NCBI RefSeq assembly: GCF_003946405.1
Contig: NZ_RHOG01000009.1
Location: forward strand, 1-64,000
Length of the DNA stretch: 64,000 nucleotides
DNA from: Lacticaseibacillus yichunensis
Lineage (GTDB): Bacteria > Bacillota > Bacilli > Lactobacillales > Lactobacillaceae
Direction: 5' to 3'
A model generated the notes under the pieces. The model did not search any database, was not told the DNA's origin, and saw only the letters and a program-made list of their open reading frames with translations. Below, one piece after another: positions 1-64,000 of this stretch (within the stretch, counting starts at the first letter, position 1; the number at the start of each line of letters is the position of its first letter). The position numbers and the translations under genes are program-made.

Positions 1-86
1 CGATAAACCATGGATAAAACCTCCGAGTGAATTTCGTAAATGCACGGGAAATGTCTGAAAACCGGAATTTCGTATGCATTTATTAT

Positions 87-116
87 ATGACAGTAATGAC
101 CTAAAATCACTAGTAT
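87..116 (+). promoter_or_regulatory. weak putative promoter for the oxidoreductase gene
   Basis: ATGACA (87-92), an 18-bp spacer and TAGTAT (111-116) lie 60 bp before the chosen ATG. Both hexamers are imperfect, and the surrounding DNA is AT-rich compared with the window. Nothing else is recognisable in positions 1-176. Confidence 0.3.
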
Positions 117-176
117 CAAATGCTACACGTTTTTGAACAGCCACTAATTATTTTTAAAAACAAGGAGCGATTCTCA

Positions 177-1121
177 ATGAAAGCAGCAATTCTTCAACCA
201 AATGCCAATGCGCCCGTCTATGCAACCAGTCCAGAGGTGCAGGCACAACCGGGCGAAACGGTGGTGTCCGTCTTGGCCAGCGCCGTCAGCACAGTCACGC
301 GTGCCCGGGCGGCCGGCACGCATTATTCGACCAGCGCGCCGACTGCGCCGCTAATTCCCGGAATGGACGGGGTCGGCCGCACGCCAGATGGCCAGCTGGT
401 GTATTTCATGAGTGAAAATGGGGCCTTGGCTGAACAGGTCGCGGTGCCGGCGCAACGGTTGATCGCCCTGCCCGCCCAAGCCGACACAACGCGCATTGCC
501 GCGAGCATGAATCCCGCTATGGCCAGTTGGATGGCGTTGACCACCCGGCTGGACCAGTCCATTGAAGGCGCCAGCGTGTTGATTCTCGGCGCCACAGGGC
601 AAGCCGGCCGCGCCGCCATTCAGATCTCCCGACACTTCGGAGCACAATCGATACTCGCAGCTGGCCGCAATGCCGACGTACTCGCCACGCTACCTGCGCT
701 TGGTGCCACGCAGACGCTTCAGCTGGAAACACCGGTCAGCGATGAGGTACAGGAGACGCTGTCGCAGGTCGATGTGGTCCTCGATTTTCTCTGGGGGACG
801 CCTGCCCAAACGCTGATGTCGACGTTGCTCACCCACCGCGCGAGCCACGCGCCGCTGACCTGGCTCGAGATCGGCAGCATCGCCGGCCAGACGCTGGCCT
901 TACCTGCCGTCGCCTTGCGCAGTCGCGACTTCACGGTGCGGGGCAGCGGCATCGGCTCTGTCGGCTTGCGCGATTATCTGAAGGAATTGCCGCGCCTTGC
1001 CGCCTACCTGACCAGTGGCGAGTTTTTGCCAGGCGAGGTCAATGTGCAGCCGCTCAACGACGTGCAGGCCACCTGGCAGGACACAACACACGGCCGGCTG
1101 GTCTACCTGCCGGAAAAATAA
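177..1121 (+). CDS. MDR-family zinc-independent quinone oxidoreductase-like protein
   Basis: A 314-residue medium-chain dehydrogenase/reductase-like protein, expected to be a soluble NAD(P)H-dependent quinone or enone reductase. The N-terminal half is a GroES-like fold. A Rossmann nucleotide-binding stretch follows near residue 140 (ILGATGQAGRAAIQISRHFG). No cysteine-rich structural zinc lobe is visible, which separates it from classical alcohol dehydrogenases. The frame is open from 120, but the ATG at 177 has an AAGGAG site at about 162-167 and begins MKAAIL, the usual start of this family, so I chose it. The gene stands alone and converges on the ABC-F gene, with a family B repeat in between. 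The substrate cannot be read from the sequence. Confidence 0.85.
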   Translation: MKAAILQPNANAPVYATSPEVQAQPGETVVSVLASAVSTVTRARAAGTHYSTSAPTAPLIPGMDGVGRTPDGQLVYFMSENGALAEQVAVPAQRLIALPAQADTTRIAASMNPAMASWMALTTRLDQSIEGASVLILGATGQAGRAAIQISRHFGAQSILAAGRNADVLATLPALGATQTLQLETPVSDEVQETLSQVDVVLDFLWGTPAQTLMSTLLTHRASHAPLTWLEIGSIAGQTLALPAVALRSRDFTVRGSGIGSVGLRDYLKELPRLAAYLTSGEFLPGEVNVQPLNDVQATWQDTTHGRLVYLPEK

Positions 1122-1145
1122 ATAGTGGCTCCCCCACACGCAGCC

Positions 1146-1286
1146 GCCTGCCCCAATGCGCAGTCGGGCGCCGCCGAGTAGAGGTGGGAAATGTCGTCGT
1201 CCTTCGCACTTAATGGCCAAGTGCGCCATCAACCACTCAGGCCGCGCTACCTGGCCACCCCTAAACGCTCGGGCGCTGCACCCGAC
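1146..1286 (-). repeat. family B intergenic hairpin repeat, diverged copy (B1)
   Basis: On the minus strand it reads GGGTGCAGCGCCCGAGCG, then a GGCCTGAGTGGTTGATGGCG arm whose partner is GGCCAT. The order matches the other family B units, closest to the middle unit at 52.8 kb. It begins a few bases after the T-run of the ABC-F terminator, the same placement as the copies at 53.0 and 59.2 kb. The distal arm is degenerate. Confidence 0.6.
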
Positions 1287-1316
1287 AAAAAAGGCCCGAC
1301 GCTGCCGCCGGGCCCG
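1287..1316 (-). terminator. rho-independent terminator of the ABC-F gene
   Basis: On the minus strand GGGCCCGGCG, a short loop and CGTCGGGCC are followed by TTTTTT, 16 bp past the stop of the ABC-F gene. Confidence 0.8.
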
Positions 1317-1331
1317 ATCACATTCAGCTCA

Positions 1332-2873
1332 TTACTTCAGAAGTCGTTCGATATCCAAGGTGGTATCCACCCAGCTGTCGTCATAGAACCCAGCTTCATG
1401 GGACACCAGCAAGATTGCGCCGGGGTAGGCCTGCAGGGCCTCCGCCAGCGCATTTTTTGTATCCTCATCCAAGTGATTGGTCGGCTCATCCATGATCAGC
1501 ACGTTGGTCTGTTGCAACATGAGGTCCGCGAGCTTCACTTTGCTTTGCTCACCACCTGACAACATGACCAGCGGCTTGTCCATTTCCTCGCGGGTCAGCG
1601 CCGTGCGCGCCATCACCTGACGAAGCGGGCGCTGAGACAGGGCCGGATACTTGGCCATCAAAAATTGCAGCGGGGTCTGTTTTGGCACGGGCCAGTTCAA
1701 CTCCTGCTCAAAGTAGCCGAACACGACATTTTCGTTGATGGCCACATCCCCAGCCAAGGGCGGCAGCTGACCGAGAATGCTTTTCAGCAGGGTCGACTTA
1801 CCGATTCCGTTGAATCCTTCAAGCGCGATGACTTGATCCTTGCTGACGGAAAAATTGATTGCGGGTAAAAGCGGCTTCTCATACCCGACCACCAGATCGT
1901 TGACGTCGATCAGGATGCGGCTTTGCACATCGAGATACGGAAACTCGAGATGGGCATGCGCCCGGTTGCCCGGCGGCGTGAGTTTGGTCATCCGCGCGAG
2001 CTGTTTTTCCCGGCTCTTGGCCATTGTGGAGCGCGTGCCGGCCTTGAACTTACGGATAAAGGCCTCCTGCTTCTTGATCTCGGTCTGCTGCTTTTCGTAG
2101 GCCTTCATGTAGGTGTCGTGATCCGCCTGTTTTTGCCGCATCGCCTGCTTGAGCGTGCCAGTGTACTTGGTGATCGTGCCGAATTCGATGTCGAGAATCG
2201 CGTTGGTCACGTCTTGGAGAAAATCGTAATCATGGGAAATGACAATGAACGCGCCATCGAAATCCTGCAGCCAGCCGGTCAGCCATTCGATGTGACTGAC
2301 ATCGAGGTAGTTGGTTGGCTCATCCAGCAGGAGCATCGCCGGTTTTTCCAGCAACAGCTTGGCCAAAATAATTTTCGACCGCTGGCCACCTGAAAGCGCG
2401 TCGACCGGATGATCGAGGCCGATCGCATCGATGCCCAGGCCACTGGCGACGGTCTCGATCTTGGTATCTACGTCGTAAAACTCGGCGGCTTCGAGTTGTT
2501 CCTGCAACTCGCCGGCCTTGGCCAGCAGCTCGTCATCCGGCGTTTCGGCGTAATCGTTGTAGATCTGCGTCATCTTCGCATTTTTCGCGTAGAGGTCCGC
2601 GTAGGCCGTGCGCAAAAATTCCATGATCGTCTGGCCCGGCTTGAGGTTCACATATTGATCGAGGTAGCCCACGTGCAGGTGCTTTTGCCAAACGATCGTC
2701 CCGGCGTCGGGCTCCAGCGCGCCGGTCAGGATCTTGATCAGGGTACTTTTACCCACCCCATTTTGGCCGATCACCCCCAAGTGGTCTTCGATATTCACTT
2801 GAAAACTGGCATCCTGGTAAAGCTGTTTGTCCAGGAACCGCTGGGAAAGACCCGTTACGGTCAGCACACTCAT
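1332..2873 (-). CDS. ABC-F family ATP-binding protein (YkpA/YbiT-like)
   Basis: A 513-residue soluble protein with two ABC ATPase domains and no membrane segments, the layout of ABC-F ribosome-associated factors. Domain 1 has Walker A GQNGVGKST near residue 37, signature LSGGQRSK and Walker B LLLDEPTNYLD. Domain 2 has GFNGIGKST near 350, LSGGEQSK and LIMDEPTNHLD. A charged linker of about 80 residues between them corresponds to the P-site tRNA interaction motif. The length and the DEPTNYLD form fit the housekeeping YkpA/YbiT group rather than antibiotic-resistance members. ATG at 2873 follows AAGGAGGC. Members bind the ribosome E-site and modulate translation. The gene is monocistronic with its own terminator. 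Confidence 0.9.
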   Translation of the reverse strand: MSVLTVTGLSQRFLDKQLYQDASFQVNIEDHLGVIGQNGVGKSTLIKILTGALEPDAGTIVWQKHLHVGYLDQYVNLKPGQTIMEFLRTAYADLYAKNAKMTQIYNDYAETPDDELLAKAGELQEQLEAAEFYDVDTKIETVASGLGIDAIGLDHPVDALSGGQRSKIILAKLLLEKPAMLLLDEPTNYLDVSHIEWLTGWLQDFDGAFIVISHDYDFLQDVTNAILDIEFGTITKYTGTLKQAMRQKQADHDTYMKAYEKQQTEIKKQEAFIRKFKAGTRSTMAKSREKQLARMTKLTPPGNRAHAHLEFPYLDVQSRILIDVNDLVVGYEKPLLPAINFSVSKDQVIALEGFNGIGKSTLLKSILGQLPPLAGDVAINENVVFGYFEQELNWPVPKQTPLQFLMAKYPALSQRPLRQVMARTALTREEMDKPLVMLSGGEQSKVKLADLMLQQTNVLIMDEPTNHLDEDTKNALAEALQAYPGAILLVSHEAGFYDDSWVDTTLDIERLLK

Positions 2874-3542
2874 CGGGGCTGCCTCCTTCGTTTATTTTCT
2901 GAAAATCAATGATATTAAGGCTAGCACAGCGAGGCGGTTTTTGCAATGAAGGCGCCCGGCTACAGCTGAACAACGTCATAAGCGATCCTACGGCCGGGTG
3001 GGCGCCGACCAGGAATTGGCTGGAACGCTCCCAAGCAACTTTGAGCCCGCACAGGTCGCGGTCTCAAAGCTTGCTTTCGGTGTAAGCGGCACAGCCGCTA
3101 ACACCGACGAGGGGGCTGAGCCATTCCTGGCCGGCGCCCACCCTCACATCCAGCACTCGAGTCATAAATATGCTGACCCAAGCTTAATCAATTCAACAGC
3201 CCAACAAAGCAGAGCTGTCAACCCCAGCTTCCCCAAAGCGCAGCGTGTAGTCTTAACTAGTCCTCCTCTAACTGTGCCTTCCAGGCCATTCATTCTGTGG
3301 TTCTGCTTCCACCGCGTCTATCGAAGCCTTGGTCAGTATCTGGGGAGGATGCCATAAACAAACACCTAAAAAAACCGAAAATCGTAAAGTCCGTGCTCTT
3401 TGTTGAACAAGAGACATCACAGAATAGAACGCAAGCCCACCCACGGGGCCGACACATCGTTGCTCCTGAGCCAAGTCAAATTCCTTGCGTTTTTCCCTGA
3501 AGCAAGTACGCTTAAGATAACAAATCAAAGGAGTTGATCTGA
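2874..3542. other. 669-bp gap between divergent genes, holding family A repeat copy A1
   Basis: The gap separates the ABC-F gene from the ADP-ribosylglycohydrolase-like gene. It contains one family A structured repeat (2996-3150). The remaining 390 bp are AT-richer and show no convincing ORF. An AAAGGAG site precedes the ATG at 3543. I found no well-spaced promoter for that gene. Confidence 0.6.
2996..3150 (+). repeat. family A multi-branched structured repeat, copy A1
   Basis: An outer stem of about 25 bp closes the element: 2996-3021 pairs with 3118-3142, with GTGGGCGCC at one end and GGCGCCCAC at the other. Inside, AAGCAACTTTGAG pairs with CTCAAAGCTTGCTT, and TCGGTGT pairs with ACACCGA beneath GCGGC/GCCGC. 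Conserved single-stranded parts are GGAACGCTCCC and GACGAGGGGGCTGAGCC, and the copy ends CCCACCCTCACATC. The same architecture recurs at 10.7 and 31.6 kb with compensatory base changes. Confidence 0.75.
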
Positions 3543-4487
3543 ATGGCGATCATCGATTCACGACTCACGCATGGCCTGATCGGGTTTGCGATCGGCGACG
3601 CACTTGGATTGCCGGTCAAGGGGCAGTCCCTGGCGGCGCTTGCGGCGGATCCCGTGGCGACGATGCGGGGGTATGGCCACTTCGATCTGCCGGCCGGGTA
3701 TTATTCGGATGAGACCTCGCTCATGCGGGCCAGTCTGGCGTCGTTGAGCCGCGGCTTTGACCCGGCCGACCTGTTGGCGACGTATCAGCATTGGTATCAC
3801 GACCGCGAGTACGCACCTTATACCGGACCAGTTTTTGAAGTGTGGCCCAGTGTCCGCGCCGCTGTTGAAAATGGGGCGCCGCAGGTCAACACGGCGGCGG
3901 ATCCGGGTGGGCTGGTGCGCGTGCTGCCACTGGCGTATTTTCTCTATCAGGAAAATGGGCCGGATCTTTTCGGCAACGCGGACGCCATGCAAAAATTACA
4001 GGCGTTCTTGGCCGTGACCAGTCCGGACCCCGCCAACCTCATCGCCGCAAGTATCTATGCCCAGGCAGCGCTGTATCTGCTGAGCGACATGACGATCGCC
4101 GCTGCTTTGCCGCAAGCCTTGCAGCGGGCGCTGACCTATTTTGCCGATGTCCCCGAGGCGCTCGATTTTCAAGTGCTGACCCAACTTGATGCCCGGCGTG
4201 CGCAAACGATGGCCGAGGCGGCACCCACCCCGCGCAATGTGTTGGGCGTCGTCTGGTTTGCGCTGGGCAGCACCAGTGATTACCGCGAGGCGACGCTGAC
4301 TGCGGTCAATTTGGGCGGCACCACAGATGCGACGGGCGCGCTGACTGGCGGGCTCGCGGGGCTCGGCTATGGCTACACGAAGATTCCGCATCGCTGGTGC
4401 CTGACGCTGGTCAAATACAGTGAGATCGTCGATGACATTAATGAGGCCGAAGCCAGCGGGCATTTTCCGACTTACGGCGACGACTGA
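3543..4487 (+). CDS. ADP-ribosylglycohydrolase-family protein with altered metal-site motifs
   Basis: A 314-residue all-helical protein of the DraG/ARH family, whose members remove ADP-ribose from proteins or small molecules using two magnesium ions. The N-terminal GFAIGDALGLPV motif is typical. The usual SDDT/SDDS ligand motif appears as YSDETSLM near residue 57, and the C-terminal GGDTDT motif appears as GGTTDATGALTGG near 260. At least one aspartate ligand of the canonical site is therefore missing, and activity may be changed or lost. ATG 3543 follows AAAGGAG with good spacing. The gene stands alone. The physiological substrate is unknown. Confidence 0.75.
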   Translation: MAIIDSRLTHGLIGFAIGDALGLPVKGQSLAALAADPVATMRGYGHFDLPAGYYSDETSLMRASLASLSRGFDPADLLATYQHWYHDREYAPYTGPVFEVWPSVRAAVENGAPQVNTAADPGGLVRVLPLAYFLYQENGPDLFGNADAMQKLQAFLAVTSPDPANLIAASIYAQAALYLLSDMTIAAALPQALQRALTYFADVPEALDFQVLTQLDARRAQTMAEAAPTPRNVLGVVWFALGSTSDYREATLTAVNLGGTTDATGALTGGLAGLGYGYTKIPHRWCLTLVKYSEIVDDINEAEASGHFPTYGDD

Positions 4488-4811
4488 AGGCGGCGACCAC
4501 TGATCGCAGCAACGCGCAAAAACGGCAGGACACCGGCCTTCTCACGCGACAAAGGCTGACGCACGGGCCTTCTCACGCGAAAACGCCAGTCGCGGCCCCC
4601 GCGACAGCACCCGCCGGATCCCCGCGCACATCGCGGTCCGACCCCCGCAGGACTGCCGCCTGCCGCAGCCGCCTCATCGCACACGTGACTATATAATAGA
4701 AGAAATATCAGCACCCACTGTCTATTTTTCCCGTCATCCTTGCTGTGATGCTAGTCGCGGAGCCCTTGCTTGTGTTATGCTAGGGAAAATTAGATGCAAG
4801 AAGGTGTGACC
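4488..4811. other. 324-bp GC-rich gap before the signal peptidase gene
   Basis: The first 200 bp are very GC-rich and contain a short direct repeat, GGCCTTCTCACGCGA, twice (around 4537 and 4567). I see no gene. The last 80 bp are AT-richer and hold the signal peptidase promoter. Confidence 0.5.
4773..4781 (+). promoter_or_regulatory. extended -10 promoter of the signal peptidase gene
   Basis: TGTTATGCT is an extended -10 element with no good -35. It would place the transcript start near 4788, about 24 bases before the GTG start at 4812. Confidence 0.5.
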
Positions 4812-5459
4812 GTGGCGGATCGACCAACAGGGGATACACGCGCGACCAATTCGCACAAAAAAGCTTCAAAGATGAACGAAACAGTGAAATGGTTGCTCGA
4901 GATGGTCGTGATCATCTTGGTGGTGCTGGTGGGCACCAAGCTGCTCATGAATCACGTGGTCTCAAAAGATGTGGTGCAGGGCACCTCGATGCAGCCGACG
5001 CTGGAAAATGGCGACCGCCTGTACTCGTTGCGCAACAAGAGCATCCATCGCAATGATATCGTGGTCATCGATGCCCCGGATCAGCCGGGCCAGCTGTACA
5101 TCAAGCGCGTGATCGGGATGCCGGGCGACACGGTGGCGGTCCAGGACGACAAGCTGTACATCAACGGCAAGGAGACCAAGGAGCCCTACCTCAAGGCGAG
5201 CTTCATGAAACAGGAGATGAAGACCTATGCCGCGCAACAGGGCATCGATCTCAATTCGCTGAAGTTCACGTATGACTTTGACATCGCGACGCTGCCGAGC
5301 ACCAAGTCGAAAACGGTCCCCAAGGGCTCCTACTTCGTGATGGGCGATAATCGTCTGGTGTCGCATGACGGGCGCGATTTTGGCTTTATCAAAAAGAGTA
5401 AGGTCCAATCGGTCGTGGTCTGGCGCTACTGGCCGCTGAATAAAATGAAGATCTTCTGA
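4812..5459 (+). CDS. lepB: type I signal peptidase
   Basis: Membrane-bound serine protease that cleaves signal peptides from exported proteins. The 215-residue chain has a short basic N-terminus, one transmembrane segment at about residues 24-44 and an extracytoplasmic catalytic domain. The nucleophile serine is in GTSMQPT, the general-base lysine in YIKRVIGMPGD, and the late box is GSYFVMGDNRLVSHDGRDFG. The frame is open from an ATG at 4794, but the GTG at 4812 follows AGAAGGTG with proper spacing, while the upstream ATG has no ribosome site and would sit only a few bases from the inferred transcript start. The gene is monocistronic with a strong terminator. Confidence 0.93.
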   Translation: MADRPTGDTRATNSHKKASKMNETVKWLLEMVVIILVVLVGTKLLMNHVVSKDVVQGTSMQPTLENGDRLYSLRNKSIHRNDIVVIDAPDQPGQLYIKRVIGMPGDTVAVQDDKLYINGKETKEPYLKASFMKQEMKTYAAQQGIDLNSLKFTYDFDIATLPSTKSKTVPKGSYFVMGDNRLVSHDGRDFGFIKKSKVQSVVVWRYWPLNKMKIF

Positions 5460-5467
5460 TTGTTACC

Positions 5468-5503
5468 AAAGAGCTGAGGCATGCGAGTCTCGGCTCTTTT
5501 TTT
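5468..5503 (+). terminator. terminator of the signal peptidase gene
   Basis: AAAGAGCTGAG, a loop and CTCGGCTCT are followed by seven T residues, 8 bp after the stop codon. Confidence 0.9.
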
Positions 5504-5570
5504 GTACGTTGGCCGCCGCCACGTTTTTGTTTGCCCCCCTAACAATTTTGTCAGCTCGGCGCAAAATCTG

Positions 5571-5598
5571 TGGACATCCCTGTTGCCTCTGTCATACT
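5571..5598 (+). promoter_or_regulatory. promoter of the two-gene ABC exporter
   Basis: TGGACA (5571-5576), a 16-bp spacer and CATACT (5593-5598), with an upstream TG giving an extended -10. It lies 30 bp before a GAAGGAGG site. Confidence 0.55.
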
Positions 5599-5627
5599 TG
5601 AGGCATCTATGAAGGAGGCATCAGGGT

Positions 5628-6407
5628 ATGCAACCAGCCATCAAGTTGTCACATGTGCAAAAATCTTTCGGGGCCAAAACGGTCCTCAAAGATGTCAGTT
5701 TTGCGATCGATCCGGGCACCATTGTGGGGTACATTGGGCCAAACGGAGCCGGCAAAAGCACCACGGTCAAGATCATCTTGGGGCTGCTTCGCCAAGACGC
5801 CGGCACGATCGAGATCAACGGCCAGCCGCTGCGCGAGGACGACAACGACTACAAGCGCCACATCGGTTACGTCCCGGAAGCCGTCGATGTGTTCGATGCC
5901 CTGACCGCCCGGGAATACCTCACGCTGATCGGCCAGCTGTACGGCCTCGACGAAGCGGTCGCCGGGGAAAAAGCGGAACAGCTGGCCGCGATCGTCGGCC
6001 TCGCCCCGGCCTTTGACCGCCGCATCACCTCGTATTCCAAGGGCATGCGCCAGCTGGTGTTGATCATTGCCAGCCTGTTGCATGACCCCGACATCCTGTT
6101 TTGGGACGAGCCGCTTAACGGCCTGGACGCCAACACGGTGCTGGTGATCGAGGAGATTCTGCACGAGTTGAAGAATCGCGGGAAGACGATTTTCTATTCC
6201 AGTCACATCATGGACGTGGTTCAAAAGCTCTCCGACCGGATCATTTTGCTCAATGATGGCGAGGTGCAGGCGGACGGACCGTTCAAGGAGATCACCCGCG
6301 GCGCCGACACCAACTTGCAGGAGCTGTTCAACGAGCTGACCGGCTTTGCGGAACACGGGGAAAAGGCCAAGGCGTTCGTCGATATCGTGACAGGAGGCGA
6401 CCGCTGA
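5628..6407 (+). CDS. ABC transporter ATP-binding protein
   Basis: A 259-residue ABC ATPase that would power the permease encoded directly downstream. Walker A is GPNGAGKSTT near residue 39, the signature region is SYSKGMRQ, and Walker B is ILFWDEPLNGLD, followed by the H-loop in YSSHIMD. It belongs to the group in which one ATPase pairs with a large exporter-type membrane protein, such as EcsA-like and CcmA/BcrA-like ATPases. ATG 5628 has GAAGGAGG ten bases upstream. The TGA stop overlaps the ATG of the permease, so the two are translationally coupled. The substrate is not evident, and no peptide or resistance gene lies beside it. Confidence 0.88.
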   Translation: MQPAIKLSHVQKSFGAKTVLKDVSFAIDPGTIVGYIGPNGAGKSTTVKIILGLLRQDAGTIEINGQPLREDDNDYKRHIGYVPEAVDVFDALTAREYLTLIGQLYGLDEAVAGEKAEQLAAIVGLAPAFDRRITSYSKGMRQLVLIIASLLHDPDILFWDEPLNGLDANTVLVIEEILHELKNRGKTIFYSSHIMDVVQKLSDRIILLNDGEVQADGPFKEITRGADTNLQELFNELTGFAEHGEKAKAFVDIVTGGDR

Positions 6408-8116
6408 TGGCGGACATTGAGATGCCCAAAGCCTTGCAGTGGGTCCGCCTCCTTCGCCCATTGCTTGAAAAAAACGGAGTGGATTACCGCCAGTATTGCT
6501 TGGTCGTCCGCACCAAATATGAAATGGCCGCGCGCAGCCAAAACGGCATCGGCCTGACGATGCAGACTAACGGCCCAAAAAAGCCCAGCGCCCATCCCAT
6601 GCGCAACAGTTTTCTGGTCAACCTGCTGATCGGTGGCGTGATCGCCCTGCTGATGGCGCTGTATGCCCGGACCTCGCTGATGACCCAGCTGACCACCCTC
6701 TTTTCGACGCTGTTCATCATGTTTTTCCTGACAATGCTGACCAGCTACTCGAGCCTCATTCTCGATCCGCGCGACCGCCAGATCTTCACGGTGCGCGGGG
6801 TGTCCGGCCGCACCTTAAACCTCGCGCGTCTGTCGATCGTCGGAATGTTTTTGCTGCTGACGATTTTGTCGCTGGGCGGGCCTTCTTTGATTGTGATCGC
6901 GATGAGCCAGCAGAATATCCCGCTGGTGCTCGGCACGCTACTGGGCGCCTTGCTCTTGGCGCTATTTTGCTTCGTGCTCTCCCTCTTTTTATACTTGCTG
7001 GTCCTTCGCTTCTTTGACGGCGAGCGGCTGAAAAACATCCTGAACATCCTGCAGATCGTGATCGCCATCGGGTTTTACATCTCCGCCCAACTGCCGAATC
7101 TGCTCGGCGCCGATGTGTTGGCCAGGTTCAACTTCACCATCCCTAACGACGTCTTTTTCTGGTGGTACCTGCCGACTGTGCCCGTGTGGTTCGCCGGCCC
7201 CGGGCTGCTGACGGCGGGCGTGTTTGCGCTAAGCGCCTGGCTGTTGACCGCGCTGGCCGTCCTGGTGCCAGCCGTTCTGCTGGTGATCTACCTCAAGCAC
7301 GCGGACCGCTTCGAGCAATATTTGGAAAAGCTCGAGCAAAGCGACGCCACCTCCCGGAAAAATGGCTGGTGGTTCACCCTGTCGCGCCGCGTCTTGACCG
7401 CCAATTCCGAAGAGGCCACTTACTACACGCTGGGGTGGCGGATGCTGCAATATGAGCGCGAATACAAATTGCGCGTGTATCCGCAGCTCGCTTATGGCCT
7501 GATCATTCCCCTGATTATGGGCAGCGCGTTTTTGCGGAACATGTCTTGGGGCATGGCGAAAAATTTTGCGCCGTATTTGTCGGCGGGCCTGATCTTGGCC
7601 ATTCCGACGGCGTTGATGATGTTGCGGTACGCCTCGCAGCCCGAGGCGATGGGCATTTTCCGCTTCGTGCCGTTTGCCACGCAAGGCCTGCTGCTGCGCG
7701 GCATTGTGCTGGCGATGTTCGCCCGGCTCTTTTTGCCGCTTCTGCTCCTCTATCCGCTGGCGATGCTGGCGGTGGCCCCGGCGACCGCGCTGACGTCGGG
7801 GCTCCTCGTGCTCACCTTGTCGCTGGCGGTCACCTTCCTGTTTGGCCGCTTCATGGTTGGCAAGGTCCTGCCATTTTCCGCTGAATTCAGCCCGGCAAAA
7901 GGCATGCAAAATGGGACCATCGGCTGCGTGACCGTCGGCTTGGCGATGCTGTTGATCTTCGCTGTGATCATGGTCGGCGGCCTGGTCCACGCGTGGTGGC
8001 TCGACTTGATCGGCGCGGCCATCTTCGGGGCGATCGCCTGGCTGAGTTGGCGGAGTTATCCGCGCAGCATCATGTACGACCTGCACCTGCAGGAAACTGA
8101 TTCAGATCAAGACTGA
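6407..8116 (+). CDS. ABC transporter permease
   Basis: A 569-residue integral membrane protein with about 12 hydrophobic segments, starting near residue 66, after a hydrophilic N-terminal part of about 65 residues. It follows the ATPase with an ATGA overlap and its own AGGAGGCG site, so the two form one export or efflux complex. A cytoplasmic charged stretch near residues 295-345 separates two membrane halves. I do not recognise a family-specific signature, and the cargo is unknown. The operon ends at a strong bidirectional terminator. Confidence 0.8.
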   Translation: MADIEMPKALQWVRLLRPLLEKNGVDYRQYCLVVRTKYEMAARSQNGIGLTMQTNGPKKPSAHPMRNSFLVNLLIGGVIALLMALYARTSLMTQLTTLFSTLFIMFFLTMLTSYSSLILDPRDRQIFTVRGVSGRTLNLARLSIVGMFLLLTILSLGGPSLIVIAMSQQNIPLVLGTLLGALLLALFCFVLSLFLYLLVLRFFDGERLKNILNILQIVIAIGFYISAQLPNLLGADVLARFNFTIPNDVFFWWYLPTVPVWFAGPGLLTAGVFALSAWLLTALAVLVPAVLLVIYLKHADRFEQYLEKLEQSDATSRKNGWWFTLSRRVLTANSEEATYYTLGWRMLQYEREYKLRVYPQLAYGLIIPLIMGSAFLRNMSWGMAKNFAPYLSAGLILAIPTALMMLRYASQPEAMGIFRFVPFATQGLLLRGIVLAMFARLFLPLLLLYPLAMLAVAPATALTSGLLVLTLSLAVTFLFGRFMVGKVLPFSAEFSPAKGMQNGTIGCVTVGLAMLLIFAVIMVGGLVHAWWLDLIGAAIFGAIAWLSWRSYPRSIMYDLHLQETDSDQD

Positions 8117-8132
8117 CCACGTGCCTGGTATA

Positions 8133-8176
8133 TGCAAAAAAGGACTGCGGAAGTTTTTTCCCCAGTCCTTTTTTGC
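8133..8176. terminator. bidirectional terminator
   Basis: TGCAAAAAAGGACTG and CAGTCCTTTTTTGCA form a long inverted repeat between the convergent ABC permease and DUF975 genes, with A and T runs that serve both strands. Confidence 0.9.
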
Positions 8177-8205
8177 ATGCCGTGGCAGCGCGCCCACCCG
8201 GCGTT

Positions 8206-8949
8206 TTATTCTTGTGCGCGCGCAATGATGAAGTTGCGCAGATTGTCGTAGTACGCCGCCTTCACCAACTGCAGATACGGCTCGATCAACAGGTCGGCTA
8301 GATGCAGCGTCACATTTTCCAAAAGACGCCAGCCGATGATCGACAATTCCAGCAGCAAGAAGTCCGTCTTGAAGCCGCGCATCATGGCCCAGGAGCCGAC
8401 CAGCGCGCGCATCGACCCAAAATGCGGATCCTGCTCACGGCCGTCATAATACAGGTACTCGCCTTGCGCCAGGCCCAAGCTGAGCATCAGCCCCGGAATG
8501 ACGAAAAGCGAGGTGCCAAACGCCGTCAGCATCGTTGAGACGATGACCAGCAGCAACAACCCGAAAAAGTAGCGGCTATTAAAGGTACGCATCAAGGCTT
8601 GAAGTGGCGACACGCGGGTCAGCTTGCCGCGGGTCACATCCAGCGCGGTAAAGTTCAGGCCGGCGCCAAACCACAGCAACAATAGCGATTGTAGCGCCGT
8701 ACGCGCGGTCGTGTTCCCGCTGTGGCCGAGATAGTAGTCGATGAAGCCATCGGGGTCGCGCAACCAGTTGTCAAAGCCGTATGCCTGAAGCAACTGCAGG
8801 AAGACCAGCACCATGGCCACCGCGAAAAACACGTTGATCAGCCATGGCACGATATTTGCTTTGATCAGATCGCCGTACAGGCCCGGCTGGCGCAGCTGTT
8901 GCTTTGCCGTTTTTTTCAATTCTCGGCGCGTCTTATAGGCAGTTTCCAT
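8206..8949 (-). CDS. DUF975 family membrane protein
   Basis: A 247-residue membrane protein. The basic N-terminal start, KTRRELKKTAKQQLR, before the first membrane segment is the hallmark of DUF975 proteins, which are common in lactobacilli. About five or six hydrophobic segments follow, with a GEYLYYDGREQDP-type cytoplasmic loop near residue 165. ATG 8949 follows AAAAAGGAG. The function of the family is not established. The gene lies 21 bp downstream of the GT2 gene and is probably cotranscribed with it. Confidence 0.8.
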   Translation of the reverse strand: METAYKTRRELKKTAKQQLRQPGLYGDLIKANIVPWLINVFFAVAMVLVFLQLLQAYGFDNWLRDPDGFIDYYLGHSGNTTARTALQSLLLLWFGAGLNFTALDVTRGKLTRVSPLQALMRTFNSRYFFGLLLLVIVSTMLTAFGTSLFVIPGLMLSLGLAQGEYLYYDGREQDPHFGSMRALVGSWAMMRGFKTDFLLLELSIIGWRLLENVTLHLADLLIEPYLQLVKAAYYDNLRNFIIARAQE

Positions 8950-8970
8950 TCAGTGGTCTCCTTTTTGTGA

Positions 8971-9759
8971 TCACAGATCAGAGCCCATCTGTTTGATCAC
9001 ATCTTCTGCGGCACGTTCTCCTTCAGTATGGCGAACGCGGATCAGTTTTTGAATCAGCCAAAGGGCGTGGATCTCCTGCGGCAAAAGGCCGAGGGTACCA
9101 AGCGACTGGGTCACCGAATCCGCCCGCATGACATAATGGTAATGCGGCGTCCCGGTGTATGTAAAGCGGTGGCCCTCCAGCACGTACTGGACATTGAACA
9201 GCGCGTCTTCCATGATCGCGACATGCTCATTGAAAGACAAGTCATGCGCCGTGATCAGCGCGCGGCGATACATTTTATTCCAAGTGTACCCGCGCACCGT
9301 CCCCACCGGTGCCAGCAGCCCGCGCAACAACTGGCTTTGCGTCAGCGGGCGAGCCAGCCGATCCGCCGGTTGGTGACTGCGTTCGTTGGTATCGTCGAGA
9401 AAATAGGGCGCGATGGCCATATCGGCGCCGCGTTCCATTGCCGCAACCAACGTGGCCACATGGGCAGGCAGCGCCCAGTCGTCGCCATCAAAAAAGGTGA
9501 CGTATTTACCTCGAGCTTGGGTGAGACCAGCATTGCGCGCCGCCGACACCCCGCCATTTAGCGGGAGGTAGACCGGTTCGACGCGGGCATCGCGTGCGGC
9601 ATAGGCCGCGATCAGGTCGGTCGTGTCATCCGTCGACGCATCGTCGATCACCAGCACCTGCAGCGCGGGATACGTTTGATGCAGCACACTGTCGAGGCTG
9701 CGCTTGAGATACGGCCGAAGATTGAAGATCGGCATGATCACTGAGACTAATGGCGTCAA
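8971..9759 (-). CDS. GT2-family glycosyltransferase
   Basis: A 262-residue inverting GT-A-fold glycosyltransferase. SVIMPIFNLRPYL at the N-terminus, VIDDASTDDT near residue 38 and the metal-binding motif FFDGDDW near residue 90 define family GT2. WNKMYRRALI and EDALFNVQYV further on are typical of enzymes building surface polysaccharides or teichoic-acid decorations. There is no C-terminal membrane segment, so it is probably cytosolic or peripheral. The only start available is TTG at 9759, behind an AAGGAAGGGATGG site with slightly long spacing. Acceptor and sugar donor cannot be predicted. A second small GT2 lies at 60.2 kb. Confidence 0.85.
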   Translation of the reverse strand: MTPLVSVIMPIFNLRPYLKRSLDSVLHQTYPALQVLVIDDASTDDTTDLIAAYAARDARVEPVYLPLNGGVSAARNAGLTQARGKYVTFFDGDDWALPAHVATLVAAMERGADMAIAPYFLDDTNERSHQPADRLARPLTQSQLLRGLLAPVGTVRGYTWNKMYRRALITAHDLSFNEHVAIMEDALFNVQYVLEGHRFTYTGTPHYHYVMRADSVTQSLGTLGLLPQEIHALWLIQKLIRVRHTEGERAAEDVIKQMGSDL

Positions 9760-9846
9760 ACCACTGTCACCATCCCTTCCTTATCCGTAGTATACCCGAC
9801 TTTTCTGTCAGGAAAGTGACAGCGCCAAACAAAACGGCATCTGCGC

Positions 9847-10608
9847 TCAATTTTCCGCGTCAAGCAACTCGGTCACCGGATCGAACCAGGCGCGCTCGGT
9901 GCTGGCAAGCGGCCGTTCCGTGATCAGGGTGTCGATGGCATTCAGCGCAAACCCGCGATACGGCGCCTGAATGTGGAATTTTTCCGTCTCGGAGACCACG
10001 ACGACCTGCCGTGCACTCTCCGCCAGGACCGCCTTCACCTCGGCATCATTGGCATAGGGAAAATACACCCCGTCCTTGGCGATCGCGGTGGCCCCGATAA
10101 ACGCCGCATCAAACGCAATGCGGCTGAGCGTGTTGAGATTGGCCGGCGAAAAGAAAAAGCGGCCGTGATGGTTGAGCTCCCCGCCCAGCATGTGAAGCGC
10201 CACGCCGCTTTTGACAGAAAGTGCGATCGCGTTGTCCAGCGAATGGGTGTAGATGGTCACGCCATCGGTCACGCTTTGGGACAGCTTCAACAGTGTCGTG
10301 GAATCATCGATGAAATACACGCCGCCGGGATGAATCAGCTGCAAGGCGCGCTGGGCCATCGCCGTCTTTTCCTTGGAAAAATGCTTGAGCCGCTCGGTGT
10401 AACTGGGCACGGAATGGCCGAATGTCAGCGCTACGATGCCACCGCGGGTGCGACGAGCTTGGCCGGCCGCCACCAGGGCCACGATGTCGCGGCGCGCGGT
10501 GTCGCGCGAGACGCCGACTGCGTGCATGATGTCCTCGACGCTGAGTTCTTTGCGCTCGGCGAGCAGCTGGCGGATCTCCTCGAAGCGTTTTTCCCGATAC
10601 ATGGCCAT
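9847..10608 (-). CDS. DeoR-family transcriptional regulator
   Basis: A 253-residue regulator with an N-terminal DeoR helix-turn-helix at about residues 8-58 (ELSVEDIMHAVGVSRDTARR) and a C-terminal DeoRC sensor domain of the sugar-phosphate-isomerase-like fold (DDSTTLLKLS, HSLDNAIALS, AAFIGATAI). Family members usually repress sugar catabolism genes and respond to a phosphorylated sugar. The frame is open 60 codons further upstream, but AGGAGG nine bases before the ATG at 10608 fixes the start. No sugar operon is adjacent, so its targets may lie elsewhere. A 16-bp sequence within its own promoter recurs in inverted orientation at 10961-10976. Confidence 0.88.
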   Translation of the reverse strand: MAMYREKRFEEIRQLLAERKELSVEDIMHAVGVSRDTARRDIVALVAAGQARRTRGGIVALTFGHSVPSYTERLKHFSKEKTAMAQRALQLIHPGGVYFIDDSTTLLKLSQSVTDGVTIYTHSLDNAIALSVKSGVALHMLGGELNHHGRFFFSPANLNTLSRIAFDAAFIGATAIAKDGVYFPYANDAEVKAVLAESARQVVVVSETEKFHIQAPYRGFALNAIDTLITERPLASTERAWFDPVTELLDAEN

Positions 10609-10641
10609 GTGTGGCTGCCTCCTGAATAACCTATTGCTTCT

Positions 10642-10670
10642 ATTATAACTGAAACTTTCGGAAATTGGGC
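10642..10670 (-). promoter_or_regulatory. deoR-type gene promoter with overlapping candidate operator
   Basis: On the minus strand TATAAT (10642-10647) is preceded by a 17-bp spacer and a weak -35, GCCCAA. The spacer contains TTTCCGAAAGTTTCAG (10649-10664 on the complementary strand), a plausible autoregulatory operator. Confidence 0.55.
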
Positions 10671-10976
10671 TCAACCTGCAAAACGCGGGGGTTGGGCGAA
10701 ATGCCCGGTTGAGCGCCGGCCGAAAATTGGCTGGCGACCGAAGTAGAGCGGACAAGCAACTTTGAGCCTGCAAAAACCGCGGTCTCAAAGCTTGCTTTCG
10801 GCGTAAGCGGCTTTGCCGCTAACGCCGACGAGGGGGCTTGCTCTGGGCGTTAGGCATTTATGCCTTACGCCCAGACATGTGAAGCGAGCCATTTCTGCCC
10901 TCCGCCCACCCTCATATCTAGCTTTGATCTGATAACCGCTTAGACCGTAAAACCAAAACCTTTCCGAAAGTTTCAG
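10649..10976. repeat. perfect 16-bp inverted repeat spaced 328 bp end to end
   Basis: CTGAAACTTTCGGAAA at 10649-10664 and its exact reverse complement at 10961-10976 bracket family A copy A2. They could be two operators for the DeoR protein, allowing looping, or the termini of a small mobile segment. Confidence 0.7.
10708..10918 (+). repeat. family A multi-branched structured repeat, copy A2
   Basis: The inner helices of family A are intact: AAGCAACTTTGAG with CTCAAAGCTTGCTT, and TCGGCGT with ACGCCGA over GCGGC/GCCGC. This copy is longer because an extra perfect-looking hairpin, CTGGGCGTTAGGCA with TGCCTTACGCCCAG (10843-10874), sits between the last helix and the closing stem. The outer stem is weaker than in A1. 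It ends CCCACCCTCATATC. Confidence 0.75.
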
Positions 10977-11463
10977 AGAAGTTGACGCAATAGATTCTTC
11001 TTGGCCACGCCCTATGGCTTCTGGACCAGCAACCAACTGAAAGCCGATGAACAGGCGCCTTCCATGTCCCAGTCCCTCGGTTCTCACCGCCTCACGCCCC
11101 TTCCCACAAGCATTTTCTACTGAGCAAGCCGTTTTTTCCGCGTGCCGCCCCGCCTCGCTTTGAAACGTAGCTTGCGATCTGTTGCAATTTTACTAGGACA
11201 ACAGTTTCCAGATGGCGGTCCACTTCGGCCATCTTGTGTGTCTCATCGTTTCCGCATTCTGTATCTATTTTCACTTTGATACGAAACTACGTGAACGTTA
11301 TCTAGAGGTTTTGGAAAGCGGTTTACGGCGCGGTTGCTTACGGTTTTTCACAGTGTTTCGTTTGTTTCTGAAGGTTTCGTTAGTTGGAAAATGTTCACGG
11401 ATTCACAATTGCACGGTAAGGTGAAGACGTTGTTGAGTTCAATTCATGAAAGGTGGAAATACT
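10977..11463. other. upstream region of the AEC transporter gene
   Basis: About 490 bp without a credible ORF. The half nearest the gene is T-rich with repeated GGTTT/ACGG words. A possible -35 TTGGAA (11384) and -10 CACAAT (11404) are spaced too closely to be convincing. This is the likely target region of the neighbouring two-component system, but I cannot define a site. Confidence 0.4.
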
Positions 11464-12519
11464 ATGGGTTTGTTAGACGCGATCAAGGCGACATTCACGA
11501 ACAGTGCCATTATTAGTGCCATTACGTCTGTGATCTTTATCATCCTGCTTGGGTTCTACATGCGAAAGAAAGGGACTTTTGCCGAGAACTTTGGGAAGGT
11601 CTTGTCCAAAGTCGTTCTGTCTGTCGCATTGCCGGCATTGGCTTTCAATTCATTCATGGCCGACATCGACTCCAAGACGCTTGCGCAAGGGATGAACGTG
11701 CTGATCTGGGGGATCATCATCTATGTGATTCTGATCTTCGTGACCCCGCTGCCGTACCTGGAGTACAAGGGCGATAAGCGGACCACGCTGTCTGTTTTGA
11801 CCATTTTCGGGTCGACGACGTTCTTCGGGATTCCGATCGTCGGCGCCGTTCTTGGGCCAAAGGGGATCATGTACAGCTCGATCTTCAACATTGGCTACCG
11901 AATCTTCCTTTATAGCTATGGCTACATCCGGATGTCTGGGCTGAAGATGGACAAGGACAATATTAAGAAAATGTTCCTCAATCCAGTCGTCATCGCGACG
12001 TTTGCCGGCTTGATTCTGTGGCTGATCCAGGGCTCCATGCCGCAAGTCACCGTTGCCGCTGCTACTGGTGGCACCGCAACCGTTGCCTTTTACCGCATCG
12101 ACCAGACGGCAAAATGGCTCTTCCAGCCGCTGTCTTATCTGGCGAACCTGACCTCCCCGCTGGCCTGGTTGTCCATCGGGATCACGCTTGGCTCCATCTC
12201 CTTCAAGGAAGCGGCGTCCGATAAGACTTCCTGGTATTACAGCTTCAACAAGGTCATCTTGGTACCGCTGCTCAACTTGGTCCTGCTGCTGATCTTGAAT
12301 GCGACGCACATCATGCCCGTCGACTACACGGCGATCGCCACAATGTGCATTATGATGGCCACGCCGACAGCCGCTGTCACCTCTGCATACGCGATCAGTT
12401 TTGATCATGAAGCAGTCATGGCCTCGGATGCCTCGCTGCTTTCGACCATTGTTGCCGTTGTCGCCATGCCATTTTGGATCGCGATTCTGCAGATTCTCAA
12501 TGCCGCAGGACTGTTTTAA
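11464..12519 (+). CDS. AEC (auxin efflux carrier) family transporter, probable organic-acid permease
   Basis: A 351-residue membrane protein with about ten hydrophobic segments in two halves, characteristic of AEC transporters. FGSTTFFGIPIVGAVLG near residue 116 and the C-terminal MATPTAAVTSAYAISF loop are family landmarks. In lactic acid bacteria, members such as MleP move malate or other hydroxy- and keto-acids. ATG 11464 is preceded by AAAGGTGG seven bases away; the in-frame ATG at 11446 has no ribosome site. A D-2-hydroxyacid dehydrogenase follows in the same direction, and a CitA/DcuS-type two-component system converges on the pair, which supports an organic-acid substrate. Confidence 0.85.
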   Translation: MGLLDAIKATFTNSAIISAITSVIFIILLGFYMRKKGTFAENFGKVLSKVVLSVALPALAFNSFMADIDSKTLAQGMNVLIWGIIIYVILIFVTPLPYLEYKGDKRTTLSVLTIFGSTTFFGIPIVGAVLGPKGIMYSSIFNIGYRIFLYSYGYIRMSGLKMDKDNIKKMFLNPVVIATFAGLILWLIQGSMPQVTVAAATGGTATVAFYRIDQTAKWLFQPLSYLANLTSPLAWLSIGITLGSISFKEAASDKTSWYYSFNKVILVPLLNLVLLLILNATHIMPVDYTAIATMCIMMATPTAAVTSAYAISFDHEAVMASDASLLSTIVAVVAMPFWIAILQILNAAGLF

Positions 12520-12614
12520 CACGCGGCACTATATGAACCGGCAGACTTATTTTTAAAAAATAGCGAGCTTATGCCGCTACATAACTGAGTGAATAGAAAG
12601 GGTGCGTGTCTGAT

Positions 12615-13619
12615 ATGTTTAAGATCGTTGCTTATGGCGTACGAGACAATGAGGTGCCGTATTTCAAGGCCCTCAACAAATACAATTATGAGCTGAAGCT
12701 GGTGCCGGAATTCTTGACCCACGACAATGTCGAAACGGCCAAAGGGGCAGATGGGGTGATGCTGCGGGCGAATTGTGTCGCCGATGCGCAGAACCTGGCG
12801 AAGTTTAACGAATGGGGCATTCAATATGTGATGACCCGCACCGTGGGCTTCAACCACATCGACTTGAACGCGATCAAGCAATATGGCATGAAGTGCGCGC
12901 GCGTGCCTGCCTATTCGCCATATGCGGTCGCGGAGCTTGCGATGACCTTGGGCATGATGCTGTACCGGCACACGGCCCTGGCCACCAGCAATACCAACGC
13001 TGGCAAGTTTGCCGTTGATCCGAACACTTTTTCCAAGGAGATTCATTCCAGCACCGTCGGCATTATCGGCGCCGGGAAAATTGGCGCGACTGAGGCCAGC
13101 TTGTATCATGGTATGGGCGCGACCGTCCTGGCATATGATCCGTACCCAAGCGACTATGCCCGCCAGTTCGTGACCTTCGTCGAGCAAGACGAACTGCTGG
13201 CAAAATCCGACATCATCTCGATTCACACGCCTTATTTCAAGGGCCAAAACGATGATTTCGTCAACGCCGACTTGATCGCCAAGATGAAAGATGGCGTCAT
13301 GCTGGTCAACACCGCGCGCGGCGAGCTGAATGACTACAAGGCGGTTCTTGCCGCATTGAAGTCCGGCAAGCTCGACGGGTTTGCCACCGACGTTTACAAA
13401 AACGAGACCGAACTGCTCGGCCACACGTTTGACGGGGCCTTGGCGCAGGCCGACATGGAAGCCTTGCGCGACCTTTATCCAAAGGTCCTGATGACGCCGC
13501 ATATCGGCTCTTACACGGAGCCAGCCTTGCACGACATGATTGCCGTTTCCTATGACAACTTCGAGCAAGCGCAGCAGACCGGCCATACCGATAACGATAT
13601 TCCATTGCCAAAAGACTGA
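12615..13619 (+). CDS. D-2-hydroxyacid dehydrogenase (D-lactate/D-hydroxyisocaproate type)
   Basis: A 334-residue NAD-dependent dehydrogenase that interconverts 2-keto acids and D-2-hydroxy acids in the cytoplasm. The Rossmann motif is VGIIGAGKIG near residue 145, with AYDPYP after the second strand. The catalytic residues are visible: Arg in NTARGELND, Glu in TDVYKNE and His in PHIGSYT. The size and the MFKIVAYGVRDNE opening match D-LDH/D-HicDH enzymes of lactobacilli. An in-frame GTG at 12606 lies too close to the AAAGGG site, so ATG 12615 is preferred. It lies 95 bp behind the AEC transporter and is probably cotranscribed. The keto-acid preference cannot be settled from the sequence. Confidence 0.88.
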   Translation: MFKIVAYGVRDNEVPYFKALNKYNYELKLVPEFLTHDNVETAKGADGVMLRANCVADAQNLAKFNEWGIQYVMTRTVGFNHIDLNAIKQYGMKCARVPAYSPYAVAELAMTLGMMLYRHTALATSNTNAGKFAVDPNTFSKEIHSSTVGIIGAGKIGATEASLYHGMGATVLAYDPYPSDYARQFVTFVEQDELLAKSDIISIHTPYFKGQNDDFVNADLIAKMKDGVMLVNTARGELNDYKAVLAALKSGKLDGFATDVYKNETELLGHTFDGALAQADMEALRDLYPKVLMTPHIGSYTEPALHDMIAVSYDNFEQAQQTGHTDNDIPLPKD

Positions 13620-13639
13620 TCACGAGTCCATAGAACGCG

Positions 13640-13676
13640 CAAAGGGCACCGAGGAAAAAACCTCGGTGCCCTTTTG
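13640..13676. terminator. bidirectional terminator
   Basis: AAAGGGCACCGAGG, an A6 loop and CCTCGGTGCCCTTTT lie between the convergent dehydrogenase and response-regulator genes. Confidence 0.9.
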
Positions 13677-13689
13677 TGTCTCCTCGTAC

Positions 13690-14418
13690 TCATTTTGGGG
13701 CTTGAGTTGGCCCCTCTGCTTGCGTTGGCCCCTCATTGTCCGTTAAGCGGTACACGGTGACCGGGCGGCCCACTTTCAGGTACTTGACCGCCCCGCTGAC
13801 CTCGCCCTGCGCCAGCAGGTAATCTAAGTATTTTTTGGTCGAAATACGCGACAGCTTCACGACCTTGGCGACCTCCTGATTGGAAAAAGGCTGCGCCATT
13901 TCCTGCAATTGCTGGCGAATGCGGCCGAGGGTATAGGCGGACAGGCCCTTGGGCAGTGTCGGCTCCGGCGCCGTTTCGGTCGGCGTCTCGGCGACAAATA
14001 GCTGGTCGAGGTCGGTCTGGGAAACGGAGCCGTCTCCGCTGGTCATTTTCTGCACCGTCTGGAAGCGCTGAATCGCCGTTTGAAACCGCGCAAAGGAAAA
14101 TGGTTTGACGAGATAATCCAGCACCCCGTAATCCAGCGCCTCTCGCACATGTCCGAGGTCGCTGGCGGCGGTCAGCATGATGACTTGCGGATGCCAGTTG
14201 CGGGCCGTCAATTCCTGAAGCATCTCGGCGCCTGACAGGGTCGGCATGTAGACATCCAGCAAGATCAGGTCCGCCGGCTGACTCTGATAGGCGTCCAGCG
14301 CCGACTGGGCATCGCCGAATTCGCGCAAGGTGAGATCCGCGCCCAGCACCCGCCGCAAATATTGGCCATTCAATTCCCGTACCATCGGGTCATCTTCAAC
14401 GATCATCACTTGGGTCAT
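13690..14418 (-). CDS. CitB/DcuR-family response regulator
   Basis: A 242-residue two-component response regulator. The receiver domain occupies residues 1-120, with the acidic pocket IVEDDP, the phospho-acceptor Asp in LILLDVYMP and the conserved Lys in LVKPFSF. The C-terminal half has the helix-turn-helix of the CitB/DpiA group (FSNQEVAKVVKLSRISTKKY), which controls citrate, malate or other C4-acid genes. The first ATG (14424) directly abuts AAGGAGG, so the second ATG at 14418, six bases away, is the likely start. The gene overlaps the end of the kinase gene by 23 bp. The neighbouring permease and dehydrogenase genes are its natural candidate targets. Confidence 0.9.
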   Translation of the reverse strand: MTQVMIVEDDPMVRELNGQYLRRVLGADLTLREFGDAQSALDAYQSQPADLILLDVYMPTLSGAEMLQELTARNWHPQVIMLTAASDLGHVREALDYGVLDYLVKPFSFARFQTAIQRFQTVQKMTSGDGSVSQTDLDQLFVAETPTETAPEPTLPKGLSAYTLGRIRQQLQEMAQPFSNQEVAKVVKLSRISTKKYLDYLLAQGEVSGAVKYLKVGRPVTVYRLTDNEGPTQAEGPTQAPK

Positions 14419-16024
14419 CTGCATCCTCCTTATCCACCAGTGGCAGCTCCACGGTCATCACGGTGCCGGCCGGGTCGTTGTCCTCGATTGCCAGAAAGCC
14501 GTGATGGGCCTTGATCACATCATTCACCAGTGCCAGCCCGTAACCGCGATCCGAGCCTTTCGTGGAAAAATGCTTGGCCAGGATCTTGTCTTTCAGCGCC
14601 GGTGCAACGCCTTGTCCATTATCCGCCACTTCCAGCAAAATGGTGCGGCTTTCTTCATCATAATTCAGACTGACAGCGACCGTGCCTGTTTTCACCGAAA
14701 CAGCATCCAAGGCGTTGTCGATCAGATTGCCTAGGACCTTGATCAATTCGGCCTCAATCTTCGTATCCGTCTCATTCAGCGCCGGCAGCTGGCTGTCCTC
14801 GCTGACGGTGAAGGTCTTGCCCTGCTCATGAGCTTCGTTGGCCTTCGCCAGCAAAAATCCTGTCACGGCCGGCAACTTGATGCGACTGTTGAGACTGCCA
14901 AACTCGCTTTGATAATCGTGATGAAAATCAAAGACCAGCGTCTGCAGGCGATCGTATTGCTTGAGCTCGACCAGCCCGGAGATCACCTGCAACTTGTTCA
15001 TGAACTCGTGCTGCTGGGCGCGCAGGGCTTCGATGTACTGCTTGGTGCCAGCCAGCTGGGCGACGAGCTGCTGGTAATCGGATTGGTCATGGACCAGGGC
15101 CAACTGCCCCAAGTTGCGCTTGCCGGCCATCAGAGGCGTGGTCGAGACGATCAGTTCCTTGCCCCTGACCGCCACCGGTCGATTCATCGCCTTGGCTTCA
15201 TGAAAAAGCGCGTCATATAGATCCGTCGTCAGCGCATTGCCGGGCGTCAACGCCGGAAACAGCTGACTGGCCTGGGCGTTGAGCTGAATGATCACGTGCT
15301 GGTCATCGATCGCGATCAGGCCATCTGACATACTTTCCCGCAGCGCGGTCAATTCAGTGACCTGGGCCGTGATCTGATCAGGCGTCATGCCCAGCAGCCG
15401 CTTGCGCAGATACAAAGAGACCCACGCCGCCCCGAACACCCCGAGCAACAGCCCGATGAGGCCACCGATCAGAATCGGTTTTTGCACCGCGAGAATCTCC
15501 GCTTGAACCGTCTTGACGGTGACAGTGATGCAGACGATGCCGATCTGCTGGCCATCTTTGATCACCGGGGTGAAGTAGCGATATTCGGGACCAAGCACGC
15601 CGACTGTTTTCGAATAGTGGGGCTTGCCGTTCAACGACTTGGCCGCATCGTCTCTTAATAGGAAGGAACGACCGATCTGATCTTTCACCGGATGCGACCA
15701 GCGGATGAGGTCCATGTTCATCACGACCACCGCGTCGACCTGCATCGTGGTCTGAATGCGGTGCGTGTAGCGCTCGATGGCATTATCCGCCGACTCGGGC
15801 GCCTGATACGCCTTGAGGTGCTGGAGCACGACCGGATTTTTGCGCACCGCCTCGCCGATATTATGAATGGTCTGATTAGTCCGGGTCTCTTCATTGGTCG
15901 CGGTCTGCCCGGCGACGAATAGCCCGGAAATGATCAGCGCAATGGCGACCGTGATCACGATCACCAGCATGATCACCGCGCGAAAAGAGATCCGGCGATG
16001 AATTTTGGTCAGCTGTTTCAACAT
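14396..16024 (-). CDS. CitA/DcuS-family sensor histidine kinase
   Basis: A 542-residue membrane kinase. A transmembrane helix near residues 12-37, an extracytoplasmic sensor domain to about 178 (with a SHPVKDQIGRS stretch usual in PASC sensors of carboxylates), a second helix to about 205, a cytoplasmic PAS domain near 220-300, the phospho-acceptor box QQHEFMNKLQVISG and an ATPase domain with NLIDNALDA, DNGQGVAP and GYGLALV can be read in order. The frame is open 59 codons further, into a family B repeat. ATG 16024 begins the hydrophilic leader MLKQLTKIHRR and is preceded by AGGCAGAGAAAAT, so it is preferred. The sensor probably detects external malate, citrate or a related acid. Confidence 0.88.
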   Translation of the reverse strand: MLKQLTKIHRRISFRAVIMLVIVITVAIALIISGLFVAGQTATNEETRTNQTIHNIGEAVRKNPVVLQHLKAYQAPESADNAIERYTHRIQTTMQVDAVVVMNMDLIRWSHPVKDQIGRSFLLRDDAAKSLNGKPHYSKTVGVLGPEYRYFTPVIKDGQQIGIVCITVTVKTVQAEILAVQKPILIGGLIGLLLGVFGAAWVSLYLRKRLLGMTPDQITAQVTELTALRESMSDGLIAIDDQHVIIQLNAQASQLFPALTPGNALTTDLYDALFHEAKAMNRPVAVRGKELIVSTTPLMAGKRNLGQLALVHDQSDYQQLVAQLAGTKQYIEALRAQQHEFMNKLQVISGLVELKQYDRLQTLVFDFHHDYQSEFGSLNSRIKLPAVTGFLLAKANEAHEQGKTFTVSEDSQLPALNETDTKIEAELIKVLGNLIDNALDAVSVKTGTVAVSLNYDEESRTILLEVADNGQGVAPALKDKILAKHFSTKGSDRGYGLALVNDVIKAHHGFLAIEDNDPAGTVMTVELPLVDKEDADDPSDDR

Positions 16025-16083
16025 ATTTTCTCTGCCTGAGTTCCGTTGGGATACGTCTATCTTACCATGACTGGATTTGTTGT

Positions 16084-16215
16084 AGGGTGCGTCGGTCCGC
16101 GGGATGGTGGAATAGCTAGGTCGGCTCAAACACTTGATGGCGTCCTTTGCCGTCGAGTACTTGAGCCGCCGCATGTTGCCACCATGCGGGCCGGAGCCCA
16201 ACTGTTACGTCAGGA
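16084..16215 (+). repeat. family B intergenic hairpin repeat (B2)
   Basis: A single unit between the divergent kinase and 3D-domain genes. GGGATGGTGGAATAGCTA pairs at distance with TGTTGCCACCATGCGG, and the apical stem is TTGATGGCG with CGTCGAGTA. It opens with AGGGTGCG and closes with GGAGCCCAACT, like the other units. Confidence 0.7.
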
Positions 16216-16444
16216 TTGTAAGATGAAGGCTCTGGTGAAAATTTGCACGCACAACGATTTTTGTAAAGTGGGGCGCTGGCCCACGCGAGCCGCCGCTTTT
16301 CGGCAAAAAAGCCCACTGTGTGAACGCTTGCACGGAAATATGACAAGTGAAGTGGGAATGTGCCAATATTACAGGAGCATGACATTGTGACAGTCCACTG
16401 CGTATTTGTAAACTTGCTGGCACTATCATGACACACCAGCTCGA

Positions 16445-16450
16445 TATACT
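16445..16450 (+). promoter_or_regulatory. putative -10 of the 3D-domain protein gene
   Basis: TATACT 60 bp before the ATG. No consensus -35 lies at the right distance, so the call is tentative. Confidence 0.35.
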
Positions 16451-16509
16451 ACTCTCAGATTTAAGTTGAAAAACCGCGAATCACACTTTTGGGAGTGACT
16501 TTTATTTTA

Positions 16510-17283
16510 ATGAAGCGAATCAAAATGATGGCAGTCGCGATGTTCACAGTTCTTGGGGGACTGCTCGCGTTCTACTCATCTGACAAACCTGTTGAAGCGA
16601 TCGCGCGCCCGGCTACCGGGACCCAGATCGTTCAAGCCGATCAAGTAACCTCAATCTCAGACAACGCTGCTGCAAGCATGGCCGCCAACATCGTGGCCAC
16701 CAACGACTTGCGCAATCAACCGAATAAGATCGTCATCACCGTTGGCGTGAACCCATACGCCGTCGCTGAAGAAAAACGCGAAGCGAAGATCGCAGCCGCC
16801 AAGAAAGCCGCTGCGGCCCGCAAAGCTGCGGCTGCCAAGAAGGCTGCGGCTGAAAAGCTCGCCGCACAAAAGGCTGCCGCTGCAAAAGCTGCGGCAGCCC
16901 TCGCGGCACAAAAAGCGGCAGCTGCCAAGGCAGCTGCTGCAAAGGCGGCGGCCGCCAAAGCCGCTGCGGCTAGCCAGGCTGCAACGACCACGACTGTTTC
17001 CAACACGACTGGTAGCAACAAAGGCACCTTCAAGCTCAGCTTCTACGATCCGGCCGCCATGGGCTCAAGCCTGGGTTATGGTGGTGTTGCCGCTAACCTG
17101 TCCGTGTTCCCTCGTGGCACGCAACTGAAGATCGTCCTTTCCAACGGCACAGTTTGGTACCGCACCGTCAACGACACCGGCGGCTTCGCCTATGCGAACC
17201 CCAACCAGCTGGATGTCGCAATGCCAAACAGCCAAATTCCATCAGCCGGGATCCTTTACGCAACGGTCTACGTTGTTGGCTGA
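16510..17283 (+). CDS. secreted alanine-rich protein with C-terminal 3D domain
   Basis: A 257-residue exported protein. A signal sequence or membrane anchor (MKRIKMMAVAMFTVLGGLLA) is followed by a region of about 65 residues (roughly 80-150) made almost only of Ala, Lys and a few Gln in AAAKAAA-like repeats, predicted to be a long helix. The C-terminal 85 residues match the 3D domain found in lytic transglycosylase-like cell-wall proteins: GGVAANLSVFPRGTQLKI, then the acidic positions in VNDTGGF and QLDVAMP. It probably acts on or at peptidoglycan. ATG 16510 has a GGGAGTGA site; the frame could open at TTG 16489 but that codon overlaps the site. A terminator follows directly. Confidence 0.8.
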   Translation: MKRIKMMAVAMFTVLGGLLAFYSSDKPVEAIARPATGTQIVQADQVTSISDNAAASMAANIVATNDLRNQPNKIVITVGVNPYAVAEEKREAKIAAAKKAAAARKAAAAKKAAAEKLAAQKAAAAKAAAALAAQKAAAAKAAAAKAAAAKAAAASQAATTTTVSNTTGSNKGTFKLSFYDPAAMGSSLGYGGVAANLSVFPRGTQLKIVLSNGTVWYRTVNDTGGFAYANPNQLDVAMPNSQIPSAGILYATVYVVG

Positions 17284-17304
17284 TCACAACTGAATAGCAC
17301 GATC

Positions 17305-17333
17305 GAAGCCGGGAGCGCGTCTCCTGGCTTTTT
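17305..17333 (+). terminator. terminator of the 3D-domain protein gene
   Basis: GAAGCCGGGAG, a short loop and CTCCTGGCTTTTTT start about 20 bp past the stop. Confidence 0.85.
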
Positions 17334-17527
17334 TGATGCGCCGGTGTGATTGGCCCTGGGGTGGTGGTGCGCCCGTCTGGCCTCACCGAACGCAAAAAGG
17401 CGTTTCAGCTCCGACCAAATGTGGGCCGTCGAGTTGAAACGTCTTTGCTTTTTCCAGTTTGTCAATGTGCCCAAAATTCGGCCGAATTTTTGTGCATGTT
17501 TAGATTTTTTGTCGATTCTCACTTTTT

Positions 17528-17564
17528 TGAAAAAAGGTCAGAATCGAAAAAAAAGATTCTGGCC
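17528..17564 (-). terminator. terminator of candidate RNA1
   Basis: On the minus strand GGCCAGAATC, a T-rich loop and GATTCTGACC are followed by TTTTTTC. Confidence 0.6.
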
Positions 17565-17910
17565 CCTATGTACAACAAACACACCGGTCGAGGTGTCGTT
17601 TTAAGCATTGCCAGTGTGTTTGCGTGATTATTAGATTAGGATACTGCGGGCGCCTTGCTTGTGGGGCTTGGCGCGATCAGATTTCAACGGCGACAGCGTG
17701 ATCAAAAGTCGATGCTTACTGCCGGACAACGGTGGTACTGGTAAAACGATGGAACTGTGGAACTGACCCACTCCCCTAATTTATGACACCACTGACTCGG
17801 ATGCCCTTCATAGCAGCCACTCTAGGTTTGCGTACGGTATCCCCCGCACTGGGTCCGCCTGCCTCGGGGGAAACCGTTCCGTGTGGCCACACCAGAAGCC
17901 CCTTCTGCTG
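17528..17910 (-). ncRNA. candidate structured non-coding RNA, about 380 nt (RNA1)
   Basis: Transcription from the promoter at 17917-17946 would start near 17910. The 5' part folds locally: CAGAAG with CTTCTG, GTGTGGCCACAC, and a strong stem pairing CGGTTTCCCCCG with CGGGGGATACCG (about 17830-17875). Near the 3' end AAACACACTGG pairs with CCGGTGTGTTT (about 17578-17621), followed by a terminator. No open frame with a ribosome site follows the start. I compared it by eye with tmRNA, RNase P, SRP RNA, 6S RNA and common riboswitch consensus motifs and found no match. Confidence 0.5.
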
Positions 17911-17916
17911 TCGATT

Positions 17917-17946
17917 AATATAGCACCTCGAAAACGCTTTTGTCAA
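17917..17946 (-). promoter_or_regulatory. strong minus-strand promoter for candidate RNA1
   Basis: Consensus TTGACA (complement of 17941-17946), an 18-bp spacer and TATATT (complement of 17917-17922). It is among the best promoter matches in the window, yet no gene follows on that strand until the kinase at 16024. Confidence 0.75.
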
Positions 17947-18145
17947 CTTTTTATGGCGGCAAGAGTCGTGCCGATAATCCCCATATATTAGGCGTTTTGG
18001 CCAATGTCTTGTCAGCCCGTGATATATTTATTTAAAATAACTTTTCCCACCCTCGATCATCAGCTTATCGGTCCCCAAAATCACCGAGGCTTGGCCCAGC
18101 GCTCGCTTTCATCGCACCCACCGATCTCTCATCTGATTTTCACTA

Positions 18146-18174
18146 TTGACCCATCTGGCTGGTTGGGCTAGGAT
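18146..18174 (+). promoter_or_regulatory. promoter of the T-box-controlled gene
   Basis: TTGACC, a 17-bp spacer and TAGGAT place the transcript start near 18181, at the beginning of the T-box leader. Confidence 0.65.
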
Positions 18175-18180
18175 TAGCGC

Positions 18181-18436
18181 AAGCGTAGAAAAGATGAGTA
18201 CGCTGCCTGCGGACGCCTAGCGAGTCGGACCTGGTGCAAGCCGATCGCCGCATGTAGCTGAAGATGGTCTTGAAGCTGCCCGGGCGAAGTGGTTCGCCAA
18301 ACTCGGGCCGGGTCCGCCCGTTACCGCGCTGAAGCAGTTTGCTTCATGAGCGGCTGGCGGTGACGTCAGCTGAAAACCGGGTGGCACCGCGAAGTCCATC
18401 GTCCCGCAGTTCATTTTGAACTGCGGTTTTTTAGTC
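18181..18436 (+). promoter_or_regulatory. T-box riboswitch leader
   Basis: The T-box sequence TGGCACCGCG (18382-18391) lies just before a terminator. The distal stem I landmarks are present (GGACCTGGTGCAAGCC at about 18228-18243), as is the AGTA/GAA pair of the specifier loop (AGTA near 18198, GAAG near 18260). The specifier segment at 18251-18256 reads CATGTA, so the codon is either ATG (Met) or TGT (Cys); TGT is followed by A, which fits the usual purine. Uncharged tRNA would stabilise the antiterminator and switch on the downstream cystathionine enzyme. Confidence 0.9.
18404..18432 (+). terminator. T-box leader terminator
   Basis: CCGCAGTTCA, a TTT loop, TGAACTGCGG and TTTTTT. This is the switchable attenuator of the leader. 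Confidence 0.9.
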
Positions 18437-18451
18437 TAGGAGGAAAAACAG

Positions 18452-19564
18452 ATGACAAAATTAGCAACGACTCTGATTCAAGGATCCAACGGCAGTGATG
18501 ACGCCAACACTGGCGCCGTTTCTGCCCCACTGTATTTTTCGACCGCCTTCCGCCATCCCGGTCTGGGGGCCTCGACGGGGTTTGACTATTCCCGCCTGAC
18601 CGAGCCGACGCGTGCCCTGCTTGAGCAGCAGCTCGCCACGATCGAGCACGGCAGTCAGGCCCTGGCCACCTCATCCGGCATGGCGGCAATCGATCTGGTC
18701 TTCAGCACGTTCACCAAAACAGGCGACCAGATCATTGCTAGCGACGATCTGTACGGCGGGACGTTCCGCTATTTTGACACGCGCAAGGCCAATTATCAGA
18801 TCGACTACACCACTTGGGACGGCCAGGCGATCGAGAACCTGGTGGCCAAGATCACGCCCGCGACGAAGCTGATCTGGTTGGAGACCCCGTCAAACCCGAC
18901 GATGAAGATCATCGACATTCAGGCCGTTGCGACGGCGGTCCATGCAGTGCGCGACGACATTTTGCTGGCGGTCGACAACACATTTTTGACCCCGGTCTAC
19001 CAGACCCCGCTGACTGAAGGCGCAGATCTGGTCGTGCATTCGGCGACCAAATACCTCGGCGGGCATAACGACATTCTCGCCGGGGCGGTGATTGCCAAGT
19101 CCGACGCACTGGCCGAGGCGTTGCGCGCGCAACTGACCACGACCGGCCAAGTGCTCGACCCGTTCGACTCATGGCTGTTGTTGCGGTCGCTGAAGACCCT
19201 GAGCGTCCGGATGCATGCGCACACCGCTAACGCTCAGTTTCTGGCGAAAGGGCTTGCGACCCTGCCCGCTGTCAGCAAGGTGCTTTACGCGGGACAAGGC
19301 GGCATGATCAGCTTCTATCTGACGGAAAATACGGACGTGAACGCCTTTTTGCAGCACCTTGCCGTCTGTTCATTCGCCGAAAGTCTCGGCGGGGTCGAAA
19401 GCCTCGTCACCGTCCCGGATGTGCAGACGCACCACGACATGCCGATCGCCCAGCGCCGCGCCCTCGGCATCACGCCAAACCTCATTCGCCTCAGTGTGGG
19501 TTTGGAGGACAAAGAGGATCTGCTCGCCGACCTGACCCAGGCCCTCGATGCGGCGGGGAAGTAA
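18452..19564 (+). CDS. cystathionine gamma-synthase/lyase family PLP enzyme
   Basis: A 370-residue PLP-dependent enzyme of the Cys/Met metabolism family. The PLP lysine is in [12 protein letters not shown] near residue 197, with the cofactor-contacting ATSSGMAAI near 71 and VDNTFLTP near 175. Family members either join cysteine to activated homoserine (MetB/MetI) or cleave cystathionine (MetC/CGL); the sequence alone does not separate them. AGGAGG precedes ATG 18452. The T-box leader places it under control of methionine or cysteine tRNA charging. Codon and gene structure look ordinary. It is monocistronic and ends at a bidirectional terminator. Confidence 0.88.
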
Positions 19565-19590
19565 CCACCCGGTGCGCGAAACACCACCAC

Positions 19591-19640
19591 AAAAATAGCG
19601 CCTCGCCTCTCCACACAGAAGAAGCGAGGCGCTATTTATT
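19591..19640. terminator. bidirectional terminator
   Basis: ATAGCGCCTCGC and GCGAGGCGCTAT are flanked by A and T runs, between the convergent cystathionine-enzyme and LCP genes. Confidence 0.85.
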
Positions 19641-19649
19641 TATGTCCGC

Positions 19650-20741
19650 TTACTGTCCCACGTTGTACAAGGTATAAGACGGATTGGCCCCAGAGTTCCA
19701 ATCAAAGCCATATTGCGTGTTCAGGGCATTTTCCTTGGTGATCATATTATTCAGGGTCGTTTTGCTCAGGCCCAGCTCGGTGCGGATGGTGTCCGACGCG
19801 GCCTGAAGATTGGCGGTGCTGGCCACTTGGAAGGCCGCATCCCCGATGTAGGCGCCGATTGCCTTGAGCTGCTTGCGCTGCACGGTTTTGGCGCAAGCCC
19901 GATAATTTTGGACGATGGCGACAAGGTCATCAAAGGTAAAATTCGTCCGCATACTGCTGGAAAGTGAGTCCATCAGATTTGAGTAGTTGCTGAGCGAGCC
20001 GGCAGACAGGGCATTCTTCACGATCGACATGATCACTTCCTGTTGCCGTTTTTGCCGGCCGTTGTCGCCTTCCGGATCCTCGTCGCGCATCCGGGCATAT
20101 GCCAAGGCGTGCGCGCCATCCAGGTGGGCCGGCCCCTTGGTGAAGGTCTGGCCGCCGGTGTTGGCGTCGGTCCAGGTGAACGGCACGTTGACATCGACGC
20201 CGCCGACCGCGTCCACGATCTTGACGAGCCCCGCCATGTTAACGGTGACATAGTAATCAATCGGGATGTTCAACAGATTTTCCACCGTCTTGATTGCGGC
20301 CGTGGAATCACCGTATGCATAGGCGGAATTGATTTTATCGATGCCGGTAACGCTGCCTGTGTCGATCATTTCGGCGGCGGTGTCGCGCGGAATGCTAAGC
20401 ATCGTGGTGCGCTTGGCGGTCGGATTGATGGTCACGACAATGATCGTATCCGAGCGGCCGCGGTCGCTTCGACCAAAGGCGCCGGTATCCGTGCCCAGCA
20501 GCAGGATGCTCAGCGGCTTTTTTCCATCAAACGTGGTGTTGATCGGCTTCTCCACCTTGCCTGACTTGGTCTTGACCGGCACATAGGTCTTGGCGACCGC
20601 ATCTTTCGTTTGGGTAAAAATACGCGCCGCGTAGCCGCCAACCAGCATGACTGCCGTCAAAACAAACAGTGTGATCAATTTGCCGATCAAGTTGGCATTG
20701 CGGTGTGGCTTGCGCGTGCGGTTCAATTTGTCATCGTCCAT
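19650..20741 (-). CDS. LytR-CpsA-Psr (LCP) family cell-wall glycopolymer transferase
   Basis: A 363-residue membrane-anchored enzyme that attaches wall teichoic acid or capsule-like polymers to peptidoglycan. A basic cytoplasmic start (about 20 residues) and one membrane helix at about 22-42 precede the LCP domain. The domain shows ILLLGTDTGAFGRSDRGRSD near residue 80, MLSIPRDT near 125, DKINSAYAYGD, VDAVGGVDVNVP and YARMRDEDPEGDNGRQKRQQ, which carries the arginines that bind the polyprenyl pyrophosphate. ATG 20741 follows a GGAGGT site. It is a single gene, divergent from pepF. Confidence 0.92.
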   Translation of the reverse strand: MDDDKLNRTRKPHRNANLIGKLITLFVLTAVMLVGGYAARIFTQTKDAVAKTYVPVKTKSGKVEKPINTTFDGKKPLSILLLGTDTGAFGRSDRGRSDTIIVVTINPTAKRTTMLSIPRDTAAEMIDTGSVTGIDKINSAYAYGDSTAAIKTVENLLNIPIDYYVTVNMAGLVKIVDAVGGVDVNVPFTWTDANTGGQTFTKGPAHLDGAHALAYARMRDEDPEGDNGRQKRQQEVIMSIVKNALSAGSLSNYSNLMDSLSSSMRTNFTFDDLVAIVQNYRACAKTVQRKQLKAIGAYIGDAAFQVASTANLQAASDTIRTELGLSKTTLNNMITKENALNTQYGFDWNSGANPSYTLYNVGQ

Positions 20742-20868
20742 GGGCGGACCTCCGTCTAAAATGGCATAAAATTATTTTACCCGATTTCCCCGCAAATTGC
20801 GCTGGGTCGGAAAAATTCGCTGGCGAGTCAAAAGCGGCGAATGCCGTGGTGCAACGGGCGAGCGGCAA

Positions 20869-20877
20869 TGTTACAAT
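20869..20877 (+). promoter_or_regulatory. extended -10 promoter of pepF
   Basis: TGTTACAAT, 34 bp before the start codon, with no clear -35. Confidence 0.5.
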
Positions 20878-20910
20878 TAGATTATTATTAGAAATAGAGG
20901 AGATGTCTTT

Positions 20911-22707
20911 ATGCAACAACTACCCACCCGCGATGCTGTCCCAACCGATTCGACTTGGGACCTGACCACGATTTTTCCTACTGATGAGGCTTGGGAGCAA
21001 GCCCTCGCCGACGTGCAGGCAAGCGGCAAAAAAGCCAGTGCGCTGGCCGGCACGCTTGCGACCGACGCCGACGCCCTTGCCAGTGGCATCACAACCATTC
21101 TTGGCGTGTATCGCCAGCTGGAGACCGTCTATGTCTATGCCAGCCTGAAAAGCGACCAGGATACTGGCAACGCCGTCTATCAGGCCATGAAGGCACGCGC
21201 GGCTTCTACGCTGGCTTCTGTGAACAGCGAGCTCGCCTTCATGGAGCCTGAGATCTTGGCGATTCCAGCCGCCGACCTGACCGCTTGGCTGGGTGCCAAC
21301 GAAACGCTGGCCGGCTACCGTCATTTCATCGATGGCATCACCGCCAATCGCGCCCACATCCGCACCAGTTCCGAGGAGGCCTTGCTTTCCGCCGCGGCCG
21401 ATGCGCTTGGCGCAAGCAGTGCCACCTTCAACATTTTGAACAACTCAGACATCGAATTCGGGACGATCACCGATAAGGATGGCAACGAGGTCCAGCTGTC
21501 GCATGGCAAATACGGCGAATTGATCAGCTCGACTGACCGCCGCGTGCGCAAGGATGTTTTCCAGACCCTGTACAAGTCATACGGCCAATTGGAAAATACG
21601 TTTGCGCAGACCCTCACCGGCTCCGTGAAAGCCGACAACTTCCGCGCCAGCGCCCATCATTACGATAGCGCGCGCCAGGCTGCAATGAGCGGCAATCACA
21701 TTCCGGAAGCCGTCTACGAGACGCTGGTCAATGAAGTGGAGGCCCACCTGCCACTGCTACATCGTTATGTCGCGTTGCGCAAACGCCTGCTCAAGGTGGA
21801 CGACCTGCACATGTACGACATGTATGTGCCGCTAACTGGCGAGCCGCCGTTGACCTACACGATCGACGAGGCCAAGGCCGAAGCGAAAAAGGCCCTGGCA
21901 CCACTGGGCGAGGATTATCAGGCCCATTTGACTGAGATCTATGACAACCGCTACATCGATGTCGTGGAAAATCAGGGCAAGCGCTCCGGTGCCTATTCCG
22001 GTGGGGCTTACGATACGAACCCATTCATGCTGCTGAACTGGCACGACTCACTGGATGAGCTGTTCACGCTGGTCCACGAAAGCGGCCATTCCGTGCACAG
22101 CTGGTACACGCGCCACAACCAGCCTTATGTTTATGGGGATTACCCGATCTTCGTGGCGGAGATCGCTTCGACCACGAATGAAAACCTGCTGACGGACTAT
22201 TTCCTCAAAACGCAAACGGATCCGAAAGTCCGTGCGTACATCCTGAACCACTATCTGGACGGCTTTAAGGGCACCATTTTCCGCCAGACCCAGTTCACCG
22301 AGTTCGAGCACTGGATCCACCAGCAGGATCAGCACCAACGCCCACTCACCGGCAAGTCCATGTCCGCCTTTTACGGGGAGCTCAACGCCCGCTATTACGG
22401 CCCAGACGTGGAAAAGGACCCGGAGATCGCCCTGGAATGGGCCCGCATCCCGCATTTTTATCGCCAGTATTACGTCTATCAATACGCGACCGGATTCGCG
22501 GCGGCCTCGACCCTGGCCGGCCGCATCAACGATGGCGTCCCAGGCGCCGTTGACCAGTACCTCGGCTACCTCAAATCAGGTAGCTCAAAATACGCGATCG
22601 ACACCATGCAGGCAGCCGGCGTTGACATGACCAAGCCAGACTACCTCGAAAACGCCTTCGCACTATTTGAAAGCCGCCTCAACGAACTCGAAGGCTTGAT
22701 CGGGTAA
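20911..22707 (+). CDS. pepF: oligoendopeptidase F (M3 family zinc peptidase)
   Basis: A 598-residue cytosolic metallopeptidase that degrades medium-length peptides. The zinc site is HESGHSVHSW near residue 390 (HExxH), with the third ligand Glu in EIASTTNENLL about 25 residues later. The N-terminal opening LPTRDAVPTDSTWDLT and the FESRLNELE ending are typical of PepF of lactic acid bacteria, and the length matches. ATG 20911 is preceded by GAGGAGAT. It is monocistronic with a strong downstream terminator. It contributes to peptide nitrogen use and protein turnover. Confidence 0.95.
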   Translation: MQQLPTRDAVPTDSTWDLTTIFPTDEAWEQALADVQASGKKASALAGTLATDADALASGITTILGVYRQLETVYVYASLKSDQDTGNAVYQAMKARAASTLASVNSELAFMEPEILAIPAADLTAWLGANETLAGYRHFIDGITANRAHIRTSSEEALLSAAADALGASSATFNILNNSDIEFGTITDKDGNEVQLSHGKYGELISSTDRRVRKDVFQTLYKSYGQLENTFAQTLTGSVKADNFRASAHHYDSARQAAMSGNHIPEAVYETLVNEVEAHLPLLHRYVALRKRLLKVDDLHMYDMYVPLTGEPPLTYTIDEAKAEAKKALAPLGEDYQAHLTEIYDNRYIDVVENQGKRSGAYSGGAYDTNPFMLLNWHDSLDELFTLVHESGHSVHSWYTRHNQPYVYGDYPIFVAEIASTTNENLLTDYFLKTQTDPKVRAYILNHYLDGFKGTIFRQTQFTEFEHWIHQQDQHQRPLTGKSMSAFYGELNARYYGPDVEKDPEIALEWARIPHFYRQYYVYQYATGFAAASTLAGRINDGVPGAVDQYLGYLKSGSSKYAIDTMQAAGVDMTKPDYLENAFALFESRLNELEGLIG

Positions 22708-22734
22708 CCTAGCCGCAACCAATCTCAATGTACG

Positions 22735-22778
22735 TAAAAAGCCGTTCAGCGCGCGAAAACGCTGAACGGCTTTTACTT
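22735..22778. terminator. bidirectional terminator
   Basis: AAAAGCCGTTCAGC and GCTGAACGGCTTTT form the stem between the convergent pepF and metal-permease genes. Confidence 0.88.
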
Positions 22779-22886
22779 TAGAAAAATTACGTAGTCGCGT
22801 GTCCATGAGTGGGGAGTCGATGAGACAATTCGAGGCTCAAACTGAGGGGCGACCATCTTCCGCTGCCCCGCAACAATTGAGCTACC

Positions 22887-23678
22887 TCAGTCCCGCAGCC
22901 GATGAACCCCAAGCGCGATGAAGTAGAAGACGAACTCGATCGCCGCGATGAAGAACGTCACCGGCCAGTTGGTGAGGTACCCCAGCGCCAGGCCGGCCCA
23001 CACCCCGATCAGCCCCGCCGCAACGGAGATCACGAGCATCTGCGGCAGCGTGCGGCCCAGGTACTTGGCCACAGACGGCGGCAGCGTCAGAAGGATGAAC
23101 ACCAGCAAGGACCCGACGATCTGCGCCCCGATCGACACAGAGATCGCGAGGATCAGGAGAAAATAGATCGAGATCCAGTTGCCGCGAACGCCTTGGGCCC
23201 GCGCGCCCACTGCATCAAATGAATCGAAGGCCAATTTTCGGTAGCCAAAGCCCATTGTCAGAAGCACCCCGGCGGCCAAGGCGACCAGCTGCCACACATC
23301 CTGGCGCGAAATGCCGATGATGCTACCGAACAGAATCGTCGTCGCGTAACTTGAGCTTTCGTTGGACAGCGAGAGAAACAGGATGCCTAGGCCGATGAAG
23401 ACGCTTGAGACTGCCGAGATCGAGGCCTCCCGCCGCGACTGCTTGACGGATAATTTGCCCACGGTCAGGCTGGCCAAAATCGTGAACAGCAGCATGCCAT
23501 CCAGCGGCCTGATCGCCACAAAGACGGCAAAGGCGGCGCCGGCAAAGCCGACTTCCGACAGCGTGTGGGCGAGAAACGACATCCCCCGCGCCGTGACAAA
23601 GACCCCGACAATACCGGTCGTGATCGCGATGAAGGTGGCCGCCAGCCACGCATTTTGCATAAAGTCATACGTGAACAT
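22887..23678 (-). CDS. metal ABC transporter permease (ZnuB/MntB family)
   Basis: A 263-residue permease of the ABC-3 family with about eight membrane segments. FLAHTLSEVGFAGAAFAV near residue 38 and the FDAVGARAQG region near 170 are family hallmarks. With the ATPase encoded just upstream it would import zinc or manganese. Its ATG overlaps the stop of the ATPase gene (ATGA), so the two are translationally coupled. No substrate-binding lipoprotein gene is present in the cluster; that component must be encoded elsewhere. Confidence 0.88.
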   Translation of the reverse strand: MFTYDFMQNAWLAATFIAITTGIVGVFVTARGMSFLAHTLSEVGFAGAAFAVFVAIRPLDGMLLFTILASLTVGKLSVKQSRREASISAVSSVFIGLGILFLSLSNESSSYATTILFGSIIGISRQDVWQLVALAAGVLLTMGFGYRKLAFDSFDAVGARAQGVRGNWISIYFLLILAISVSIGAQIVGSLLVFILLTLPPSVAKYLGRTLPQMLVISVAAGLIGVWAGLALGYLTNWPVTFFIAAIEFVFYFIALGVHRLRD

Positions 23679-24388
23679 CAGTGGGCCGCCTCCTCTTCCT
23701 CGCCGCTTTTAAGCTCGTCTGGCATCGTCGCGATATCCATCTGATCGGTGGCCCGCATCTCGTAATGCCCCGGCGTCAGCAGCAGATATTGGTCGGTGTA
23801 GGCTTTGGCCAAGCCGAGGTCATGCGTGACAAATAGCACGGTGAGACCTAGCGTTTCGTTGAGCTCCTTGACCAGCCCCATCAATTCCTCTTTCGTGTTG
23901 ACGTCCAGGCTGGCCGTCGCCTCGTCGAGAATCAAAAAGTTTGGCTGCGTCAACAACGCCTGGGCCAGATACGCCTTTTGCTTTTCCCCACCGGACGCCC
24001 GGCCCATGGCGAGATTCCGCCGCTCGAGCAAGTGGGTCTGCGCCAGCGCCTGATGCAACGCCACCTTTTCCCGCTTGGTGTGCCATGGAAACCCGTGCCC
24101 CAGCTGATTGAGTTGCACGAAACTGGCAATCGTCAGCGGAAATTCGCTATCGATGTTGCGAAATTGCGGCACGTAGCCCAGCTTCATGTCCGCCGTGAAA
24201 GTGATGGTCCCGGCATTTGGCTGCAGCTCACCCATCAAAAGGCGCACCAGCGTGGTCTTGCCCACCCCGTTGGCCCCGATGAGACTGGTCATCGAGCCCC
24301 GCGGCAGGGTAAAACTGAGATCTTCATAAAGCGGCCGATCGCGGAAGCCGAAGCTCAGGTGGTCGACGGTCAATAATGGCGCCGTCAT
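23678..24388 (-). CDS. metal ABC transporter ATP-binding protein (ZnuC/MntA-type)
   Basis: A 236-residue ABC ATPase with Walker A GANGVGKTT near residue 37, signature RASGGEKQK, Walker B FLILDEATASLD and H-loop VTHD. The C-terminus is acidic and ends in His (SGEEEEAAH), which could sense metal. ATG 24388 is preceded by a GGAGGG site. It is the first gene of a two-gene operon whose promoter region carries a Zur/AdcR-like palindrome (24403-24423). Zinc is therefore favoured over manganese as substrate, by inference. Confidence 0.88.
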   Translation of the reverse strand: MTAPLLTVDHLSFGFRDRPLYEDLSFTLPRGSMTSLIGANGVGKTTLVRLLMGELQPNAGTITFTADMKLGYVPQFRNIDSEFPLTIASFVQLNQLGHGFPWHTKREKVALHQALAQTHLLERRNLAMGRASGGEKQKAYLAQALLTQPNFLILDEATASLDVNTKEELMGLVKELNETLGLTVLFVTHDLGLAKAYTDQYLLLTPGHYEMRATDQMDIATMPDELKSGEEEEAAH

Positions 24389-24402
24389 ATCATCCCTCCA
24401 AA

Positions 24403-24423
24403 ACAGTAACAGTTACGATTAAT
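24403..24423. promoter_or_regulatory. Zur/AdcR-like operator upstream of the metal transporter
   Basis: GTAACAGTTAC (24406-24416) is a perfect palindrome around one central base. With its flanks, the minus strand reads TTAATCGTAACTGTTACTG, close to the Firmicutes Zur box (TCGTAATNATTACGA) and related to the AdcR box. It lies 18 bp before the ATPase start. Confidence 0.6.
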
Positions 24424-24550
24424 AATTCTATCTTACCCGAGGTTTGCTGAAAATGCCAGTGCCCCACCCGTTTTTTTTCAGCGCGGCGAGGCGGCCCACC
24501 GGCGCAAAGCCCGAAAAAAAAGCCGCGCACCGAGGCACGCAGCGTTTCAT

Positions 24551-24895
24551 TTAGTTCTGCTTCAGCTGACTGAGATCGTTGGCCTCACTGAAGTCCAGGT
24601 AGATCGTCTTTGGCTTGTCCTTGGCGATCAGAATGTAGCCATGGCCGAGAAACGGCTTGTCGCCACTGTAAGTCAGCGGAAATTCCTGGGCCGGCGCCAA
24701 GTCGCCCTGAACGATCATCGCGTACATCTCGTCCTCATCATGATCATCGGAGAAGAACACCGCAACCGGCGCCGTGACCAGCTGATCGGCTTTGCTCATG
24801 AGGTGAAGGACGTCAAACAACTGATCGGTCACTTCTTTGGGAAAAACGGCAGCCACTGCCTCGCTCACATGCGAGCGCTTTGAAGACTCATACAT
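24551..24895 (-). CDS. DUF960-like small protein
   Basis: A 114-residue soluble protein. The start MYESSKRSHVSEAVAAV and the ending with KTIYLDFSEAND resemble DUF960 proteins of staphylococci and lactobacilli, whose function is unknown. There is no signal peptide or membrane segment, and the middle is acidic (FFSDDHDEDEMYAMIV). Two adjacent ATG codons exist (24898 and 24895). The second has better spacing to the GCAGGGA site. It lies 54 bp downstream of the FGGY kinase and may be cotranscribed or served by its own promoter. Confidence 0.6.
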   Translation of the reverse strand: MYESSKRSHVSEAVAAVFPKEVTDQLFDVLHLMSKADQLVTAPVAVFFSDDHDEDEMYAMIVQGDLAPAQEFPLTYSGDKPFLGHGYILIAKDKPKTIYLDFSEANDLSQLKQN

Positions 24896-24948
24896 CATGT
24901 CCCTGCTTTCTGAAAATTGATAGGCTCAGCATACCATATCCGCGCCTA

Positions 24949-26451
24949 CTACAACAGCGGCTGACGCTGAATCGCCGCCAGGGCCGCCGCGGTCGCCTCG
25001 TTTTGCCGGCTGGCCTGATGCCACAGATGAAATAATTGGCGATACGCGGCATGGCGCGCCGAATCCGGCTGAACCGCGGCACCCGTGATCGGCGGGACCA
25101 CGTCTTCGGCTGCCACGACCCAATTCAAGGCCTGCATGCCAATCGCCGCCGCACCCAGGGCCGCCGCCTGCCCGCCTGCTTGAACCGCAAGTGGCAGGCC
25201 AAAGATGTCGGCGACGATCTGCCGCCACAGCGGGCTTTGGGTAAAGCCGCCGGTGGCTGTGATCAGATCCATTTCGCCGATCAATGGCCACATCAATTCG
25301 GCGACATCCAGCAGCGCAAACCCGATGCCTTCCATCACGGCGCGGGCCATATCCGCCTGTGTGTGTTGCCGCGCAAGGCCCAAGAAGGCGCCGCGCGCTT
25401 CGGCCGTCCACAACGGCGCCCGGGCCCCGGCCAGATAAGGTAAAAATAGTAGCCCATTGGCCCCAACTGGACGAGTTCCGGCGGCTTCGGTCAACGCTTC
25501 GACGCTGGGTGCCCCGACCAGGTCACGCAGCCACACCAAGGCATTGGCACCATTATTGAGCGGGCCGCCCAGCACCCATTGATCCGGTCCCAGATAATAA
25601 GTAAAAAGTCGGCCGCCGAGATCCTGCACTGACTTTTCCGTCATCACGCGCACCGCACCGGACGTTCCGACTGAAAGTGCGAGGCGCCCGGCTGTCGCGG
25701 CCCCCGCCCCGAGCGTACTCAAACAGCCGTCACTCGCGCCCGCAAACAACGGCAGTCCCGCCGGCAAGCCAGTCTCCTCAGCCACGTTCGCCGCCAGCCG
25801 TCCCACTTCTGCGGTGGGCTCGACCAGCTGTGGCAACTGGGCGCGCGAAATGCCCGCCAGCGCCACCAGATCATCCGCCCAGTCCATCGTGTGCAGGTCA
25901 AATAGCGCCGTCGCATTGGCCAGCGAGCGGTCGATCACATAGTCGCCGCCCAACGCCAATAGCACATAGGACTTGATGCCGCACACGCGAACGGCCTGCG
26001 TCACCAGCGCCGGTTGCGTCTGCCGAAGCCACACCAATTTGCTAAGGGGCGCCATCGGATGCAACGGCACCCCGGTCCGGGCGAAGATCGTCGCCGCATC
26101 CGGCCGGGCCTTGAGCGTTTCCGTTGCCTCGGCGGGCCGATTGTCCGCCCAGGTCATCAGCGGGGCCAATGGGTGGCCCGCCTGGTCAAGAAGCAAGAGA
26201 CTATGCATCGCTGCGGAAAAACTGAGCCCGCTGATCCGGGCTGGGGCAATTTTCCCCGACATATCGCGCAGGCCGGCCACGACCGCCGCAACGATCGCAT
26301 CCGCGTCCTGTTCGGCTTTGCCTGTGGCATCTTCTACCATTGGGTAACCGTGTTCCGTTTCAGCAAAAAGCGTTCCATCGGCGCCAAATGCGGCCACCTT
26401 CGTGCTGGTCGTGCCGATATCCACGCCTAAGACCACCTGCGGCTCAAGCAT
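24949..26451 (-). CDS. FGGY-family carbohydrate kinase, probable gluconokinase
   Basis: A 500-residue sugar kinase. The N-terminal phosphate loop GVDIGTTSTKVAAF, the YPMVEDATGKAEQDADAI strand usual in gluconate kinases, FAGASDGCLSTLGAG near residue 240, and TATGGFTQSPLWRQIVADI near 395 define the FGGY fold. Gluconate is the best guess; xylulose or another polyol cannot be excluded. ATG 26451 has GGAGG upstream and overlaps the pullulanase stop by 8 bp. The pairing with pullulanase and a degenerate aldo-keto reductase in one transcript is unusual. No gluconate permease or 6-phosphogluconate dehydrogenase lies nearby. Confidence 0.83.
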   Translation of the reverse strand: MLEPQVVLGVDIGTTSTKVAAFGADGTLFAETEHGYPMVEDATGKAEQDADAIVAAVVAGLRDMSGKIAPARISGLSFSAAMHSLLLLDQAGHPLAPLMTWADNRPAEATETLKARPDAATIFARTGVPLHPMAPLSKLVWLRQTQPALVTQAVRVCGIKSYVLLALGGDYVIDRSLANATALFDLHTMDWADDLVALAGISRAQLPQLVEPTAEVGRLAANVAEETGLPAGLPLFAGASDGCLSTLGAGAATAGRLALSVGTSGAVRVMTEKSVQDLGGRLFTYYLGPDQWVLGGPLNNGANALVWLRDLVGAPSVEALTEAAGTRPVGANGLLFLPYLAGARAPLWTAEARGAFLGLARQHTQADMARAVMEGIGFALLDVAELMWPLIGEMDLITATGGFTQSPLWRQIVADIFGLPLAVQAGGQAAALGAAAIGMQALNWVVAAEDVVPPITGAAVQPDSARHAAYRQLFHLWHQASRQNEATAAALAAIQRQPLL

Positions 26452-28339
26452 GACGTGCCTCCGCCACCGCGACCAGAGCGCTGAGGGGCGCGACGGTCAG
26501 GGTGGTCGTTGACTGAGGCTGGGGCGCGTTGATCACCGTCGTATCATCGACCAGGACCGAATACTCGCCGGCGGGAACGGTCAGTTGTTGCGGCTGGTCG
26601 CTGGCGTTGACGGCGATGATCATGGTCTCGTTGCCACTCGTCGTTTGGTAGGCGACAAGCGACGCCGCGGCCACCAATGGCGCCACATTTTCCAATAAGG
26701 CGTTGGCATCGGGCTGGCGCAGTGCCGGGTGGGCGCGCCGCAACTCAATCAGCGCATGGACATAAGCGACGGTGGCGGGGTATTGCAGCTGGCGGTCCCA
26801 GTCGATCGCATTGACCGCGTCGCCGGCGCGATAAGAGTTGTCGTCGCCGTTCTTGGTGCGCATGAAGGCCTGGCCGAGCTGCAAAAATGGCACGCCCTGC
26901 GCAAGGAGCACGATGCTGATGGCCAACAGCGCCCGCCGCACCCGGGTCGCATCCGGCTCATCCGGTGCAACCGCGGTCAGTTTATCGTAAAGGGTCAAAT
27001 TGTCGTGGGCTTCCACATACTGGATGACCTGGTCGGGGCCAAGATACTGGCCTTTCAACGCAGGCACCGCCACCCGCCCGGTCATCTGTGGCGCAAGGGT
27101 CGCCCCATTGCCAGCGCCGCTGACAAAGCCAGGGTTGCTTGCGATAAACACATCCCCCTTGGCCAAGTCGCGCAAGTCATCATTGAAAAACGCGATGTGC
27201 GGCAATTGACTGGCGTTGGCCTGAATCGCCTTTTGCGCAGCCGGCAGCGGCGTGGCCATGGCCCAGCCCTCGCCGAGCACAATGATGCTGGGGTCGATCT
27301 CGTCTAGCGCCGCGCGCACCGCCTGCATGGTCGCCACGTCCAGGATACCCATCAGATCGAAGCGAAACCCGTCGAGCTGGTAGTCTTTTGCCCAATCGCG
27401 CACGCTGTCGACGATGTATTTGCGGGCCATCACGCGCTCTGAGGCAAAATCGTTTCCGGTCCCGGTGCCATCGGAAAGGCTGCCGTCTGCGTCGTGGCGG
27501 AAAAAGTAACCAGGTTCGACTTTCCCCAGCGCGTGGGTCGCCGCATCAAAGACGTGGTTGTACACGACGTCCATGATCACGCGCAACCCGTTGTCGTGAA
27601 GCGTCTGAATCATTGTCTTGAGTTCCTTGATGCGGGTCGCCGGAGTCGTGGCATCCGTCGCATAACTGCCTTCCGGAACGCTGTGATTCAGCGGATCATA
27701 GCCCCAATTTTGCTGGGGTACGTCCGGCTTGGTCTCGTCGACGGTGGCAAAATCATAAATCGGCATCAACTGCACATGCGTCGCGCCGCTTGTCTTCAAA
27801 TAGGCGAGACCACTGACGGCGCCACGCGGGGTATGGGTGTTCGCTTCTGTCAGGCCGAGGTACTGCCCGCGGTGCTGAATCCCACTATTTTCAGCGATGG
27901 AAAAATCGCGGATGTCCGCCTCCACGATCACGGCATCCACTGGACTGGAAAAAGCCGGTAGCCGCTCGCCCCAGTTGGCCGGCACCGTGTCTTCGGGCGC
28001 TAGCACCACCGAGCGCTCGCCGTTGACGATCGCCGCCTTAGCATACGGGTCAAATAGGTCGTCGCGCGTTTCGTCGGCATGCACCACGGAAAATGTGTAG
28101 ACCGTGCCGCGCATATCGCCGACAATATCGACCGTCCACACGCCTTGATCCCCGCGCATCATGGATATCGTCTCTTCCAGCACACTGTCCGGCGTCGCGT
28201 CGGCATAGCGCTTCAGGGTCACGGCGCGGGCAGTCGGTGCCCACAGCCGAAAACGGGTGAAGGTCTTGCGGTACGTTGGCCCCAGCGGCCCATAGTAGGC
28301 ATATTGGGCGTCGATCTGCTCTGGTGTCAATTCAGTCAT
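26444..28339 (-). CDS. pulA: type I pullulanase
   Basis: A 631-residue GH13 debranching enzyme hydrolysing alpha-1,6 bonds of pullulan, glycogen or starch. There is no signal peptide, so it is intracellular. An N-terminal CBM48-like beta domain (FRLWAPTARAVTLKRY) precedes the barrel. The type I signature appears as QNWGYDPLNHSVPEGS, and the catalytic Asp, Glu and Asp lie in DGFRFDLMGI, IIVLGEGWA and YVEAHDNLTLYD. The frame is open 29 codons upstream, but ATG 28339 overlaps the previous stop as ATGACTGA and has GAGG nine bases away. It is flanked by overlapping genes on both sides. It probably mobilises stored or imported alpha-glucans. Confidence 0.92.
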   Translation of the reverse strand: MTELTPEQIDAQYAYYGPLGPTYRKTFTRFRLWAPTARAVTLKRYADATPDSVLEETISMMRGDQGVWTVDIVGDMRGTVYTFSVVHADETRDDLFDPYAKAAIVNGERSVVLAPEDTVPANWGERLPAFSSPVDAVIVEADIRDFSIAENSGIQHRGQYLGLTEANTHTPRGAVSGLAYLKTSGATHVQLMPIYDFATVDETKPDVPQQNWGYDPLNHSVPEGSYATDATTPATRIKELKTMIQTLHDNGLRVIMDVVYNHVFDAATHALGKVEPGYFFRHDADGSLSDGTGTGNDFASERVMARKYIVDSVRDWAKDYQLDGFRFDLMGILDVATMQAVRAALDEIDPSIIVLGEGWAMATPLPAAQKAIQANASQLPHIAFFNDDLRDLAKGDVFIASNPGFVSGAGNGATLAPQMTGRVAVPALKGQYLGPDQVIQYVEAHDNLTLYDKLTAVAPDEPDATRVRRALLAISIVLLAQGVPFLQLGQAFMRTKNGDDNSYRAGDAVNAIDWDRQLQYPATVAYVHALIELRRAHPALRQPDANALLENVAPLVAAASLVAYQTTSGNETMIIAVNASDQPQQLTVPAGEYSVLVDDTTVINAPQPQSTTTLTVAPLSALVAVAEARHA

Positions 28340-29009
28340 GGTGGTTTGCCTCATTTTCCTTGCGGTGCGTCGCGGCGCGTTCGGCGGCCGGAATCTGGTA
28401 GCGGCTAGGCTTGAAGATCCGGCCATCCAAGGCGTCGAGCACCTGCATGTCTTGAAAACTCAATTCGAAATCAAATATTGCGGTGGCCTGCGCCGGGGTA
28501 AGCCACTGGCTATCCACGACCGGCAGGAGCCCGCGCTCCAAAGCCCAGCGAAGCGCGAGTTGCTCAGGCAACTTCTGGAACCGCGCCGCCATTTTGCGCA
28601 GCGGCTTGAGCTGGTTCAGCTGCCCGTTGAAAAATAGGTCGGTCACCAAGGTCACTTGGCCGGCGTCGCGATCGTGCGCGCGCCCGGCTGCATCCTGGTG
28701 TAGCAGGTCGAGCTGGCGCCACACAACAGGCGCGGCGGCCGATGCGGGCGTGTTCGGTGCGGTCGGCGCTGGAATGGTCAGCGTTGGGGTCAGCGTCGCA
28801 ACTTGGGTCACCGCTTCGCCCAGCACAGTGCGAGTCGCGGTGGGTGCGGCGGGCACCAGGTCATCTGGTCCTGTGATCACAAAATGGGTGAAGCCTGCCG
28901 TCTGTGCTTGTCTCAGCGTTTCATCATCTGTGGCACGAAACGCCATGATGGGAATCTGCGTCCCGTTTTTCAGTTGGTACGTATCTGTCGGTCCGGTCAA
29001 ATGGGCCAC
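28332..29009 (-). CDS. degenerate aldo-keto reductase-like protein
   Basis: A 225-residue protein recognisable as an aldo-keto reductase at its two ends only: YQLKNGTQIPIMAFRATDD at the start, and QLALRWALERGLLPVVDS plus DMQVLDALDG near the end. The middle is shortened by roughly 60 residues and is Pro/Thr/Ala-rich. The catalytic Tyr motif (DxAxxY), the Lys strand and the substrate His are not visible, so it is unlikely to be an active reductase. The reading frame is intact. GTG 29009 has AAGGAA nine bases upstream; the GTG at 29018 abuts it. It is first in the operon with pullulanase, overlapping it by 8 bp. Confidence 0.65.
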   Translation of the reverse strand: MAHLTGPTDTYQLKNGTQIPIMAFRATDDETLRQAQTAGFTHFVITGPDDLVPAAPTATRTVLGEAVTQVATLTPTLTIPAPTAPNTPASAAAPVVWRQLDLLHQDAAGRAHDRDAGQVTLVTDLFFNGQLNQLKPLRKMAARFQKLPEQLALRWALERGLLPVVDSQWLTPAQATAIFDFELSFQDMQVLDALDGRIFKPSRYQIPAAERAATHRKENEANHHD

Positions 29010-29032
29010 TGGAACCACTTCCTTTGGGGTCT

Positions 29033-29041
29033 ATTTTAGCA
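29033..29041 (-). promoter_or_regulatory. extended -10 promoter of the pullulanase operon
   Basis: On the minus strand TGCTAAAAT lies just after the racD terminator, giving a leader of only about 17 bases before the GTG at 29009. The -35 is weak. Confidence 0.5.
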
Positions 29042-29070
29042 TACACCGCGGGGCTCACGAGACGGGCAAC

Positions 29071-29105
29071 AAAAAACACGCGACCCAATGAAGCAGTCGC
29101 GTGTC
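29071..29105 (-). terminator. terminator of the murE-racD operon
   Basis: On the minus strand ACACGCGAC, a loop and GTCGCGTGT are followed by TTTTTG. Confidence 0.88.
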
Positions 29106-29168
29106 TGAATCTGATTTACTTGGGTAACCCCCCGCCATCCCGGCCGAAACCAGTCAGCGACGAAAGCG

Positions 29169-29918
29169 CTACTTCATCAATTCTGCCAACATCTTATCCC
29201 CGGCATCCTTGCTGGTGCGAAAGGCGCGGCCGAGTGCCAGTGTTTCATCGGCGATGATGCTTTGGGCGTCCACCACGTGATACGGGTGATCCGGCGCCTT
29301 TTCCTGAGCGAAGGAGAGCTCGGTGCAGCCTAGCACGATCACGTTGACGCCGAATTGGTCGTGCATCGTCTTCAAAATCTGATGATACAGCGGCGCGTTG
29401 ACTTCGCCCTTGGCCTTGACGTAATTGTAGATCAGGTCCGTGACCATCGCCTGCAGGGCTTCATCGCCCAATTCGACGGCGCGGCCGGCTTCCTGAAGTT
29501 CATGCGCATAGATGCCATCGGCGATGGTGCCTTGCGTTGCGATCAGGCCAATTTTCTGCTCATCGGGATACTGCTTGTACAAGGTCCGCACGGCTTGGCG
29601 CGGCATGTGCAGCAGGGGCACGGTCGTCGCGGCCTGAAGCTCATCGTAAAAATAATGCGCGGTGTTACAGACCATCACCATGAAATCGGGCTTTAAAAGA
29701 CTCTGCTGCTGAATGTCCGACAACAGGTCCGGGTAAAAGCTCGGCTGGCTGTGATCGAGGATGTAGGTGGTGCGATCCGGCACCGTGGCGTGGTTGACCA
29801 AGATGTAATCCATGTAATCCTGATCCTTGGTCGCGTGGGTCCGCTCGGTGAGCAGGCGCAGATAGCTATTGGTGGCTGGGGTCCCCATACCGCCGATCAC
29901 GGTGAAAAATCGCTTCAT
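29169..29918 (-). CDS. racD: aspartate/glutamate racemase family protein, probable aspartate racemase
   Basis: A 249-residue cofactor-independent racemase. Both catalytic cysteines are present: VMVCNTAHYFYDEL near residue 84 and VIVLGCTELSFAQ near 197. The opening TVIGGMGTPAT is family-typical. The gene starts on the base after the murE stop codon. In lactobacilli with an L-Lys-D-Asp/D-Asn crosslink, aspartate racemase supplies D-Asp for the bridge; the tight linkage to an L-lysine-type murE supports that role here. Glutamate racemase is the main alternative but is usually encoded with other genes. Confidence 0.85.
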   Translation of the reverse strand: MKRFFTVIGGMGTPATNSYLRLLTERTHATKDQDYMDYILVNHATVPDRTTYILDHSQPSFYPDLLSDIQQQSLLKPDFMVMVCNTAHYFYDELQAATTVPLLHMPRQAVRTLYKQYPDEQKIGLIATQGTIADGIYAHELQEAGRAVELGDEALQAMVTDLIYNYVKAKGEVNAPLYHQILKTMHDQFGVNVIVLGCTELSFAQEKAPDHPYHVVDAQSIIADETLALGRAFRTSKDAGDKMLAELMK

Positions 29919-31475
29919 CTACTCGCCTTCTTTCAGCGTGTCTGCGACCTGCCCGACCACGACGAGATCCATCGGCCATGGGGTATCGACGCCGCGCACT
30001 TTTTGATACGGGTCCGCCCCTTTAGCCGCGACCACGACGACATCCTCTGGCCCACTGGCTTCGATGGCCTCGCGAATCGCTTTGGCCCGGTCAAGTTCGA
30101 TGTGGACCGTGACTTTGTCATGATCGATTCCGGCATCGATCTCGCTGGCAATTTTCGCCGGATCCTCATAGCCTGGATCATCGGTGGTCAAATACGCCTC
30201 GGTGGCATATTCACTGAGCACTTTTGAAAAATCGGCGCGACGGGAGACCCCTTTGTCGCCAGGCGCTCCGATGACCACGCGAATGGCCGGGTCGTGGTAC
30301 TCCGCCTTGAGAAAATGCAGCAAGGCCTGCACACTCGCATAGTTATGCGCGTAATCGACATAGGTGACCCCGTGGCCCGGGATCTCCTGGTGCTCCATGC
30401 GGCCGGGAATGGTGACGTCGGCAATACCAGGCACGGCACTGCGGTTATCGACACCAGCCAGTCCGGCGCCGATGATCGCGGCTGTGGCGTTGCTTTCGTT
30501 GAAGTCGCCAATGAGACTCAGATGATACTGGCCGCCGACATTCAGGGCCGCGGCTTTGTCGGAGGCCGGCACCAGGGTGAACTGACTGCGGGTCGTCGAC
30601 AAGGTCTGGCTCTCGAAGCGAAAATCGATATCAAGATCATCGCGTTTTGGCGTAAAGCCGGCCGACGCAAACAGATAGATACTGTCCGGATAGGTCGTCG
30701 TCATCGCCGCGGCGTAGACCTCATCGAAATGTTCAGTCTCCGCGTTGATCACGACTTTGCGCGAGTTGACCAGCAGCTGCATCTTGTTGTGCAGATAATT
30801 GGCGAAGGTCGGGTGCTCGTTGGGACCAATGTGATCCGGCGTGATGTTGAGGAAAAAGCCAACGTCATACGTCAGACCAAACACGCGGTTGCGCAGATAC
30901 GCCTGGCTGGAGACCTCCATCACCAGGTGTGTCATGCCGTTGTCGACCGCTTGGCGCATGTCGTGGAACAAATCCATGCTTTCCGGCGTGGTCAGATCCG
31001 ACTTGAACCGCTGATCCGGATTCGGGCCGATGATCCGGTCGATCGTGGAAAACAGGGCGACGCGCTTGGGATGGGCCTGTTCCAAAATGCCGCGTGTGAA
31101 ATAAGCCGAGGTCGTTTTACCCTTGGTGCCGGTATACGCAATGACGAACAGGTCGTCCTGCGGAAAATCATAAAAGGCCGCACTCAAGATTGCCATTGCC
31201 TTGGTGATATTGACGACGATCAGGGCGTTCATGCCATTGCCTTCCACGTATGGCTTTTCAGCGACATAGGTGATGGCCCCGTTGTCTTTGGCCATCGAGA
31301 GGTAGATCGGCCGAAACTTCGCGCCTTTGCAGAAGAACAGGCTCGGGCCGGAGACTTTGCGTGAGTCATACGCGATGCCGGTCATTTCGGTGTTGATGTC
31401 GTTTTGGACTGCACTGCTTTTCAGCAGGTGATGTTCTTTGAGTAAAAGAATGCACGCGTTCAAAGAGATTGCCAT
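29919..31475 (-). CDS. murE: MurE, UDP-MurNAc-tripeptide synthetase (L-lysine type)
   Basis: A 518-residue Mur ligase that adds the third amino acid to UDP-MurNAc-L-Ala-D-Glu in the cytoplasm. The ATP loop is AYTGTKGKTTSAYF near residue 113. The carbamylated-lysine region, VISTFDR-like here as FSTIDRIIGPNPDQRF, and TTPESMDLF follow. The substrate-selecting motif is LTTDDPGYEDP near 420: the DNPR of diaminopimelate ligases is replaced by DDPG, which points to L-lysine. ATG 31475 has AAGGAG upstream. It is operonic with racD with no gap, so the third residue and the D-Asp bridge are made from one transcript. Confidence 0.93.
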   Translation of the reverse strand: MAISLNACILLLKEHHLLKSSAVQNDINTEMTGIAYDSRKVSGPSLFFCKGAKFRPIYLSMAKDNGAITYVAEKPYVEGNGMNALIVVNITKAMAILSAAFYDFPQDDLFVIAYTGTKGKTTSAYFTRGILEQAHPKRVALFSTIDRIIGPNPDQRFKSDLTTPESMDLFHDMRQAVDNGMTHLVMEVSSQAYLRNRVFGLTYDVGFFLNITPDHIGPNEHPTFANYLHNKMQLLVNSRKVVINAETEHFDEVYAAAMTTTYPDSIYLFASAGFTPKRDDLDIDFRFESQTLSTTRSQFTLVPASDKAAALNVGGQYHLSLIGDFNESNATAAIIGAGLAGVDNRSAVPGIADVTIPGRMEHQEIPGHGVTYVDYAHNYASVQALLHFLKAEYHDPAIRVVIGAPGDKGVSRRADFSKVLSEYATEAYLTTDDPGYEDPAKIASEIDAGIDHDKVTVHIELDRAKAIREAIEASGPEDVVVVAAKGADPYQKVRGVDTPWPMDLVVVGQVADTLKEGE

Positions 31476-31521
31476 ATGAAGGCTCCTTATCTACGTAATT
31501 GAGTTTCAAACTACTGCGTCG

Positions 31522-31530
31522 ATTATACCA
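31522..31530 (-). promoter_or_regulatory. extended -10 promoter of murE-racD
   Basis: Minus strand TGGTATAAT, about 45 bp before the ATG. The -35 region is weak. Confidence 0.6.
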
Positions 31531-31594
31531 TAGCAGGCTGGGCGAAAATTCTTTGGCTCGGGCTTTGGCGTGTCGTTGGTTTGAATAAAACACC

Positions 31595-31750
31595 CGGGTG
31601 GTCTCCAGCCAGAAACTGGCTGGAACGCTCCCAAGTGACTTTAAGCCCGCGAAGTGCGCGGTCTTAAAGCTCACTTTCGGCGTAAGCGGCTTTGCCGCTA
31701 ACGCCGACGAGGGGGCTGAGCCGTTTCTGGCCGAAGCCCACCCTCACATC
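31595..31750 (+). repeat. family A multi-branched structured repeat, copy A3
   Basis: The outer stem GCCAGAAACTGGCT pairs with AGCCGTTTCTGGC. The inner helices are AAGTGACTTTAAG with CTTAAAGCTCACTT, and TCGGCGT with ACGCCGA over GCGGC/GCCGC. Relative to A1, the changes in the first inner helix (CA/TG to TG/CA, GAG/CTC to AAG/CTT) keep every pair. Confidence 0.75.
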
Positions 31751-31937
31751 ACACATTAAAGATACTGCTCGCTATGCCGAAATATTCGACAACCTGCTAT
31801 TGCGCACAGTCTGGTTTCACTCAGACTCTGTGAGATTGAAGCTCCCGTGTATGCGTACGCCTCATCCGTTGAGACGCTTGCTTCCGTAAACACCGGCATT
31901 CAACGCCACGACCCCACAGGCCCTTCCCCACCCGTCG

Positions 31938-32402
31938 TCACGCTTCCAGTTTTACCACGGTCACTTGGTAGGCGCCGCTTGGGGCTTCTACTGTGACGGT
32001 GTCGCCTACTTTGCGGGCTGCGATGGCGCGGCCTAGTGGGGAGTTGATGGCGATGTTGCCTGGGGCCATGCTGGCTTCGGCTTGGCCGACTAGGTGATAG
32101 ACTTCTAGTTCATCGTCATCTTCAAATCTGAGGGTGACGTGCATGCCCAGGCCTGCAATGTCGGTTGGGCCGGCTGTGACGACTTGGGCGTACCTGATCA
32201 ATTTGTCTAGGTATCGCAGCCGACTTTCCAGGTGGCGCAGGTCGCGTTTGGCGGCGCTGTAGTCCGCGTTTTCCGAGAGGTCGCCGAGTGCGCGGGCGTC
32301 TGCCAGTGCCTTGATGCGCCGAGGTCGCTCCGCTTGTAAGAGGATCACTTCCGCCTTCAACTCTTTGAGGCCATCGGGTGTGATGTCATGATAGGTGACC
32401 AT
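31938..32402 (-). CDS. greA: transcription elongation factor GreA
   Basis: A 154-residue factor that rescues backtracked RNA polymerase by stimulating transcript cleavage. The N-terminal coiled coil carries the acidic tip LGDLSENADYSAAKRD, and the C-terminal FKBP-like domain has INSPLGRAIAARKVGD and VTVEAPSGAYQV. It is slightly shorter at the N-terminus than many GreA proteins but complete. ATG 32402 lies six bases after AGGAAGG; a TTG two codons earlier is less well placed. It is transcribed alone. A paralogue could exist elsewhere in the genome. Confidence 0.93.
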   Translation of the reverse strand: MVTYHDITPDGLKELKAEVILLQAERPRRIKALADARALGDLSENADYSAAKRDLRHLESRLRYLDKLIRYAQVVTAGPTDIAGLGMHVTLRFEDDDELEVYHLVGQAEASMAPGNIAINSPLGRAIAARKVGDTVTVEAPSGAYQVTVVKLEA

Positions 32403-32486
32403 ATTCAACCTTCCTTTACAGCGGCGCAGTCAATGCGGCAAGGCCACACTCGCGGTTCAGCCCTAAGCGCCCCGCGCCGCACTCTA

Positions 32487-32520
32487 GAAAAAAAGCGCGC
32501 CGTGTGATCGGCACGCTTCT
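32487..32520 (-). terminator. terminator of the vanRS-like/dacA operon
   Basis: On the minus strand AAGCGTGCCG, a loop and CGGCGCGCTT run into TTTTTT, immediately after the stop of the carboxypeptidase gene. Confidence 0.85.
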
Positions 32521-32522
32521 TG

Positions 32523-33851
32523 CTAAAAGAGATTACTGAAGAAATCGCCGATGCCGCGGAACAAAAGCACAAAGAAGTTTGCCTTTGCGGTGCCGTGGGC
32601 CAATTTGACGGAAGCCGTTTCAGTCTTTCCGCCGTTCACATAACCTAGCGTATCGCCTTTAACGGTGATGGTCAAACCGGCAACCGTGGTCCCTTTCTTG
32701 ACTGGGGCCTCGAGTTCATTCTTTTTGCCAACAATGGCTGTCTTTTTAGTCGCGATGGTGATGTCCTGGGCCGTTGTGGACTTTGGCACCCACAGCGTGA
32801 TGGTCTTATCGGCCGCAGCCTTCAAAGAGGTCGTGTTCCCCTTTGGCACCGTGAAATCGGTCGCGCCTTTGATCGCCTGTCCCTTTTTCAAGACCGTCAT
32901 TTGTTTCCAGTTATTCAGCGCGTAGGACATGAGCTTGGTGGTCTCGTCAAAACGCCGGGTCGTCTTACTGCCATTGGCGTGCATGACCACCGTGATGATG
33001 CGGTGGCCATCTTTTTTCACCGTGCCGGTAAAACAGTCGCCAGCCGCATCGGTGGTGCCGGTCTTAAGGCCATCAACGGGCAGCTCGGTGCGCGCGGAGA
33101 TCAGGCCTTTGAGCATCCAATCGAAGCTGTCCATGCGCGTCGCATCACTGGTGCCTGCGCGGAAGGTCATGGTCGGAATGCTGGTCGTGTCGAGGACTTC
33201 GGGAAAATCCTTTAGCAGGTGCTGGGCCACTTGCGCCAAGTCCTTGGCCGTCATGGTGTTCTGATCATTTTCGCCGGTGCCGGGATAGCGGTCGGCGGTC
33301 AAGGCGTTGTTGGTCAGGCCGGTCGCGTTGACGATGGTCGCGTCGTTGATACGCCACTTCTTGAGCTGGTCGCGCATCATGTCGACGAATTTCACCTGGG
33401 TGCCGGCCACGCCGTTCCCCAGCAGCATCATGGCGGCATTGGCGGAGTAGATCAAACTCGCTTGATACAGCTCCTTGACAGTGTATTTGCCGTCTGCCCG
33501 CAACGGGACGTTTGAAAGCGAGGTGTCCTGGGAGATCTTGTAGATCCCGCTGTCTGGTGTCAACGTGTCTGTCCATTTCAGGTCGCCGTTCTTGATTGCC
33601 TGCAGAACCAGATAGATCGAGATCATTTTGGTCATTGAAGCGATCGGCAGTGGCGTGTCGGCATTTTTCGCGTAAAGCACCTTGCCGCTTGCTTCATCGA
33701 TGGCAAGGGCAGCCTTTGCGTTGATGGCCACGCTTGTTTCGGCGGCCGCGACCGGCGCCGCTGCGCTGGTGGTGGCGATGCCGCCAAAGCCAAGAAGAAC
33801 TGCTGCGGCCAAAGTGGCCAGGTGACGCCAGAATTTTTTACTCAAGATCAT
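32523..33851 (-). CDS. dacA: D-alanyl-D-alanine carboxypeptidase (PBP5-type)
   Basis: A 442-residue secreted S11 serine peptidase that trims the terminal D-Ala of peptidoglycan stems. A signal peptide (about residues 1-37, ending AAA) precedes the catalytic domain with SxxK in PIASMTKM near residue 70, SxN in IYSANAAM near 133 and KTG in VDGLKTGTTD near 270. The C-terminal third is the beta-rich PBP5_C-like domain and ends in a hydrophobic, amphipathic tail (FFVLLFRGIGDFFSNLF) that should bind the membrane. The ATG overlaps the kinase stop. Its position as the third gene of a two-component operon suggests direct control by that system. Confidence 0.93.
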   Translation of the reverse strand: MILSKKFWRHLATLAAAVLLGFGGIATTSAAAPVAAAETSVAINAKAALAIDEASGKVLYAKNADTPLPIASMTKMISIYLVLQAIKNGDLKWTDTLTPDSGIYKISQDTSLSNVPLRADGKYTVKELYQASLIYSANAAMMLLGNGVAGTQVKFVDMMRDQLKKWRINDATIVNATGLTNNALTADRYPGTGENDQNTMTAKDLAQVAQHLLKDFPEVLDTTSIPTMTFRAGTSDATRMDSFDWMLKGLISARTELPVDGLKTGTTDAAGDCFTGTVKKDGHRIITVVMHANGSKTTRRFDETTKLMSYALNNWKQMTVLKKGQAIKGATDFTVPKGNTTSLKAAADKTITLWVPKSTTAQDITIATKKTAIVGKKNELEAPVKKGTTVAGLTITVKGDTLGYVNGGKTETASVKLAHGTAKANFFVLLFRGIGDFFSNLF

Positions 33852-35029
33852 AACTCCTTCTGTGGGTTGGCCGGCGCCGACTTTTTTTCAAGCGGCTGGC
33901 CGACTTTAAGCGGTAAATGCATGACAAACGAGGTGAGTTCGGGGGTGGAGTCGGCGTAAATGTACCCGCCGTGCAGGGTGACGATGCTTTGCGCGATTGC
34001 CAGGCCCAGGCCGGTGCCGCCGGTCTCCTGGGAGCGCGATTCCTCGACGCGATAGAAGCGGTCGAATAATTGACTTAGTGAATCATTTGGAATCTGGGCG
34101 CCATCATTGGACACTTTCACGACAACTTCGGAACCGATTCGTTCGGCGGTGAGGAAAATATGCTTGGCACCTTGCCCGTATTTCAGCGCATTGACGATCA
34201 GGTTGTTGAAAACACGGCCGAGTTTTTCCGTGTCGGCTTCCATCATCAGCGGATCCGGTTTGCCCGATACCGAGATCGCGATCTGCTTTTTTTGCGCCTC
34301 AAGCTCAAAACTGGCGGCGAGCTGCTCGAGCATCGCGACCATGTTGAATTCGGTGGTGTTCAGCGGCGTCGTGGTCTGGCGGACCTTGGTGTATTCAAAA
34401 AGGTCGTCGGTCAGGACTTTCATCTGCTTGGCCTTGAGATACGCGACGTGGGTGTATTTCAACAGTTCCTCGTCGCTGCGGTACTGGCGATCCTCGATCA
34501 GACCGAGATAGCCGATGATCGAGGTCAAAGGCGTGCGAATGTCATGCGAGACATTGGTGATCAGCTCGTCTTTGCTTTGCTCCATGCGCCGCTCTTCTTC
34601 CATGGAACCCACGGTCGACTCGACCAGCGCGTTGATCGAATTGATCACCTTTTGCAGATCGGTGTTGACGGCAAAGCGAATCCGGTGATCCAAATGGCCA
34701 TCCGCGATGTAATGCAACTCGCGAATGACATGGCGCATCTGAATTTGGCGGTACCGCCTGATCAGGCGCCAATACACAACAATGGCATCGGCCAGCAGCA
34801 TCAGCCAGATGAATAGATACCGCCAGCTCCAAATGTGCTCGCCGTCGCCAAAGGTCAGGACATTTTTGATGCCCCAGATCGAGTTTTGCAGATTCTGATT
34901 CATCGCGATGACCTGCTTGAGCAGGACTAGCACCGCAAAGTTCAGCATCAGCAGTAAGATCACCGTGACGACCCCTTCGATCCACAGCTCGGATTTTTCC
35001 TTGCCGGTCAGGCGCACTTTCTCGCCCAT
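33848..35029 (-). CDS. VanS-like sensor histidine kinase
   Basis: A 393-residue kinase with two N-terminal membrane helices (about 18-40 and 68-86) separated by only a short external loop (roughly 28 residues). A HAMP-like linker, the phospho-acceptor box NVSHDIRTPLTSIIGY near residue 157, and an ATPase domain with NLIVNALKYG and GTGLGLAIAQS follow. The short loop suggests sensing inside or at the membrane, as in VanS/BceS-like kinases. The start codon is two bases after the response-regulator stop, and its TGA overlaps the dacA ATG, so all three are coupled. A cell-wall stress signal is inferred. Confidence 0.9.
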   Translation of the reverse strand: MGEKVRLTGKEKSELWIEGVVTVILLLMLNFAVLVLLKQVIAMNQNLQNSIWGIKNVLTFGDGEHIWSWRYLFIWLMLLADAIVVYWRLIRRYRQIQMRHVIRELHYIADGHLDHRIRFAVNTDLQKVINSINALVESTVGSMEEERRMEQSKDELITNVSHDIRTPLTSIIGYLGLIEDRQYRSDEELLKYTHVAYLKAKQMKVLTDDLFEYTKVRQTTTPLNTTEFNMVAMLEQLAASFELEAQKKQIAISVSGKPDPLMMEADTEKLGRVFNNLIVNALKYGQGAKHIFLTAERIGSEVVVKVSNDGAQIPNDSLSQLFDRFYRVEESRSQETGGTGLGLAIAQSIVTLHGGYIYADSTPELTSFVMHLPLKVGQPLEKKSAPANPQKEL

Positions 35030-35031
35030 GA

Positions 35032-35718
35032 TCAGGCCTCGACTTTATAGCCGACGCCCCAGACGGTCTCGATCACTTTTTCGCCGTCTGTGGCTTCTTC
35101 GATCTTATCGCGCAAGTGCGAGACATGGACCATGACGGTTTTCGCCGACACGATCGACTCCTGTTGCCAGACACGCTCGAAGATCTCGTCGGCCGAGAAA
35201 ACACGGTTCGGATGGCTGGCCAGCAGGTATAAAATGCCGAATTCCAGCGCGGTCAGCTGAATCTGTTTGCCTGTCAGGGTGGTCACTTCATGGCTGTCTT
35301 TTTTAATGGTCAGCGGGCCGACTTCCAGCACATCGGGCTCGTCGTTAGTTACCTTGCCCTCGGTGCGCCGCAGCAGGCTCTTCACCCGCGCCATCACTTC
35401 AAGCGGATTGAACGGCTTCGTCACGTAATCATCCGCGCCGGTAATGAGGCCGCGAATCTTGTCCATGTCGCCGGTCTTCGCCGACACGATGATGATCGGC
35501 AGTTCGCTGTCTTTGCGGACCTGCTTGACCACATCGATGCCCGACATATTCGGCATCATGATGTCCAAGATCATCAGCGCGATGTCCGGATTGGTAGCGA
35601 GCTTGGTGATCGCCTCTTTGCCGCTGTACGCGAGGACTGGGTCATACCCTTCATTTTGCACATAGATACTCAATAATTCGACGATCTCTTTGTCGTCATC
35701 AACGATCAGAATTTTCAT
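35032..35718 (-). CDS. OmpR/VanR-family response regulator
   Basis: A 228-residue regulator. The receiver has ILIVDDDKEI, the phospho-acceptor Asp in LMILDIMMPNMSG and Lys in YVTKPFNP. The DNA-binding winged helix occupies about residues 130-228 (LTALEFGILYLLASHPNRVF, VHVSHLRDKIE, VWGVGYK). A GTG two codons upstream is too close to the AAGGAG site; ATG 35718 is nine bases away and preferred. It is the first gene of the regulator-kinase-carboxypeptidase operon and is likely autoregulated. Confidence 0.92.
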   Translation of the reverse strand: MKILIVDDDKEIVELLSIYVQNEGYDPVLAYSGKEAITKLATNPDIALMILDIMMPNMSGIDVVKQVRKDSELPIIIVSAKTGDMDKIRGLITGADDYVTKPFNPLEVMARVKSLLRRTEGKVTNDEPDVLEVGPLTIKKDSHEVTTLTGKQIQLTALEFGILYLLASHPNRVFSADEIFERVWQQESIVSAKTVMVHVSHLRDKIEEATDGEKVIETVWGVGYKVEA

Positions 35719-35841
35719 TAGCACGATCTCCTTGGAAAAATGGGTGTGCGTTGCAAGTTCATTGTACCAGACCGCACCACAAAAACCGCGGCGCCGCTGG
35801 ATTCAGTGAAAACTTTCCAGAAAATTTAAAAAGGCCAGCCG

Positions 35842-36474
35842 TCATTGCGGATAGCGCTCGGCTAATTGCGTCACCAGTAGGCTGAGGCGTTGCTGAAGCT
35901 TGGGTTTGCTGAGCGCCTTGGCCGCTTTGTCCGTCCCGACCAGCGCCACGAGTTGGAGCTGAAGCAAGCCCGTAAGCGCCTCGCGCACCGCATCGCCGCC
36001 AAACCGCGGATCAGCGAGCAGGTCCCCGACCCCAGCCTTAAGCACGCGGAGCAGCAAGACCGGGTCGATGGCTTGCAGGCGGCCCTTGTTGATGCCGGCC
36101 TGCAGTTCATCAGCCAGTTGCGCCTGCCACTCATTCAACACGCGATTGAGGCGCGCGGCCAGCCGCGGATATTGCTGCATCAGGTCACTGAGGAAAAGAG
36201 GGCTCCCCGCCGTCAAAACCGTCAGTTCGTCCACCAGGCGAAGCGCCAGCGCCTCATCTCTACCTGCACTGGCCGCCTCGATGATTGCGCTCTGCTGCGC
36301 AACGACGGCCTCGATCACCGCTTCCTTCGACTCAAAATACAAATAGAGCTTGCCCCGACTGACGCCCACGCGTTTGGCCAGCGTGCCCATGGCCAACCCA
36401 TTAAGGCCATCGCGCACCAGCACCTGATCGATGCGCGTCAATAGATCATCTTTGCGTTCGTCCTCTGAAAGCAT
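35842..36474 (-). CDS. TetR-family transcriptional regulator
   Basis: A 210-residue regulator with a TetR helix-turn-helix at about residues 12-58 (MGTLAKRVGVSRGKLYLYF) and a C-terminal ligand-binding helical domain I cannot assign. ATG 36474 follows AAGGAGG. Its promoter overlaps a long inverted repeat (36513-36549), strongly suggesting autoregulation. No divergent efflux gene lies beside it, which is unusual for TetR genes; guaB is upstream on the same strand. The inducer is unknown. Confidence 0.88.
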   Translation of the reverse strand: MLSEDERKDDLLTRIDQVLVRDGLNGLAMGTLAKRVGVSRGKLYLYFESKEAVIEAVVAQQSAIIEAASAGRDEALALRLVDELTVLTAGSPLFLSDLMQQYPRLAARLNRVLNEWQAQLADELQAGINKGRLQAIDPVLLLRVLKAGVGDLLADPRFGGDAVREALTGLLQLQLVALVGTDKAAKALSKPKLQQRLSLLVTQLAERYPQ

Positions 36475-36500
36475 CGCGCCCCTCCTTGTCTGTTATTGAT

Positions 36501-36529
36501 AGGATAGCGGTTTTAAACAAAATAGACAA
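36501..36529 (-). promoter_or_regulatory. promoter of the tetR-type gene
   Basis: Minus strand TTGTCT (complement of 36524-36529), a 17-bp spacer and TATCCT (complement of 36501-36506). Confidence 0.6.
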
Positions 36530-36549
36530 GTTGTTGTGTTTTTGTTTAA
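36513..36549. promoter_or_regulatory. 37-bp inverted repeat, candidate TetR operator
   Basis: TTAAACAAAA and TTTTGTTTAA form perfect 10-bp arms around 17 bp. One arm lies in the promoter spacer and the other upstream of the -35, so a bound dimer pair would cover the promoter. Confidence 0.65.
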
Positions 36550-36610
36550 TCAGTTCATTTTCGCTCTTGTGCCGGTCTTCTCGGTGGCCACCGCACTCAG
36601 GCGCAAGGTC

Positions 36611-36650
36611 AAAAAACGCCGAGACCGGGGACCCCAGCTTCGGCGTTTTT
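36611..36650 (-). terminator. terminator of guaB
   Basis: AAAACGCCGA and TCGGCGTTTTT with A/T runs on both sides, about 10 bp after the guaB stop. Confidence 0.85.
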
Positions 36651-36659
36651 AATGATCGA

Positions 36660-38252
<1,593 letters not shown>

Positions 38253-38282
38253 TTAAAATGATAAAGCCCTCATTTTCGTGGA

Positions 38283-38340
38283 AAAAGGCCGAACGAGGTC
38301 CCGCAGATCCGCCGAAAATTCGAAACTCGTTCGGTTTTTA
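38283..38340. terminator. secondary long-loop hairpin between DUF1129 gene and guaB
   Basis: CCGAACGAG and CTCGTTCGG with a 30-base interior and a plus-strand T run. It may be a second terminator or a leader structure of guaB. Confidence 0.4.
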
Positions 38341-38363
38341 TTCAAGCAATAATTTTTCGACAC

Positions 38364-38395
38364 AAAAAGCGTTCGGAAAAATTCCGAACGCTTTC
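38364..38395 (-). terminator. terminator of the DUF1129 gene
   Basis: AAAGCGTTCGGAA and TTCCGAACGCTTT form an almost perfect stem, with TTTTTG on the minus strand. Confidence 0.88.
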
Positions 38396-38400
38396 AGTCA

Positions 38401-39375
38401 TTAGTTGGCGTTTCTGTTGGTGGCGGCTAAGGCCCCACCGACCAAGCCTGGCAGGTGATAGCGACGCTTGAGCAGGTAGTGGATCCCGTATGACAGCGCG
38501 GCGGCGATCAGGTAACCCCAGAACGGCATGCCGTGGGTCAGCGGTCCAGGAAGCAGGGCCGACACACCGGAGATGATGGAGCCGACCATGAAGACCACGA
38601 TGCCCGCCAAGATCAGCAGCCAGAACTTTGGCCGTTGATCCTTGGGGCGAATGCTCCAGTCGTTGTAATAGGCGAAGATCACGCCGGCTGTGATGGACAT
38701 CATCAAAAGCGGAATGATGCCCTGGGTCGTGCCAGCATCTTTGGATTTCACGAAGTACATCATCACCCCGTTGACCAGGGCCAAGATCGCCATGAAGATC
38801 AGCGAGATATCGATCATGGAAAGCCACAGAGGCGCCTTTTTGATCGGCTTTGGCGCATAGATCAATGCAGACGCCTTGGCGGAAACGGGGCCGTACAGCG
38901 CCGTTGCCGGCTGGCCCTTGCGCTGGGCGGTCAGGATCTCAGGCAAAATATCCTTGAGAATCTGTTCCTGGCGCTCATCGGAAAGGGCACTGTCGGTCAT
39001 CTGCCGGCGCAGTTTGAAGACGTACTCGTCATTTTTGCGGGTCAATTGGCCCAACATCTCGGACACAGAGGCCTCAGCAAGGGCGGCGTCTGCGACTTCC
39101 GCTTCCTTGGCTGCGGCATGCTTTTCCGCCTGTTTCTGGGCGCGGCTGGCATTGCGGCCCGCTGGCTTGGCAGCGTCTTCGTGCTCAGCCAATTGGGCGC
39201 GCACCTCCGCCGTTGTTTGCGGGGCGTCCGTTTCAGTGTCAGTCTCGGTTGCCGGCGCGTCTTGAGTCGCGGCGTCCGAAGGTGTGGCCTGGGTCGCAGT
39301 CTGCGAGGCGGTGTCTTCAGGCGCGGCGTCCGGCGTCGTTTTTGGTTCCTCTTGGTTCAAGTCTTTCTCTGCCAA
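38401..39375 (-). CDS. DUF1129 family membrane protein
   Basis: A 324-residue protein. Residues 1-60 are a Thr/Asp/Glu/Ala-rich, probably disordered tail (about 35% Thr and acidic). A charged region at 60-165 follows, and then about five hydrophobic segments. DUF1129 membrane proteins occupy this exact place, downstream of ychF, in many lactobacilli; their function is unknown. The start is TTG 39375, seven bases after AGGGGG, and it lies 11 bp behind ychF. The extended acidic N-terminus seems longer than I recall for the family. Confidence 0.75.
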   Translation of the reverse strand: MAEKDLNQEEPKTTPDAAPEDTASQTATQATPSDAATQDAPATETDTETDAPQTTAEVRAQLAEHEDAAKPAGRNASRAQKQAEKHAAAKEAEVADAALAEASVSEMLGQLTRKNDEYVFKLRRQMTDSALSDERQEQILKDILPEILTAQRKGQPATALYGPVSAKASALIYAPKPIKKAPLWLSMIDISLIFMAILALVNGVMMYFVKSKDAGTTQGIIPLLMMSITAGVIFAYYNDWSIRPKDQRPKFWLLILAGIVVFMVGSIISGVSALLPGPLTHGMPFWGYLIAAALSYGIHYLLKRRYHLPGLVGGALAATNRNAN

Positions 39376-39386
39376 TTTTGTTCCCC

Positions 39387-40487
39387 CTATACATTGAAGC
39401 GGAATTCGATGATGTCGCCGTCTTGCACGACGTATTCCTTGCCTTCGGAGCGCAGGCGCCCAGCTTCGCGGACCGCCTGCATCGAGCCGAATTTATCGAG
39501 ATCTGCGAAGGACACAGTCTCGGCGCGAATAAAGCCGCGCTCAAAATCGGAATGGATAACGCCCGCTACTTGCGGCGCCTTCATCCCCTGCTTGAACGTC
39601 CAGGCCCGAGTCTCAGGGCCGCCAGCCGTGAAGAAGGTGGCCAGCCCCAGCAGATGATAGCTGGCGCGAATCAATTTGTCCAGACCAGGTTCGGTGACAC
39701 CTTCTGCTTCCAGAAAATCGGCCTTTTCGTCGTCATCGAGCTCGGCGATCTCTTCTTCGGTCTTCGCGGAAATGGCCAGTGCCTCGGCGCCATCCTCAGC
39801 CGCGTAGTCCTCGATCTGCTTGACGTAAGGCGACTGCTCTGGGTCGGCCATGTCGTCTTCGGCAATGTTGGCCACATACAGCACGGGCTTAGAGGTCAAC
39901 AGGAAGAGCCCCTTCACGATCTTTTGCTCATCTTCATTGAAGTCCAGCGAGCGCACCGGCTTGCCTTCTTCAAGAGCCGGTTTGATCTTCTGCAGGACCG
40001 CAAATTCGGCCAGCGCCGCCTTGTCCTTGGTGCGGGCGACTTTTTCCACCTTGGCGTAGCGCTTATTGATGGCGTCAAGATCGGCGATGGCCAGCTCCAA
40101 GTTGATGGTCTCGATATCGTCGATTGGGTCGACTTTGCCGGTGACGCTGGTGATTTCGTCGTCATCAAACGCCCGGACGACATGGACGATCGCATCGACT
40201 TGGCGAATATTTTCCAAAAACTTGTTGCCGAGGCCTTCCCCTTTCGAGGCGCCCTTGACGATGCCGGCAATGTCTGTGAACTCGAAGGTCGTGTGGACGA
40301 TCTTCTTGGCCGGAATCAATTCATCGATGCGCGTCAGCCGTGCGTCCGGCACTTCGACCATGCCGACATTCGGGTCGATCGTAGCAAATGGGTAGTTTGC
40401 CATTTCCGCGCCCGCTTTGGTGATCGCGTTGAACAAGGTGGATTTACCGACGTTGGGCAAGCCCACGATACCTGCTGTTAAAGCCAT
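39387..40487 (-). CDS. ychF: YchF family Obg-like ATPase
   Basis: A 366-residue P-loop protein of the Obg family that prefers ATP and binds the ribosome. G1 is GLPNVGKSTLFNA near residue 9, and DIAGIVKGASKGEGLGNKFL near 70 is the diagnostic YchF switch region. NIAEDDMAD replaces the NKxD of true GTPases. The C-terminal TGS domain ends KEYVVQDGDIIEFRFNV. The gene belongs to the parB-DUF951-ychF-DUF1129 string. It is involved in translation and stress responses in other bacteria. Confidence 0.96.
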   Translation of the reverse strand: MALTAGIVGLPNVGKSTLFNAITKAGAEMANYPFATIDPNVGMVEVPDARLTRIDELIPAKKIVHTTFEFTDIAGIVKGASKGEGLGNKFLENIRQVDAIVHVVRAFDDDEITSVTGKVDPIDDIETINLELAIADLDAINKRYAKVEKVARTKDKAALAEFAVLQKIKPALEEGKPVRSLDFNEDEQKIVKGLFLLTSKPVLYVANIAEDDMADPEQSPYVKQIEDYAAEDGAEALAISAKTEEEIAELDDDEKADFLEAEGVTEPGLDKLIRASYHLLGLATFFTAGGPETRAWTFKQGMKAPQVAGVIHSDFERGFIRAETVSFADLDKFGSMQAVREAGRLRSEGKEYVVQDGDIIEFRFNV

Positions 40488-40514
40488 AAGTGATCTTCAC
40501 GCTTTCTGTTTGGT

Positions 40515-40709
40515 TTAGCCTTCTGCCTCGGCAGCGTGGCTCAGGATCTTTTTCATTTTCCGGTCAAAATCATGGCGACTCATCATCACGATGTGGCCGC
40601 AGCCCGAACACCGGATCTTGATGTCCATGCCCAGCCGGATGATCTCCCAATCATTCGTCCCGCAGGCATGCGCCTTTTTCATCAGGACGTGGTCGTGTAA
40701 GTCATACAT
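40515..40709 (-). CDS. DUF951 family zinc-ribbon-like small protein
   Basis: A 64-residue protein with two cysteine knuckles, one in KKAHACGTNDWE and the other in IRCSGCGHIVMM, likely a metal-binding module. This small protein regularly lies between parB and ychF in Firmicutes, and its function is unknown. ATG 40709 follows AAGGAGGG. Confidence 0.88.
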   Translation of the reverse strand: MYDLHDHVLMKKAHACGTNDWEIIRLGMDIKIRCSGCGHIVMMSRHDFDRKMKKILSHAAEAEG

Positions 40710-40739
40710 CGCGTGGTCCCTCCTTCTAATAGAAGCAAG

Positions 40740-41609
40740 TTAATTCAAGTCGACATCCAGCAGTTCGAGAATGCGGGTCAGGTCGCTGTTGTCGGTAAAA
40801 TCGATCTCGATTTTCCCTTTACCGCGCTGGGTCTGCGCGATATTGACCTTGGTGCCAAAGCGCCCGGCCAGCTGGTTCTCGCTGGCGCGCAAATACGGCG
40901 ACTTCTTCTTTTCGGTGTGCTGCTGCCGCGCCTCGCCGGCATTCATCTGATTGATCAGCCGTTCAAGCTGACGCACGGTCAGACCATCCGCCACCGTTTT
41001 TTTCGCGACGGCATTGATCTTCTTCTTATCCTTCAGCGAAAGCAAGGTGCGCGCCTGGCCCATCGAAAGCTTGTTGGTGTTGAGCAGCTTCTTCACTTCC
41101 GGCGGCAGCGTCAACAGGCGCAAGTAATTGGCGATATATGGCCGACTCTTACCGAGGCGCTTGGAGACTTCCGCCTGGGTCAGCTTGAGTTTCTTGATCA
41201 AAGTGTCATAGGCCTGCGCCTCATCCAGCGGCGTGAGATCCTCGCGCTGTAGATTTTCCAGCACAGCGATCTCCATCATGGCCGGATCATCGAAGGTGCG
41301 GATGATTGCCGGAATGGTTTCCTTACCAGCCATTTTGGATGCCCGGAAGCGCCGCTCGCCGGTGATGATCTCATAGCCAGAAACGCTTTGGCGCACAATG
41401 ATCGGCTGAAAAACACCGGTGTTTTTGATCGACGCGGCGAGCTCTTCCAGCGCCTCTTCGTCAAACGTCTTCCGCGGCTGGTAAGGATTCGGCCGAATGT
41501 CCTTCAGCGGCAGCTCCTCCACATTGGAGAAGCTGAGATCCGGGCTTTCGAAATCCTTGAAAATGGCATCGATGCCGCGACCGAGGCCTTTGCTATTCTT
41601 ATTCGCCAT
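40740..41609 (-). CDS. parB: chromosome partitioning protein ParB (Spo0J)
   Basis: A 289-residue CTP-dependent DNA clamp that loads at parS and organises the origin region. The CTP-binding box GERRFRASKMAGKETIPAII near residue 80, NLQREDLTPLDEAQAYDTLI, the helix-turn-helix LTQAEVSKRLGKSRPYIANY near 145, and a C-terminal dimerisation domain are present. Its ATG overlaps the end of parA by 11 bp. I found no perfect parS 16-mer in the window. Confidence 0.95.
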   Translation of the reverse strand: MANKNSKGLGRGIDAIFKDFESPDLSFSNVEELPLKDIRPNPYQPRKTFDEEALEELAASIKNTGVFQPIIVRQSVSGYEIITGERRFRASKMAGKETIPAIIRTFDDPAMMEIAVLENLQREDLTPLDEAQAYDTLIKKLKLTQAEVSKRLGKSRPYIANYLRLLTLPPEVKKLLNTNKLSMGQARTLLSLKDKKKINAVAKKTVADGLTVRQLERLINQMNAGEARQQHTEKKKSPYLRASENQLAGRFGTKVNIAQTQRGKGKIEIDFTDNSDLTRILELLDVDLN

Positions 41610-42366
41610 GGGCCTTCAACACTTCCTTTGCAAGCGCGTTGTAAACGTCTGCGCCCTTTGACTTTGGATCATAATCCACGATTGGCTGGCCATAACTGGG
41701 TGCCTCGGCCAGGCGAGTGATGCGCGGAATGACGACTTCATAAACTTTGTCGCCAAAATACTTCCGCACCTCCTGAATCACTTGCGCGCCCAAGTTCGTG
41801 CGGGCGTCGTACATCGTGAGCAGGACCCCTTCGATCGCGAGTTTTGGATTGAAATGCTTTTGCACCAAACGTACGGTGTTGAGCAATTGGCTCAGCCCTT
41901 CCAGCGCGTAGTATTCGCTTTGCACCGGAATCAAGATGGAATGCGCCGCGGTAAAAGCATTGATGGAGAGCTGGCCGAGCGACGGCGGGCAGTCGATCAA
42001 GACGTAATCGTATTGGTCTTCCACCGGATCAAGGCCGAGCTTAAGCCGCATTTCGCGGGCCATCTGGGAGGTCAGTTCGATCTCGGCGCCGGCCAACTGA
42101 ATCGTGGCCGGCACGATCCACAGATTTTTGTGACTGGTCGGCAAGATTGCTTCGGTGATCGGATCTTCGTTGACCAAAACGTCATAGATATCCTTGACCA
42201 CCTGGGATTTTTGAATGCCCACGCCGCTGGTCGCATTGCCCTGCGCATCGGCATCGATAAGCAGGACCTTTTTGCCGGCGTTGGCGAGACACGCGCCCAG
42301 ATTGATGGTGGTCGTCGTTTTGCCGACGCCGCCTTTTTGGTTGGCTACCGCAATGATATGTGCCAT
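41599..42366 (-). CDS. parA: chromosome partitioning ATPase ParA (Soj)
   Basis: A 255-residue deviant-Walker ATPase working with ParB in origin segregation and DnaA control. The motif KGGVGKTTTTINL at residue 11 has both signature lysines, followed by VLLIDADAQGNAT and DYVLIDCPPSLG. ATG 42366 has an AGGAGG site. It lies 8 bp behind noc. Confidence 0.96.
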   Translation of the reverse strand: MAHIIAVANQKGGVGKTTTTINLGACLANAGKKVLLIDADAQGNATSGVGIQKSQVVKDIYDVLVNEDPITEAILPTSHKNLWIVPATIQLAGAEIELTSQMAREMRLKLGLDPVEDQYDYVLIDCPPSLGQLSINAFTAAHSILIPVQSEYYALEGLSQLLNTVRLVQKHFNPKLAIEGVLLTMYDARTNLGAQVIQEVRKYFGDKVYEVVIPRITRLAEAPSYGQPIVDYDPKSKGADVYNALAKEVLKAHGE

Positions 42367-42374
42367 GGTGCCTC

Positions 42375-43331
42375 CTACTTCTTGTCTTTCTTGATCGCGA
42401 TGGTGAAGAGCAGCTCGTCGTCGGTTTCCGTTTGCTTGACGGTGGCCTTGAAACCGGAGTCACGTATCATCTCGACCGACTGTTTTAGAGTATTTACCGC
42501 CATGCGAGCATCCCGCCCGCCAATCTGGTGGCGGTTGGGATTTTTCGGTTTGCGGCCGCGGGTCGACTTGACCGGTTCCGCAGACGACGCAGCGGCTTCT
42601 GCCGAGTCGCCGGAGTCCGCGTCGCTCGGGGCACTTGGTTGGGCCGTGGCCTGTGAGTCAGCCGTAGCGGTTGGGGCCTGCGTGGCGGCGGCCGGATTCA
42701 GAATTTTTTCCACGGCCTGGTGTGTGTCTTGGACGGTCAGGTCATTGGCCAAGATCTCGTGCAAAAGCAGTTCCTGATGATAATCATCCAGCCGCAACAG
42801 TTCGCGGCCATGGCGCTCGGACAGCTCGCCGTTCATGATGGCCTGCTGGGCGCCTTCAGACAGCTTGAGCAGGCGCAACTTGTTGGCGACAAAGGACTGA
42901 CTCTTGCCGAGCTGCTGGGCCAACGCCTGCTGGGTCATGTGATTCAGCGTCATCAACTCGGTATAGGCTTCGGCTTCCTCGATGGCGGACAGGCCCTCGC
43001 GCTGGAGGTTCTCGATCAGCGCCATTGCGGCACTTTCCTCGTCGCTCATCTTCTGGACCAAAGCCGGCGCCGTGTCGAATTTCAGGCTCTGCATAGCCCG
43101 AAACCGCCGTTCGCCTGCGATGATCTCATATTTGCCTGGCTCGTATTCGCGCACGACGATCGGCTGAAGCAAGCCATGTGCCTTGATCGTTTCAGCCAGC
43201 TCCGCGATTGCCTCTTTAGAAAAGACTTTGCGGGGCTGAAACCGGTTCGGCACGATATCGGCGAGCGGAATCTCAGTTACGCTCGGCCGTTCTGGTTCCT
43301 GTTTTTTACGCCCAAAAAACGAAAGTGCCAC
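42375..43331 (-). CDS. noc: nucleoid occlusion protein Noc (ParB paralogue)
   Basis: A 318-residue ParB-like protein. It has the same CTP box (GERRFRAMQSLKFDTAPALV) and helix-turn-helix (MTQQALAQQLGKSQSFVANK) as ParB, but begins with the short basic peptide MALSFFGRKKQ that forms the Noc membrane-binding amphipathic helix. A low-complexity Ala/Thr/Ser/Asp linker (about residues 205-245) precedes the C-terminal domain. The start is GTG 43331 after AAGGAGG. The position between rsmG and parA is that of noc in Bacillus. It would keep the division ring off the nucleoid. Confidence 0.92.
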   Translation of the reverse strand: MALSFFGRKKQEPERPSVTEIPLADIVPNRFQPRKVFSKEAIAELAETIKAHGLLQPIVVREYEPGKYEIIAGERRFRAMQSLKFDTAPALVQKMSDEESAAMALIENLQREGLSAIEEAEAYTELMTLNHMTQQALAQQLGKSQSFVANKLRLLKLSEGAQQAIMNGELSERHGRELLRLDDYHQELLLHEILANDLTVQDTHQAVEKILNPAAATQAPTATADSQATAQPSAPSDADSGDSAEAAASSAEPVKSTRGRKPKNPNRHQIGGRDARMAVNTLKQSVEMIRDSGFKATVKQTETDDELLFTIAIKKDKK

Positions 43332-43348
43332 GTCTTTTTCCTCCTTGC

Positions 43349-44080
43349 CTATTTCCCACCCAACGGTTGCTTTGCCGGCGTACCAGGCTTACGCGGATAT
43401 TTGCCCGGCGTTTTAGCGACCTTTGTGATGACCACGAGGCTTCGCGCGTCCCCAGTTTCAGGCAACGTCACATCAAGCTCGGCCGTCACCTCGCCGCCAA
43501 GTAGATCGAGTGCGGTTTGCGCCGCATCGACTTCGCGCTCCGCCCGGCTGCCCTTCATCGCGATGAACCGCCCGCCGATTTTCACCAGCGGCAGGCACAG
43601 CTCGGCCAGCACATTCAGTGGGGCCACAGCGCGCGCGGTGACGACATCGAAGCTCGCCCGATAGCCGCTTGTCTTGGCGCCAAACTCTTCGGCCCGCGCA
43701 TGCACCAGCTGAACACCATCCACGCCCAATTGCTCGGTGAGTCTGGCCAGAAAATCGATCCGTTTTTGAAGCGCATCGACGATGGTCACATGCAGCTGCG
43801 GATTCAGAATTTTCACTGGCAGGGACGGAAAACCCGCGCCAGCGCCGACATCACACAAGGCGAGATCGGCGAGCTTGAGGTCCGGGGCCGCCTGCAAAAG
43901 CGTGAGCGAGTCGTAAAAATGCTTCAGGTACACGTCGGCTTCGGCAGTCAGCGCCGTCAGGTTCATCTTCTCGTTTTCCGCGACCAGATAGCGATAATAC
44001 GTCGCAAACTGTGCGAGTTGCGCTGGGTCATGCGGCCAGTCTGCCGCCGCCAGTGCCGCCTTGAATTGTTCTGGATCCAT
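43349..44080 (-). CDS. rsmG: 16S rRNA (guanine-527-N7)-methyltransferase RsmG
   Basis: A 243-residue SAM-dependent methyltransferase acting on 16S rRNA. MNLTALTAEADVYLKHFYDS near residue 40, CDVGAGAGFPSLPVKI near 78 (SAM loop) and VDALQKRIDFL are family landmarks. The C-terminus carries a short basic Pro/Lys-rich tail (KTPGKYPRKPGTPAKQPLGGK-like) that may contact rRNA. It is the first gene of the origin-proximal operon, with a promoter at 44156-44184. Confidence 0.95.
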   Translation of the reverse strand: MDPEQFKAALAAADWPHDPAQLAQFATYYRYLVAENEKMNLTALTAEADVYLKHFYDSLTLLQAAPDLKLADLALCDVGAGAGFPSLPVKILNPQLHVTIVDALQKRIDFLARLTEQLGVDGVQLVHARAEEFGAKTSGYRASFDVVTARAVAPLNVLAELCLPLVKIGGRFIAMKGSRAEREVDAAQTALDLLGGEVTAELDVTLPETGDARSLVVITKVAKTPGKYPRKPGTPAKQPLGGK

Positions 44081-44122
44081 CTTGCACCAGCCCTTTATCT
44101 CAGCGTTTCAACGCCGGTTTTT

Positions 44123-44145
44123 GTGAAACAGAGGCGCCGTTTCAC
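44123..44145. promoter_or_regulatory. inverted repeat in the rsmG leader
   Basis: GTGAAAC, nine bases, GTTTCAC. Each arm equals half of a parS-type site (GTTTCACGTGAAAC) but the halves are separated and swapped. It lies just downstream of the inferred transcript start. Confidence 0.4.
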
Positions 44146-44155
44146 GTACCCGTCT

Positions 44156-44184
44156 AGTGTACCGTAAAACCGCCGGGCACTCAA
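44156..44184 (-). promoter_or_regulatory. promoter of the rsmG-noc-parAB block
   Basis: Minus strand TTGAGT, a 17-bp spacer and TACACT. Confidence 0.6.
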
Positions 44185-44265
44185 CCGTCGCCGGCGAGAA
44201 GTCAGGCGCGAAATAAGGCCGGTTTCTCGCGACTTGAGATTAATTTTCCCGCAACACGCGGCAAC

Positions 44266-44310
44266 GAAAAAAGGCACCCCACCAGCGGAAGTGCCTGATG
44301 AGGGTGCCTT
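44266..44310 (-). terminator. terminator of the first adhesin gene
   Basis: On the minus strand AAGGCACCC, a 19-base interior and GGGTGCC are followed by TTTTTT. Confidence 0.8.
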
Positions 44311-44342
44311 GAGTGCGTTACAGGGCGTGCGGCGTTGAGCCA

Positions 44343-46196
44343 TTACGCCTCGTTTTGACCGTCATGCCTCCGCTTACCGGCAAAGCCGAACAAGAGACCG
44401 ATCACGACCAGCCCTGCAATGACGCCGGCCGGACTTGTTTCGTCGCCGGTCTGCGGCAGACTATTTTGGCCATTCTTAGTCTTCGTCGTCTGCGCTGTTT
44501 TCGCTTGGCCGGTGGTCGTTTCTGACTTCGATGTGGCAGGCTGCTGAGTGCCTGTCGAGTCGGTGCCTGCACCTTGATCATCGGTCGAGGTGCCCGGGTT
44601 GGTGTCCGGGTTGCCCGTATTGGTATCCGGATCGCCAGTATTGGTATCATCCGGATCCGTGGTGTCATCGCTGGTCGAAGCGTCCTTGCTGATGAGGTGG
44701 ATCTGGACAGTCTGGTCCGCAGCCCCCGTTAGCACATAAGCCACGCTTGCGGCCTGCCCGTTTGCCAGCACATAACCATCCGGCAAGCCAAGCGCCGCGG
44801 TGTCGATGGTCAGCTGCTGATCCGTGTAGCCGTTGAGGGTCTGCTGCTTCAGCACATTCCCATCGGCGTCGACGAACTCGACCGTCACCGTTTCGGGATC
44901 CGCTTCATAGGCAACCGTCTGCGTCTGATCCGCAGGCGTCTCGGTCGTGCTTGCTTGGGAAAAATCAGTGGTGGCCGTCGCCGCATGATAGCCGGTTACA
45001 GCGGGGTTGGTGACCGTATTTGTCTCGGTAGCTGGCGTCCAGGTCGTGATCCCGGTCACTTCATCGGTGTCGCCTTGCCATTGCACCGTCACGTTTTGCG
45101 TGGCAGGCAAGGCCGTGCGCTGGGCCGCAGGTAAAAAACCATCCGTTTCCGCGTAGGTGTAGGCCACCGAATTCGTGGTCGTCATGGTCGATTGCGTATG
45201 CTTGTGCGTCAGGTGAACCTGCACGACAGGCATGTCGCCATCTTCGTTGTAAGACAGCGTCAACGTTCCACTGGCGGCTTGGCCATCCGCAAGCTGGTAG
45301 CCATCCGGAACGGTCGCCGTCCAGTTGATGGTTTCGTCGGTCACACCAGAGAGATTCTCGAGCGTCCCGACTTGGTAGTGATTATTATCATCATCGATGT
45401 ACTGGATATACGAGTATTGCGGGTCGGCCGTGTAATTGAACGTGATCGACGTATTCTGCGGCGCGCCATTCGTCAGCGTGTCGTAAGTCGTGACGGCAGG
45501 GTTCGCGCTGGCCTGCGTCGCGGTCGTCGAATAGCCCATCACAGTCGGCAGCGTCAGCCCGCTCAGTCCGGCATAGGTGTACACCACTTGGCCGGTCGCG
45601 TTGTTGATATCCGTATTCCAAGTATAGGTCGCATTTGTCGCATAGCTGGCGGCATTAGGAAGACCGGTGTAGCTGACGGCGAGAGTGGTTGTCGTGGTGT
45701 CATATGCGTGGACCTGTTTCATTGGGAATTGGACCACATATTCGCCGGTGGCATCTTCGGGGATAGAAAAGTTGATAATGTATTGGTCGGCATACTCATA
45801 GCGACTTGGCTGAGAGCCAAAATTTCCATAATCAAGCGGGGTCAGATTTGTGCCCACCGTATTATACGTACCGGTATTACCCGTCAGCTGGTTAGCGAAA
45901 ATGTCGCGTTCCAACACCGCATCATTGTTATCAACGTCGACATATTCGATCACCAACGTCACAGGTTGTGGATTTGTCGCGGTATTGCCAGTCAGCTGTA
46001 TCCGGCCAACCCCATTAAAGGTCGGAATCGTTCCGTCATCATCAGCCGCCTGTACTACTTGGACCGGCGACGTCATTGGCAACGTGACCGCAACCGCACT
46101 GCCGAGCGCCAGGACCGTCAATCCCATCGCGACCCATTGGCGGCCGCGCTTGTACAACTTCACACGATGTTTCGATTCATTTATCATTTTAGCCAT
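44343..46196 (-). CDS. LPxTG-anchored mucus-binding-type adhesin with KxYKxGKxW signal
   Basis: A 617-residue surface protein. The extended signal peptide contains KLYKRGRQW, which routes glycosylated or accessory-secreted adhesins; cleavage is expected after VQAA near residue 52. Several beta-rich domains follow. The segment near 335-410 (DEVTGITTWTPATETNTVTN) resembles Mub_B2 domains, and DPETVTVEFVDADGN near 430 and YIQYIDDDNN near 262 resemble MucBP-like strands. A Asp/Thr/Asn-rich spacer (about 505-560) leads to LPQTGDE, a hydrophobic segment and KRRHDG. ATG 46196 has AGGAGG. It probably binds mucus or glycans on a host or plant surface. Confidence 0.85.
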   Translation of the reverse strand: MAKMINESKHRVKLYKRGRQWVAMGLTVLALGSAVAVTLPMTSPVQVVQAADDDGTIPTFNGVGRIQLTGNTATNPQPVTLVIEYVDVDNNDAVLERDIFANQLTGNTGTYNTVGTNLTPLDYGNFGSQPSRYEYADQYIINFSIPEDATGEYVVQFPMKQVHAYDTTTTTLAVSYTGLPNAASYATNATYTWNTDINNATGQVVYTYAGLSGLTLPTVMGYSTTATQASANPAVTTYDTLTNGAPQNTSITFNYTADPQYSYIQYIDDDNNHYQVGTLENLSGVTDETINWTATVPDGYQLADGQAASGTLTLSYNEDGDMPVVQVHLTHKHTQSTMTTTNSVAYTYAETDGFLPAAQRTALPATQNVTVQWQGDTDEVTGITTWTPATETNTVTNPAVTGYHAATATTDFSQASTTETPADQTQTVAYEADPETVTVEFVDADGNVLKQQTLNGYTDQQLTIDTAALGLPDGYVLANGQAASVAYVLTGAADQTVQIHLISKDASTSDDTTDPDDTNTGDPDTNTGNPDTNPGTSTDDQGAGTDSTGTQQPATSKSETTTGQAKTAQTTKTKNGQNSLPQTGDETSPAGVIAGLVVIGLLFGFAGKRRHDGQNEA

Positions 46197-46578
46197 TTAT
46201 ATAGAACCTCCTAGACACGATGTCAGTCGACAACAGCAACTCGCCACAGCGCGAGCCAATAACTCGTAAAAATTATTGGTGTTATCATTACTGTCTTAAT
46301 TATAACCGAAATCTGTAACAATATCAAATTGGCCAAGACCGGCAAAATAATTAACCGTTATTACTTATACGGTGGGAGTTCTATCGCAAAAAGGCGGTGT
46401 GATGCGGTTGTGTTCTTTTGCCAGAAACACAGTTCCAAAATAACAATAGAATTTTACAAAAGATGAAATTGTTAATCCGGTATAACTATTTTTCTCGCAA
46501 CATCAATATGCCGTCGTTTTTCTGGGAATCAAACAAGGCCCAGCAAATGGCCAGGCCCAGTTTTGATGAGATGATCGA
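46197..46578. other. 382-bp gap between the two adhesin genes
   Basis: AT-rich DNA with the promoter of the first adhesin. A GGCC-rich imperfect hairpin near 46538-46560 may end the second adhesin transcript. I see no gene. Confidence 0.5.
46299..46327 (-). promoter_or_regulatory. promoter of the first adhesin gene
   Basis: Minus strand TTGATA, a 17-bp spacer and TATAAT, about 100 bp before the ATG. One of the best -10 boxes in the window. Confidence 0.75.
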
Positions 46579-49251
46579 TTATTCGCGGCGCTGTTTGCGC
46601 ATGCCGATCAGAAGTGCCGACGTTGCCAAAACCACAAGGCCCAAAACGGTCAGTGGTTCAGTCGCAGTCTCGCCAGTTTGCGGAAGCGATGCGGCAGAAT
46701 CCTTTTTATCCGTTGACTTCTGATCAGACGTCTTCGTCGCGGCCGAGTTGTCCGCTTTCTTGGTCGTCGTCTCATCCGTTGTCGCAGGCTTCGACTCGGA
46801 TTTTGTATCAGGCTTGGCGTCTGGTTTGGTGGTCGGATTCGTCGATGGGGTCACAGCATCCTTGGTGTAGACCAAGATCACAGTCTGCGCCTCAGCGGTC
46901 AGCCGCCCGGCCAGTGCTGCAGAGCCTGCGCCCAGCGACGTGTAGTGATAGCCCTTGATGCTGGTCAGCGCGATAGTATAGCCGTTGCCGATAGAGCCGG
47001 TATGGACCGCGTCGGGGGCGATCGCGTTGCCCTTCTCATCGACAAACTTGACGGTCAGATCACCGGCCTTGACCGGCGTCGTCACACCGCGTTTTGGCGT
47101 GTAGACAAAAGCGATCGTCTGCGCGTCAGCTTTGAGCGTACCCGTCAATGCGGCGGAACCGCTGGCAACCTTCTTGAAGGTATAGTTCGCCAGCTCCGGC
47201 GCCGTGACCGAATAACCGTTGCCAACATACCCCGACCGGACCGTAGCCGCTTTGATCGTGTTGCCGTAATCATCGACGTACTTCACAGTCAGATCACTGG
47301 CTTTGATTGGCGTCGTCTCACCACGTTTTGGCGTGTAGACCAGGGTGATCGTCTGCGCATCAGCCTTGAGTGTGCCGGTCAATGCAGCGGAACCCGAAGC
47401 TACCTTGTTGAAGGTATAATTCGCCAGCTCTGGCGCCGTGACCGAGTACCCATTACCAATATAACCAGACTTGATCGTATCCGCTTTGATCGTGTTGCCA
47501 TAATCATCGACATACTTCACGGTCAGATCACCGGCCTTGACCGGCGTCGTCTCACCACGTTTTGGCGTGTAGACCAGGGTGATCGTCTGCGCGTCGGCCT
47601 TCAAAGTCCCTGTCAATGATGCGGAGCCACTGGCGACTTTATTGAAGGTATAATTCTCAAGCTCCGGTGCGGTTACCGAGTAGCCATTGCCCACATAGCC
47701 CGCGCGGACCGTATCCGCTTTGATCGTATTGCCATAATCATCGACGTACTTCACGGTCAGATCACCGGCTTTGACTGGTGTGGTCTCCACGTGAGACGGA
47801 CGATAAACTAGGGTCACCAGCTGATTGCCAGCCGTGTAAGTGCCAGTCAGCGGGGAAGAGCCGGCCGCGGTCGGATCATAAATATAATTTTCGATGCTCG
47901 GGACCTCAACCGTGTAAGGCGTCCCTAGAAGTGCCTCGTCCAACTTCTTACTTGGGGCGATCGTGTTCCCATTTTCATCGACATAATTGACGGTGACATT
48001 ACCATAGGTGACAAATGGCAGCTCAATATCATTTTGAGCCGTATCAGAAGACAAGGTGATGAACTGTGCGCCATCCAGCCGCGAATTGCCGATCGCGTTG
48101 ACCGGATAAGCCGCTGTCACAGCATTACCGTCCTTATCCGTCGTCGGTGCCGCGGTCCCGGCAGGATAGAACGCAATCACGTCGCCAGGCAATCCCTTGA
48201 GTCCAGTCTGCGATGGCCCAGTGACACCCGCCGGCAGCCCAGTCGAAGCGATGTCTAGCGTTGTCTCAATTGGCGTATAGGAAAAATCGTTGAACGTGGC
48301 CGAATACGCCGCATGGGAACCCGCAGTGGCGCCGGTCAAAACAATGGAGAATGGTGTGCCGGCATATTGTTTCGCAGTGTAGTCATTTGTCCATTGTGCG
48401 ACCTGAGTACCGCTATCATCATAGACCGTCGTGGTGATCGTCTGCGTAGCCGCATCATAGCTGAGGTCAAATGTGTATGTGAGCGCCCCTGCTTCGCTGT
48501 TAGATGGCACGATACCCGTGGAAACTGGCTTGTCCAACGCTATGCCGGGATTCAGGCCCGATGTGTAATACGTGATGCCAGGTGTGGTCCAAGATTGTAT
48601 GTTCCCATCAGCGTCATAGTATTTAGACGGCGAAGCGCCCAATGCATTCGTGGACACATTGAAGCTAAGTAGCTTGGTCGCATCATAGCTGACACCCAAT
48701 TGGCCACCAGTCTGAGCTGTGGTCGGTGCGTCCTCAGGTGAAACATCTTCAAAGAACAGCGCCGTCCCATCCCCACCCAACCAATCGCTCATGGACGGGT
48801 CCCATGCGATGTTTGTCGTAATGTTGATATGAAAATCAGTCGTGAAGTCGACCTGCCGTTTGGCGACGACCATCCCAATACCAGCCGGATAAGAATTTGG
48901 ATTCTCTTCAGTTGGCTCAGTCTCATACCCAGTCGTCAGTTGTACCTGATTGCCGTTGATCGTCAGCGGATCCCCGTTTGTCGCGGAGCGCGCCGTGAAG
49001 TTTTGGGCCATCGTATCGCCGCTGACCGCGATTTCACGTCCAGTCTGCGCCAGATTGACCGACAGATCGCCATTGACATCTGTGGTCGTGACGATCGCCA
49101 TGCTGGCTGCGACTTCGCTTTGTCCCGCAGGCTCACCCGCCGCAGCGACCGGCTGGGCAATTGACCAGCCGCCGACCACAAGCGTTGCGCCTAACACCAG
49201 GGCAAACAACCACGTCTTGCCCTTTTTGTACATCTTATAATGCTCTTTCAT
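46579..49251 (-). CDS. LPxTG-anchored adhesin with L-type lectin domain and MucBP repeats
   Basis: An 890-residue surface protein. The signal has KMYKKGKTW (KxYKxGKxW type). Residues about 60-330 form a bacterial legume-lectin-like domain (GIGMVVAKRQVDFTTDFHIN, WLGGDGTALFFEDVSPED, TFNDFSYTPIE). Five MucBP-type repeats follow (about 415-800). Three of them are nearly identical, 78 residues long, each opening AGDLTVKYVDDYGNTIKA. A Lys/Thr/Ser/Asp-rich spacer leads to LPQTGET, a hydrophobic span and RKQRRE. It should bind carbohydrates on host or environmental surfaces. The near-identical repeats can recombine and vary in number. ATG 49251 lies in the same orientation as the first adhesin. Confidence 0.88.
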   Translation of the reverse strand: MKEHYKMYKKGKTWLFALVLGATLVVGGWSIAQPVAAAGEPAGQSEVAASMAIVTTTDVNGDLSVNLAQTGREIAVSGDTMAQNFTARSATNGDPLTINGNQVQLTTGYETEPTEENPNSYPAGIGMVVAKRQVDFTTDFHINITTNIAWDPSMSDWLGGDGTALFFEDVSPEDAPTTAQTGGQLGVSYDATKLLSFNVSTNALGASPSKYYDADGNIQSWTTPGITYYTSGLNPGIALDKPVSTGIVPSNSEAGALTYTFDLSYDAATQTITTTVYDDSGTQVAQWTNDYTAKQYAGTPFSIVLTGATAGSHAAYSATFNDFSYTPIETTLDIASTGLPAGVTGPSQTGLKGLPGDVIAFYPAGTAAPTTDKDGNAVTAAYPVNAIGNSRLDGAQFITLSSDTAQNDIELPFVTYGNVTVNYVDENGNTIAPSKKLDEALLGTPYTVEVPSIENYIYDPTAAGSSPLTGTYTAGNQLVTLVYRPSHVETTPVKAGDLTVKYVDDYGNTIKADTVRAGYVGNGYSVTAPELENYTFNKVASGSASLTGTLKADAQTITLVYTPKRGETTPVKAGDLTVKYVDDYGNTIKADTIKSGYIGNGYSVTAPELANYTFNKVASGSAALTGTLKADAQTITLVYTPKRGETTPIKASDLTVKYVDDYGNTIKAATVRSGYVGNGYSVTAPELANYTFKKVASGSAALTGTLKADAQTIAFVYTPKRGVTTPVKAGDLTVKFVDEKGNAIAPDAVHTGSIGNGYTIALTSIKGYHYTSLGAGSAALAGRLTAEAQTVILVYTKDAVTPSTNPTTKPDAKPDTKSESKPATTDETTTKKADNSAATKTSDQKSTDKKDSAASLPQTGETATEPLTVLGLVVLATSALLIGMRKQRRE
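47052..47790 (-). repeat. tandem 234-bp coding repeats (MucBP units)
   Basis: Three consecutive units of 234 bp, recognised by GGTCAGATCACCGGC-like boundaries at about 47052, 47288, 47522 and 47756. They differ by scattered, mostly third-position changes, so duplication is recent but not the latest event. Confidence 0.85.
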
Positions 49252-49764
49252 TGCTCCGAACCCTCCAGTCTGGTCTAGCCCGCCACGCCAGCCGCCCGGA
49301 AATAACCGATCGATCGCGTAGCAATGCCGAAAAGCCTTCAGCCGGTTGGTATTTTCACTGTCCCCACATGACCGTGGAAAAACCGTTCCCGTGCTGAATT
49401 GTTTATACCATATTCTAATTAGTGCAGATAGAAACCGTTTTCGAACACGTTGAGCGTAGCATTAAAAAAAACAAGTTCGTTGCCAATATTGACAAAATTC
49501 GTTTCGGAAATTGGACGCAAAGCGCAAAATTGGTCTAGTCGAAACGGCGAGTTTTCTTTAAAAAACCGGCGTTCTTTATATAGGAAAGGCCGTAACCACC
49601 ACTTTCCGAGGCACTGGCATTCGCGATGTGAATGTCTCACTAATTTATTTATTAGAATCAATTACTGAGCACTTTCGAAAGTTGGCATGTGACATCATAC
49701 TAGGTGTGTAAGTAATGCGGCGATGGGGATCGCCATCTGTTTTACAGTTTCTGGGGGAATTTTT
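49252..49764. other. 513-bp intergenic region between divergent adhesin and lipoprotein genes
   Basis: AT-rich compared with its surroundings. It contains the extended -10 of the adhesin and a plus-strand TTGACA (near 49488) without a clear partner. This is a plausible binding region for the nearby Mga-like regulator. No supported ORF. Confidence 0.5.
49402..49410 (-). promoter_or_regulatory. extended -10 promoter of the lectin-domain adhesin gene
   Basis: Minus strand TGGTATAAA, about 150 bp before the start codon. The -35 is poor, which would suit an activator-dependent promoter. Confidence 0.5.
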
Positions 49765-50553
49765 TTGGTCAACAAGAAGCAGATCACGGCAGCAGTCGCG
49801 GCCCTGATCTTTGTCGTGTTTGGTGCGGGCTGCGGTCAACAAGCCGCAACGAGCCCGGCCGCAACGGAAGCGCTCGTCGTTTCGGCGCCTGCGCCTGTCG
49901 TCCCGGTGGTGAACCGAAGTGGCCGGCACCAGCCAGCCGTTTCCGTACCGTCTGTTCGTGTGCAAAAGCCGAAAGCGCGCGTCCAGGCCAGTCCAAAACC
50001 GGCCGGAACGCCTGCAAAATCGGCAGCGCACGCCCCAGCCAAGCAAGTCACAACCGCAAGAGCGGAAACCGCCTCTGCGAAAGCCGCGCCTGCGACCAAC
50101 CGCGAGCCGGCCACGCCCGCAAAGCCGGTCAGCAAGGTCTCTGCGCAACAGGCCATCACGCCGGCAAAGTCGACTGTCAAAAAGTCGACCGTGCCCAAAT
50201 CGGTGAGCGGTTTAACGATGGCGGGCCAAACGTTTGCCATTGGCACCTTCACCGGGCTCGGCCACGTGCCAGGCGACCGCGTCTACTCATGGACGGCGGT
50301 GGCCAACCATTATCTGGTCGAGGCCACCGGGGTCGCGCATGATGCCCTGCAACAACTCAGCATCGGTGCGCCAATCACCGTGAACGGTCATCTCTACCAC
50401 CTAGTTGCGATCAAGCGCCACGTGGTCAATGACCAGGCGGCGATCACGACGTTGAAGACGCTGAAGGCGCAGTACGGCGGCATTTCTCTTCAGACCTGTG
50501 TCCAAACAGGTGGTAGCGGCGTTTCACCGCTTGATCTCTTCTTCGCGAATTGA
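49765..50553 (+). CDS. putative lipoprotein with C-terminal sortase-like domain
   Basis: A 262-residue exported protein. MVNKKQITAAVAALIFVVFG precedes Cys23, an imperfect lipobox (GAGC), so it is probably lipid-anchored or secreted. Residues 25-150 are a Pro/Ala/Lys/Thr-rich wall-spanning linker. The last 110 residues look like a sortase barrel: LTMAGQTFAIG, a histidine in VANHYLVEATG (His182), LSIGAPITVNGHLYHLVAI, and a TLxTC-like motif, ISLQTCV (Cys245). The catalytic Arg usually found shortly after the Cys is missing (SPLDLFFAN). The likely start is TTG 49765, after GGGGGAA. It is divergent from the adhesins. Confidence 0.6.
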   Translation: MVNKKQITAAVAALIFVVFGAGCGQQAATSPAATEALVVSAPAPVVPVVNRSGRHQPAVSVPSVRVQKPKARVQASPKPAGTPAKSAAHAPAKQVTTARAETASAKAAPATNREPATPAKPVSKVSAQQAITPAKSTVKKSTVPKSVSGLTMAGQTFAIGTFTGLGHVPGDRVYSWTAVANHYLVEATGVAHDALQQLSIGAPITVNGHLYHLVAIKRHVVNDQAAITTLKTLKAQYGGISLQTCVQTGGSGVSPLDLFFAN

Positions 50554-50700
50554 GTGTCTGTTTTTGAAGCGGCATCTGCCGCCGGCCATGTGAATGCGCT
50601 GGGTCACATGGCTTTGTATCTACAGCAAGCCGGCTCACCCCACAGCAAGAGCGGTTGCTCACCAGCGTCTCCGAACTATCTAGCACGACGTCTGCTCAAC

Positions 50701-50755
50701 CGAAAAAGCCATTTTCTCCGTGACCAACCACGACGGAGACAATGACTTTTTTGTT
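50701..50755. terminator. terminator between the convergent lipoprotein and mga-like genes
   Basis: AAAGCCATTTTCTCCG and CGGAGACAATGACTTTTTT form an imperfect stem with A and T runs. Confidence 0.65.
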
Positions 50756-50778
50756 TTATATCAAAATGAATCCAGCGC

Positions 50779-52311
50779 TCAGTCCTCGGTTGCTTGGTCC
50801 CGCTGCGCCGCCACGAACCGGTCATACCGGTCGCTCAAAAAGCGCATGTAGATGTGCTCCAAAAACAGCTCCAGGTCGCCCATGTCCGGCGTGAAATCCG
50901 GTGACAGGACGATGAAGACGCGCGAATCCTCACGCTCGGCGGCACCGGTCGGGCGCGCCGTGATCACCGCATCATAATGATGGGCGGGGTGATAGGCTTC
51001 AAAATCGACCGTTACCGTGGTCCGCAGCGTGCGTCTGATCAATTCGATCTGCGCCTCGGTGAACATCCGGTCGCGCCCAAAATTACAGCCGACCACGATT
51101 TTATCCTGAATATTGGCGATCACTAAGTCCATTGCCATGCGGTAACGCAGGGAAAGCTCATCCAATTTTTCAGCTGAGATGCCGCCATGGGTCGCCATGA
51201 TCGTGGCCGTCGCCTGGCGCATGCGCACAAGGACCTTGGTGACGCGCTCGCTTGGCACGCGGAACATGACCGGCATCGGAATGTAATTGGCGGGTACGTT
51301 GATGATGCCGTTGAAATACAGCACGCTGAAATAACTTTGCTGCAAGGAATAAGACAGCATGTCGAACACATCATCAGTGATCGTGAACGCGCCCAGCGAT
51401 GTGCGCACCAGCTGGCCGATCGTGCGGTCCAACGCAGTGATCGCCGGGTCTTTTGCCGTCTCAGCCGCGATCGCGCGCCGCCCGCCTTCGCTGTCCGTGG
51501 AAAAGGCCATGTTCGCCATCATCATGCGTTCGAGCCACAGCTGTTCGCCGGCGGTCCAAGTCATGCCAGTCGCATGGGCGTGTGTCGCCACAACATCGCG
51601 AATCAGTGCGAGCTCAGGCGTCGCGTCATCCAGACACACCCCGCGGGGTAGATTCGCCGTGTGTTTTGCCGCCCGCGCCTTCATGATGGCAAAATACAGC
51701 TGCATTCGCACCGTCCCATCCCAGGAAAAAAGGCCCGGGCTGCGGCGCTCGATGCCTTCGATCACCGCCGTTCCAGAAGGGACCATGATCTGCGAGACGA
51801 TCAGATCATACGGCACCGTTGCCCAGATCCACTGGACAAAAAGATGGCGAATCTGCGGCTCACTGCCAACCAGCCGGCCCGCCTTGATCTGCACCTGAAA
51901 TTCTTCCAGATGGCCGTTAAGCTCGCGAATCCGTCGCGCTAACGTCGCCCGGCTGATATGCAGCATCTCCGCTCGTTGAACCAAACTCAGCTCCGGGTGA
52001 ATCAACAGGTCGATCAAGAGCCGATAAGACAACGACCGCTCGAAAAAACAATAGTAGTCGATCTCCTGGGCTGACCACTGATGCGTCCCATGCAAGACGA
52101 TCACATCATCCGTCAGATCTAGCGTCAGCCCGCCTTCCAGCCGGACCAGTCGATTGCACAAGGCGCTCAGGTCACTGTGAAGCGTGGCCGGCGACTGCGC
52201 AAGCTGTTGCGTGAGCGCACCAAAACTAAGCGGCTTACTCTGCCGCAATAAAAATTGTAATAATCGAAGCTGGCGCTGCTCATCTGCATCAAGAATCTCG
52301 AAGATCTCCAT
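50779..52311 (-). CDS. Mga/AtxA-like PRD-containing transcriptional regulator
   Basis: A 510-residue regulator. Two N-terminal helix-turn-helix segments (about 15-60, and 95-140 with LSLVQRAEMLHISRATLARR) are followed by a helical PRD-like core and a C-terminal EIIB-like domain. This is the layout of Mga and AtxA, virulence regulators whose activity depends on PTS phosphorylation. Mga activates surface-protein genes in streptococci. Here it sits next to two LPxTG adhesins and a sortase-like lipoprotein, so a similar role is a reasonable inference. ATG 52311 follows GGAGGAAA. Without alignment I cannot say which PRD histidines are kept. Confidence 0.75.
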   Translation of the reverse strand: MEIFEILDADEQRQLRLLQFLLRQSKPLSFGALTQQLAQSPATLHSDLSALCNRLVRLEGGLTLDLTDDVIVLHGTHQWSAQEIDYYCFFERSLSYRLLIDLLIHPELSLVQRAEMLHISRATLARRIRELNGHLEEFQVQIKAGRLVGSEPQIRHLFVQWIWATVPYDLIVSQIMVPSGTAVIEGIERRSPGLFSWDGTVRMQLYFAIMKARAAKHTANLPRGVCLDDATPELALIRDVVATHAHATGMTWTAGEQLWLERMMMANMAFSTDSEGGRRAIAAETAKDPAITALDRTIGQLVRTSLGAFTITDDVFDMLSYSLQQSYFSVLYFNGIINVPANYIPMPVMFRVPSERVTKVLVRMRQATATIMATHGGISAEKLDELSLRYRMAMDLVIANIQDKIVVGCNFGRDRMFTEAQIELIRRTLRTTVTVDFEAYHPAHHYDAVITARPTGAAEREDSRVFIVLSPDFTPDMGDLELFLEHIYMRFLSDRYDRFVAAQRDQATED

Positions 52312-52689
52312 ACAGGTTTCCTCCCAAAAATGCCCCCGAACGCTCGCACATCGTCCCCACGGCGATGTTGTTCCCTGGAAGATAAATTATACATAATTGG
52401 CGATTTTTTAACAAGAAGCTGGCCGCCGAATAACAGCGTCCCTGCGGCGTTCTCACCCCCGCGTCGGCTACCTCGAAAGCCGTCATCCAGCCGCGATCAG
52501 TCTGACAACAAGACAGGTCGGATCACCCATCGCCCGCGCCAGTATGGGCTTTGACAGATCAATCATGCCCGGTCCTGCTTGTGAAGTGCCTGAAACGCCC
52601 GGCCGAGCGCATCCTCTTTTTGGCGAGGTAGACCAATTGATTAAAGAACTCTGCCCTTGGGTATGAAAAACAGACAGTATAACAATTTT
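52312..52689. other. 378-bp intergenic segment
   Basis: The upstream region of the mga-like gene, with AT-rich DNA near its start, then about 200 bp that look like decayed repeat sequence (CGCCCGGCCGAGCGC near 52597). No supported gene. Confidence 0.4.
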
Positions 52690-53000
52690 CAGCGCCATCA
52701 ACCGTCCAGGCCGCACTCCCTGCCCACCCCTGAACGCTCGGCTCCGCACCCTGAAGTTGGGCTACGCGCGGCAGGTCTGAAACATCTAGTCGTCCCGGTC
52801 GCTCGATGGCCAAGGACGCCATCAACCACCCAGGCCGCACTAGCTGTTCAGACCTAAACGCCGCGCTTCGCACCCTGAAGTTGGGCTCCAGCCCGCATGG
52901 TGGGGACATCTAACTGTCTCGTGCACTCGAGGCGAAGTGCGTCTCAAGCACCCGAGCCAAGTTAGCTGCCCCACTATCCCGCGGGCCGGAGCACCCTGAA
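52690..53000 (-). repeat. family B tandem hairpin repeats, two full units and a partial (B3)
   Basis: On the minus strand, units open with CAGGGTG at about 52998, 52875 and 52755, a spacing of about 121 bp. The first unit has the apical stem TGAGACGCACTTCGCCTCGAG. The second has TTGATGGCG with GGCCATCGA. The outer arms of the second are AGGTCTGAACAGCTAG and CTAGATGTTTCAGACCT. The third breaks off after its first arm. The array starts directly at the U-run of the small-protein terminator. Confidence 0.75.
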
Positions 53001-53002
53001 TC

Positions 53003-53032
53003 AAAAAAACCCGCTGTCCTCGGACAACGGGG
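53003..53032 (-). terminator. terminator of the small acidic protein gene
   Basis: Minus strand CCCGTTGTCC, GAG, GGACAGCGGG, then TTTTTTT. Confidence 0.85.
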
Positions 53033-53059
53033 TCGCCGCAGCGTTGCACGCGTCGGCTA

Positions 53060-53275
53060 TTACTTCTTGAGAACGGATTCCACAAGAGCTTTGACTTCAT
53101 CATCGCTCTTGTCCAGGACCGGCTTCATTTCCTTTTCGGTCTTGATCGTATCCTTTCCGTTCTTCTCCATGTAGTAGTCCCACAATGCATCGCGAACCGG
53201 GGTCTCGGAATCGCTCCAATCAAACACCGCGTTCATCGGCTTATCAAGTACAAGCGTCTTTTCAACATCTGCCAT
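53060..53275 (-). CDS. small acidic protein of unknown function, possibly HrcA-controlled
   Basis: A 71-residue soluble, strongly charged protein ([20 protein letters not shown] at the start, [12 protein letters not shown] at the end). I do not recognise a family. The frame is open to 53293, but the GGAGG site eight bases before ATG 53275 fixes the start, and the terminator directly behind it supports a real gene. A -10 box, TATACT, lies at 53320-53325 (minus strand), and a CIRCE-like palindrome at 53355-53381 lies 80 bp upstream. The high proportion of Asp, Glu and Lys recalls small abundant stress proteins, but this is only an impression. Confidence 0.7.
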
Positions 53276-53354
53276 GATCTTTACCTCCATCATTGTTTTC
53301 TTACCTTACGGACAACAACAGTATAACGCATTTGCCAGCGACCGGCGCACTTTT

Positions 53355-53381
53355 TTAGCACTTGAATGAAGATAGTGCTAA
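53355..53381. promoter_or_regulatory. CIRCE-like element
   Basis: TTAGCACTT, nine bases, TAGTGCTAA. It is identical to the HrcA operator (TTAGCACTC-N9-GAGTGCTAA) except at the innermost base of each arm, and the two changes are symmetric with respect to the spacer. It lies between the small acidic protein gene and the divergent MFS gene. Confidence 0.65.
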
Positions 53382-53503
53382 TCCCGTGCGCCGTCCCCGT
53401 CTATCCGTATTGTACCAAGACCACCAGACAAAAGGGTGCGTCACGCCTCGCCGCACCATCGAATGCCCCACAAGCAATTTCGAGAGCAACACCCGCGTTG
53501 ATA

Positions 53504-53531
53504 TTGACATAGTGTAATTAAAGGCTATCGT
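53504..53531 (+). promoter_or_regulatory. promoter of the MFS transporter gene
   Basis: Consensus TTGACA, a 16-bp spacer and TATCGT, about 35 bp before the TTG start. Confidence 0.5.
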
Positions 53532-53564
53532 AGAAGTTATCTTACCGTAAAGGATGCGGCCGCA

Positions 53565-54806
53565 TTGAACGTCTTAGGCACCATGTTTTCCTCGCTTCGT
53601 GAAAAGAATTTCCGGTATTTCTGGATCGGCCAGTGTATCTCCGTCATGGGCACCTGGATCCAGCGCACCGCCCAGACCTGGCTCGTGTACCAAATGACCA
53701 AGTCGGCCTTTCTGGTGGGGTTGCTCTCCGCCTGCCAGTTTTTACCGATTCTCGGCCTGACGCTTGTCGCAGGCTCTTTGATCGACCGCCATCCCAAGCG
53801 CCGCATTTTGATGATCACGCAGGCCGGTTTTTTGGTGCTCGGCGTCATCATGACGGTGATTGTGATGACTGGCGTGGTCCAGTATTGGATGGTCCTTGCC
53901 ATCGCCTTAGGTTACGGCGTCCTGCAGAGTTTTGACACACCGACGCGCCAGTCGTTCGTCGTCGAACTCGTTGGCCGCAAAAATCTGATGAACGGCATTT
54001 CACTGAACTCCACGATCTTCAACCTCGCCAAGATCGCCGGGCCATCACTGGCTGGCCTTTTGATGGTCAAATTCTCGGTCGGCATCTGTTTTCTCGTTGA
54101 TGCGATCTCCTACTTAGCCGTTCTCGGCGGCCTGTTTTTGATCAAGCAGACCAAGGTCGTCGCCACCCCGTCGAAAAAACGGTTGTGGGCCGATGTCAAA
54201 GACGGCCTCAAATATGTTTGGTCGCATGCCGGCATCCGCATGAGTGCGGAATTGATGCTGATCGTGTCGACGCTCAACTTCAACAATAATGTCATCATCC
54301 CGATCTACGCGAACCAAGTGCTGGGCGGCGGCGCGGACATTTATGCCAACCTGCTGTCGGCCACCGGGATCGGCTCGCTTGCCGCAGCGTTTTTGATGAG
54401 CTACCTGTCGCGGTTTGGCCTGCAGCGCAACATTTATCTGTGGGTCGCAGTCGGCACCGCGGGCTTGCAGGCGGCCATGTTCTTCGTCCGCTCGTATCCA
54501 CTCGCCATGGTGATGATGGTCCTGATCGGTTTTTGCAACATGATCTTCCTCAACCAGTCCAACGCCTCGTTCCAGTTCGACATTCCAAACGAATTGCGTG
54601 GCCGCATCATGAGTGTGTACGTGCTGCTCAACCAAGGCACCACCCCGGTCGGCTCGATCTATGTCGGCTCCGTGATGGACGCGTTGACCGGCCTGTGGGG
54701 CTTTCCGTCCTGCGGGATCCTCGCACTCGTGCTTCTCGTCCCTGTTTTACTGGCCAACCGCCAACTCGTCGGGCACTGGCTCCATCCGAATTTGAAGGAA
54801 AGCTGA
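53565..54806 (+). CDS. MFS transporter (EntS/MFS_3-like exporter)
   Basis: A 413-residue membrane protein with about 12 membrane segments. FRYFWIGQCISVMGTWIQRT near the N-terminus and LVAGSLIDRHPKRRILM (the conserved loop 2-3 motif of the superfamily), together with QSFDTPTRQSFVVELVG, fit the MFS_3 group, which includes enterobactin and drug exporters. The start is TTG 53565 behind AAAGGATG; an ATG six codons later is the alternative. The gene is probably monocistronic. The substrate is not predictable. Confidence 0.85.
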   Translation: MNVLGTMFSSLREKNFRYFWIGQCISVMGTWIQRTAQTWLVYQMTKSAFLVGLLSACQFLPILGLTLVAGSLIDRHPKRRILMITQAGFLVLGVIMTVIVMTGVVQYWMVLAIALGYGVLQSFDTPTRQSFVVELVGRKNLMNGISLNSTIFNLAKIAGPSLAGLLMVKFSVGICFLVDAISYLAVLGGLFLIKQTKVVATPSKKRLWADVKDGLKYVWSHAGIRMSAELMLIVSTLNFNNNVIIPIYANQVLGGGADIYANLLSATGIGSLAAAFLMSYLSRFGLQRNIYLWVAVGTAGLQAAMFFVRSYPLAMVMMVLIGFCNMIFLNQSNASFQFDIPNELRGRIMSVYVLLNQGTTPVGSIYVGSVMDALTGLWGFPSCGILALVLLVPVLLANRQLVGHWLHPNLKES

Positions 54807-54831
54807 CCCCGCGCCGCGCGAGTCAGATTCG

Positions 54832-54861
54832 TTGCGTGGTTGCACGCCCCGTGCCTATAAT
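54832..54861 (+). promoter_or_regulatory. promoter of the 128-residue protein gene
   Basis: TTGCGT, an 18-bp spacer and a consensus TATAAT, directly behind the MFS gene. Confidence 0.6.
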
Positions 54862-54885
54862 GCAGGCGATAAGGAGGCGAGCGCC

Positions 54886-55272
54886 ATGGATCTGGGATCT
54901 TATGACTATGTCCAGCGCGTCTATAATCGCAATATGGTTTTGCCTGATCACCGCTTGCCAAAAACAGCCGCAGATGGCGACCAGCGTTTGCTCAATGATG
55001 GGACGTTGACGCTGACCATGCACATCCGCGGCGGCCAGGTAACGGCGATCACCATTCACACAACTGCGCCGACCAGCCGCGTGTACATGCAGGTCTTCGA
55101 GGGCTTCGAGTTTGGCGTTGAGGCGGTCGGCATCTGGTTGGAAACCTACCACACCGCCCTGCAGAAGGGACAAGCAAATGGCATCGTCAAAGGCATCGAG
55201 GCGCGCTATACTTACGCCGAAGCAACCGGCCTTACCGTGACCCTGCGGCGCGTGGCGGATCTGGATCAGTAG
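54886..55272 (+). CDS. conserved-looking hypothetical protein, 128 residues
   Basis: A soluble protein without signal peptide or membrane segments, unrecognised. The sequence alternates short beta-like stretches (LTLTMHIRGGQVTAITIHT) with a helical part (FEFGVEAVGIWLETYHTALQ), suggesting one small alpha/beta domain. The frame is open 18 codons earlier, but AAGGAGG stands about nine bases before ATG 54886, and the promoter -10 at 54856-54861 rules out most of the longer form. A strong terminator follows. Expression as its own unit argues that it is real. No function is offered. Confidence 0.65.
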   Translation: MDLGSYDYVQRVYNRNMVLPDHRLPKTAADGDQRLLNDGTLTLTMHIRGGQVTAITIHTTAPTSRVYMQVFEGFEFGVEAVGIWLETYHTALQKGQANGIVKGIEARYTYAEATGLTVTLRRVADLDQ

Positions 55273-55298
55273 AATAAGACGGAAAACTTCCCGTATAC

Positions 55299-55333
55299 AA
55301 AAAAACTGGGCGCAACGGTTGCGTCCAGTTTTT
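55299..55333. terminator. terminator downstream of the 128-residue protein gene
   Basis: AAAAACTGGGCGCAA and TTGCGTCCAGTTTTT with runs on both sides; it could serve the plus-strand gene and the minus-strand candidate RNA2. Confidence 0.85.
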
Positions 55334-55680
55334 ATGTCTGCCCGGCGCCTTCACGTCGGGCCTATTTTTGAAAAAAGTTCTGACGGCACAGCAAACAGGC
55401 CGAAGTCTCCTCCGACCTGCCAAATTTTAGGTTGGATCCCTTTCCCTCTTCATTTTCGAGATTCCTCCCGTCGGTGTTTGGGAACTTATTCAGTTTGAAA
55501 TGTGGGTGGTACATTTTTCCGGTACTTCCCAGTACCGGGTCCGTTTAAGCCCTTTGGGTTACCCCCTTACTGCAGGTAACCGTCATTGCGTCGCTCGGGG
55601 TAGGTCGCGGGTTGGTTCCCGCCGGACTGACCGACGCTGGGAGAGAACTCGTGGCCAGCTCCTCCACGCCTCTCAGTGTC
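55334..55680 (-). ncRNA. candidate structured non-coding RNA, about 350 nt (RNA2)
   Basis: From the promoter at 55687-55715 the transcript would start near 55680. Its 5' 55 bases fold into one long hairpin: CCGACACTGAGAG pairs with CTCTCCCAGCGTCGG, enclosing CGTGG with CCACG (55629-55681). GGTTACC with GGGTAACC (about 55556-55582) and GGTAC with GTACC (about 55521-55536) form further stems. The 3' end is uncertain; it may run to the terminator at 55299-55333. No protein frame with a ribosome site follows. No match by eye to common RNA families. It shares UGGCCAC and CGGACCC words with RNA1, in the same order. Confidence 0.5.
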
Positions 55681-55686
55681 GGGATT

Positions 55687-55715
55687 ATAATAACTCCAGT
55701 AAGCGGATACGTCAA
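55687..55715 (-). promoter_or_regulatory. strong minus-strand promoter for candidate RNA2
   Basis: Minus strand TTGACG, a 17-bp spacer and TATTAT, with an overlapping TATAAT three bases further (spacer 20). Confidence 0.7.
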
Positions 55716-55950
55716 CAGATAAAATTGTAAATTGTTTGTATCGCTTGCGCCTTATCTTGTGAATCAAGCACTCGCCGTTGAATCACCGAAAACCCTATGT
55801 CTGTTTGGGCTACTATCATGTTCAAGCGACGATGTCACAATCGCACCGTCTGCGAAATTACGTTGAATAATCGCCATTAAAATGTTCAATTAAAGAACAC
55901 CAATCACGCCAGCCATAAGCCTTTTTCGTTTGTGTTCCCGCTCACAACAC
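55716..55950. other. AT-rich spacer without recognised features
   Basis: 235 bp between the RNA2 promoter and the 89-residue protein gene. I see no gene, and no convincing terminator for the operon that ends at 55951. Confidence 0.4.
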
Positions 55951-56220
55951 TTACTTAGCTTCGGCCGCGATGATCTGATAATCCAAGGCCGAGATCGGGG
56001 CCAAATGATCGAGCAACTGACTCGAAAGGCTAACTTCGGTGGCCAGGCCTGTCGCTTTTGCAAAAAGCAGGTACGCGCCATCCACCAACGCATCCCCTTG
56101 CGCATTCACCGCCGCCGTGGTCGTGATGTACAGTCCCGATCCCGGCATCAGGGTCACAGGCCGGCCGTCATCATCTTTTGTGTCGATCGTCTGAATCACC
56201 CGGTAATAACTTGTCTTCAT
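55951..56220 (-). CDS. small hypothetical protein, 89 residues
   Basis: An unrecognised soluble protein (MKTSYYRVIQTIDTKDDDGR at the start). The frame is open far upstream inside the DUF1801 gene, but ATG 56220 overlaps that gene's TGA stop (ATGA) with GAGG before it, a typical coupled start. The middle is beta-like and neutral, and the end is acidic (AAEAK). It is probably cotranscribed with the DUF1801-like gene. No function assigned. Confidence 0.6.
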   Translation of the reverse strand: MKTSYYRVIQTIDTKDDDGRPVTLMPGSGLYITTTAAVNAQGDALVDGAYLLFAKATGLATEVSLSSQLLDHLAPISALDYQIIAAEAK

Positions 56221-56825
56221 TTGCTTACCTCTTTCGCGTTTCGCGGCTGCCACGGCATCTTCATGTAGACATTCCCGGCCGCCAGTTCCGTCAATAGTTG
56301 CGCCAGCCGAGCCTGCTGGGTCGCGGGCCGCTTTGCCTGACCGAGCCACCGCAGATAATCGTTTTGCTGATACGGTGGGCGTGCCTCGTAGGCTTCCCGC
56401 AGGCCATGCGCCGCCAGGGCCGCCGCGACCGCATCCGGCATGGTCTCCCGCTGGCGTGCGGTTGGCACGGCCGCCGTCGCCCCTTTATCTGTCATACGGG
56501 CGGCGCGCCATTGGGTCATCGCCCGCACCAATTTTGCCGGCAACGGCTGGTCATAAGGAAACTGAATCGCGCCTTTGCTCGTGTGAAAGGCCTGCAGTTC
56601 CTCGGAAAAATTGGTGATGGTCGCCGGCGTTGGGTAGAAGCCGACATGCTGGCGATTCGCGGCAAAATAGACAGCCGCCTTCCCCTGCAGATAAAAAGCT
56701 GGCATCCCATATGCGAGCCGCTCTTCCGCTTGCGGCAGGGCCTCGCGCAACAGCGTCGCCCATTCCTGAAGGCGTGGCTGCACCGATTCGGGTTGGTGGA
56801 AAATATAGTCGTCGATCACAGTCAT
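56217..56825 (-). CDS. DUF1801/YdeI-like protein
   Basis: A 202-residue soluble protein. Residues 1-110 match the DUF1801 pattern (EERLAYGMPAFYLQGKAAVY, HVGFYPTPATITNF, GAIQFPYDQPLPAKLV), an SCP2-like alpha/beta fold of unknown function. The C-terminal part (PDAVAAALAAHGLREAYEAR, YLRWLGQAKRPATQQARLAQ) resembles the YdeI/OmpD-associated helical domain, which often follows DUF1801. ATG 56825 lies seven bases after AAGGA. It overlaps the downstream small gene. It lies 80 bp behind the DHA2 transporter, perhaps in one operon. Confidence 0.8.
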   Translation of the reverse strand: MTVIDDYIFHQPESVQPRLQEWATLLREALPQAEERLAYGMPAFYLQGKAAVYFAANRQHVGFYPTPATITNFSEELQAFHTSKGAIQFPYDQPLPAKLVRAMTQWRAARMTDKGATAAVPTARQRETMPDAVAAALAAHGLREAYEARPPYQQNDYLRWLGQAKRPATQQARLAQLLTELAAGNVYMKMPWQPRNAKEVSK

Positions 56826-56906
56826 TGTGTTGTCCTTCTTTCTTGGGTCATTCCGCCCTGCTCCGGCAATGTGAAGCGGCATATCCCTCTTCAAGTCGTC
56901 CGTCAG

Positions 56907-58385
56907 TTACCCCGCGGTTCGGTTCGCCACCCGCGCGCGGCGCTGCGACCAAATATGCAGCGCCCAGGCCGCGAGCATCAGGGCCAGCGACACCGTCATG
57001 ATATTGTGCAGCCCGCCATGCAAGATCGTCCGCATTTCAGGTAGCAAACGTTGCGGCAAGCTGCCGACAGTGCTGGCGTCGCTGAGCTTGTTGAGCATCC
57101 CCATTGTGATGCGGCCGGCTGATGCGGCAACCCCCGCGGCCAGCGCGTGGTTCATCACGATGCCCGAAATGGCCGCGATGAACGTCTGACTCAGCATCCG
57201 TATCCAAAACGAGAACGATGTGGCGACCGGGACATCCGCGGCCGCGGCATCAGTCTGCACCTTGACCTGCAGTTCGGTGAAGCAGGCCCCGTTGCCGAAG
57301 CCCTCAAACACGCCAGCCACCAGCAAGATCCAGTATGGGGCGTGGACACCGGCGATGACTAGCGGGACGAAGGCGATGGTCAGGGTCAAAATGCCGATTG
57401 TGATCACCCGATATGGTGTCAGCCGCCGACGCATTGGAGCGACCGAAGCCGACCCAAAGAAATTCGCAAACGAGCTGGGAATCTGCGTCGCACCGCCGAT
57501 CAGCGCCGATGTTCCCAGTAGGCCCTGCGCCCACATTGGACTATACGTGATGAAGCCCATGAACGCCGCCCAGATCAGCGCGAATAAGGCAAAATCGATG
57601 ACCAGCGCCCGATTTTTGAAAAGCCGGCCCGGAATGATCGGATCCACCGCCCGTTTTTCCGCAAAAAGCAACCAGCCAAATCCGGCGGCTGCGATCGCCA
57701 GCAACAACACGATCGTGCCAAGACTGCCCGTGCCGATCGGCTCGATGCCCGCCAGCAAGGCCACCAGCCCGATCACCATCGCAATGGCCCCGGACCGATC
57801 CAGTGGGGAACGCTGCTGACTATTTTTCGCGACCTGATAAAACGACTGGACGACCACCGCGGACAACAGCCCAATCGGCACATTCAGATAAAAGACCCAG
57901 TGCCAGGAAAACGTATCGACAATGTAGCCCCCGACCAGCGGCCCGATGATCGTCGCCATGCTGTAAGAGCCGGAGACTAGCCCCAGTACCTGCATCCGTT
58001 TGCGCGGATCGCGGTAAAGGTCGGCGTAAATGATATACGGCAGAGAGACCATGCCACCGTTGCCCAGCCCGGACAGCGCCCGCGCTGCGATCAAAAACGC
58101 CATGTTCGGCGCCAGGCCCTGAAGCAACGACCCGAGCACAAACAACAAGGCCGCCAATTCATAAGCAAATTTATTGGAGGTGCGCTGGCCGAGCTTGCTC
58201 CAAAGCACCGTCGACACGGCGGTCCCCAGCAAAAACGAGGCGACGATCCACGCCATGTACTGCAGGCCGTGCAGATCGGCGATGATCGCCGGCAGCGCCG
58301 TGTTCACAATGGTACTATCCAGCCCGCTCATGGCGTTTGACAGCAATAAGGCAACGGTGACGATCATGATGGCACGTTTACTCAC
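56907..58385 (-). CDS. DHA2-family MFS multidrug transporter
   Basis: A 492-residue membrane protein with about 14 membrane segments, the DHA2 topology. LDSTIVNTALPAIIADLHGL (motif D1), the loop motif SKLGQRTSNKF, RALSGLGNGGM, and motif C, GPLVGGYIVDTFSWHWVFYL, are all visible, so it is a drug/proton antiporter-type exporter. The start is GTG 58385, overlapping the methyltransferase stop by 8 bp (GTGAGTAA). There is no adjacent regulator. The substrate range is unknown. Confidence 0.9.
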   Translation of the reverse strand: MSKRAIMIVTVALLLSNAMSGLDSTIVNTALPAIIADLHGLQYMAWIVASFLLGTAVSTVLWSKLGQRTSNKFAYELAALLFVLGSLLQGLAPNMAFLIAARALSGLGNGGMVSLPYIIYADLYRDPRKRMQVLGLVSGSYSMATIIGPLVGGYIVDTFSWHWVFYLNVPIGLLSAVVVQSFYQVAKNSQQRSPLDRSGAIAMVIGLVALLAGIEPIGTGSLGTIVLLLAIAAAGFGWLLFAEKRAVDPIIPGRLFKNRALVIDFALFALIWAAFMGFITYSPMWAQGLLGTSALIGGATQIPSSFANFFGSASVAPMRRRLTPYRVITIGILTLTIAFVPLVIAGVHAPYWILLVAGVFEGFGNGACFTELQVKVQTDAAAADVPVATSFSFWIRMLSQTFIAAISGIVMNHALAAGVAASAGRITMGMLNKLSDASTVGSLPQRLLPEMRTILHGGLHNIMTVSLALMLAAWALHIWSQRRARVANRTAG

Positions 58386-59007
58386 GAGAAGACTTCTTTC
58401 CTTGTTTCCGGGCTAACTTTTTCGACAGGCCATGCTTATTGGCGGCCGTTGCGGCTTTGCGGCGTGCGGCCTCGCCTCGCCGTTTTTCCGCGATGAAAAC
58501 AAAATAGCCATCGCGCTCGACCACGCGCAGCCCGCCGAAGACCGCGCGAATCTTATTTTCATACCACAGGCGGCGCTTGGTCACCATGTACAGCGTCCCG
58601 CCAACCGCCAGCTGCCGGTACGCGCCTTCGATGAACCCCTTGGCCACGGAAAAATCGGTGTGATACGGCGGATTGGACAGCACCACATCAAACACCTCAC
58701 CGCCCAGCGCCGAAAAGCCATCGCTCTTGAGGATGCGCGGGGCAACGCCATTGCGGGTGGCATTGGCCGTTGCGACCGCCACCGCATCCTCCTGCACATC
58801 CACCATCGTCACCTGAGCGGCCGGCAAAGTTTTGGCAAAATAGAGTCCGACAAAGCCCGACCCGCAGCCTAAGTCGAGGATACGGCTGCCGTCCTGCACC
58901 GGCGCCAAGTCCAGCATGGCCTGAGTGCCGCGATCCAGGGCGGTCGGGGAAAAAACAGTGGGCAGGGTCTCAATAGTTAGTGTGGTCTGATGATAGGTGA
59001 ATTGCAT
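58378..59007 (-). CDS. class I SAM-dependent methyltransferase (RsmC/small-domain type)
   Basis: A 209-residue methyltransferase. The SAM loop is ILDLGCGSGFVGLYFA near residue 43, and the catalytic motif VVLSNPPYHTDF near 108 indicates an N-methyltransferase acting on a base, as in RsmC-type rRNA enzymes. The basic C-terminus (AARRKAATAANKHGLSKKLA) may bind RNA. ATG 59007 follows GGAGGT. It overlaps the downstream MFS exporter by 8 bp. The substrate is inferred only from the family. Confidence 0.85.
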   Translation of the reverse strand: MQFTYHQTTLTIETLPTVFSPTALDRGTQAMLDLAPVQDGSRILDLGCGSGFVGLYFAKTLPAAQVTMVDVQEDAVAVATANATRNGVAPRILKSDGFSALGGEVFDVVLSNPPYHTDFSVAKGFIEGAYRQLAVGGTLYMVTKRRLWYENKIRAVFGGLRVVERDGYFVFIAEKRRGEAARRKAATAANKHGLSKKLARKQGKKSSRE

Positions 59008-59106
59008 GGCGTAACCTCCAGTTGTGACGATCTCTTTCAGTCTACGCGTTGAGGCCCGCCAGCGAAATGTTTTTCGGGGAAAATGGGGGCGGCCTGCCTA
59101 ACTGAG

Positions 59107-59260
59107 CCACCATCCCGCGGGCCTACACACCCTGTAGTTGGGTTCCGGCTCGCATGGCGGAAGCATCTAGGCGTCTCATGCACTCGATGGCTAAGCCCGC
59201 CATCAAGCGCATGAGCCGACCTAGCTGTTCCGCCATCCCGCGAGCCTGCACACCCTGAAT
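59107..59260 (-). repeat. family B intergenic hairpin repeat (B4)
   Basis: On the minus strand CAGGGTGTGCAGGCTCGCGG leads to GGATGGCGGAACAGCTAGG, which pairs with CCTAGATGCTTCCGCCAT. The apical stem is TTGATGGCG with AGCCATCGA. It closes with GGAACCCAACTACAGGGTG, where the next unit would begin; only the next unit's first 20 bases are present. Confidence 0.7.
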
Positions 59261-59262
59261 CA

Positions 59263-59298
59263 AAAAAGGCCGCGACAGCGTGTTCGCCATCGCAGTGT
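59263..59298 (-). terminator. probable terminator of the EEP-family gene
   Basis: Minus strand GCGATGGCG, a loop and CGCTGTCGC, then GGCCTTTTTT. There is a two-base mismatch in the stem. Confidence 0.5.
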
Positions 59299-59310
59299 TC
59301 AAGCACAACT

Positions 59311-60039
59311 TCAATAAAATCCCACATCCGCCGCCAACATCAAATGATCCGACAAAATCGGCGTCACCGTCCGGACATTGGAAAGCGTCAAATTACGGCT
59401 CGTGAAAATATTGTCGATGGCAAATTGCTGCATTGTCGCATCGCGCCACATGTACGTGTCCAGCCACCTGCCGTCCTGCCCATTGGCCATATTCAGCTGT
59501 TCGGCCAGGACCTGCCATTCTTCGTGGCGCTGATCCATGTTGAAATCACCAAACACGATCTGCTCCTTGAGTGGGTCGGCGCCCAGTGCGTCCAGAAGCT
59601 GCGCAGCTTCATCGATCCGCAGCGCCGGCTTTTCAAAAGCGAAGTGGGTGTTGTACACGGCGATGTCGTGCCCTGCCACGTGATAGACGCCGCGCTGAAA
59701 CACCCGCGGTTCCTCGCCGCGGCTGGCAAAATGCGTGGCATCGCAGGCTGCCAGCGGGCGGTCGGCGAAAGTTGCGATACCATACGACCCGCCCATCAGC
59801 GGCATCGCCTCGGCAAATGAATTCGTGTATTGCGTGCCGCCGATCACGGCCGGCATGTCGAACGGATTGCGATCAGTGAACCGGTCGACCTCCTGCACCC
59901 CGATGACCGCCAAGTGTTCCTGGCTGAAAAGTCGCTGGAGGGCCTCCAAGTCAGGATGCTGCCCACCTGCGATGTTGAACGTTGCCACATGAAGTTCCAC
60001 GTTGATGACCTGCCTTTGTTGTTTTGCAACCGTTGTCAT
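59311..60039 (-). CDS. endonuclease/exonuclease/phosphatase (EEP) family hydrolase
   Basis: A 242-residue metal-dependent phosphodiesterase. The fold markers appear in order: VATFNIAGG near residue 18, IGVQEVDRFT with the metal-binding Glu near 48, VYNTHFAFEKP, FGDFNMDQRH near 167, IDNIFTSRN and the catalytic LSDHLMLAAD at the end. There is no signal peptide, so it is cytosolic. The substrate could be a nucleic acid, a sugar phosphate or a lipid headgroup; the sequence does not decide. ATG 60039 follows GTAGGA. It is monocistronic. Confidence 0.88.
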   Translation of the reverse strand: MTTVAKQQRQVINVELHVATFNIAGGQHPDLEALQRLFSQEHLAVIGVQEVDRFTDRNPFDMPAVIGGTQYTNSFAEAMPLMGGSYGIATFADRPLAACDATHFASRGEEPRVFQRGVYHVAGHDIAVYNTHFAFEKPALRIDEAAQLLDALGADPLKEQIVFGDFNMDQRHEEWQVLAEQLNMANGQDGRWLDTYMWRDATMQQFAIDNIFTSRNLTLSNVRTVTPILSDHLMLAADVGFY

Positions 60040-60208
60040 CTTAATCCTACCCCGAAAAGGCCGGCCGGGTCAGGGAAAAACGATGGCGTCCGCAAAACTT
60101 GGAATGAGCCGTCATGTCAAGTTGGCAGGGCAAGTTCTCAACCGCAGGCGGCAAGGCGACCGGCTTTTCTGAAAGGCCAAGGCAAGCTAGCACCGCACCG
60201 GCCTCCTG

Positions 60209-60922
60209 TCACTTCAAATGTGCCCCAAGCGCCCGCATTTTCGCAAACACTGCGTCTTCACCGCGCCGATCCGCCCTGCTGGCCGTGTGAATCGTGCTCC
60301 CCGGGCGGTTGCGCTTGGTGTACAGCGCCGCGGGCTGATACGCATAGCGGCCCGGCGTTTTCGCGACAAACTCAGCGGTGAACAAATAATCCTCCGCCAG
60401 CGTCAAAGACTCATCAAAGCGCAAGTTAGCCGCCTCGATCGCGCTGCGCCGAAACGCCTTGTTCCAGACGTATCCGCCGACCTCTGTGCCATGATGGCTG
60501 ACCTGTTCAAACATCGCGCGCTGATCAAGCATCATCGCCCGGTTTCCAGCTCCGCGCCGCGAATACCAGTTATAGCCAACGCTCGAAGCGACCACATCAG
60601 GCGCCGAAAATCCGCCGGCCAGCACTTCGACAAAGTTCGGCGCGATCAGGTCATCGCCATCCAAAAAGGCCACGGCTTCGCCCGTCGCCCGGTCCAGTCC
60701 ATAATTTCGTGCCGCCGACACGCCGCGGTGGCTGGGAAAAACGGCAGCGTGAAACTGCGGCACCCCGCGCACAAAGTCCACCACCGTTTCGCCCGTCCCA
60801 TCCGTCGACCCGTCATCGACCAACCACAACTCAAAATCCTGCGTCTGGTGGGTCAGATCATCCAACATCCCCCGCAAATAGCTGCCCAGCTGAAACGTCG
60901 GGATCACGATCGTCAATTGCAT
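60209..60922 (-). CDS. GT2-family glycosyltransferase
   Basis: A 237-residue GT-A glycosyltransferase. LTIVIPTFQLGSYLRG at the start, LVDDGSTDGTGE near 36 and the metal motif AFLDGDDLIAP near 87 define GT2. VWNKAFRRSAIEAANLRF and ESLTLAEDYLFTAEF follow, as in the enzyme at 9.0 kb. The frame is open 20 codons earlier, but AAGGAGG about nine bases before ATG 60922 fixes the start. No membrane segment. It is isolated from other polysaccharide genes and its acceptor is unknown. Confidence 0.87.
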   Translation of the reverse strand: MQLTIVIPTFQLGSYLRGMLDDLTHQTQDFELWLVDDGSTDGTGETVVDFVRGVPQFHAAVFPSHRGVSAARNYGLDRATGEAVAFLDGDDLIAPNFVEVLAGGFSAPDVVASSVGYNWYSRRGAGNRAMMLDQRAMFEQVSHHGTEVGGYVWNKAFRRSAIEAANLRFDESLTLAEDYLFTAEFVAKTPGRYAYQPAALYTKRNRPGSTIHTASRADRRGEDAVFAKMRALGAHLK

Positions 60923-61038
60923 CGCGGCCGCCTCCTTTTTCTGTGATGGGCAAATTATCGGCGGCGCCGGCGTATTCGTCAATCAAAGTGACTCGTGGGG
61001 CGGCGCGACGCAGTTTTCCTGGACGCCAGCGCACCCAG

Positions 61039-61689
61039 TCAAAGATATTTACTGCCCTCGCGCACTGCCAGTGACATCAACTCATGGTCTCGCATAAACG
61101 CGCGCACCCAGTCGGAATCCGTCTTGCTGTACTGCCGCAGTGCCCATCCGATCGCCTTCTGAATGAAGAATTCTGGAGTAGTCCGGTCGGCCAAGATCGC
61201 GCGTGACAACATCGCGGTGTCCGTCTGCGTTTTTTCCATCAATTGAAGCGTGATGCCGACGCGGCGCAGCCAAAAATCATCCTGGCCGAAAAACCAGTCG
61301 AAAATCGCCGCCTTTTCCGCGGGATGTCGCGCGATGTAGCGGCCAAACACCATCCGCCAGGCGTCAACGCTGTCCCACCAGGCCTTCACCGGCACAAATT
61401 CGGCCAGCCAGCGCATGTCCGTCAGCGTCCACTGCCGCACGCGGGCGCTGGCCAAGTCGATCGCCGCATACTGATATTCCCGCTCAGGCCGGGCATACAG
61501 CGCCGCGACCGCACCCCGCAACGCCTCAGTCGACCAGGTGCGGCTGGCGGCAATCAGCGGTCGCAGTTGCCGCTTCCGTTCAGGCGTTTTGACCCCAAGA
61601 AACGGAAACCGATTCCTCATATAATGGGCCATGGGCGCCGCATTGGCGGGGTCCCCTTGCAGGAAGAAGGTCTCGGCCGTCACCGCCAT
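61039..61689 (-). CDS. AlkD-like DNA alkylation repair protein
   Basis: A 216-residue all-helical HEAT-like-repeat protein of the AlkC/AlkD family, which removes alkylated bases such as 3- and 7-methylpurines without base flipping. YMRNRFPFLGVKTPERKRQL near residue 23 and the C-terminal EFFIQKAIGWALRQYSKTD, containing the tryptophan and neighbouring residues of the active site, are typical. The start lies one base after the stop of the DUF1304 gene, with no strong ribosome site of its own, so coupling is likely. Confidence 0.88.
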   Translation of the reverse strand: MAVTAETFFLQGDPANAAPMAHYMRNRFPFLGVKTPERKRQLRPLIAASRTWSTEALRGAVAALYARPEREYQYAAIDLASARVRQWTLTDMRWLAEFVPVKAWWDSVDAWRMVFGRYIARHPAEKAAIFDWFFGQDDFWLRRVGITLQLMEKTQTDTAMLSRAILADRTTPEFFIQKAIGWALRQYSKTDSDWVRAFMRDHELMSLAVREGSKYL

Positions 61690-61690
61690 C

Positions 61691-62053
61691 TCAGAGCACC
61701 ACCAAGATCACTGTCACGGCGCCCGGCAGCGCCTGAATCAGAAAGATCTTTTTGGTCACCGTCGCCCCGCCATAAAGGCCGACCAAGGTCACAAAGCCGG
61801 CCAGCAGCGCCGCCGTCACGACTTGCGCTTGGCCATGCAGCAGGACCAGCGTCAATAACAGGACGAGGCCCAATGCTAGATTATAAATACCCTGATTTTT
61901 CAGCGCGACTTGCGCGTTGGGTTCTTGGACAAACGACAGTGGCATCCCAAAGGCGCCCGCCTGTACGTCCGGTTTCGCCAGCATTTCCAGTCCGGCGATA
62001 CCCAAATGTTCGACGCCCAACAAGCCAACCAAGATCAATGCGATGAGCGACAT
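61691..62053 (-). CDS. DUF1304 family membrane protein
   Basis: A 120-residue membrane protein with about four hydrophobic segments. The N-terminal VGLLGVEHLGIAGLEML and the loop ALKNQGIYNLALG are landmarks of DUF1304, a family of unknown function. ATG 62053 has GAGGAGG. It is the first gene of a pair with alkD, which suggests coexpression but not a shared function. Confidence 0.82.
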   Translation of the reverse strand: MSLIALILVGLLGVEHLGIAGLEMLAKPDVQAGAFGMPLSFVQEPNAQVALKNQGIYNLALGLVLLLTLVLLHGQAQVVTAALLAGFVTLVGLYGGATVTKKIFLIQALPGAVTVILVVL

Positions 62054-62219
62054 GTTTTTCCTCCTCTGGCCAAAGTACAGTCAAATAACGTTTCCGCCAA
62101 TCGGCCAAATGCGGTGATCCCGCCTGCCAGCCGCGGCGCTTCTCGTGCAAATAATAACGCATGCTAGCCAGCAGGCCAAGTCCTGTGCTAAAGTCAAAGC
62201 ATCGAATGGAGGCGTTTCT

Positions 62220-63032
62220 ATGAATCAGATCGCGGTTGAGCAGGCGTTCACGAATTGGGTCCTTTACTTTTTTGCCTATGCCTTTGTCGGCTGGCTGTGG
62301 GAAAGCGGCTATGTCAGCGTGAAAAAGCACCAGTGGGTCAATTCCGGCTTTCTCACCGGCCCGGTCATCCCCGTTTACGGCTTTGCCATGACCGCCGTGC
62401 TTGCGGCAATCGCGCCTTTTCAAAATAATCTGGTGGTCCTCTATCTCCTGTCCGCGTTGGTGGTCACGGTGATCGAATACATCACAAGCTGGCTGATGGA
62501 AAAACTCTTCCACGCCCGCTGGTGGGATTACAGCAACGTGCCTCTAAACCTGAACGGCCGCGTCGCCCTGCCGATCTCCGCTTTTTGGGGCCTCGGCGTC
62601 GTCGCGATTGTGAAATTCGTCCATCCGCTGGTCGCCAACGTGGTCACCCGCCTGGACACCGCATACGGCATTTTCGCCGCGATCGTCTTCATCGCCTTGA
62701 TGATGTTCGACCTCGGCTTCACCTTGGCCAACATGTTGTCCTTCGGCGCGGCGACCAAGCGCATCGGCGAATCGATCGACGCGAAGAAAACAGAGCTGCG
62801 CACCCGGGCGACCGAGGCAGCCGACAAGCTTGCAGCGGATCGCGGCTGGCTGGAAGACTACCGCAAACATGGCGATACTGAAAACAAATTACCGCAACTA
62901 AACGCCGTCCAGCGTCGTTTGTTAAAGAGTTTCCCACATCTGCAACTCAACGACAGCAAAGCCTCAGCCAATGAGATCTCAGCCTTGGCCGATGTGATGA
63001 AGCGCCGGCGAAAAGAAGCAAAGACAAAGTAA
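62220..63032 (+). CDS. putative ABC-transporter type IV (CmpB-like) membrane protein
   Basis: A 270-residue protein. The N-terminal two thirds contain about five membrane segments (LYFFAYAFVGWLWESGYVS, TGPVIPVYGFAMTAVL, VTVIEYITSWLMEKLF, RWWDYSNVPLNLNGRV), the pattern of the CmpB-like domain found across Firmicutes. The C-terminal 90 residues are charged and probably helical, ending KRRRKEAKTK. The frame opens at 62145, but GGAGG eight bases before ATG 62220 sets the start. Despite the family name, no ATPase is adjacent, and the biological role is unknown. Confidence 0.8.
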   Translation: MNQIAVEQAFTNWVLYFFAYAFVGWLWESGYVSVKKHQWVNSGFLTGPVIPVYGFAMTAVLAAIAPFQNNLVVLYLLSALVVTVIEYITSWLMEKLFHARWWDYSNVPLNLNGRVALPISAFWGLGVVAIVKFVHPLVANVVTRLDTAYGIFAAIVFIALMMFDLGFTLANMLSFGAATKRIGESIDAKKTELRTRATEAADKLAADRGWLEDYRKHGDTENKLPQLNAVQRRLLKSFPHLQLNDSKASANEISALADVMKRRRKEAKTK

Positions 63033-63303
63033 GGGTGTGAAGGGCCGCGGGATGGTCGAGTAGCTAGTTTGGCTTGGGTGCTTGAGGCGCACTTCGCCTC
63101 GAGTACACGAGACAGTTAGATGTCCCCGCCATGCGGACCGGAACCCAACTACAGGGTGTGAAGGCCCGCGGGATGGTGGGGCAGCTAACTTGGCTTGGGT
63201 GCTTGAGGCGCACTTCGCCTCGAGTGCACAAGCCAACTAGATACCTCGACCATGCGGACCGGAACCCAACTACAGGGTGTGGAGGGCCGCGGGATGGTGG
63301 GGC
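63033..63303 (+). repeat. family B tandem hairpin repeats, two full units and a partial (B5)
   Basis: GGGTGTG recurs at 63033, 63154 and 63275, a period of exactly 121 bp. Each unit contains the apical stem TTGAGGCG-CACTT-CGCCTCGA and closes with GGAACCCAACTACAGGGTG. The two units differ mainly in the outer arms. The array starts one base after the stop codon of the CmpB-like gene. Confidence 0.85.
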
Positions 63304-63355
63304 CAAAACCTGACTATATGTAAGGCCCGCCACATCGCGAGCCTTTTTCTGTGGC

Positions 63356-63390
63356 CAAAAAAACAACCGCCACCATTTCTGGTAGCGGCT
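63356..63390 (-). terminator. terminator of candidate RNA3
   Basis: Minus strand AGCCGCTACC, AGAAAT, GGTGGCGGTT, then GTTTTTTT. A clean rho-independent signal. Confidence 0.85.
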
Positions 63391-63524
63391 GCAAGGAAAC
63401 AGTTTAAGAAGCTCGCGAACTTTTTTCCTTATAATGGGTGGCTTCGGACGGCGTTCATAAACTGTTATGGCGGTGGCAGGCGATGAACCTGCATTCCCAA
63501 GGGCATCGCTCATTCCTTATTACA
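63356..63524 (-). ncRNA. candidate short transcript, about 170 nt (RNA3)
   Basis: Promoter at 63531-63559 and terminator at 63356-63390 delimit a short RNA. It contains AAGGAATGAGCG, which could be a start codon, but the frame runs straight through the terminator into family B repeats and encodes no recognisable protein. A GCAGG-TTCATCG-CCTGC hairpin resembles a tRNA T-arm, yet no acceptor or anticodon arm is present. The short GTTTATGAACG segment recalls the VYE start of small holin-like type I toxins, without the hydrophobic helix. It could be a decayed toxin locus or a regulatory RNA. Confidence 0.4.
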
Positions 63525-63530
63525 AGAATG

Positions 63531-63559
63531 AGTATAGCATGGAAGCGGTTTCTTTTCAA
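63531..63559 (-). promoter_or_regulatory. promoter of candidate RNA3
   Basis: Minus strand TTGAAA, a 17-bp spacer and TATACT. Confidence 0.7.
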
Positions 63560-63655
63560 GCGGAAACCCTCGCGAAAATGCGAAATCGGCTCGAGGTACA
63601 TCACCTGCGCGGACCGCATCCGTCCCAGTTGATCGGCCGCCAAGTTTCAGCTTAC

Positions 63656-64000
63656 TTAGGCACGCGGCTTGTCGTCAAAATCATCCTGCTCACGCCCATC
63701 AAACCCGCGCCCACCGAAGTCTTGCGGACCGCGGCCCTGTTGCCAAGCGCCGGGCCCAAAGCCCTGACCGCCGCGCCCATGCCACGACCCTTGCGCCGGC
63801 CGGCCGTTCCAGGCGCCTTGGCCCGGGCGCCCGCCGTTCCATGGGCCGGGGCGTCCACCATTCCACGGACCCCGCCCGCCAAAGCCGCGCCCAGTAAATG
63901 GCGGCTCCCAGCCAGCGGCCTCATTGACGGTATCCTGGTCATCAAGATCCTTGAGGAGTTTGGCCATCAGCGCAGACAGCTCGGTCTGTTCTTCCTCGGT
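63656..64000 (-). CDS. C-terminal part of a protein with a Gly/Trp/Arg-rich tail, possibly a MarR-type regulator
   Basis: The frame is open to the window edge, so only the last 114 residues are seen. The visible start, TEEEQTELSALMAKLLKDLD, is a charged amphipathic helix like the C-terminal dimerisation helix of MarR/PadR regulators. From about residue 35 on, the chain is almost entirely Gly, Arg, Trp, Pro, Gln and Asn with repeats such as GPWNGGRP (twice) and GRGGQGFG, then the acidic end EQDDFDDKPRA. Such RGG-like tails bind nucleic acids or drive condensation. The ATG at 63967 is internal to the frame and need not be the start. The identity of the missing part is unknown. Confidence 0.6.
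   Translation of the reverse strand, partial: TEEEQTELSALMAKLLKDLDDQDTVNEAAGWEPPFTGRGFGGRGPWNGGRPGPWNGGRPGQGAWNGRPAQGSWHGRGGQGFGPGAWQQGRGPQDFGGRGFDGREQDDFDDKPRA

What the first reader, a model, noticed from the sequence alone, without database searches (positions are those of the whole stretch)
2996..31750. Family A: a multi-branched intergenic element conserved by compensatory base changes
Copies at 2996-3150, 10708-10918 and 31595-31750 share unpaired words (GGAACGCTCCC in A1 and A3, GACGAGGGGGCT in all) and the same three-helix design, while the helices themselves vary in step. The first inner helix is AAGCAACTTTGAG/CTCAAAGCTTGCTT in A1 and AAGTGACTTTAAG/CTTAAAGCTCACTT in A3. The second changes T-A to C-G (TCGGTGT/ACACCGA to TCGGCGT/ACGCCGA). 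The outer stem changes AGGAAT/ATTCCT to AGAAAC/GTTTCT. This is the signature of selection on a folded RNA or single-stranded DNA, not on sequence. All three are in the same strand orientation and lie in gaps that contain gene 5' ends. I do not recognise it as a named RNA or repeat.
Basis: partly seen in the sequence, partly recalled or inferred. Interest (0 to 1): 0.72.

Follow-up and report, generated by a model that had tools for sequence, protein, structure and literature searches.

The report
Folded DNA repeat family in lactobacilli
The three look-alike stretches belong to a family of small repeats scattered dozens of times through the genomes of many lactobacilli; their folded shape is preserved while the letters change, more like folded DNA than like an RNA, and we found no name for the family.

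Summary
A1, A2 and A3 are three of about 41 BLAST-found places in the window's own draft genome, a Lacticaseibacillus close to L. mingshuiensis. The fold occurs in 21 of 30 genomes of the genus and in Levilactobacillus and Schleiferilactobacillus, and on four plasmid records. A tree-aware test finds 19 of 40 drawn pairs covarying (E<0.05); the only two other significant column pairs extend the outer stem. Rfam has no match.

The fold is maintained, but its pairing does not look like an RNA's. Counted on pairs predicted from both strands, 30 copies give 13 G.T and 18 A.C; T-box RNAs of the genus give 26 and 12. The contrast is consistent but modest. The unit is modular: a 47-nt hairpin module (P5) and an alternative junction segment come and go at orthologous loci.

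Best reading: a non-autonomous small interspersed repeat, in style like pneumococcal BOX elements, whose three-way-junction hairpin probably acts as folded DNA bound by an unidentified factor. One copy rides inside an ISLre2-family insertion sequence. No mobilising enzyme, target duplication or clean empty site was found, and an RNA is not excluded.

The parts
2996..3150 (+). Copy A1, type A junction, no P5 module
   Evidence: absent together with flanking DNA (2957-3471, 515 bp) from L. mingshuiensis, which has 29 nt there
2996..3021 (+). A1 outer stem P1, 5' arm
   Evidence: fold; P1 covaries across genera
3119..3143 (+). A1 outer stem P1, 3' arm
3022..3026 (+). A1 conserved internal loop GGAAC (partner TG at 3117-3118)
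   Evidence: each of these seven positions conserved in 106-117 of 119 copies
3027..3032 (+). A1 stem P2, 5' arm GCTCCC
   Evidence: becomes GCAGTG/CACTGC or GCTGTG/CACAGC in congeners; 98.9% of cells paired, 5 of 6 pairs two-sided
3111..3116 (+). A1 stem P2, 3' arm GGGGGC
   Evidence: as for the 5' arm
3033..3076 (+). A1 hairpin P3 with C3046.T3062 mismatch and bulged C3070
   Evidence: mismatch in 72 of 72 parsed copies; C in 117 and T in 117 of 119
3077..3107 (+). A1 hairpin P4 with A3084.A3100 mismatch
   Evidence: mismatch in 67 of 72 parsed copies; 6 of its 7 lower pairs significant
10708..10918 (+). Copy A2, type B junction segment, with P5 module
   Evidence: the orthologous copy in L. 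mingshuiensis is type A without P5
10839..10885 (+). A2 optional 47-nt module carrying hairpin P5 with a T.T mismatch
   Evidence: clean presence or absence at orthologous loci; the 12 matches of its core in the own genome (up to 2 mismatches) all lie inside copies of the element, by comparing places
31595..31750 (+). Copy A3, type A junction, no P5 module
   Evidence: orthologous copy in L. mingshuiensis

Best explanation
A Lactobacillaceae family of small, non-autonomous interspersed repeats. Each full copy is about 155-220 bp and can fold, as one DNA strand, into a three-way junction: outer stem P1, junction stem P2, hairpins P3 and P4, and an optional hairpin P5. Shown here: the fold is maintained by paired changes across genera, with fixed mismatches and fixed unpaired words; pairing is almost purely Watson-Crick with no clear strand preference; modules differ between copies at the same locus; copies occur on chromosomes and plasmids, alone, in convergent pairs, in tandem, or inside an ISLre2-family IS. 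Inferred: the folded single-stranded or cruciform DNA is recognised by a protein acting in trans, as the ends of some transposing or recombining elements are, and this is how copies once spread. Since then many copies have been inherited in place, reshuffled by recombination between copies, and lost by deletion.
For: Copy number and spread. Fold. DNA-like pairing: in 72 parsed copies of the own clade P3+P4 give G.T 21 and A.C 21, P1 (43 copies with both arms parsed) 12 and 25. 119 copies give 42 and 70 on the model structure; without one drawn pair that most copies do not form it is 42 and 64, of which 27 A.C are in a single pair. Strand-neutral control: on pairs predicted from both strands the element gives 13 and 18 (40 pairs), T-box 26 and 12 (23 pairs). 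Wobble share of single predicted folds: 2.9% on both strands for the element, 15.2% and 7.7% for T-box. Arms vary through several pair types while mismatches stay, which argues against a sequence-read dsDNA operator. P2, whose arms lie about 75 nt or more apart, has 98.9% of cells paired, which argues against local hairpin-templated correction as sole cause. Modules. Passenger in an IS.
Against: No mobilising enzyme: Y1 transposases (PF01797) occur in 13 of 30 genomes without relation to the element (9 of 21 with it, 4 of 9 without), ISLre2 transposases (PF06782) in 6 of 30 and in neither G000 nor G021. No clean empty site or target duplication: at four G000 places without a copy in L. mingshuiensis the missing stretch is longer than the element, and one keeps the element's 5' end, so it is a deletion. 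On the structure that RNAalifold predicts from the + strand alone the element gives 45 G.T to 18 A.C. P2 leans to G.T (18 against 3). Some unpaired words are strand-specific, which an RNA would show too. The fixed orientation near gene starts in the window's clade fits regulation as well.
Confidence: 0.5

Rival explanations
1. A multi-copy structured RNA (small RNA or leader) transcribed from one strand; the fold acts in RNA.
For: Strong covariation with conserved loops and mismatches; G.T 45 to A.C 18 on the + strand RNAalifold structure; P2 leans to G.T; fixed orientation near gene starts in the window's clade.
Against: Strand-neutral count 13 to 18, against 26 to 12 for T-box; wobble equally rare in folds of both strands. 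No common gene orientation in other genera. No Rfam match.
Confidence: 0.25
2. The arms stay complementary by mutation, not selection: hairpin-templated correction (template switching; recalled mechanism) keeps rewriting one arm from the other.
For: Nearly strict and strand-symmetric complementarity.
Against: C.T and A.A mismatches persist (C and T in 117 of 119 each), which correction would erase; P2 with distant arms is very well paired.
Confidence: 0.15
3. An ordinary MITE of a DDE transposase: P1 is its terminal inverted repeat and the inner hairpins are subterminal repeats bound as double-stranded DNA.
For: Many copies and long terminal complementarity; in G042 many copies are flanked by sequences resembling the ends of the ISLre2-family IS (partly by eye).
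Against: Hairpin arms drift through several pair types, so they are hardly read as sequence; PF06782 is absent from G000 and G021; no target duplication seen.
Confidence: 0.25
4. A cis-regulatory DNA element placed upstream of genes, perhaps extruding as a cruciform near promoters.
For: In G000 35 of 41 and in G021 33 of 40 places have the 5'-side gene pointing away, median 116 and 124 bp from its start.
Against: No such bias in other genera (33 '+' to 27 '-' in Levilactobacillus/Limosilactobacillus, 6 to 8 in Schleiferilactobacillus); Pfam names for the window's neighbours show no common function; modules differ at the same locus.
Confidence: 0.1

Closest known systems
BOX elements of Streptococcus pneumoniae (PMC3049150; passages seen)
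   Same: Small interspersed repeats, modular with a variable internal module (boxB), tightly folded with the ends paired to each other; the paper reports slow present-day insertion.
   Different: No sequence comparison was run. The present family spans several genera and has a three-way junction with fixed mismatches. The paper mentions similarity of BOX ends to ISSpn2; no resident IS with matching ends was found in the window's clade.
ERIC, bcr1, Correia/NEMIS repeats (recalled)
   Same: Intergenic palindromic small repeats with unknown or borrowed mobilisation.
   Different: Recalled only; not compared by any search.
IS200/IS605 hairpin ends and REP/BIME repeats (recalled)
   Same: Single-stranded DNA hairpins with conserved irregularities recognised by a protein; a model for how this could work.
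   Different: Y1 transposase presence does not follow the element; the fold is much larger.
ISLre2-family IS annotated as ISLca4 (NZ_CP033886; relative in NZ_CP151093)
   Same: Carries one copy of the element between one end and its transposase gene.
   Different: Six other PF06782 loci of the genus gave no match, some of them truncated; a related IS in G007 is about 127 nt shorter there, so the element looks like a passenger.
T-box leader (RF00230)
   Same: Structured, many copies per genome, same genomes.
   Different: Unrelated; used as the RNA control.

Membership tests
MITE | Small and multi-copy | tested here: met
   41 places, of which full copies are about 155-220 bp
MITE | No coding capacity | tested here: inconclusive
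   not scanned systematically; the 47-nt module that comes and goes would break any frame
MITE | Terminal inverted repeats | tested here: met
   P1 arms
MITE | Ends shared with a resident IS | tested here: inconclusive
   PF06782 absent from G000 and G021; IS-like ends seen by eye in G042, which has no PF06782 match either
MITE | Target site duplication at an empty site | tested here: inconclusive
   four G000 places lacking a copy in L. mingshuiensis are not clean
IS200/IS605-derived element | Y1 transposase in the same genome | tested here: not met
   12 of 21 genomes with the element have no Y1_Tnp match
BOX element | Modular interspersed repeat with variable internal module | tested here: met
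   P5 present or absent at orthologous loci
BOX element | Sequence homology to boxA/boxB/boxC | not tested
   no BOX sequence was fetched
Known Rfam RNA family | Score above a family's gathering cut-off | tested here: not met
   0 matches in the window; best sub-threshold E 1.1 (A1) and 4.2 (L118)
Structured RNA in general | Covariation | tested here: met
Structured RNA in general | G.U tolerated on the transcribed strand more than A.C | tested here: inconclusive
   not so and the strand-neutral count; so on the + strand RNAalifold structure (45 to 18) and in P2
Structured RNA in general | Transcription | not testable with these tools
   no RNA-seq available

The most novel reading that the evidence does not exclude
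The family is the substrate of an undescribed single-stranded-DNA recombination or transposition system of Lactobacillaceae: a large folded DNA 'gene' whose hairpin modules, each a roughly 7-bp helix, a fixed mismatch and a second helix, are recognised by shape, and which can gain, lose and nest modules and ride inside insertion sequences.
Probability: 0.2. Interest if true: 0.8.

Novelty: new variant of a known kind. Interest (0 to 1): 0.6.

Why it matters
Covariation is usually read as proof of functional RNA. Here a high-copy element found across several genera shows clear covariation with pairing that looks like DNA, so it is a test case for telling folded DNA from folded RNA in genome scans (G.T against A.C, counted without favouring a strand, with an RNA control from the same genus). 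It is also a repeat family, unlisted in Rfam, in food and probiotic lactobacilli, useful for typing and for finding what moves small interspersed repeats in Bacillota.

Tried and rejected
Y1 transposase as mobiliser: no co-occurrence (against 50). ISLre2 transposase as general mobiliser: rare and absent from G000 and G021. Clean empty sites in L. mingshuiensis: four places were compared; L012 is a deletion that keeps the element's 5' end, A1, L013 and L017 lack 515, 295 and 377 bp against 29, 8 and 21 nt. Empty sites among plasmids: the only record covering at least 80% of each query was the query's own; the other matches listed were to neighbouring IS genes, and only 25 of 362 and 25 of 334 records were listed. 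Cargo between convergent pairs: middles not homologous in five G000/G021 pairs nor, by eye, in seven L. namurensis pairs. Phage carriage: no match in 50,697 phage records for one query. tRNA yardstick for wobble: too few, replaced by T-box. Literature: six searches; none of the 14-25 papers listed by each described this family, judged by titles and abstract starts; most subscription papers are not held. PMC2267715 was searched for a few terms only, PMC3049150 in passages.

Limits of the counts: one search parsed 72 of 81 copies (9 dropped, named there) and P1 in 43 of those. Searches used 30 of the 123 hits, chosen by me from this and other genera, and the best T-box of each of 30 genomes. One search used 55 of the 123 hits, thinning L. 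namurensis. One search used 119 distinct rows and the 131 of 220 columns with at most half gaps, on an alignment fitted to the model; it is my own script in the manner of R-scape, with 60 null alignments, and assumes a tree although copies recombine. On checking, I withdrew the statement that two pairs were misdrawn (only one is), and I added the strand-neutral control; because that contrast is smaller than the one first written (132 to 31), I lowered the best explanation from 0.55 to 0.5 and raised the RNA rival from 0.2 to 0.25.
Full report
Observation. The three copies are present as described. A1 folds as RNA at -105.7 kcal/mol (z -10.2) and as DNA at -62.1 (z -9.8); the reverse strand folds about as well (z -9.3). 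The design is P1 outer stem, GGAAC/TG internal loop, P2, P3, P4. A2 carries another junction segment and an extra hairpin P5.

Copy number and organism. The own genome (G000, 2.56 Mb draft, window GC 57%) has 54 BLAST matches to A1 that reduce to 41 places and 47 model matches. The congener G021 has 40 places in the stretches fetched and 48 model matches. G021 is L. mingshuiensis 117-1, inferred because five contig lengths equal those of records NZ_BOLS01000001, 2, 4, 7 and 9.

Spread. A covariance model R1 from 25 copies finds the element in 21 of 30 genomes of the genus at E<=0.01, two of these only weakly (G020, G003), with up to 53 matches per genome. In a draw of 246 genomes of the order 7 match, all in the same family and in 4 of 64 genera; that search used stricter filters. 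R1 matches all 53 that bear names of Lacticaseibacillus, Levilactobacillus, Schleiferilactobacillus or Limosilactobacillus and none of the 27 others. Four plasmid records match a casei-type query, no phage record does.

The fold is maintained. MAFFT alignment A2 of 25 copies, not fitted to a structure: 96.7% of cells pair, 29 of 40 pairs change on both sides, covariation 0.463 against 0.159 shuffled and 0.054-0.114 slid. Model-fitted alignment A3 of 119 distinct copies: 93.9%, 39 of 40, 0.538 against 0.152. A tree-aware null leaves 19 of 40 pairs significant at E<0.05; only two other column pairs pass, and they are the next two base pairs of P1. Unpaired words are nearly fixed while helices drift: GGAAC, TG, the C.T mismatch of P3 and the A.A mismatch of P4. 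In 26 of 55 diverse copies the word CTCCG stands in both flanks that form P1, on the same strand, against 0.4 expected from shuffled letters.

RNA or DNA. An RNA tolerates G.U but not A.C on its own strand. In the own clade P3 and P4 give 21 G.T and 21 A.C in 72 parsed copies; P1 gives 12 and 25 in 43. In A3 the counts are 42 and 70. One drawn pair (columns 31-101) is not formed by most copies; without it they are 42 and 64, and 27 of the A.C lie in one further pair (119-181), spread over several species. By helix, G.T against A.C: P1 5 and 12, P2 18 and 3, P3 11 and 15, P4 8 and 34. T-box leaders from 30 genomes of the genus were the control, at similar divergence (mean identity 0.63 against 0.61 for 30 copies of the element). 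On structures predicted from the + strand alone, which favours G.U, T-box gives 132 and 31 and the element 45 and 18. On pairs predicted from both strands, which favours neither, T-box gives 26 and 12 in 23 pairs and the element 13 and 18 in 40 pairs. The element keeps 40 of 42 pairs when predicted from the other strand, T-box 23 of 44. The share of G.U in single predicted folds is 15.2% on the real strand and 7.7% on the other for T-box, 2.9% on both for the element. On balance the helices behave as DNA, but the + strand structure and P2 speak for RNA.

Modules. At about 24 loci G000 and G021 hold a copy at the same place; matched left flanks are 92-100% identical, right flanks 71-99%. Some pairs are almost identical except for a clean 47-nt module (L008/L094 166 of 167, L019/L100 175 of 177, L020/L077 164 of 167). 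Others, such as A2, differ in both arms of P3 and P4 at once (136 of 168). The P5 core occurs only inside elements (12 of 12 in G000). The alternative junction segment recurs in the distant G042 (read by eye). Recombination between copies would explain most of this; four copies with P3 arms of two types look like recombinants.

Context. In G000 35 of 41 and in G021 33 of 40 places have the 5'-side gene pointing away (p 5e-6 and 4e-5; orthologous places are not independent), while the 3' side is unbiased. The bias is absent in the loci from other genera. In L. namurensis many copies stand in convergent pairs; seven aligned pairs are 64-82 nt apart with unrelated middles, others are further apart.

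Mobility. One lineage of ISLre2-family IS (annotated ISLca4; PF06782) carries a copy between one end and its transposase gene in plasmids of L. brevis and L. plantarum and in G015 and G016. In G042 I read, by eye, similar ends around many copies. Neither PF06782 (6 of 30) nor Y1 transposases (13 of 30) track the element. At four places where G021 lacks a G000 copy, the missing stretch begins within about 40 nt of the element's 5' end and runs some 125-320 bp past its 3' end; one is certainly a deletion, the others are not decided.

Conclusion. A new family of folded small interspersed repeats. Folded DNA is the better-supported carrier, an RNA is not excluded, and the moving enzyme is unknown. 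Closest in style are BOX elements (passages of PMC3049150). I score interest 0.6: the repeat kind is known, its pairing behaviour and reach are not.

Noticed in passing
L271 2917-4647 and L272 2916-4651: An ISLre2-family IS (annotated ISLca4 in L271) carries a complete copy of the element between one end and its transposase gene; the same IS is in G015 and G016 (L306, L305).
   Followed up: partly
L313-L324 (G042): Many copies share about 60 nt upstream and a longer stretch downstream whose outer ends resemble the ISLre2-family ends, so in this species the core may sit inside a larger MITE. Read by eye.
   Followed up: partly
L042 1480-1797 and L111 1260-1966 (G009): Tandem direct copies of the element spaced 181 or 168 bp, with one inverted copy beside those in L111.
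   Followed up: no
L131 around 1580-1650: The loop of P4 seems to hold a second P4-like hairpin: a module nested in a module. Read by eye.
   Followed up: no
L165, L197, L208, L214, L230, L182 (L. namurensis): Two element subtypes stand in convergent pairs with a gap of 64-82 nt but unrelated sequence.
   Followed up: partly
window 2957-3471; L012, L013, L017: At all four places compared where G021 lacks a G000 copy, the missing stretch starts near the element's 5' end and extends well past its 3' end. Deletion starting at the hairpin, or a larger inserted unit, could explain it; unresolved.
   Followed up: partly
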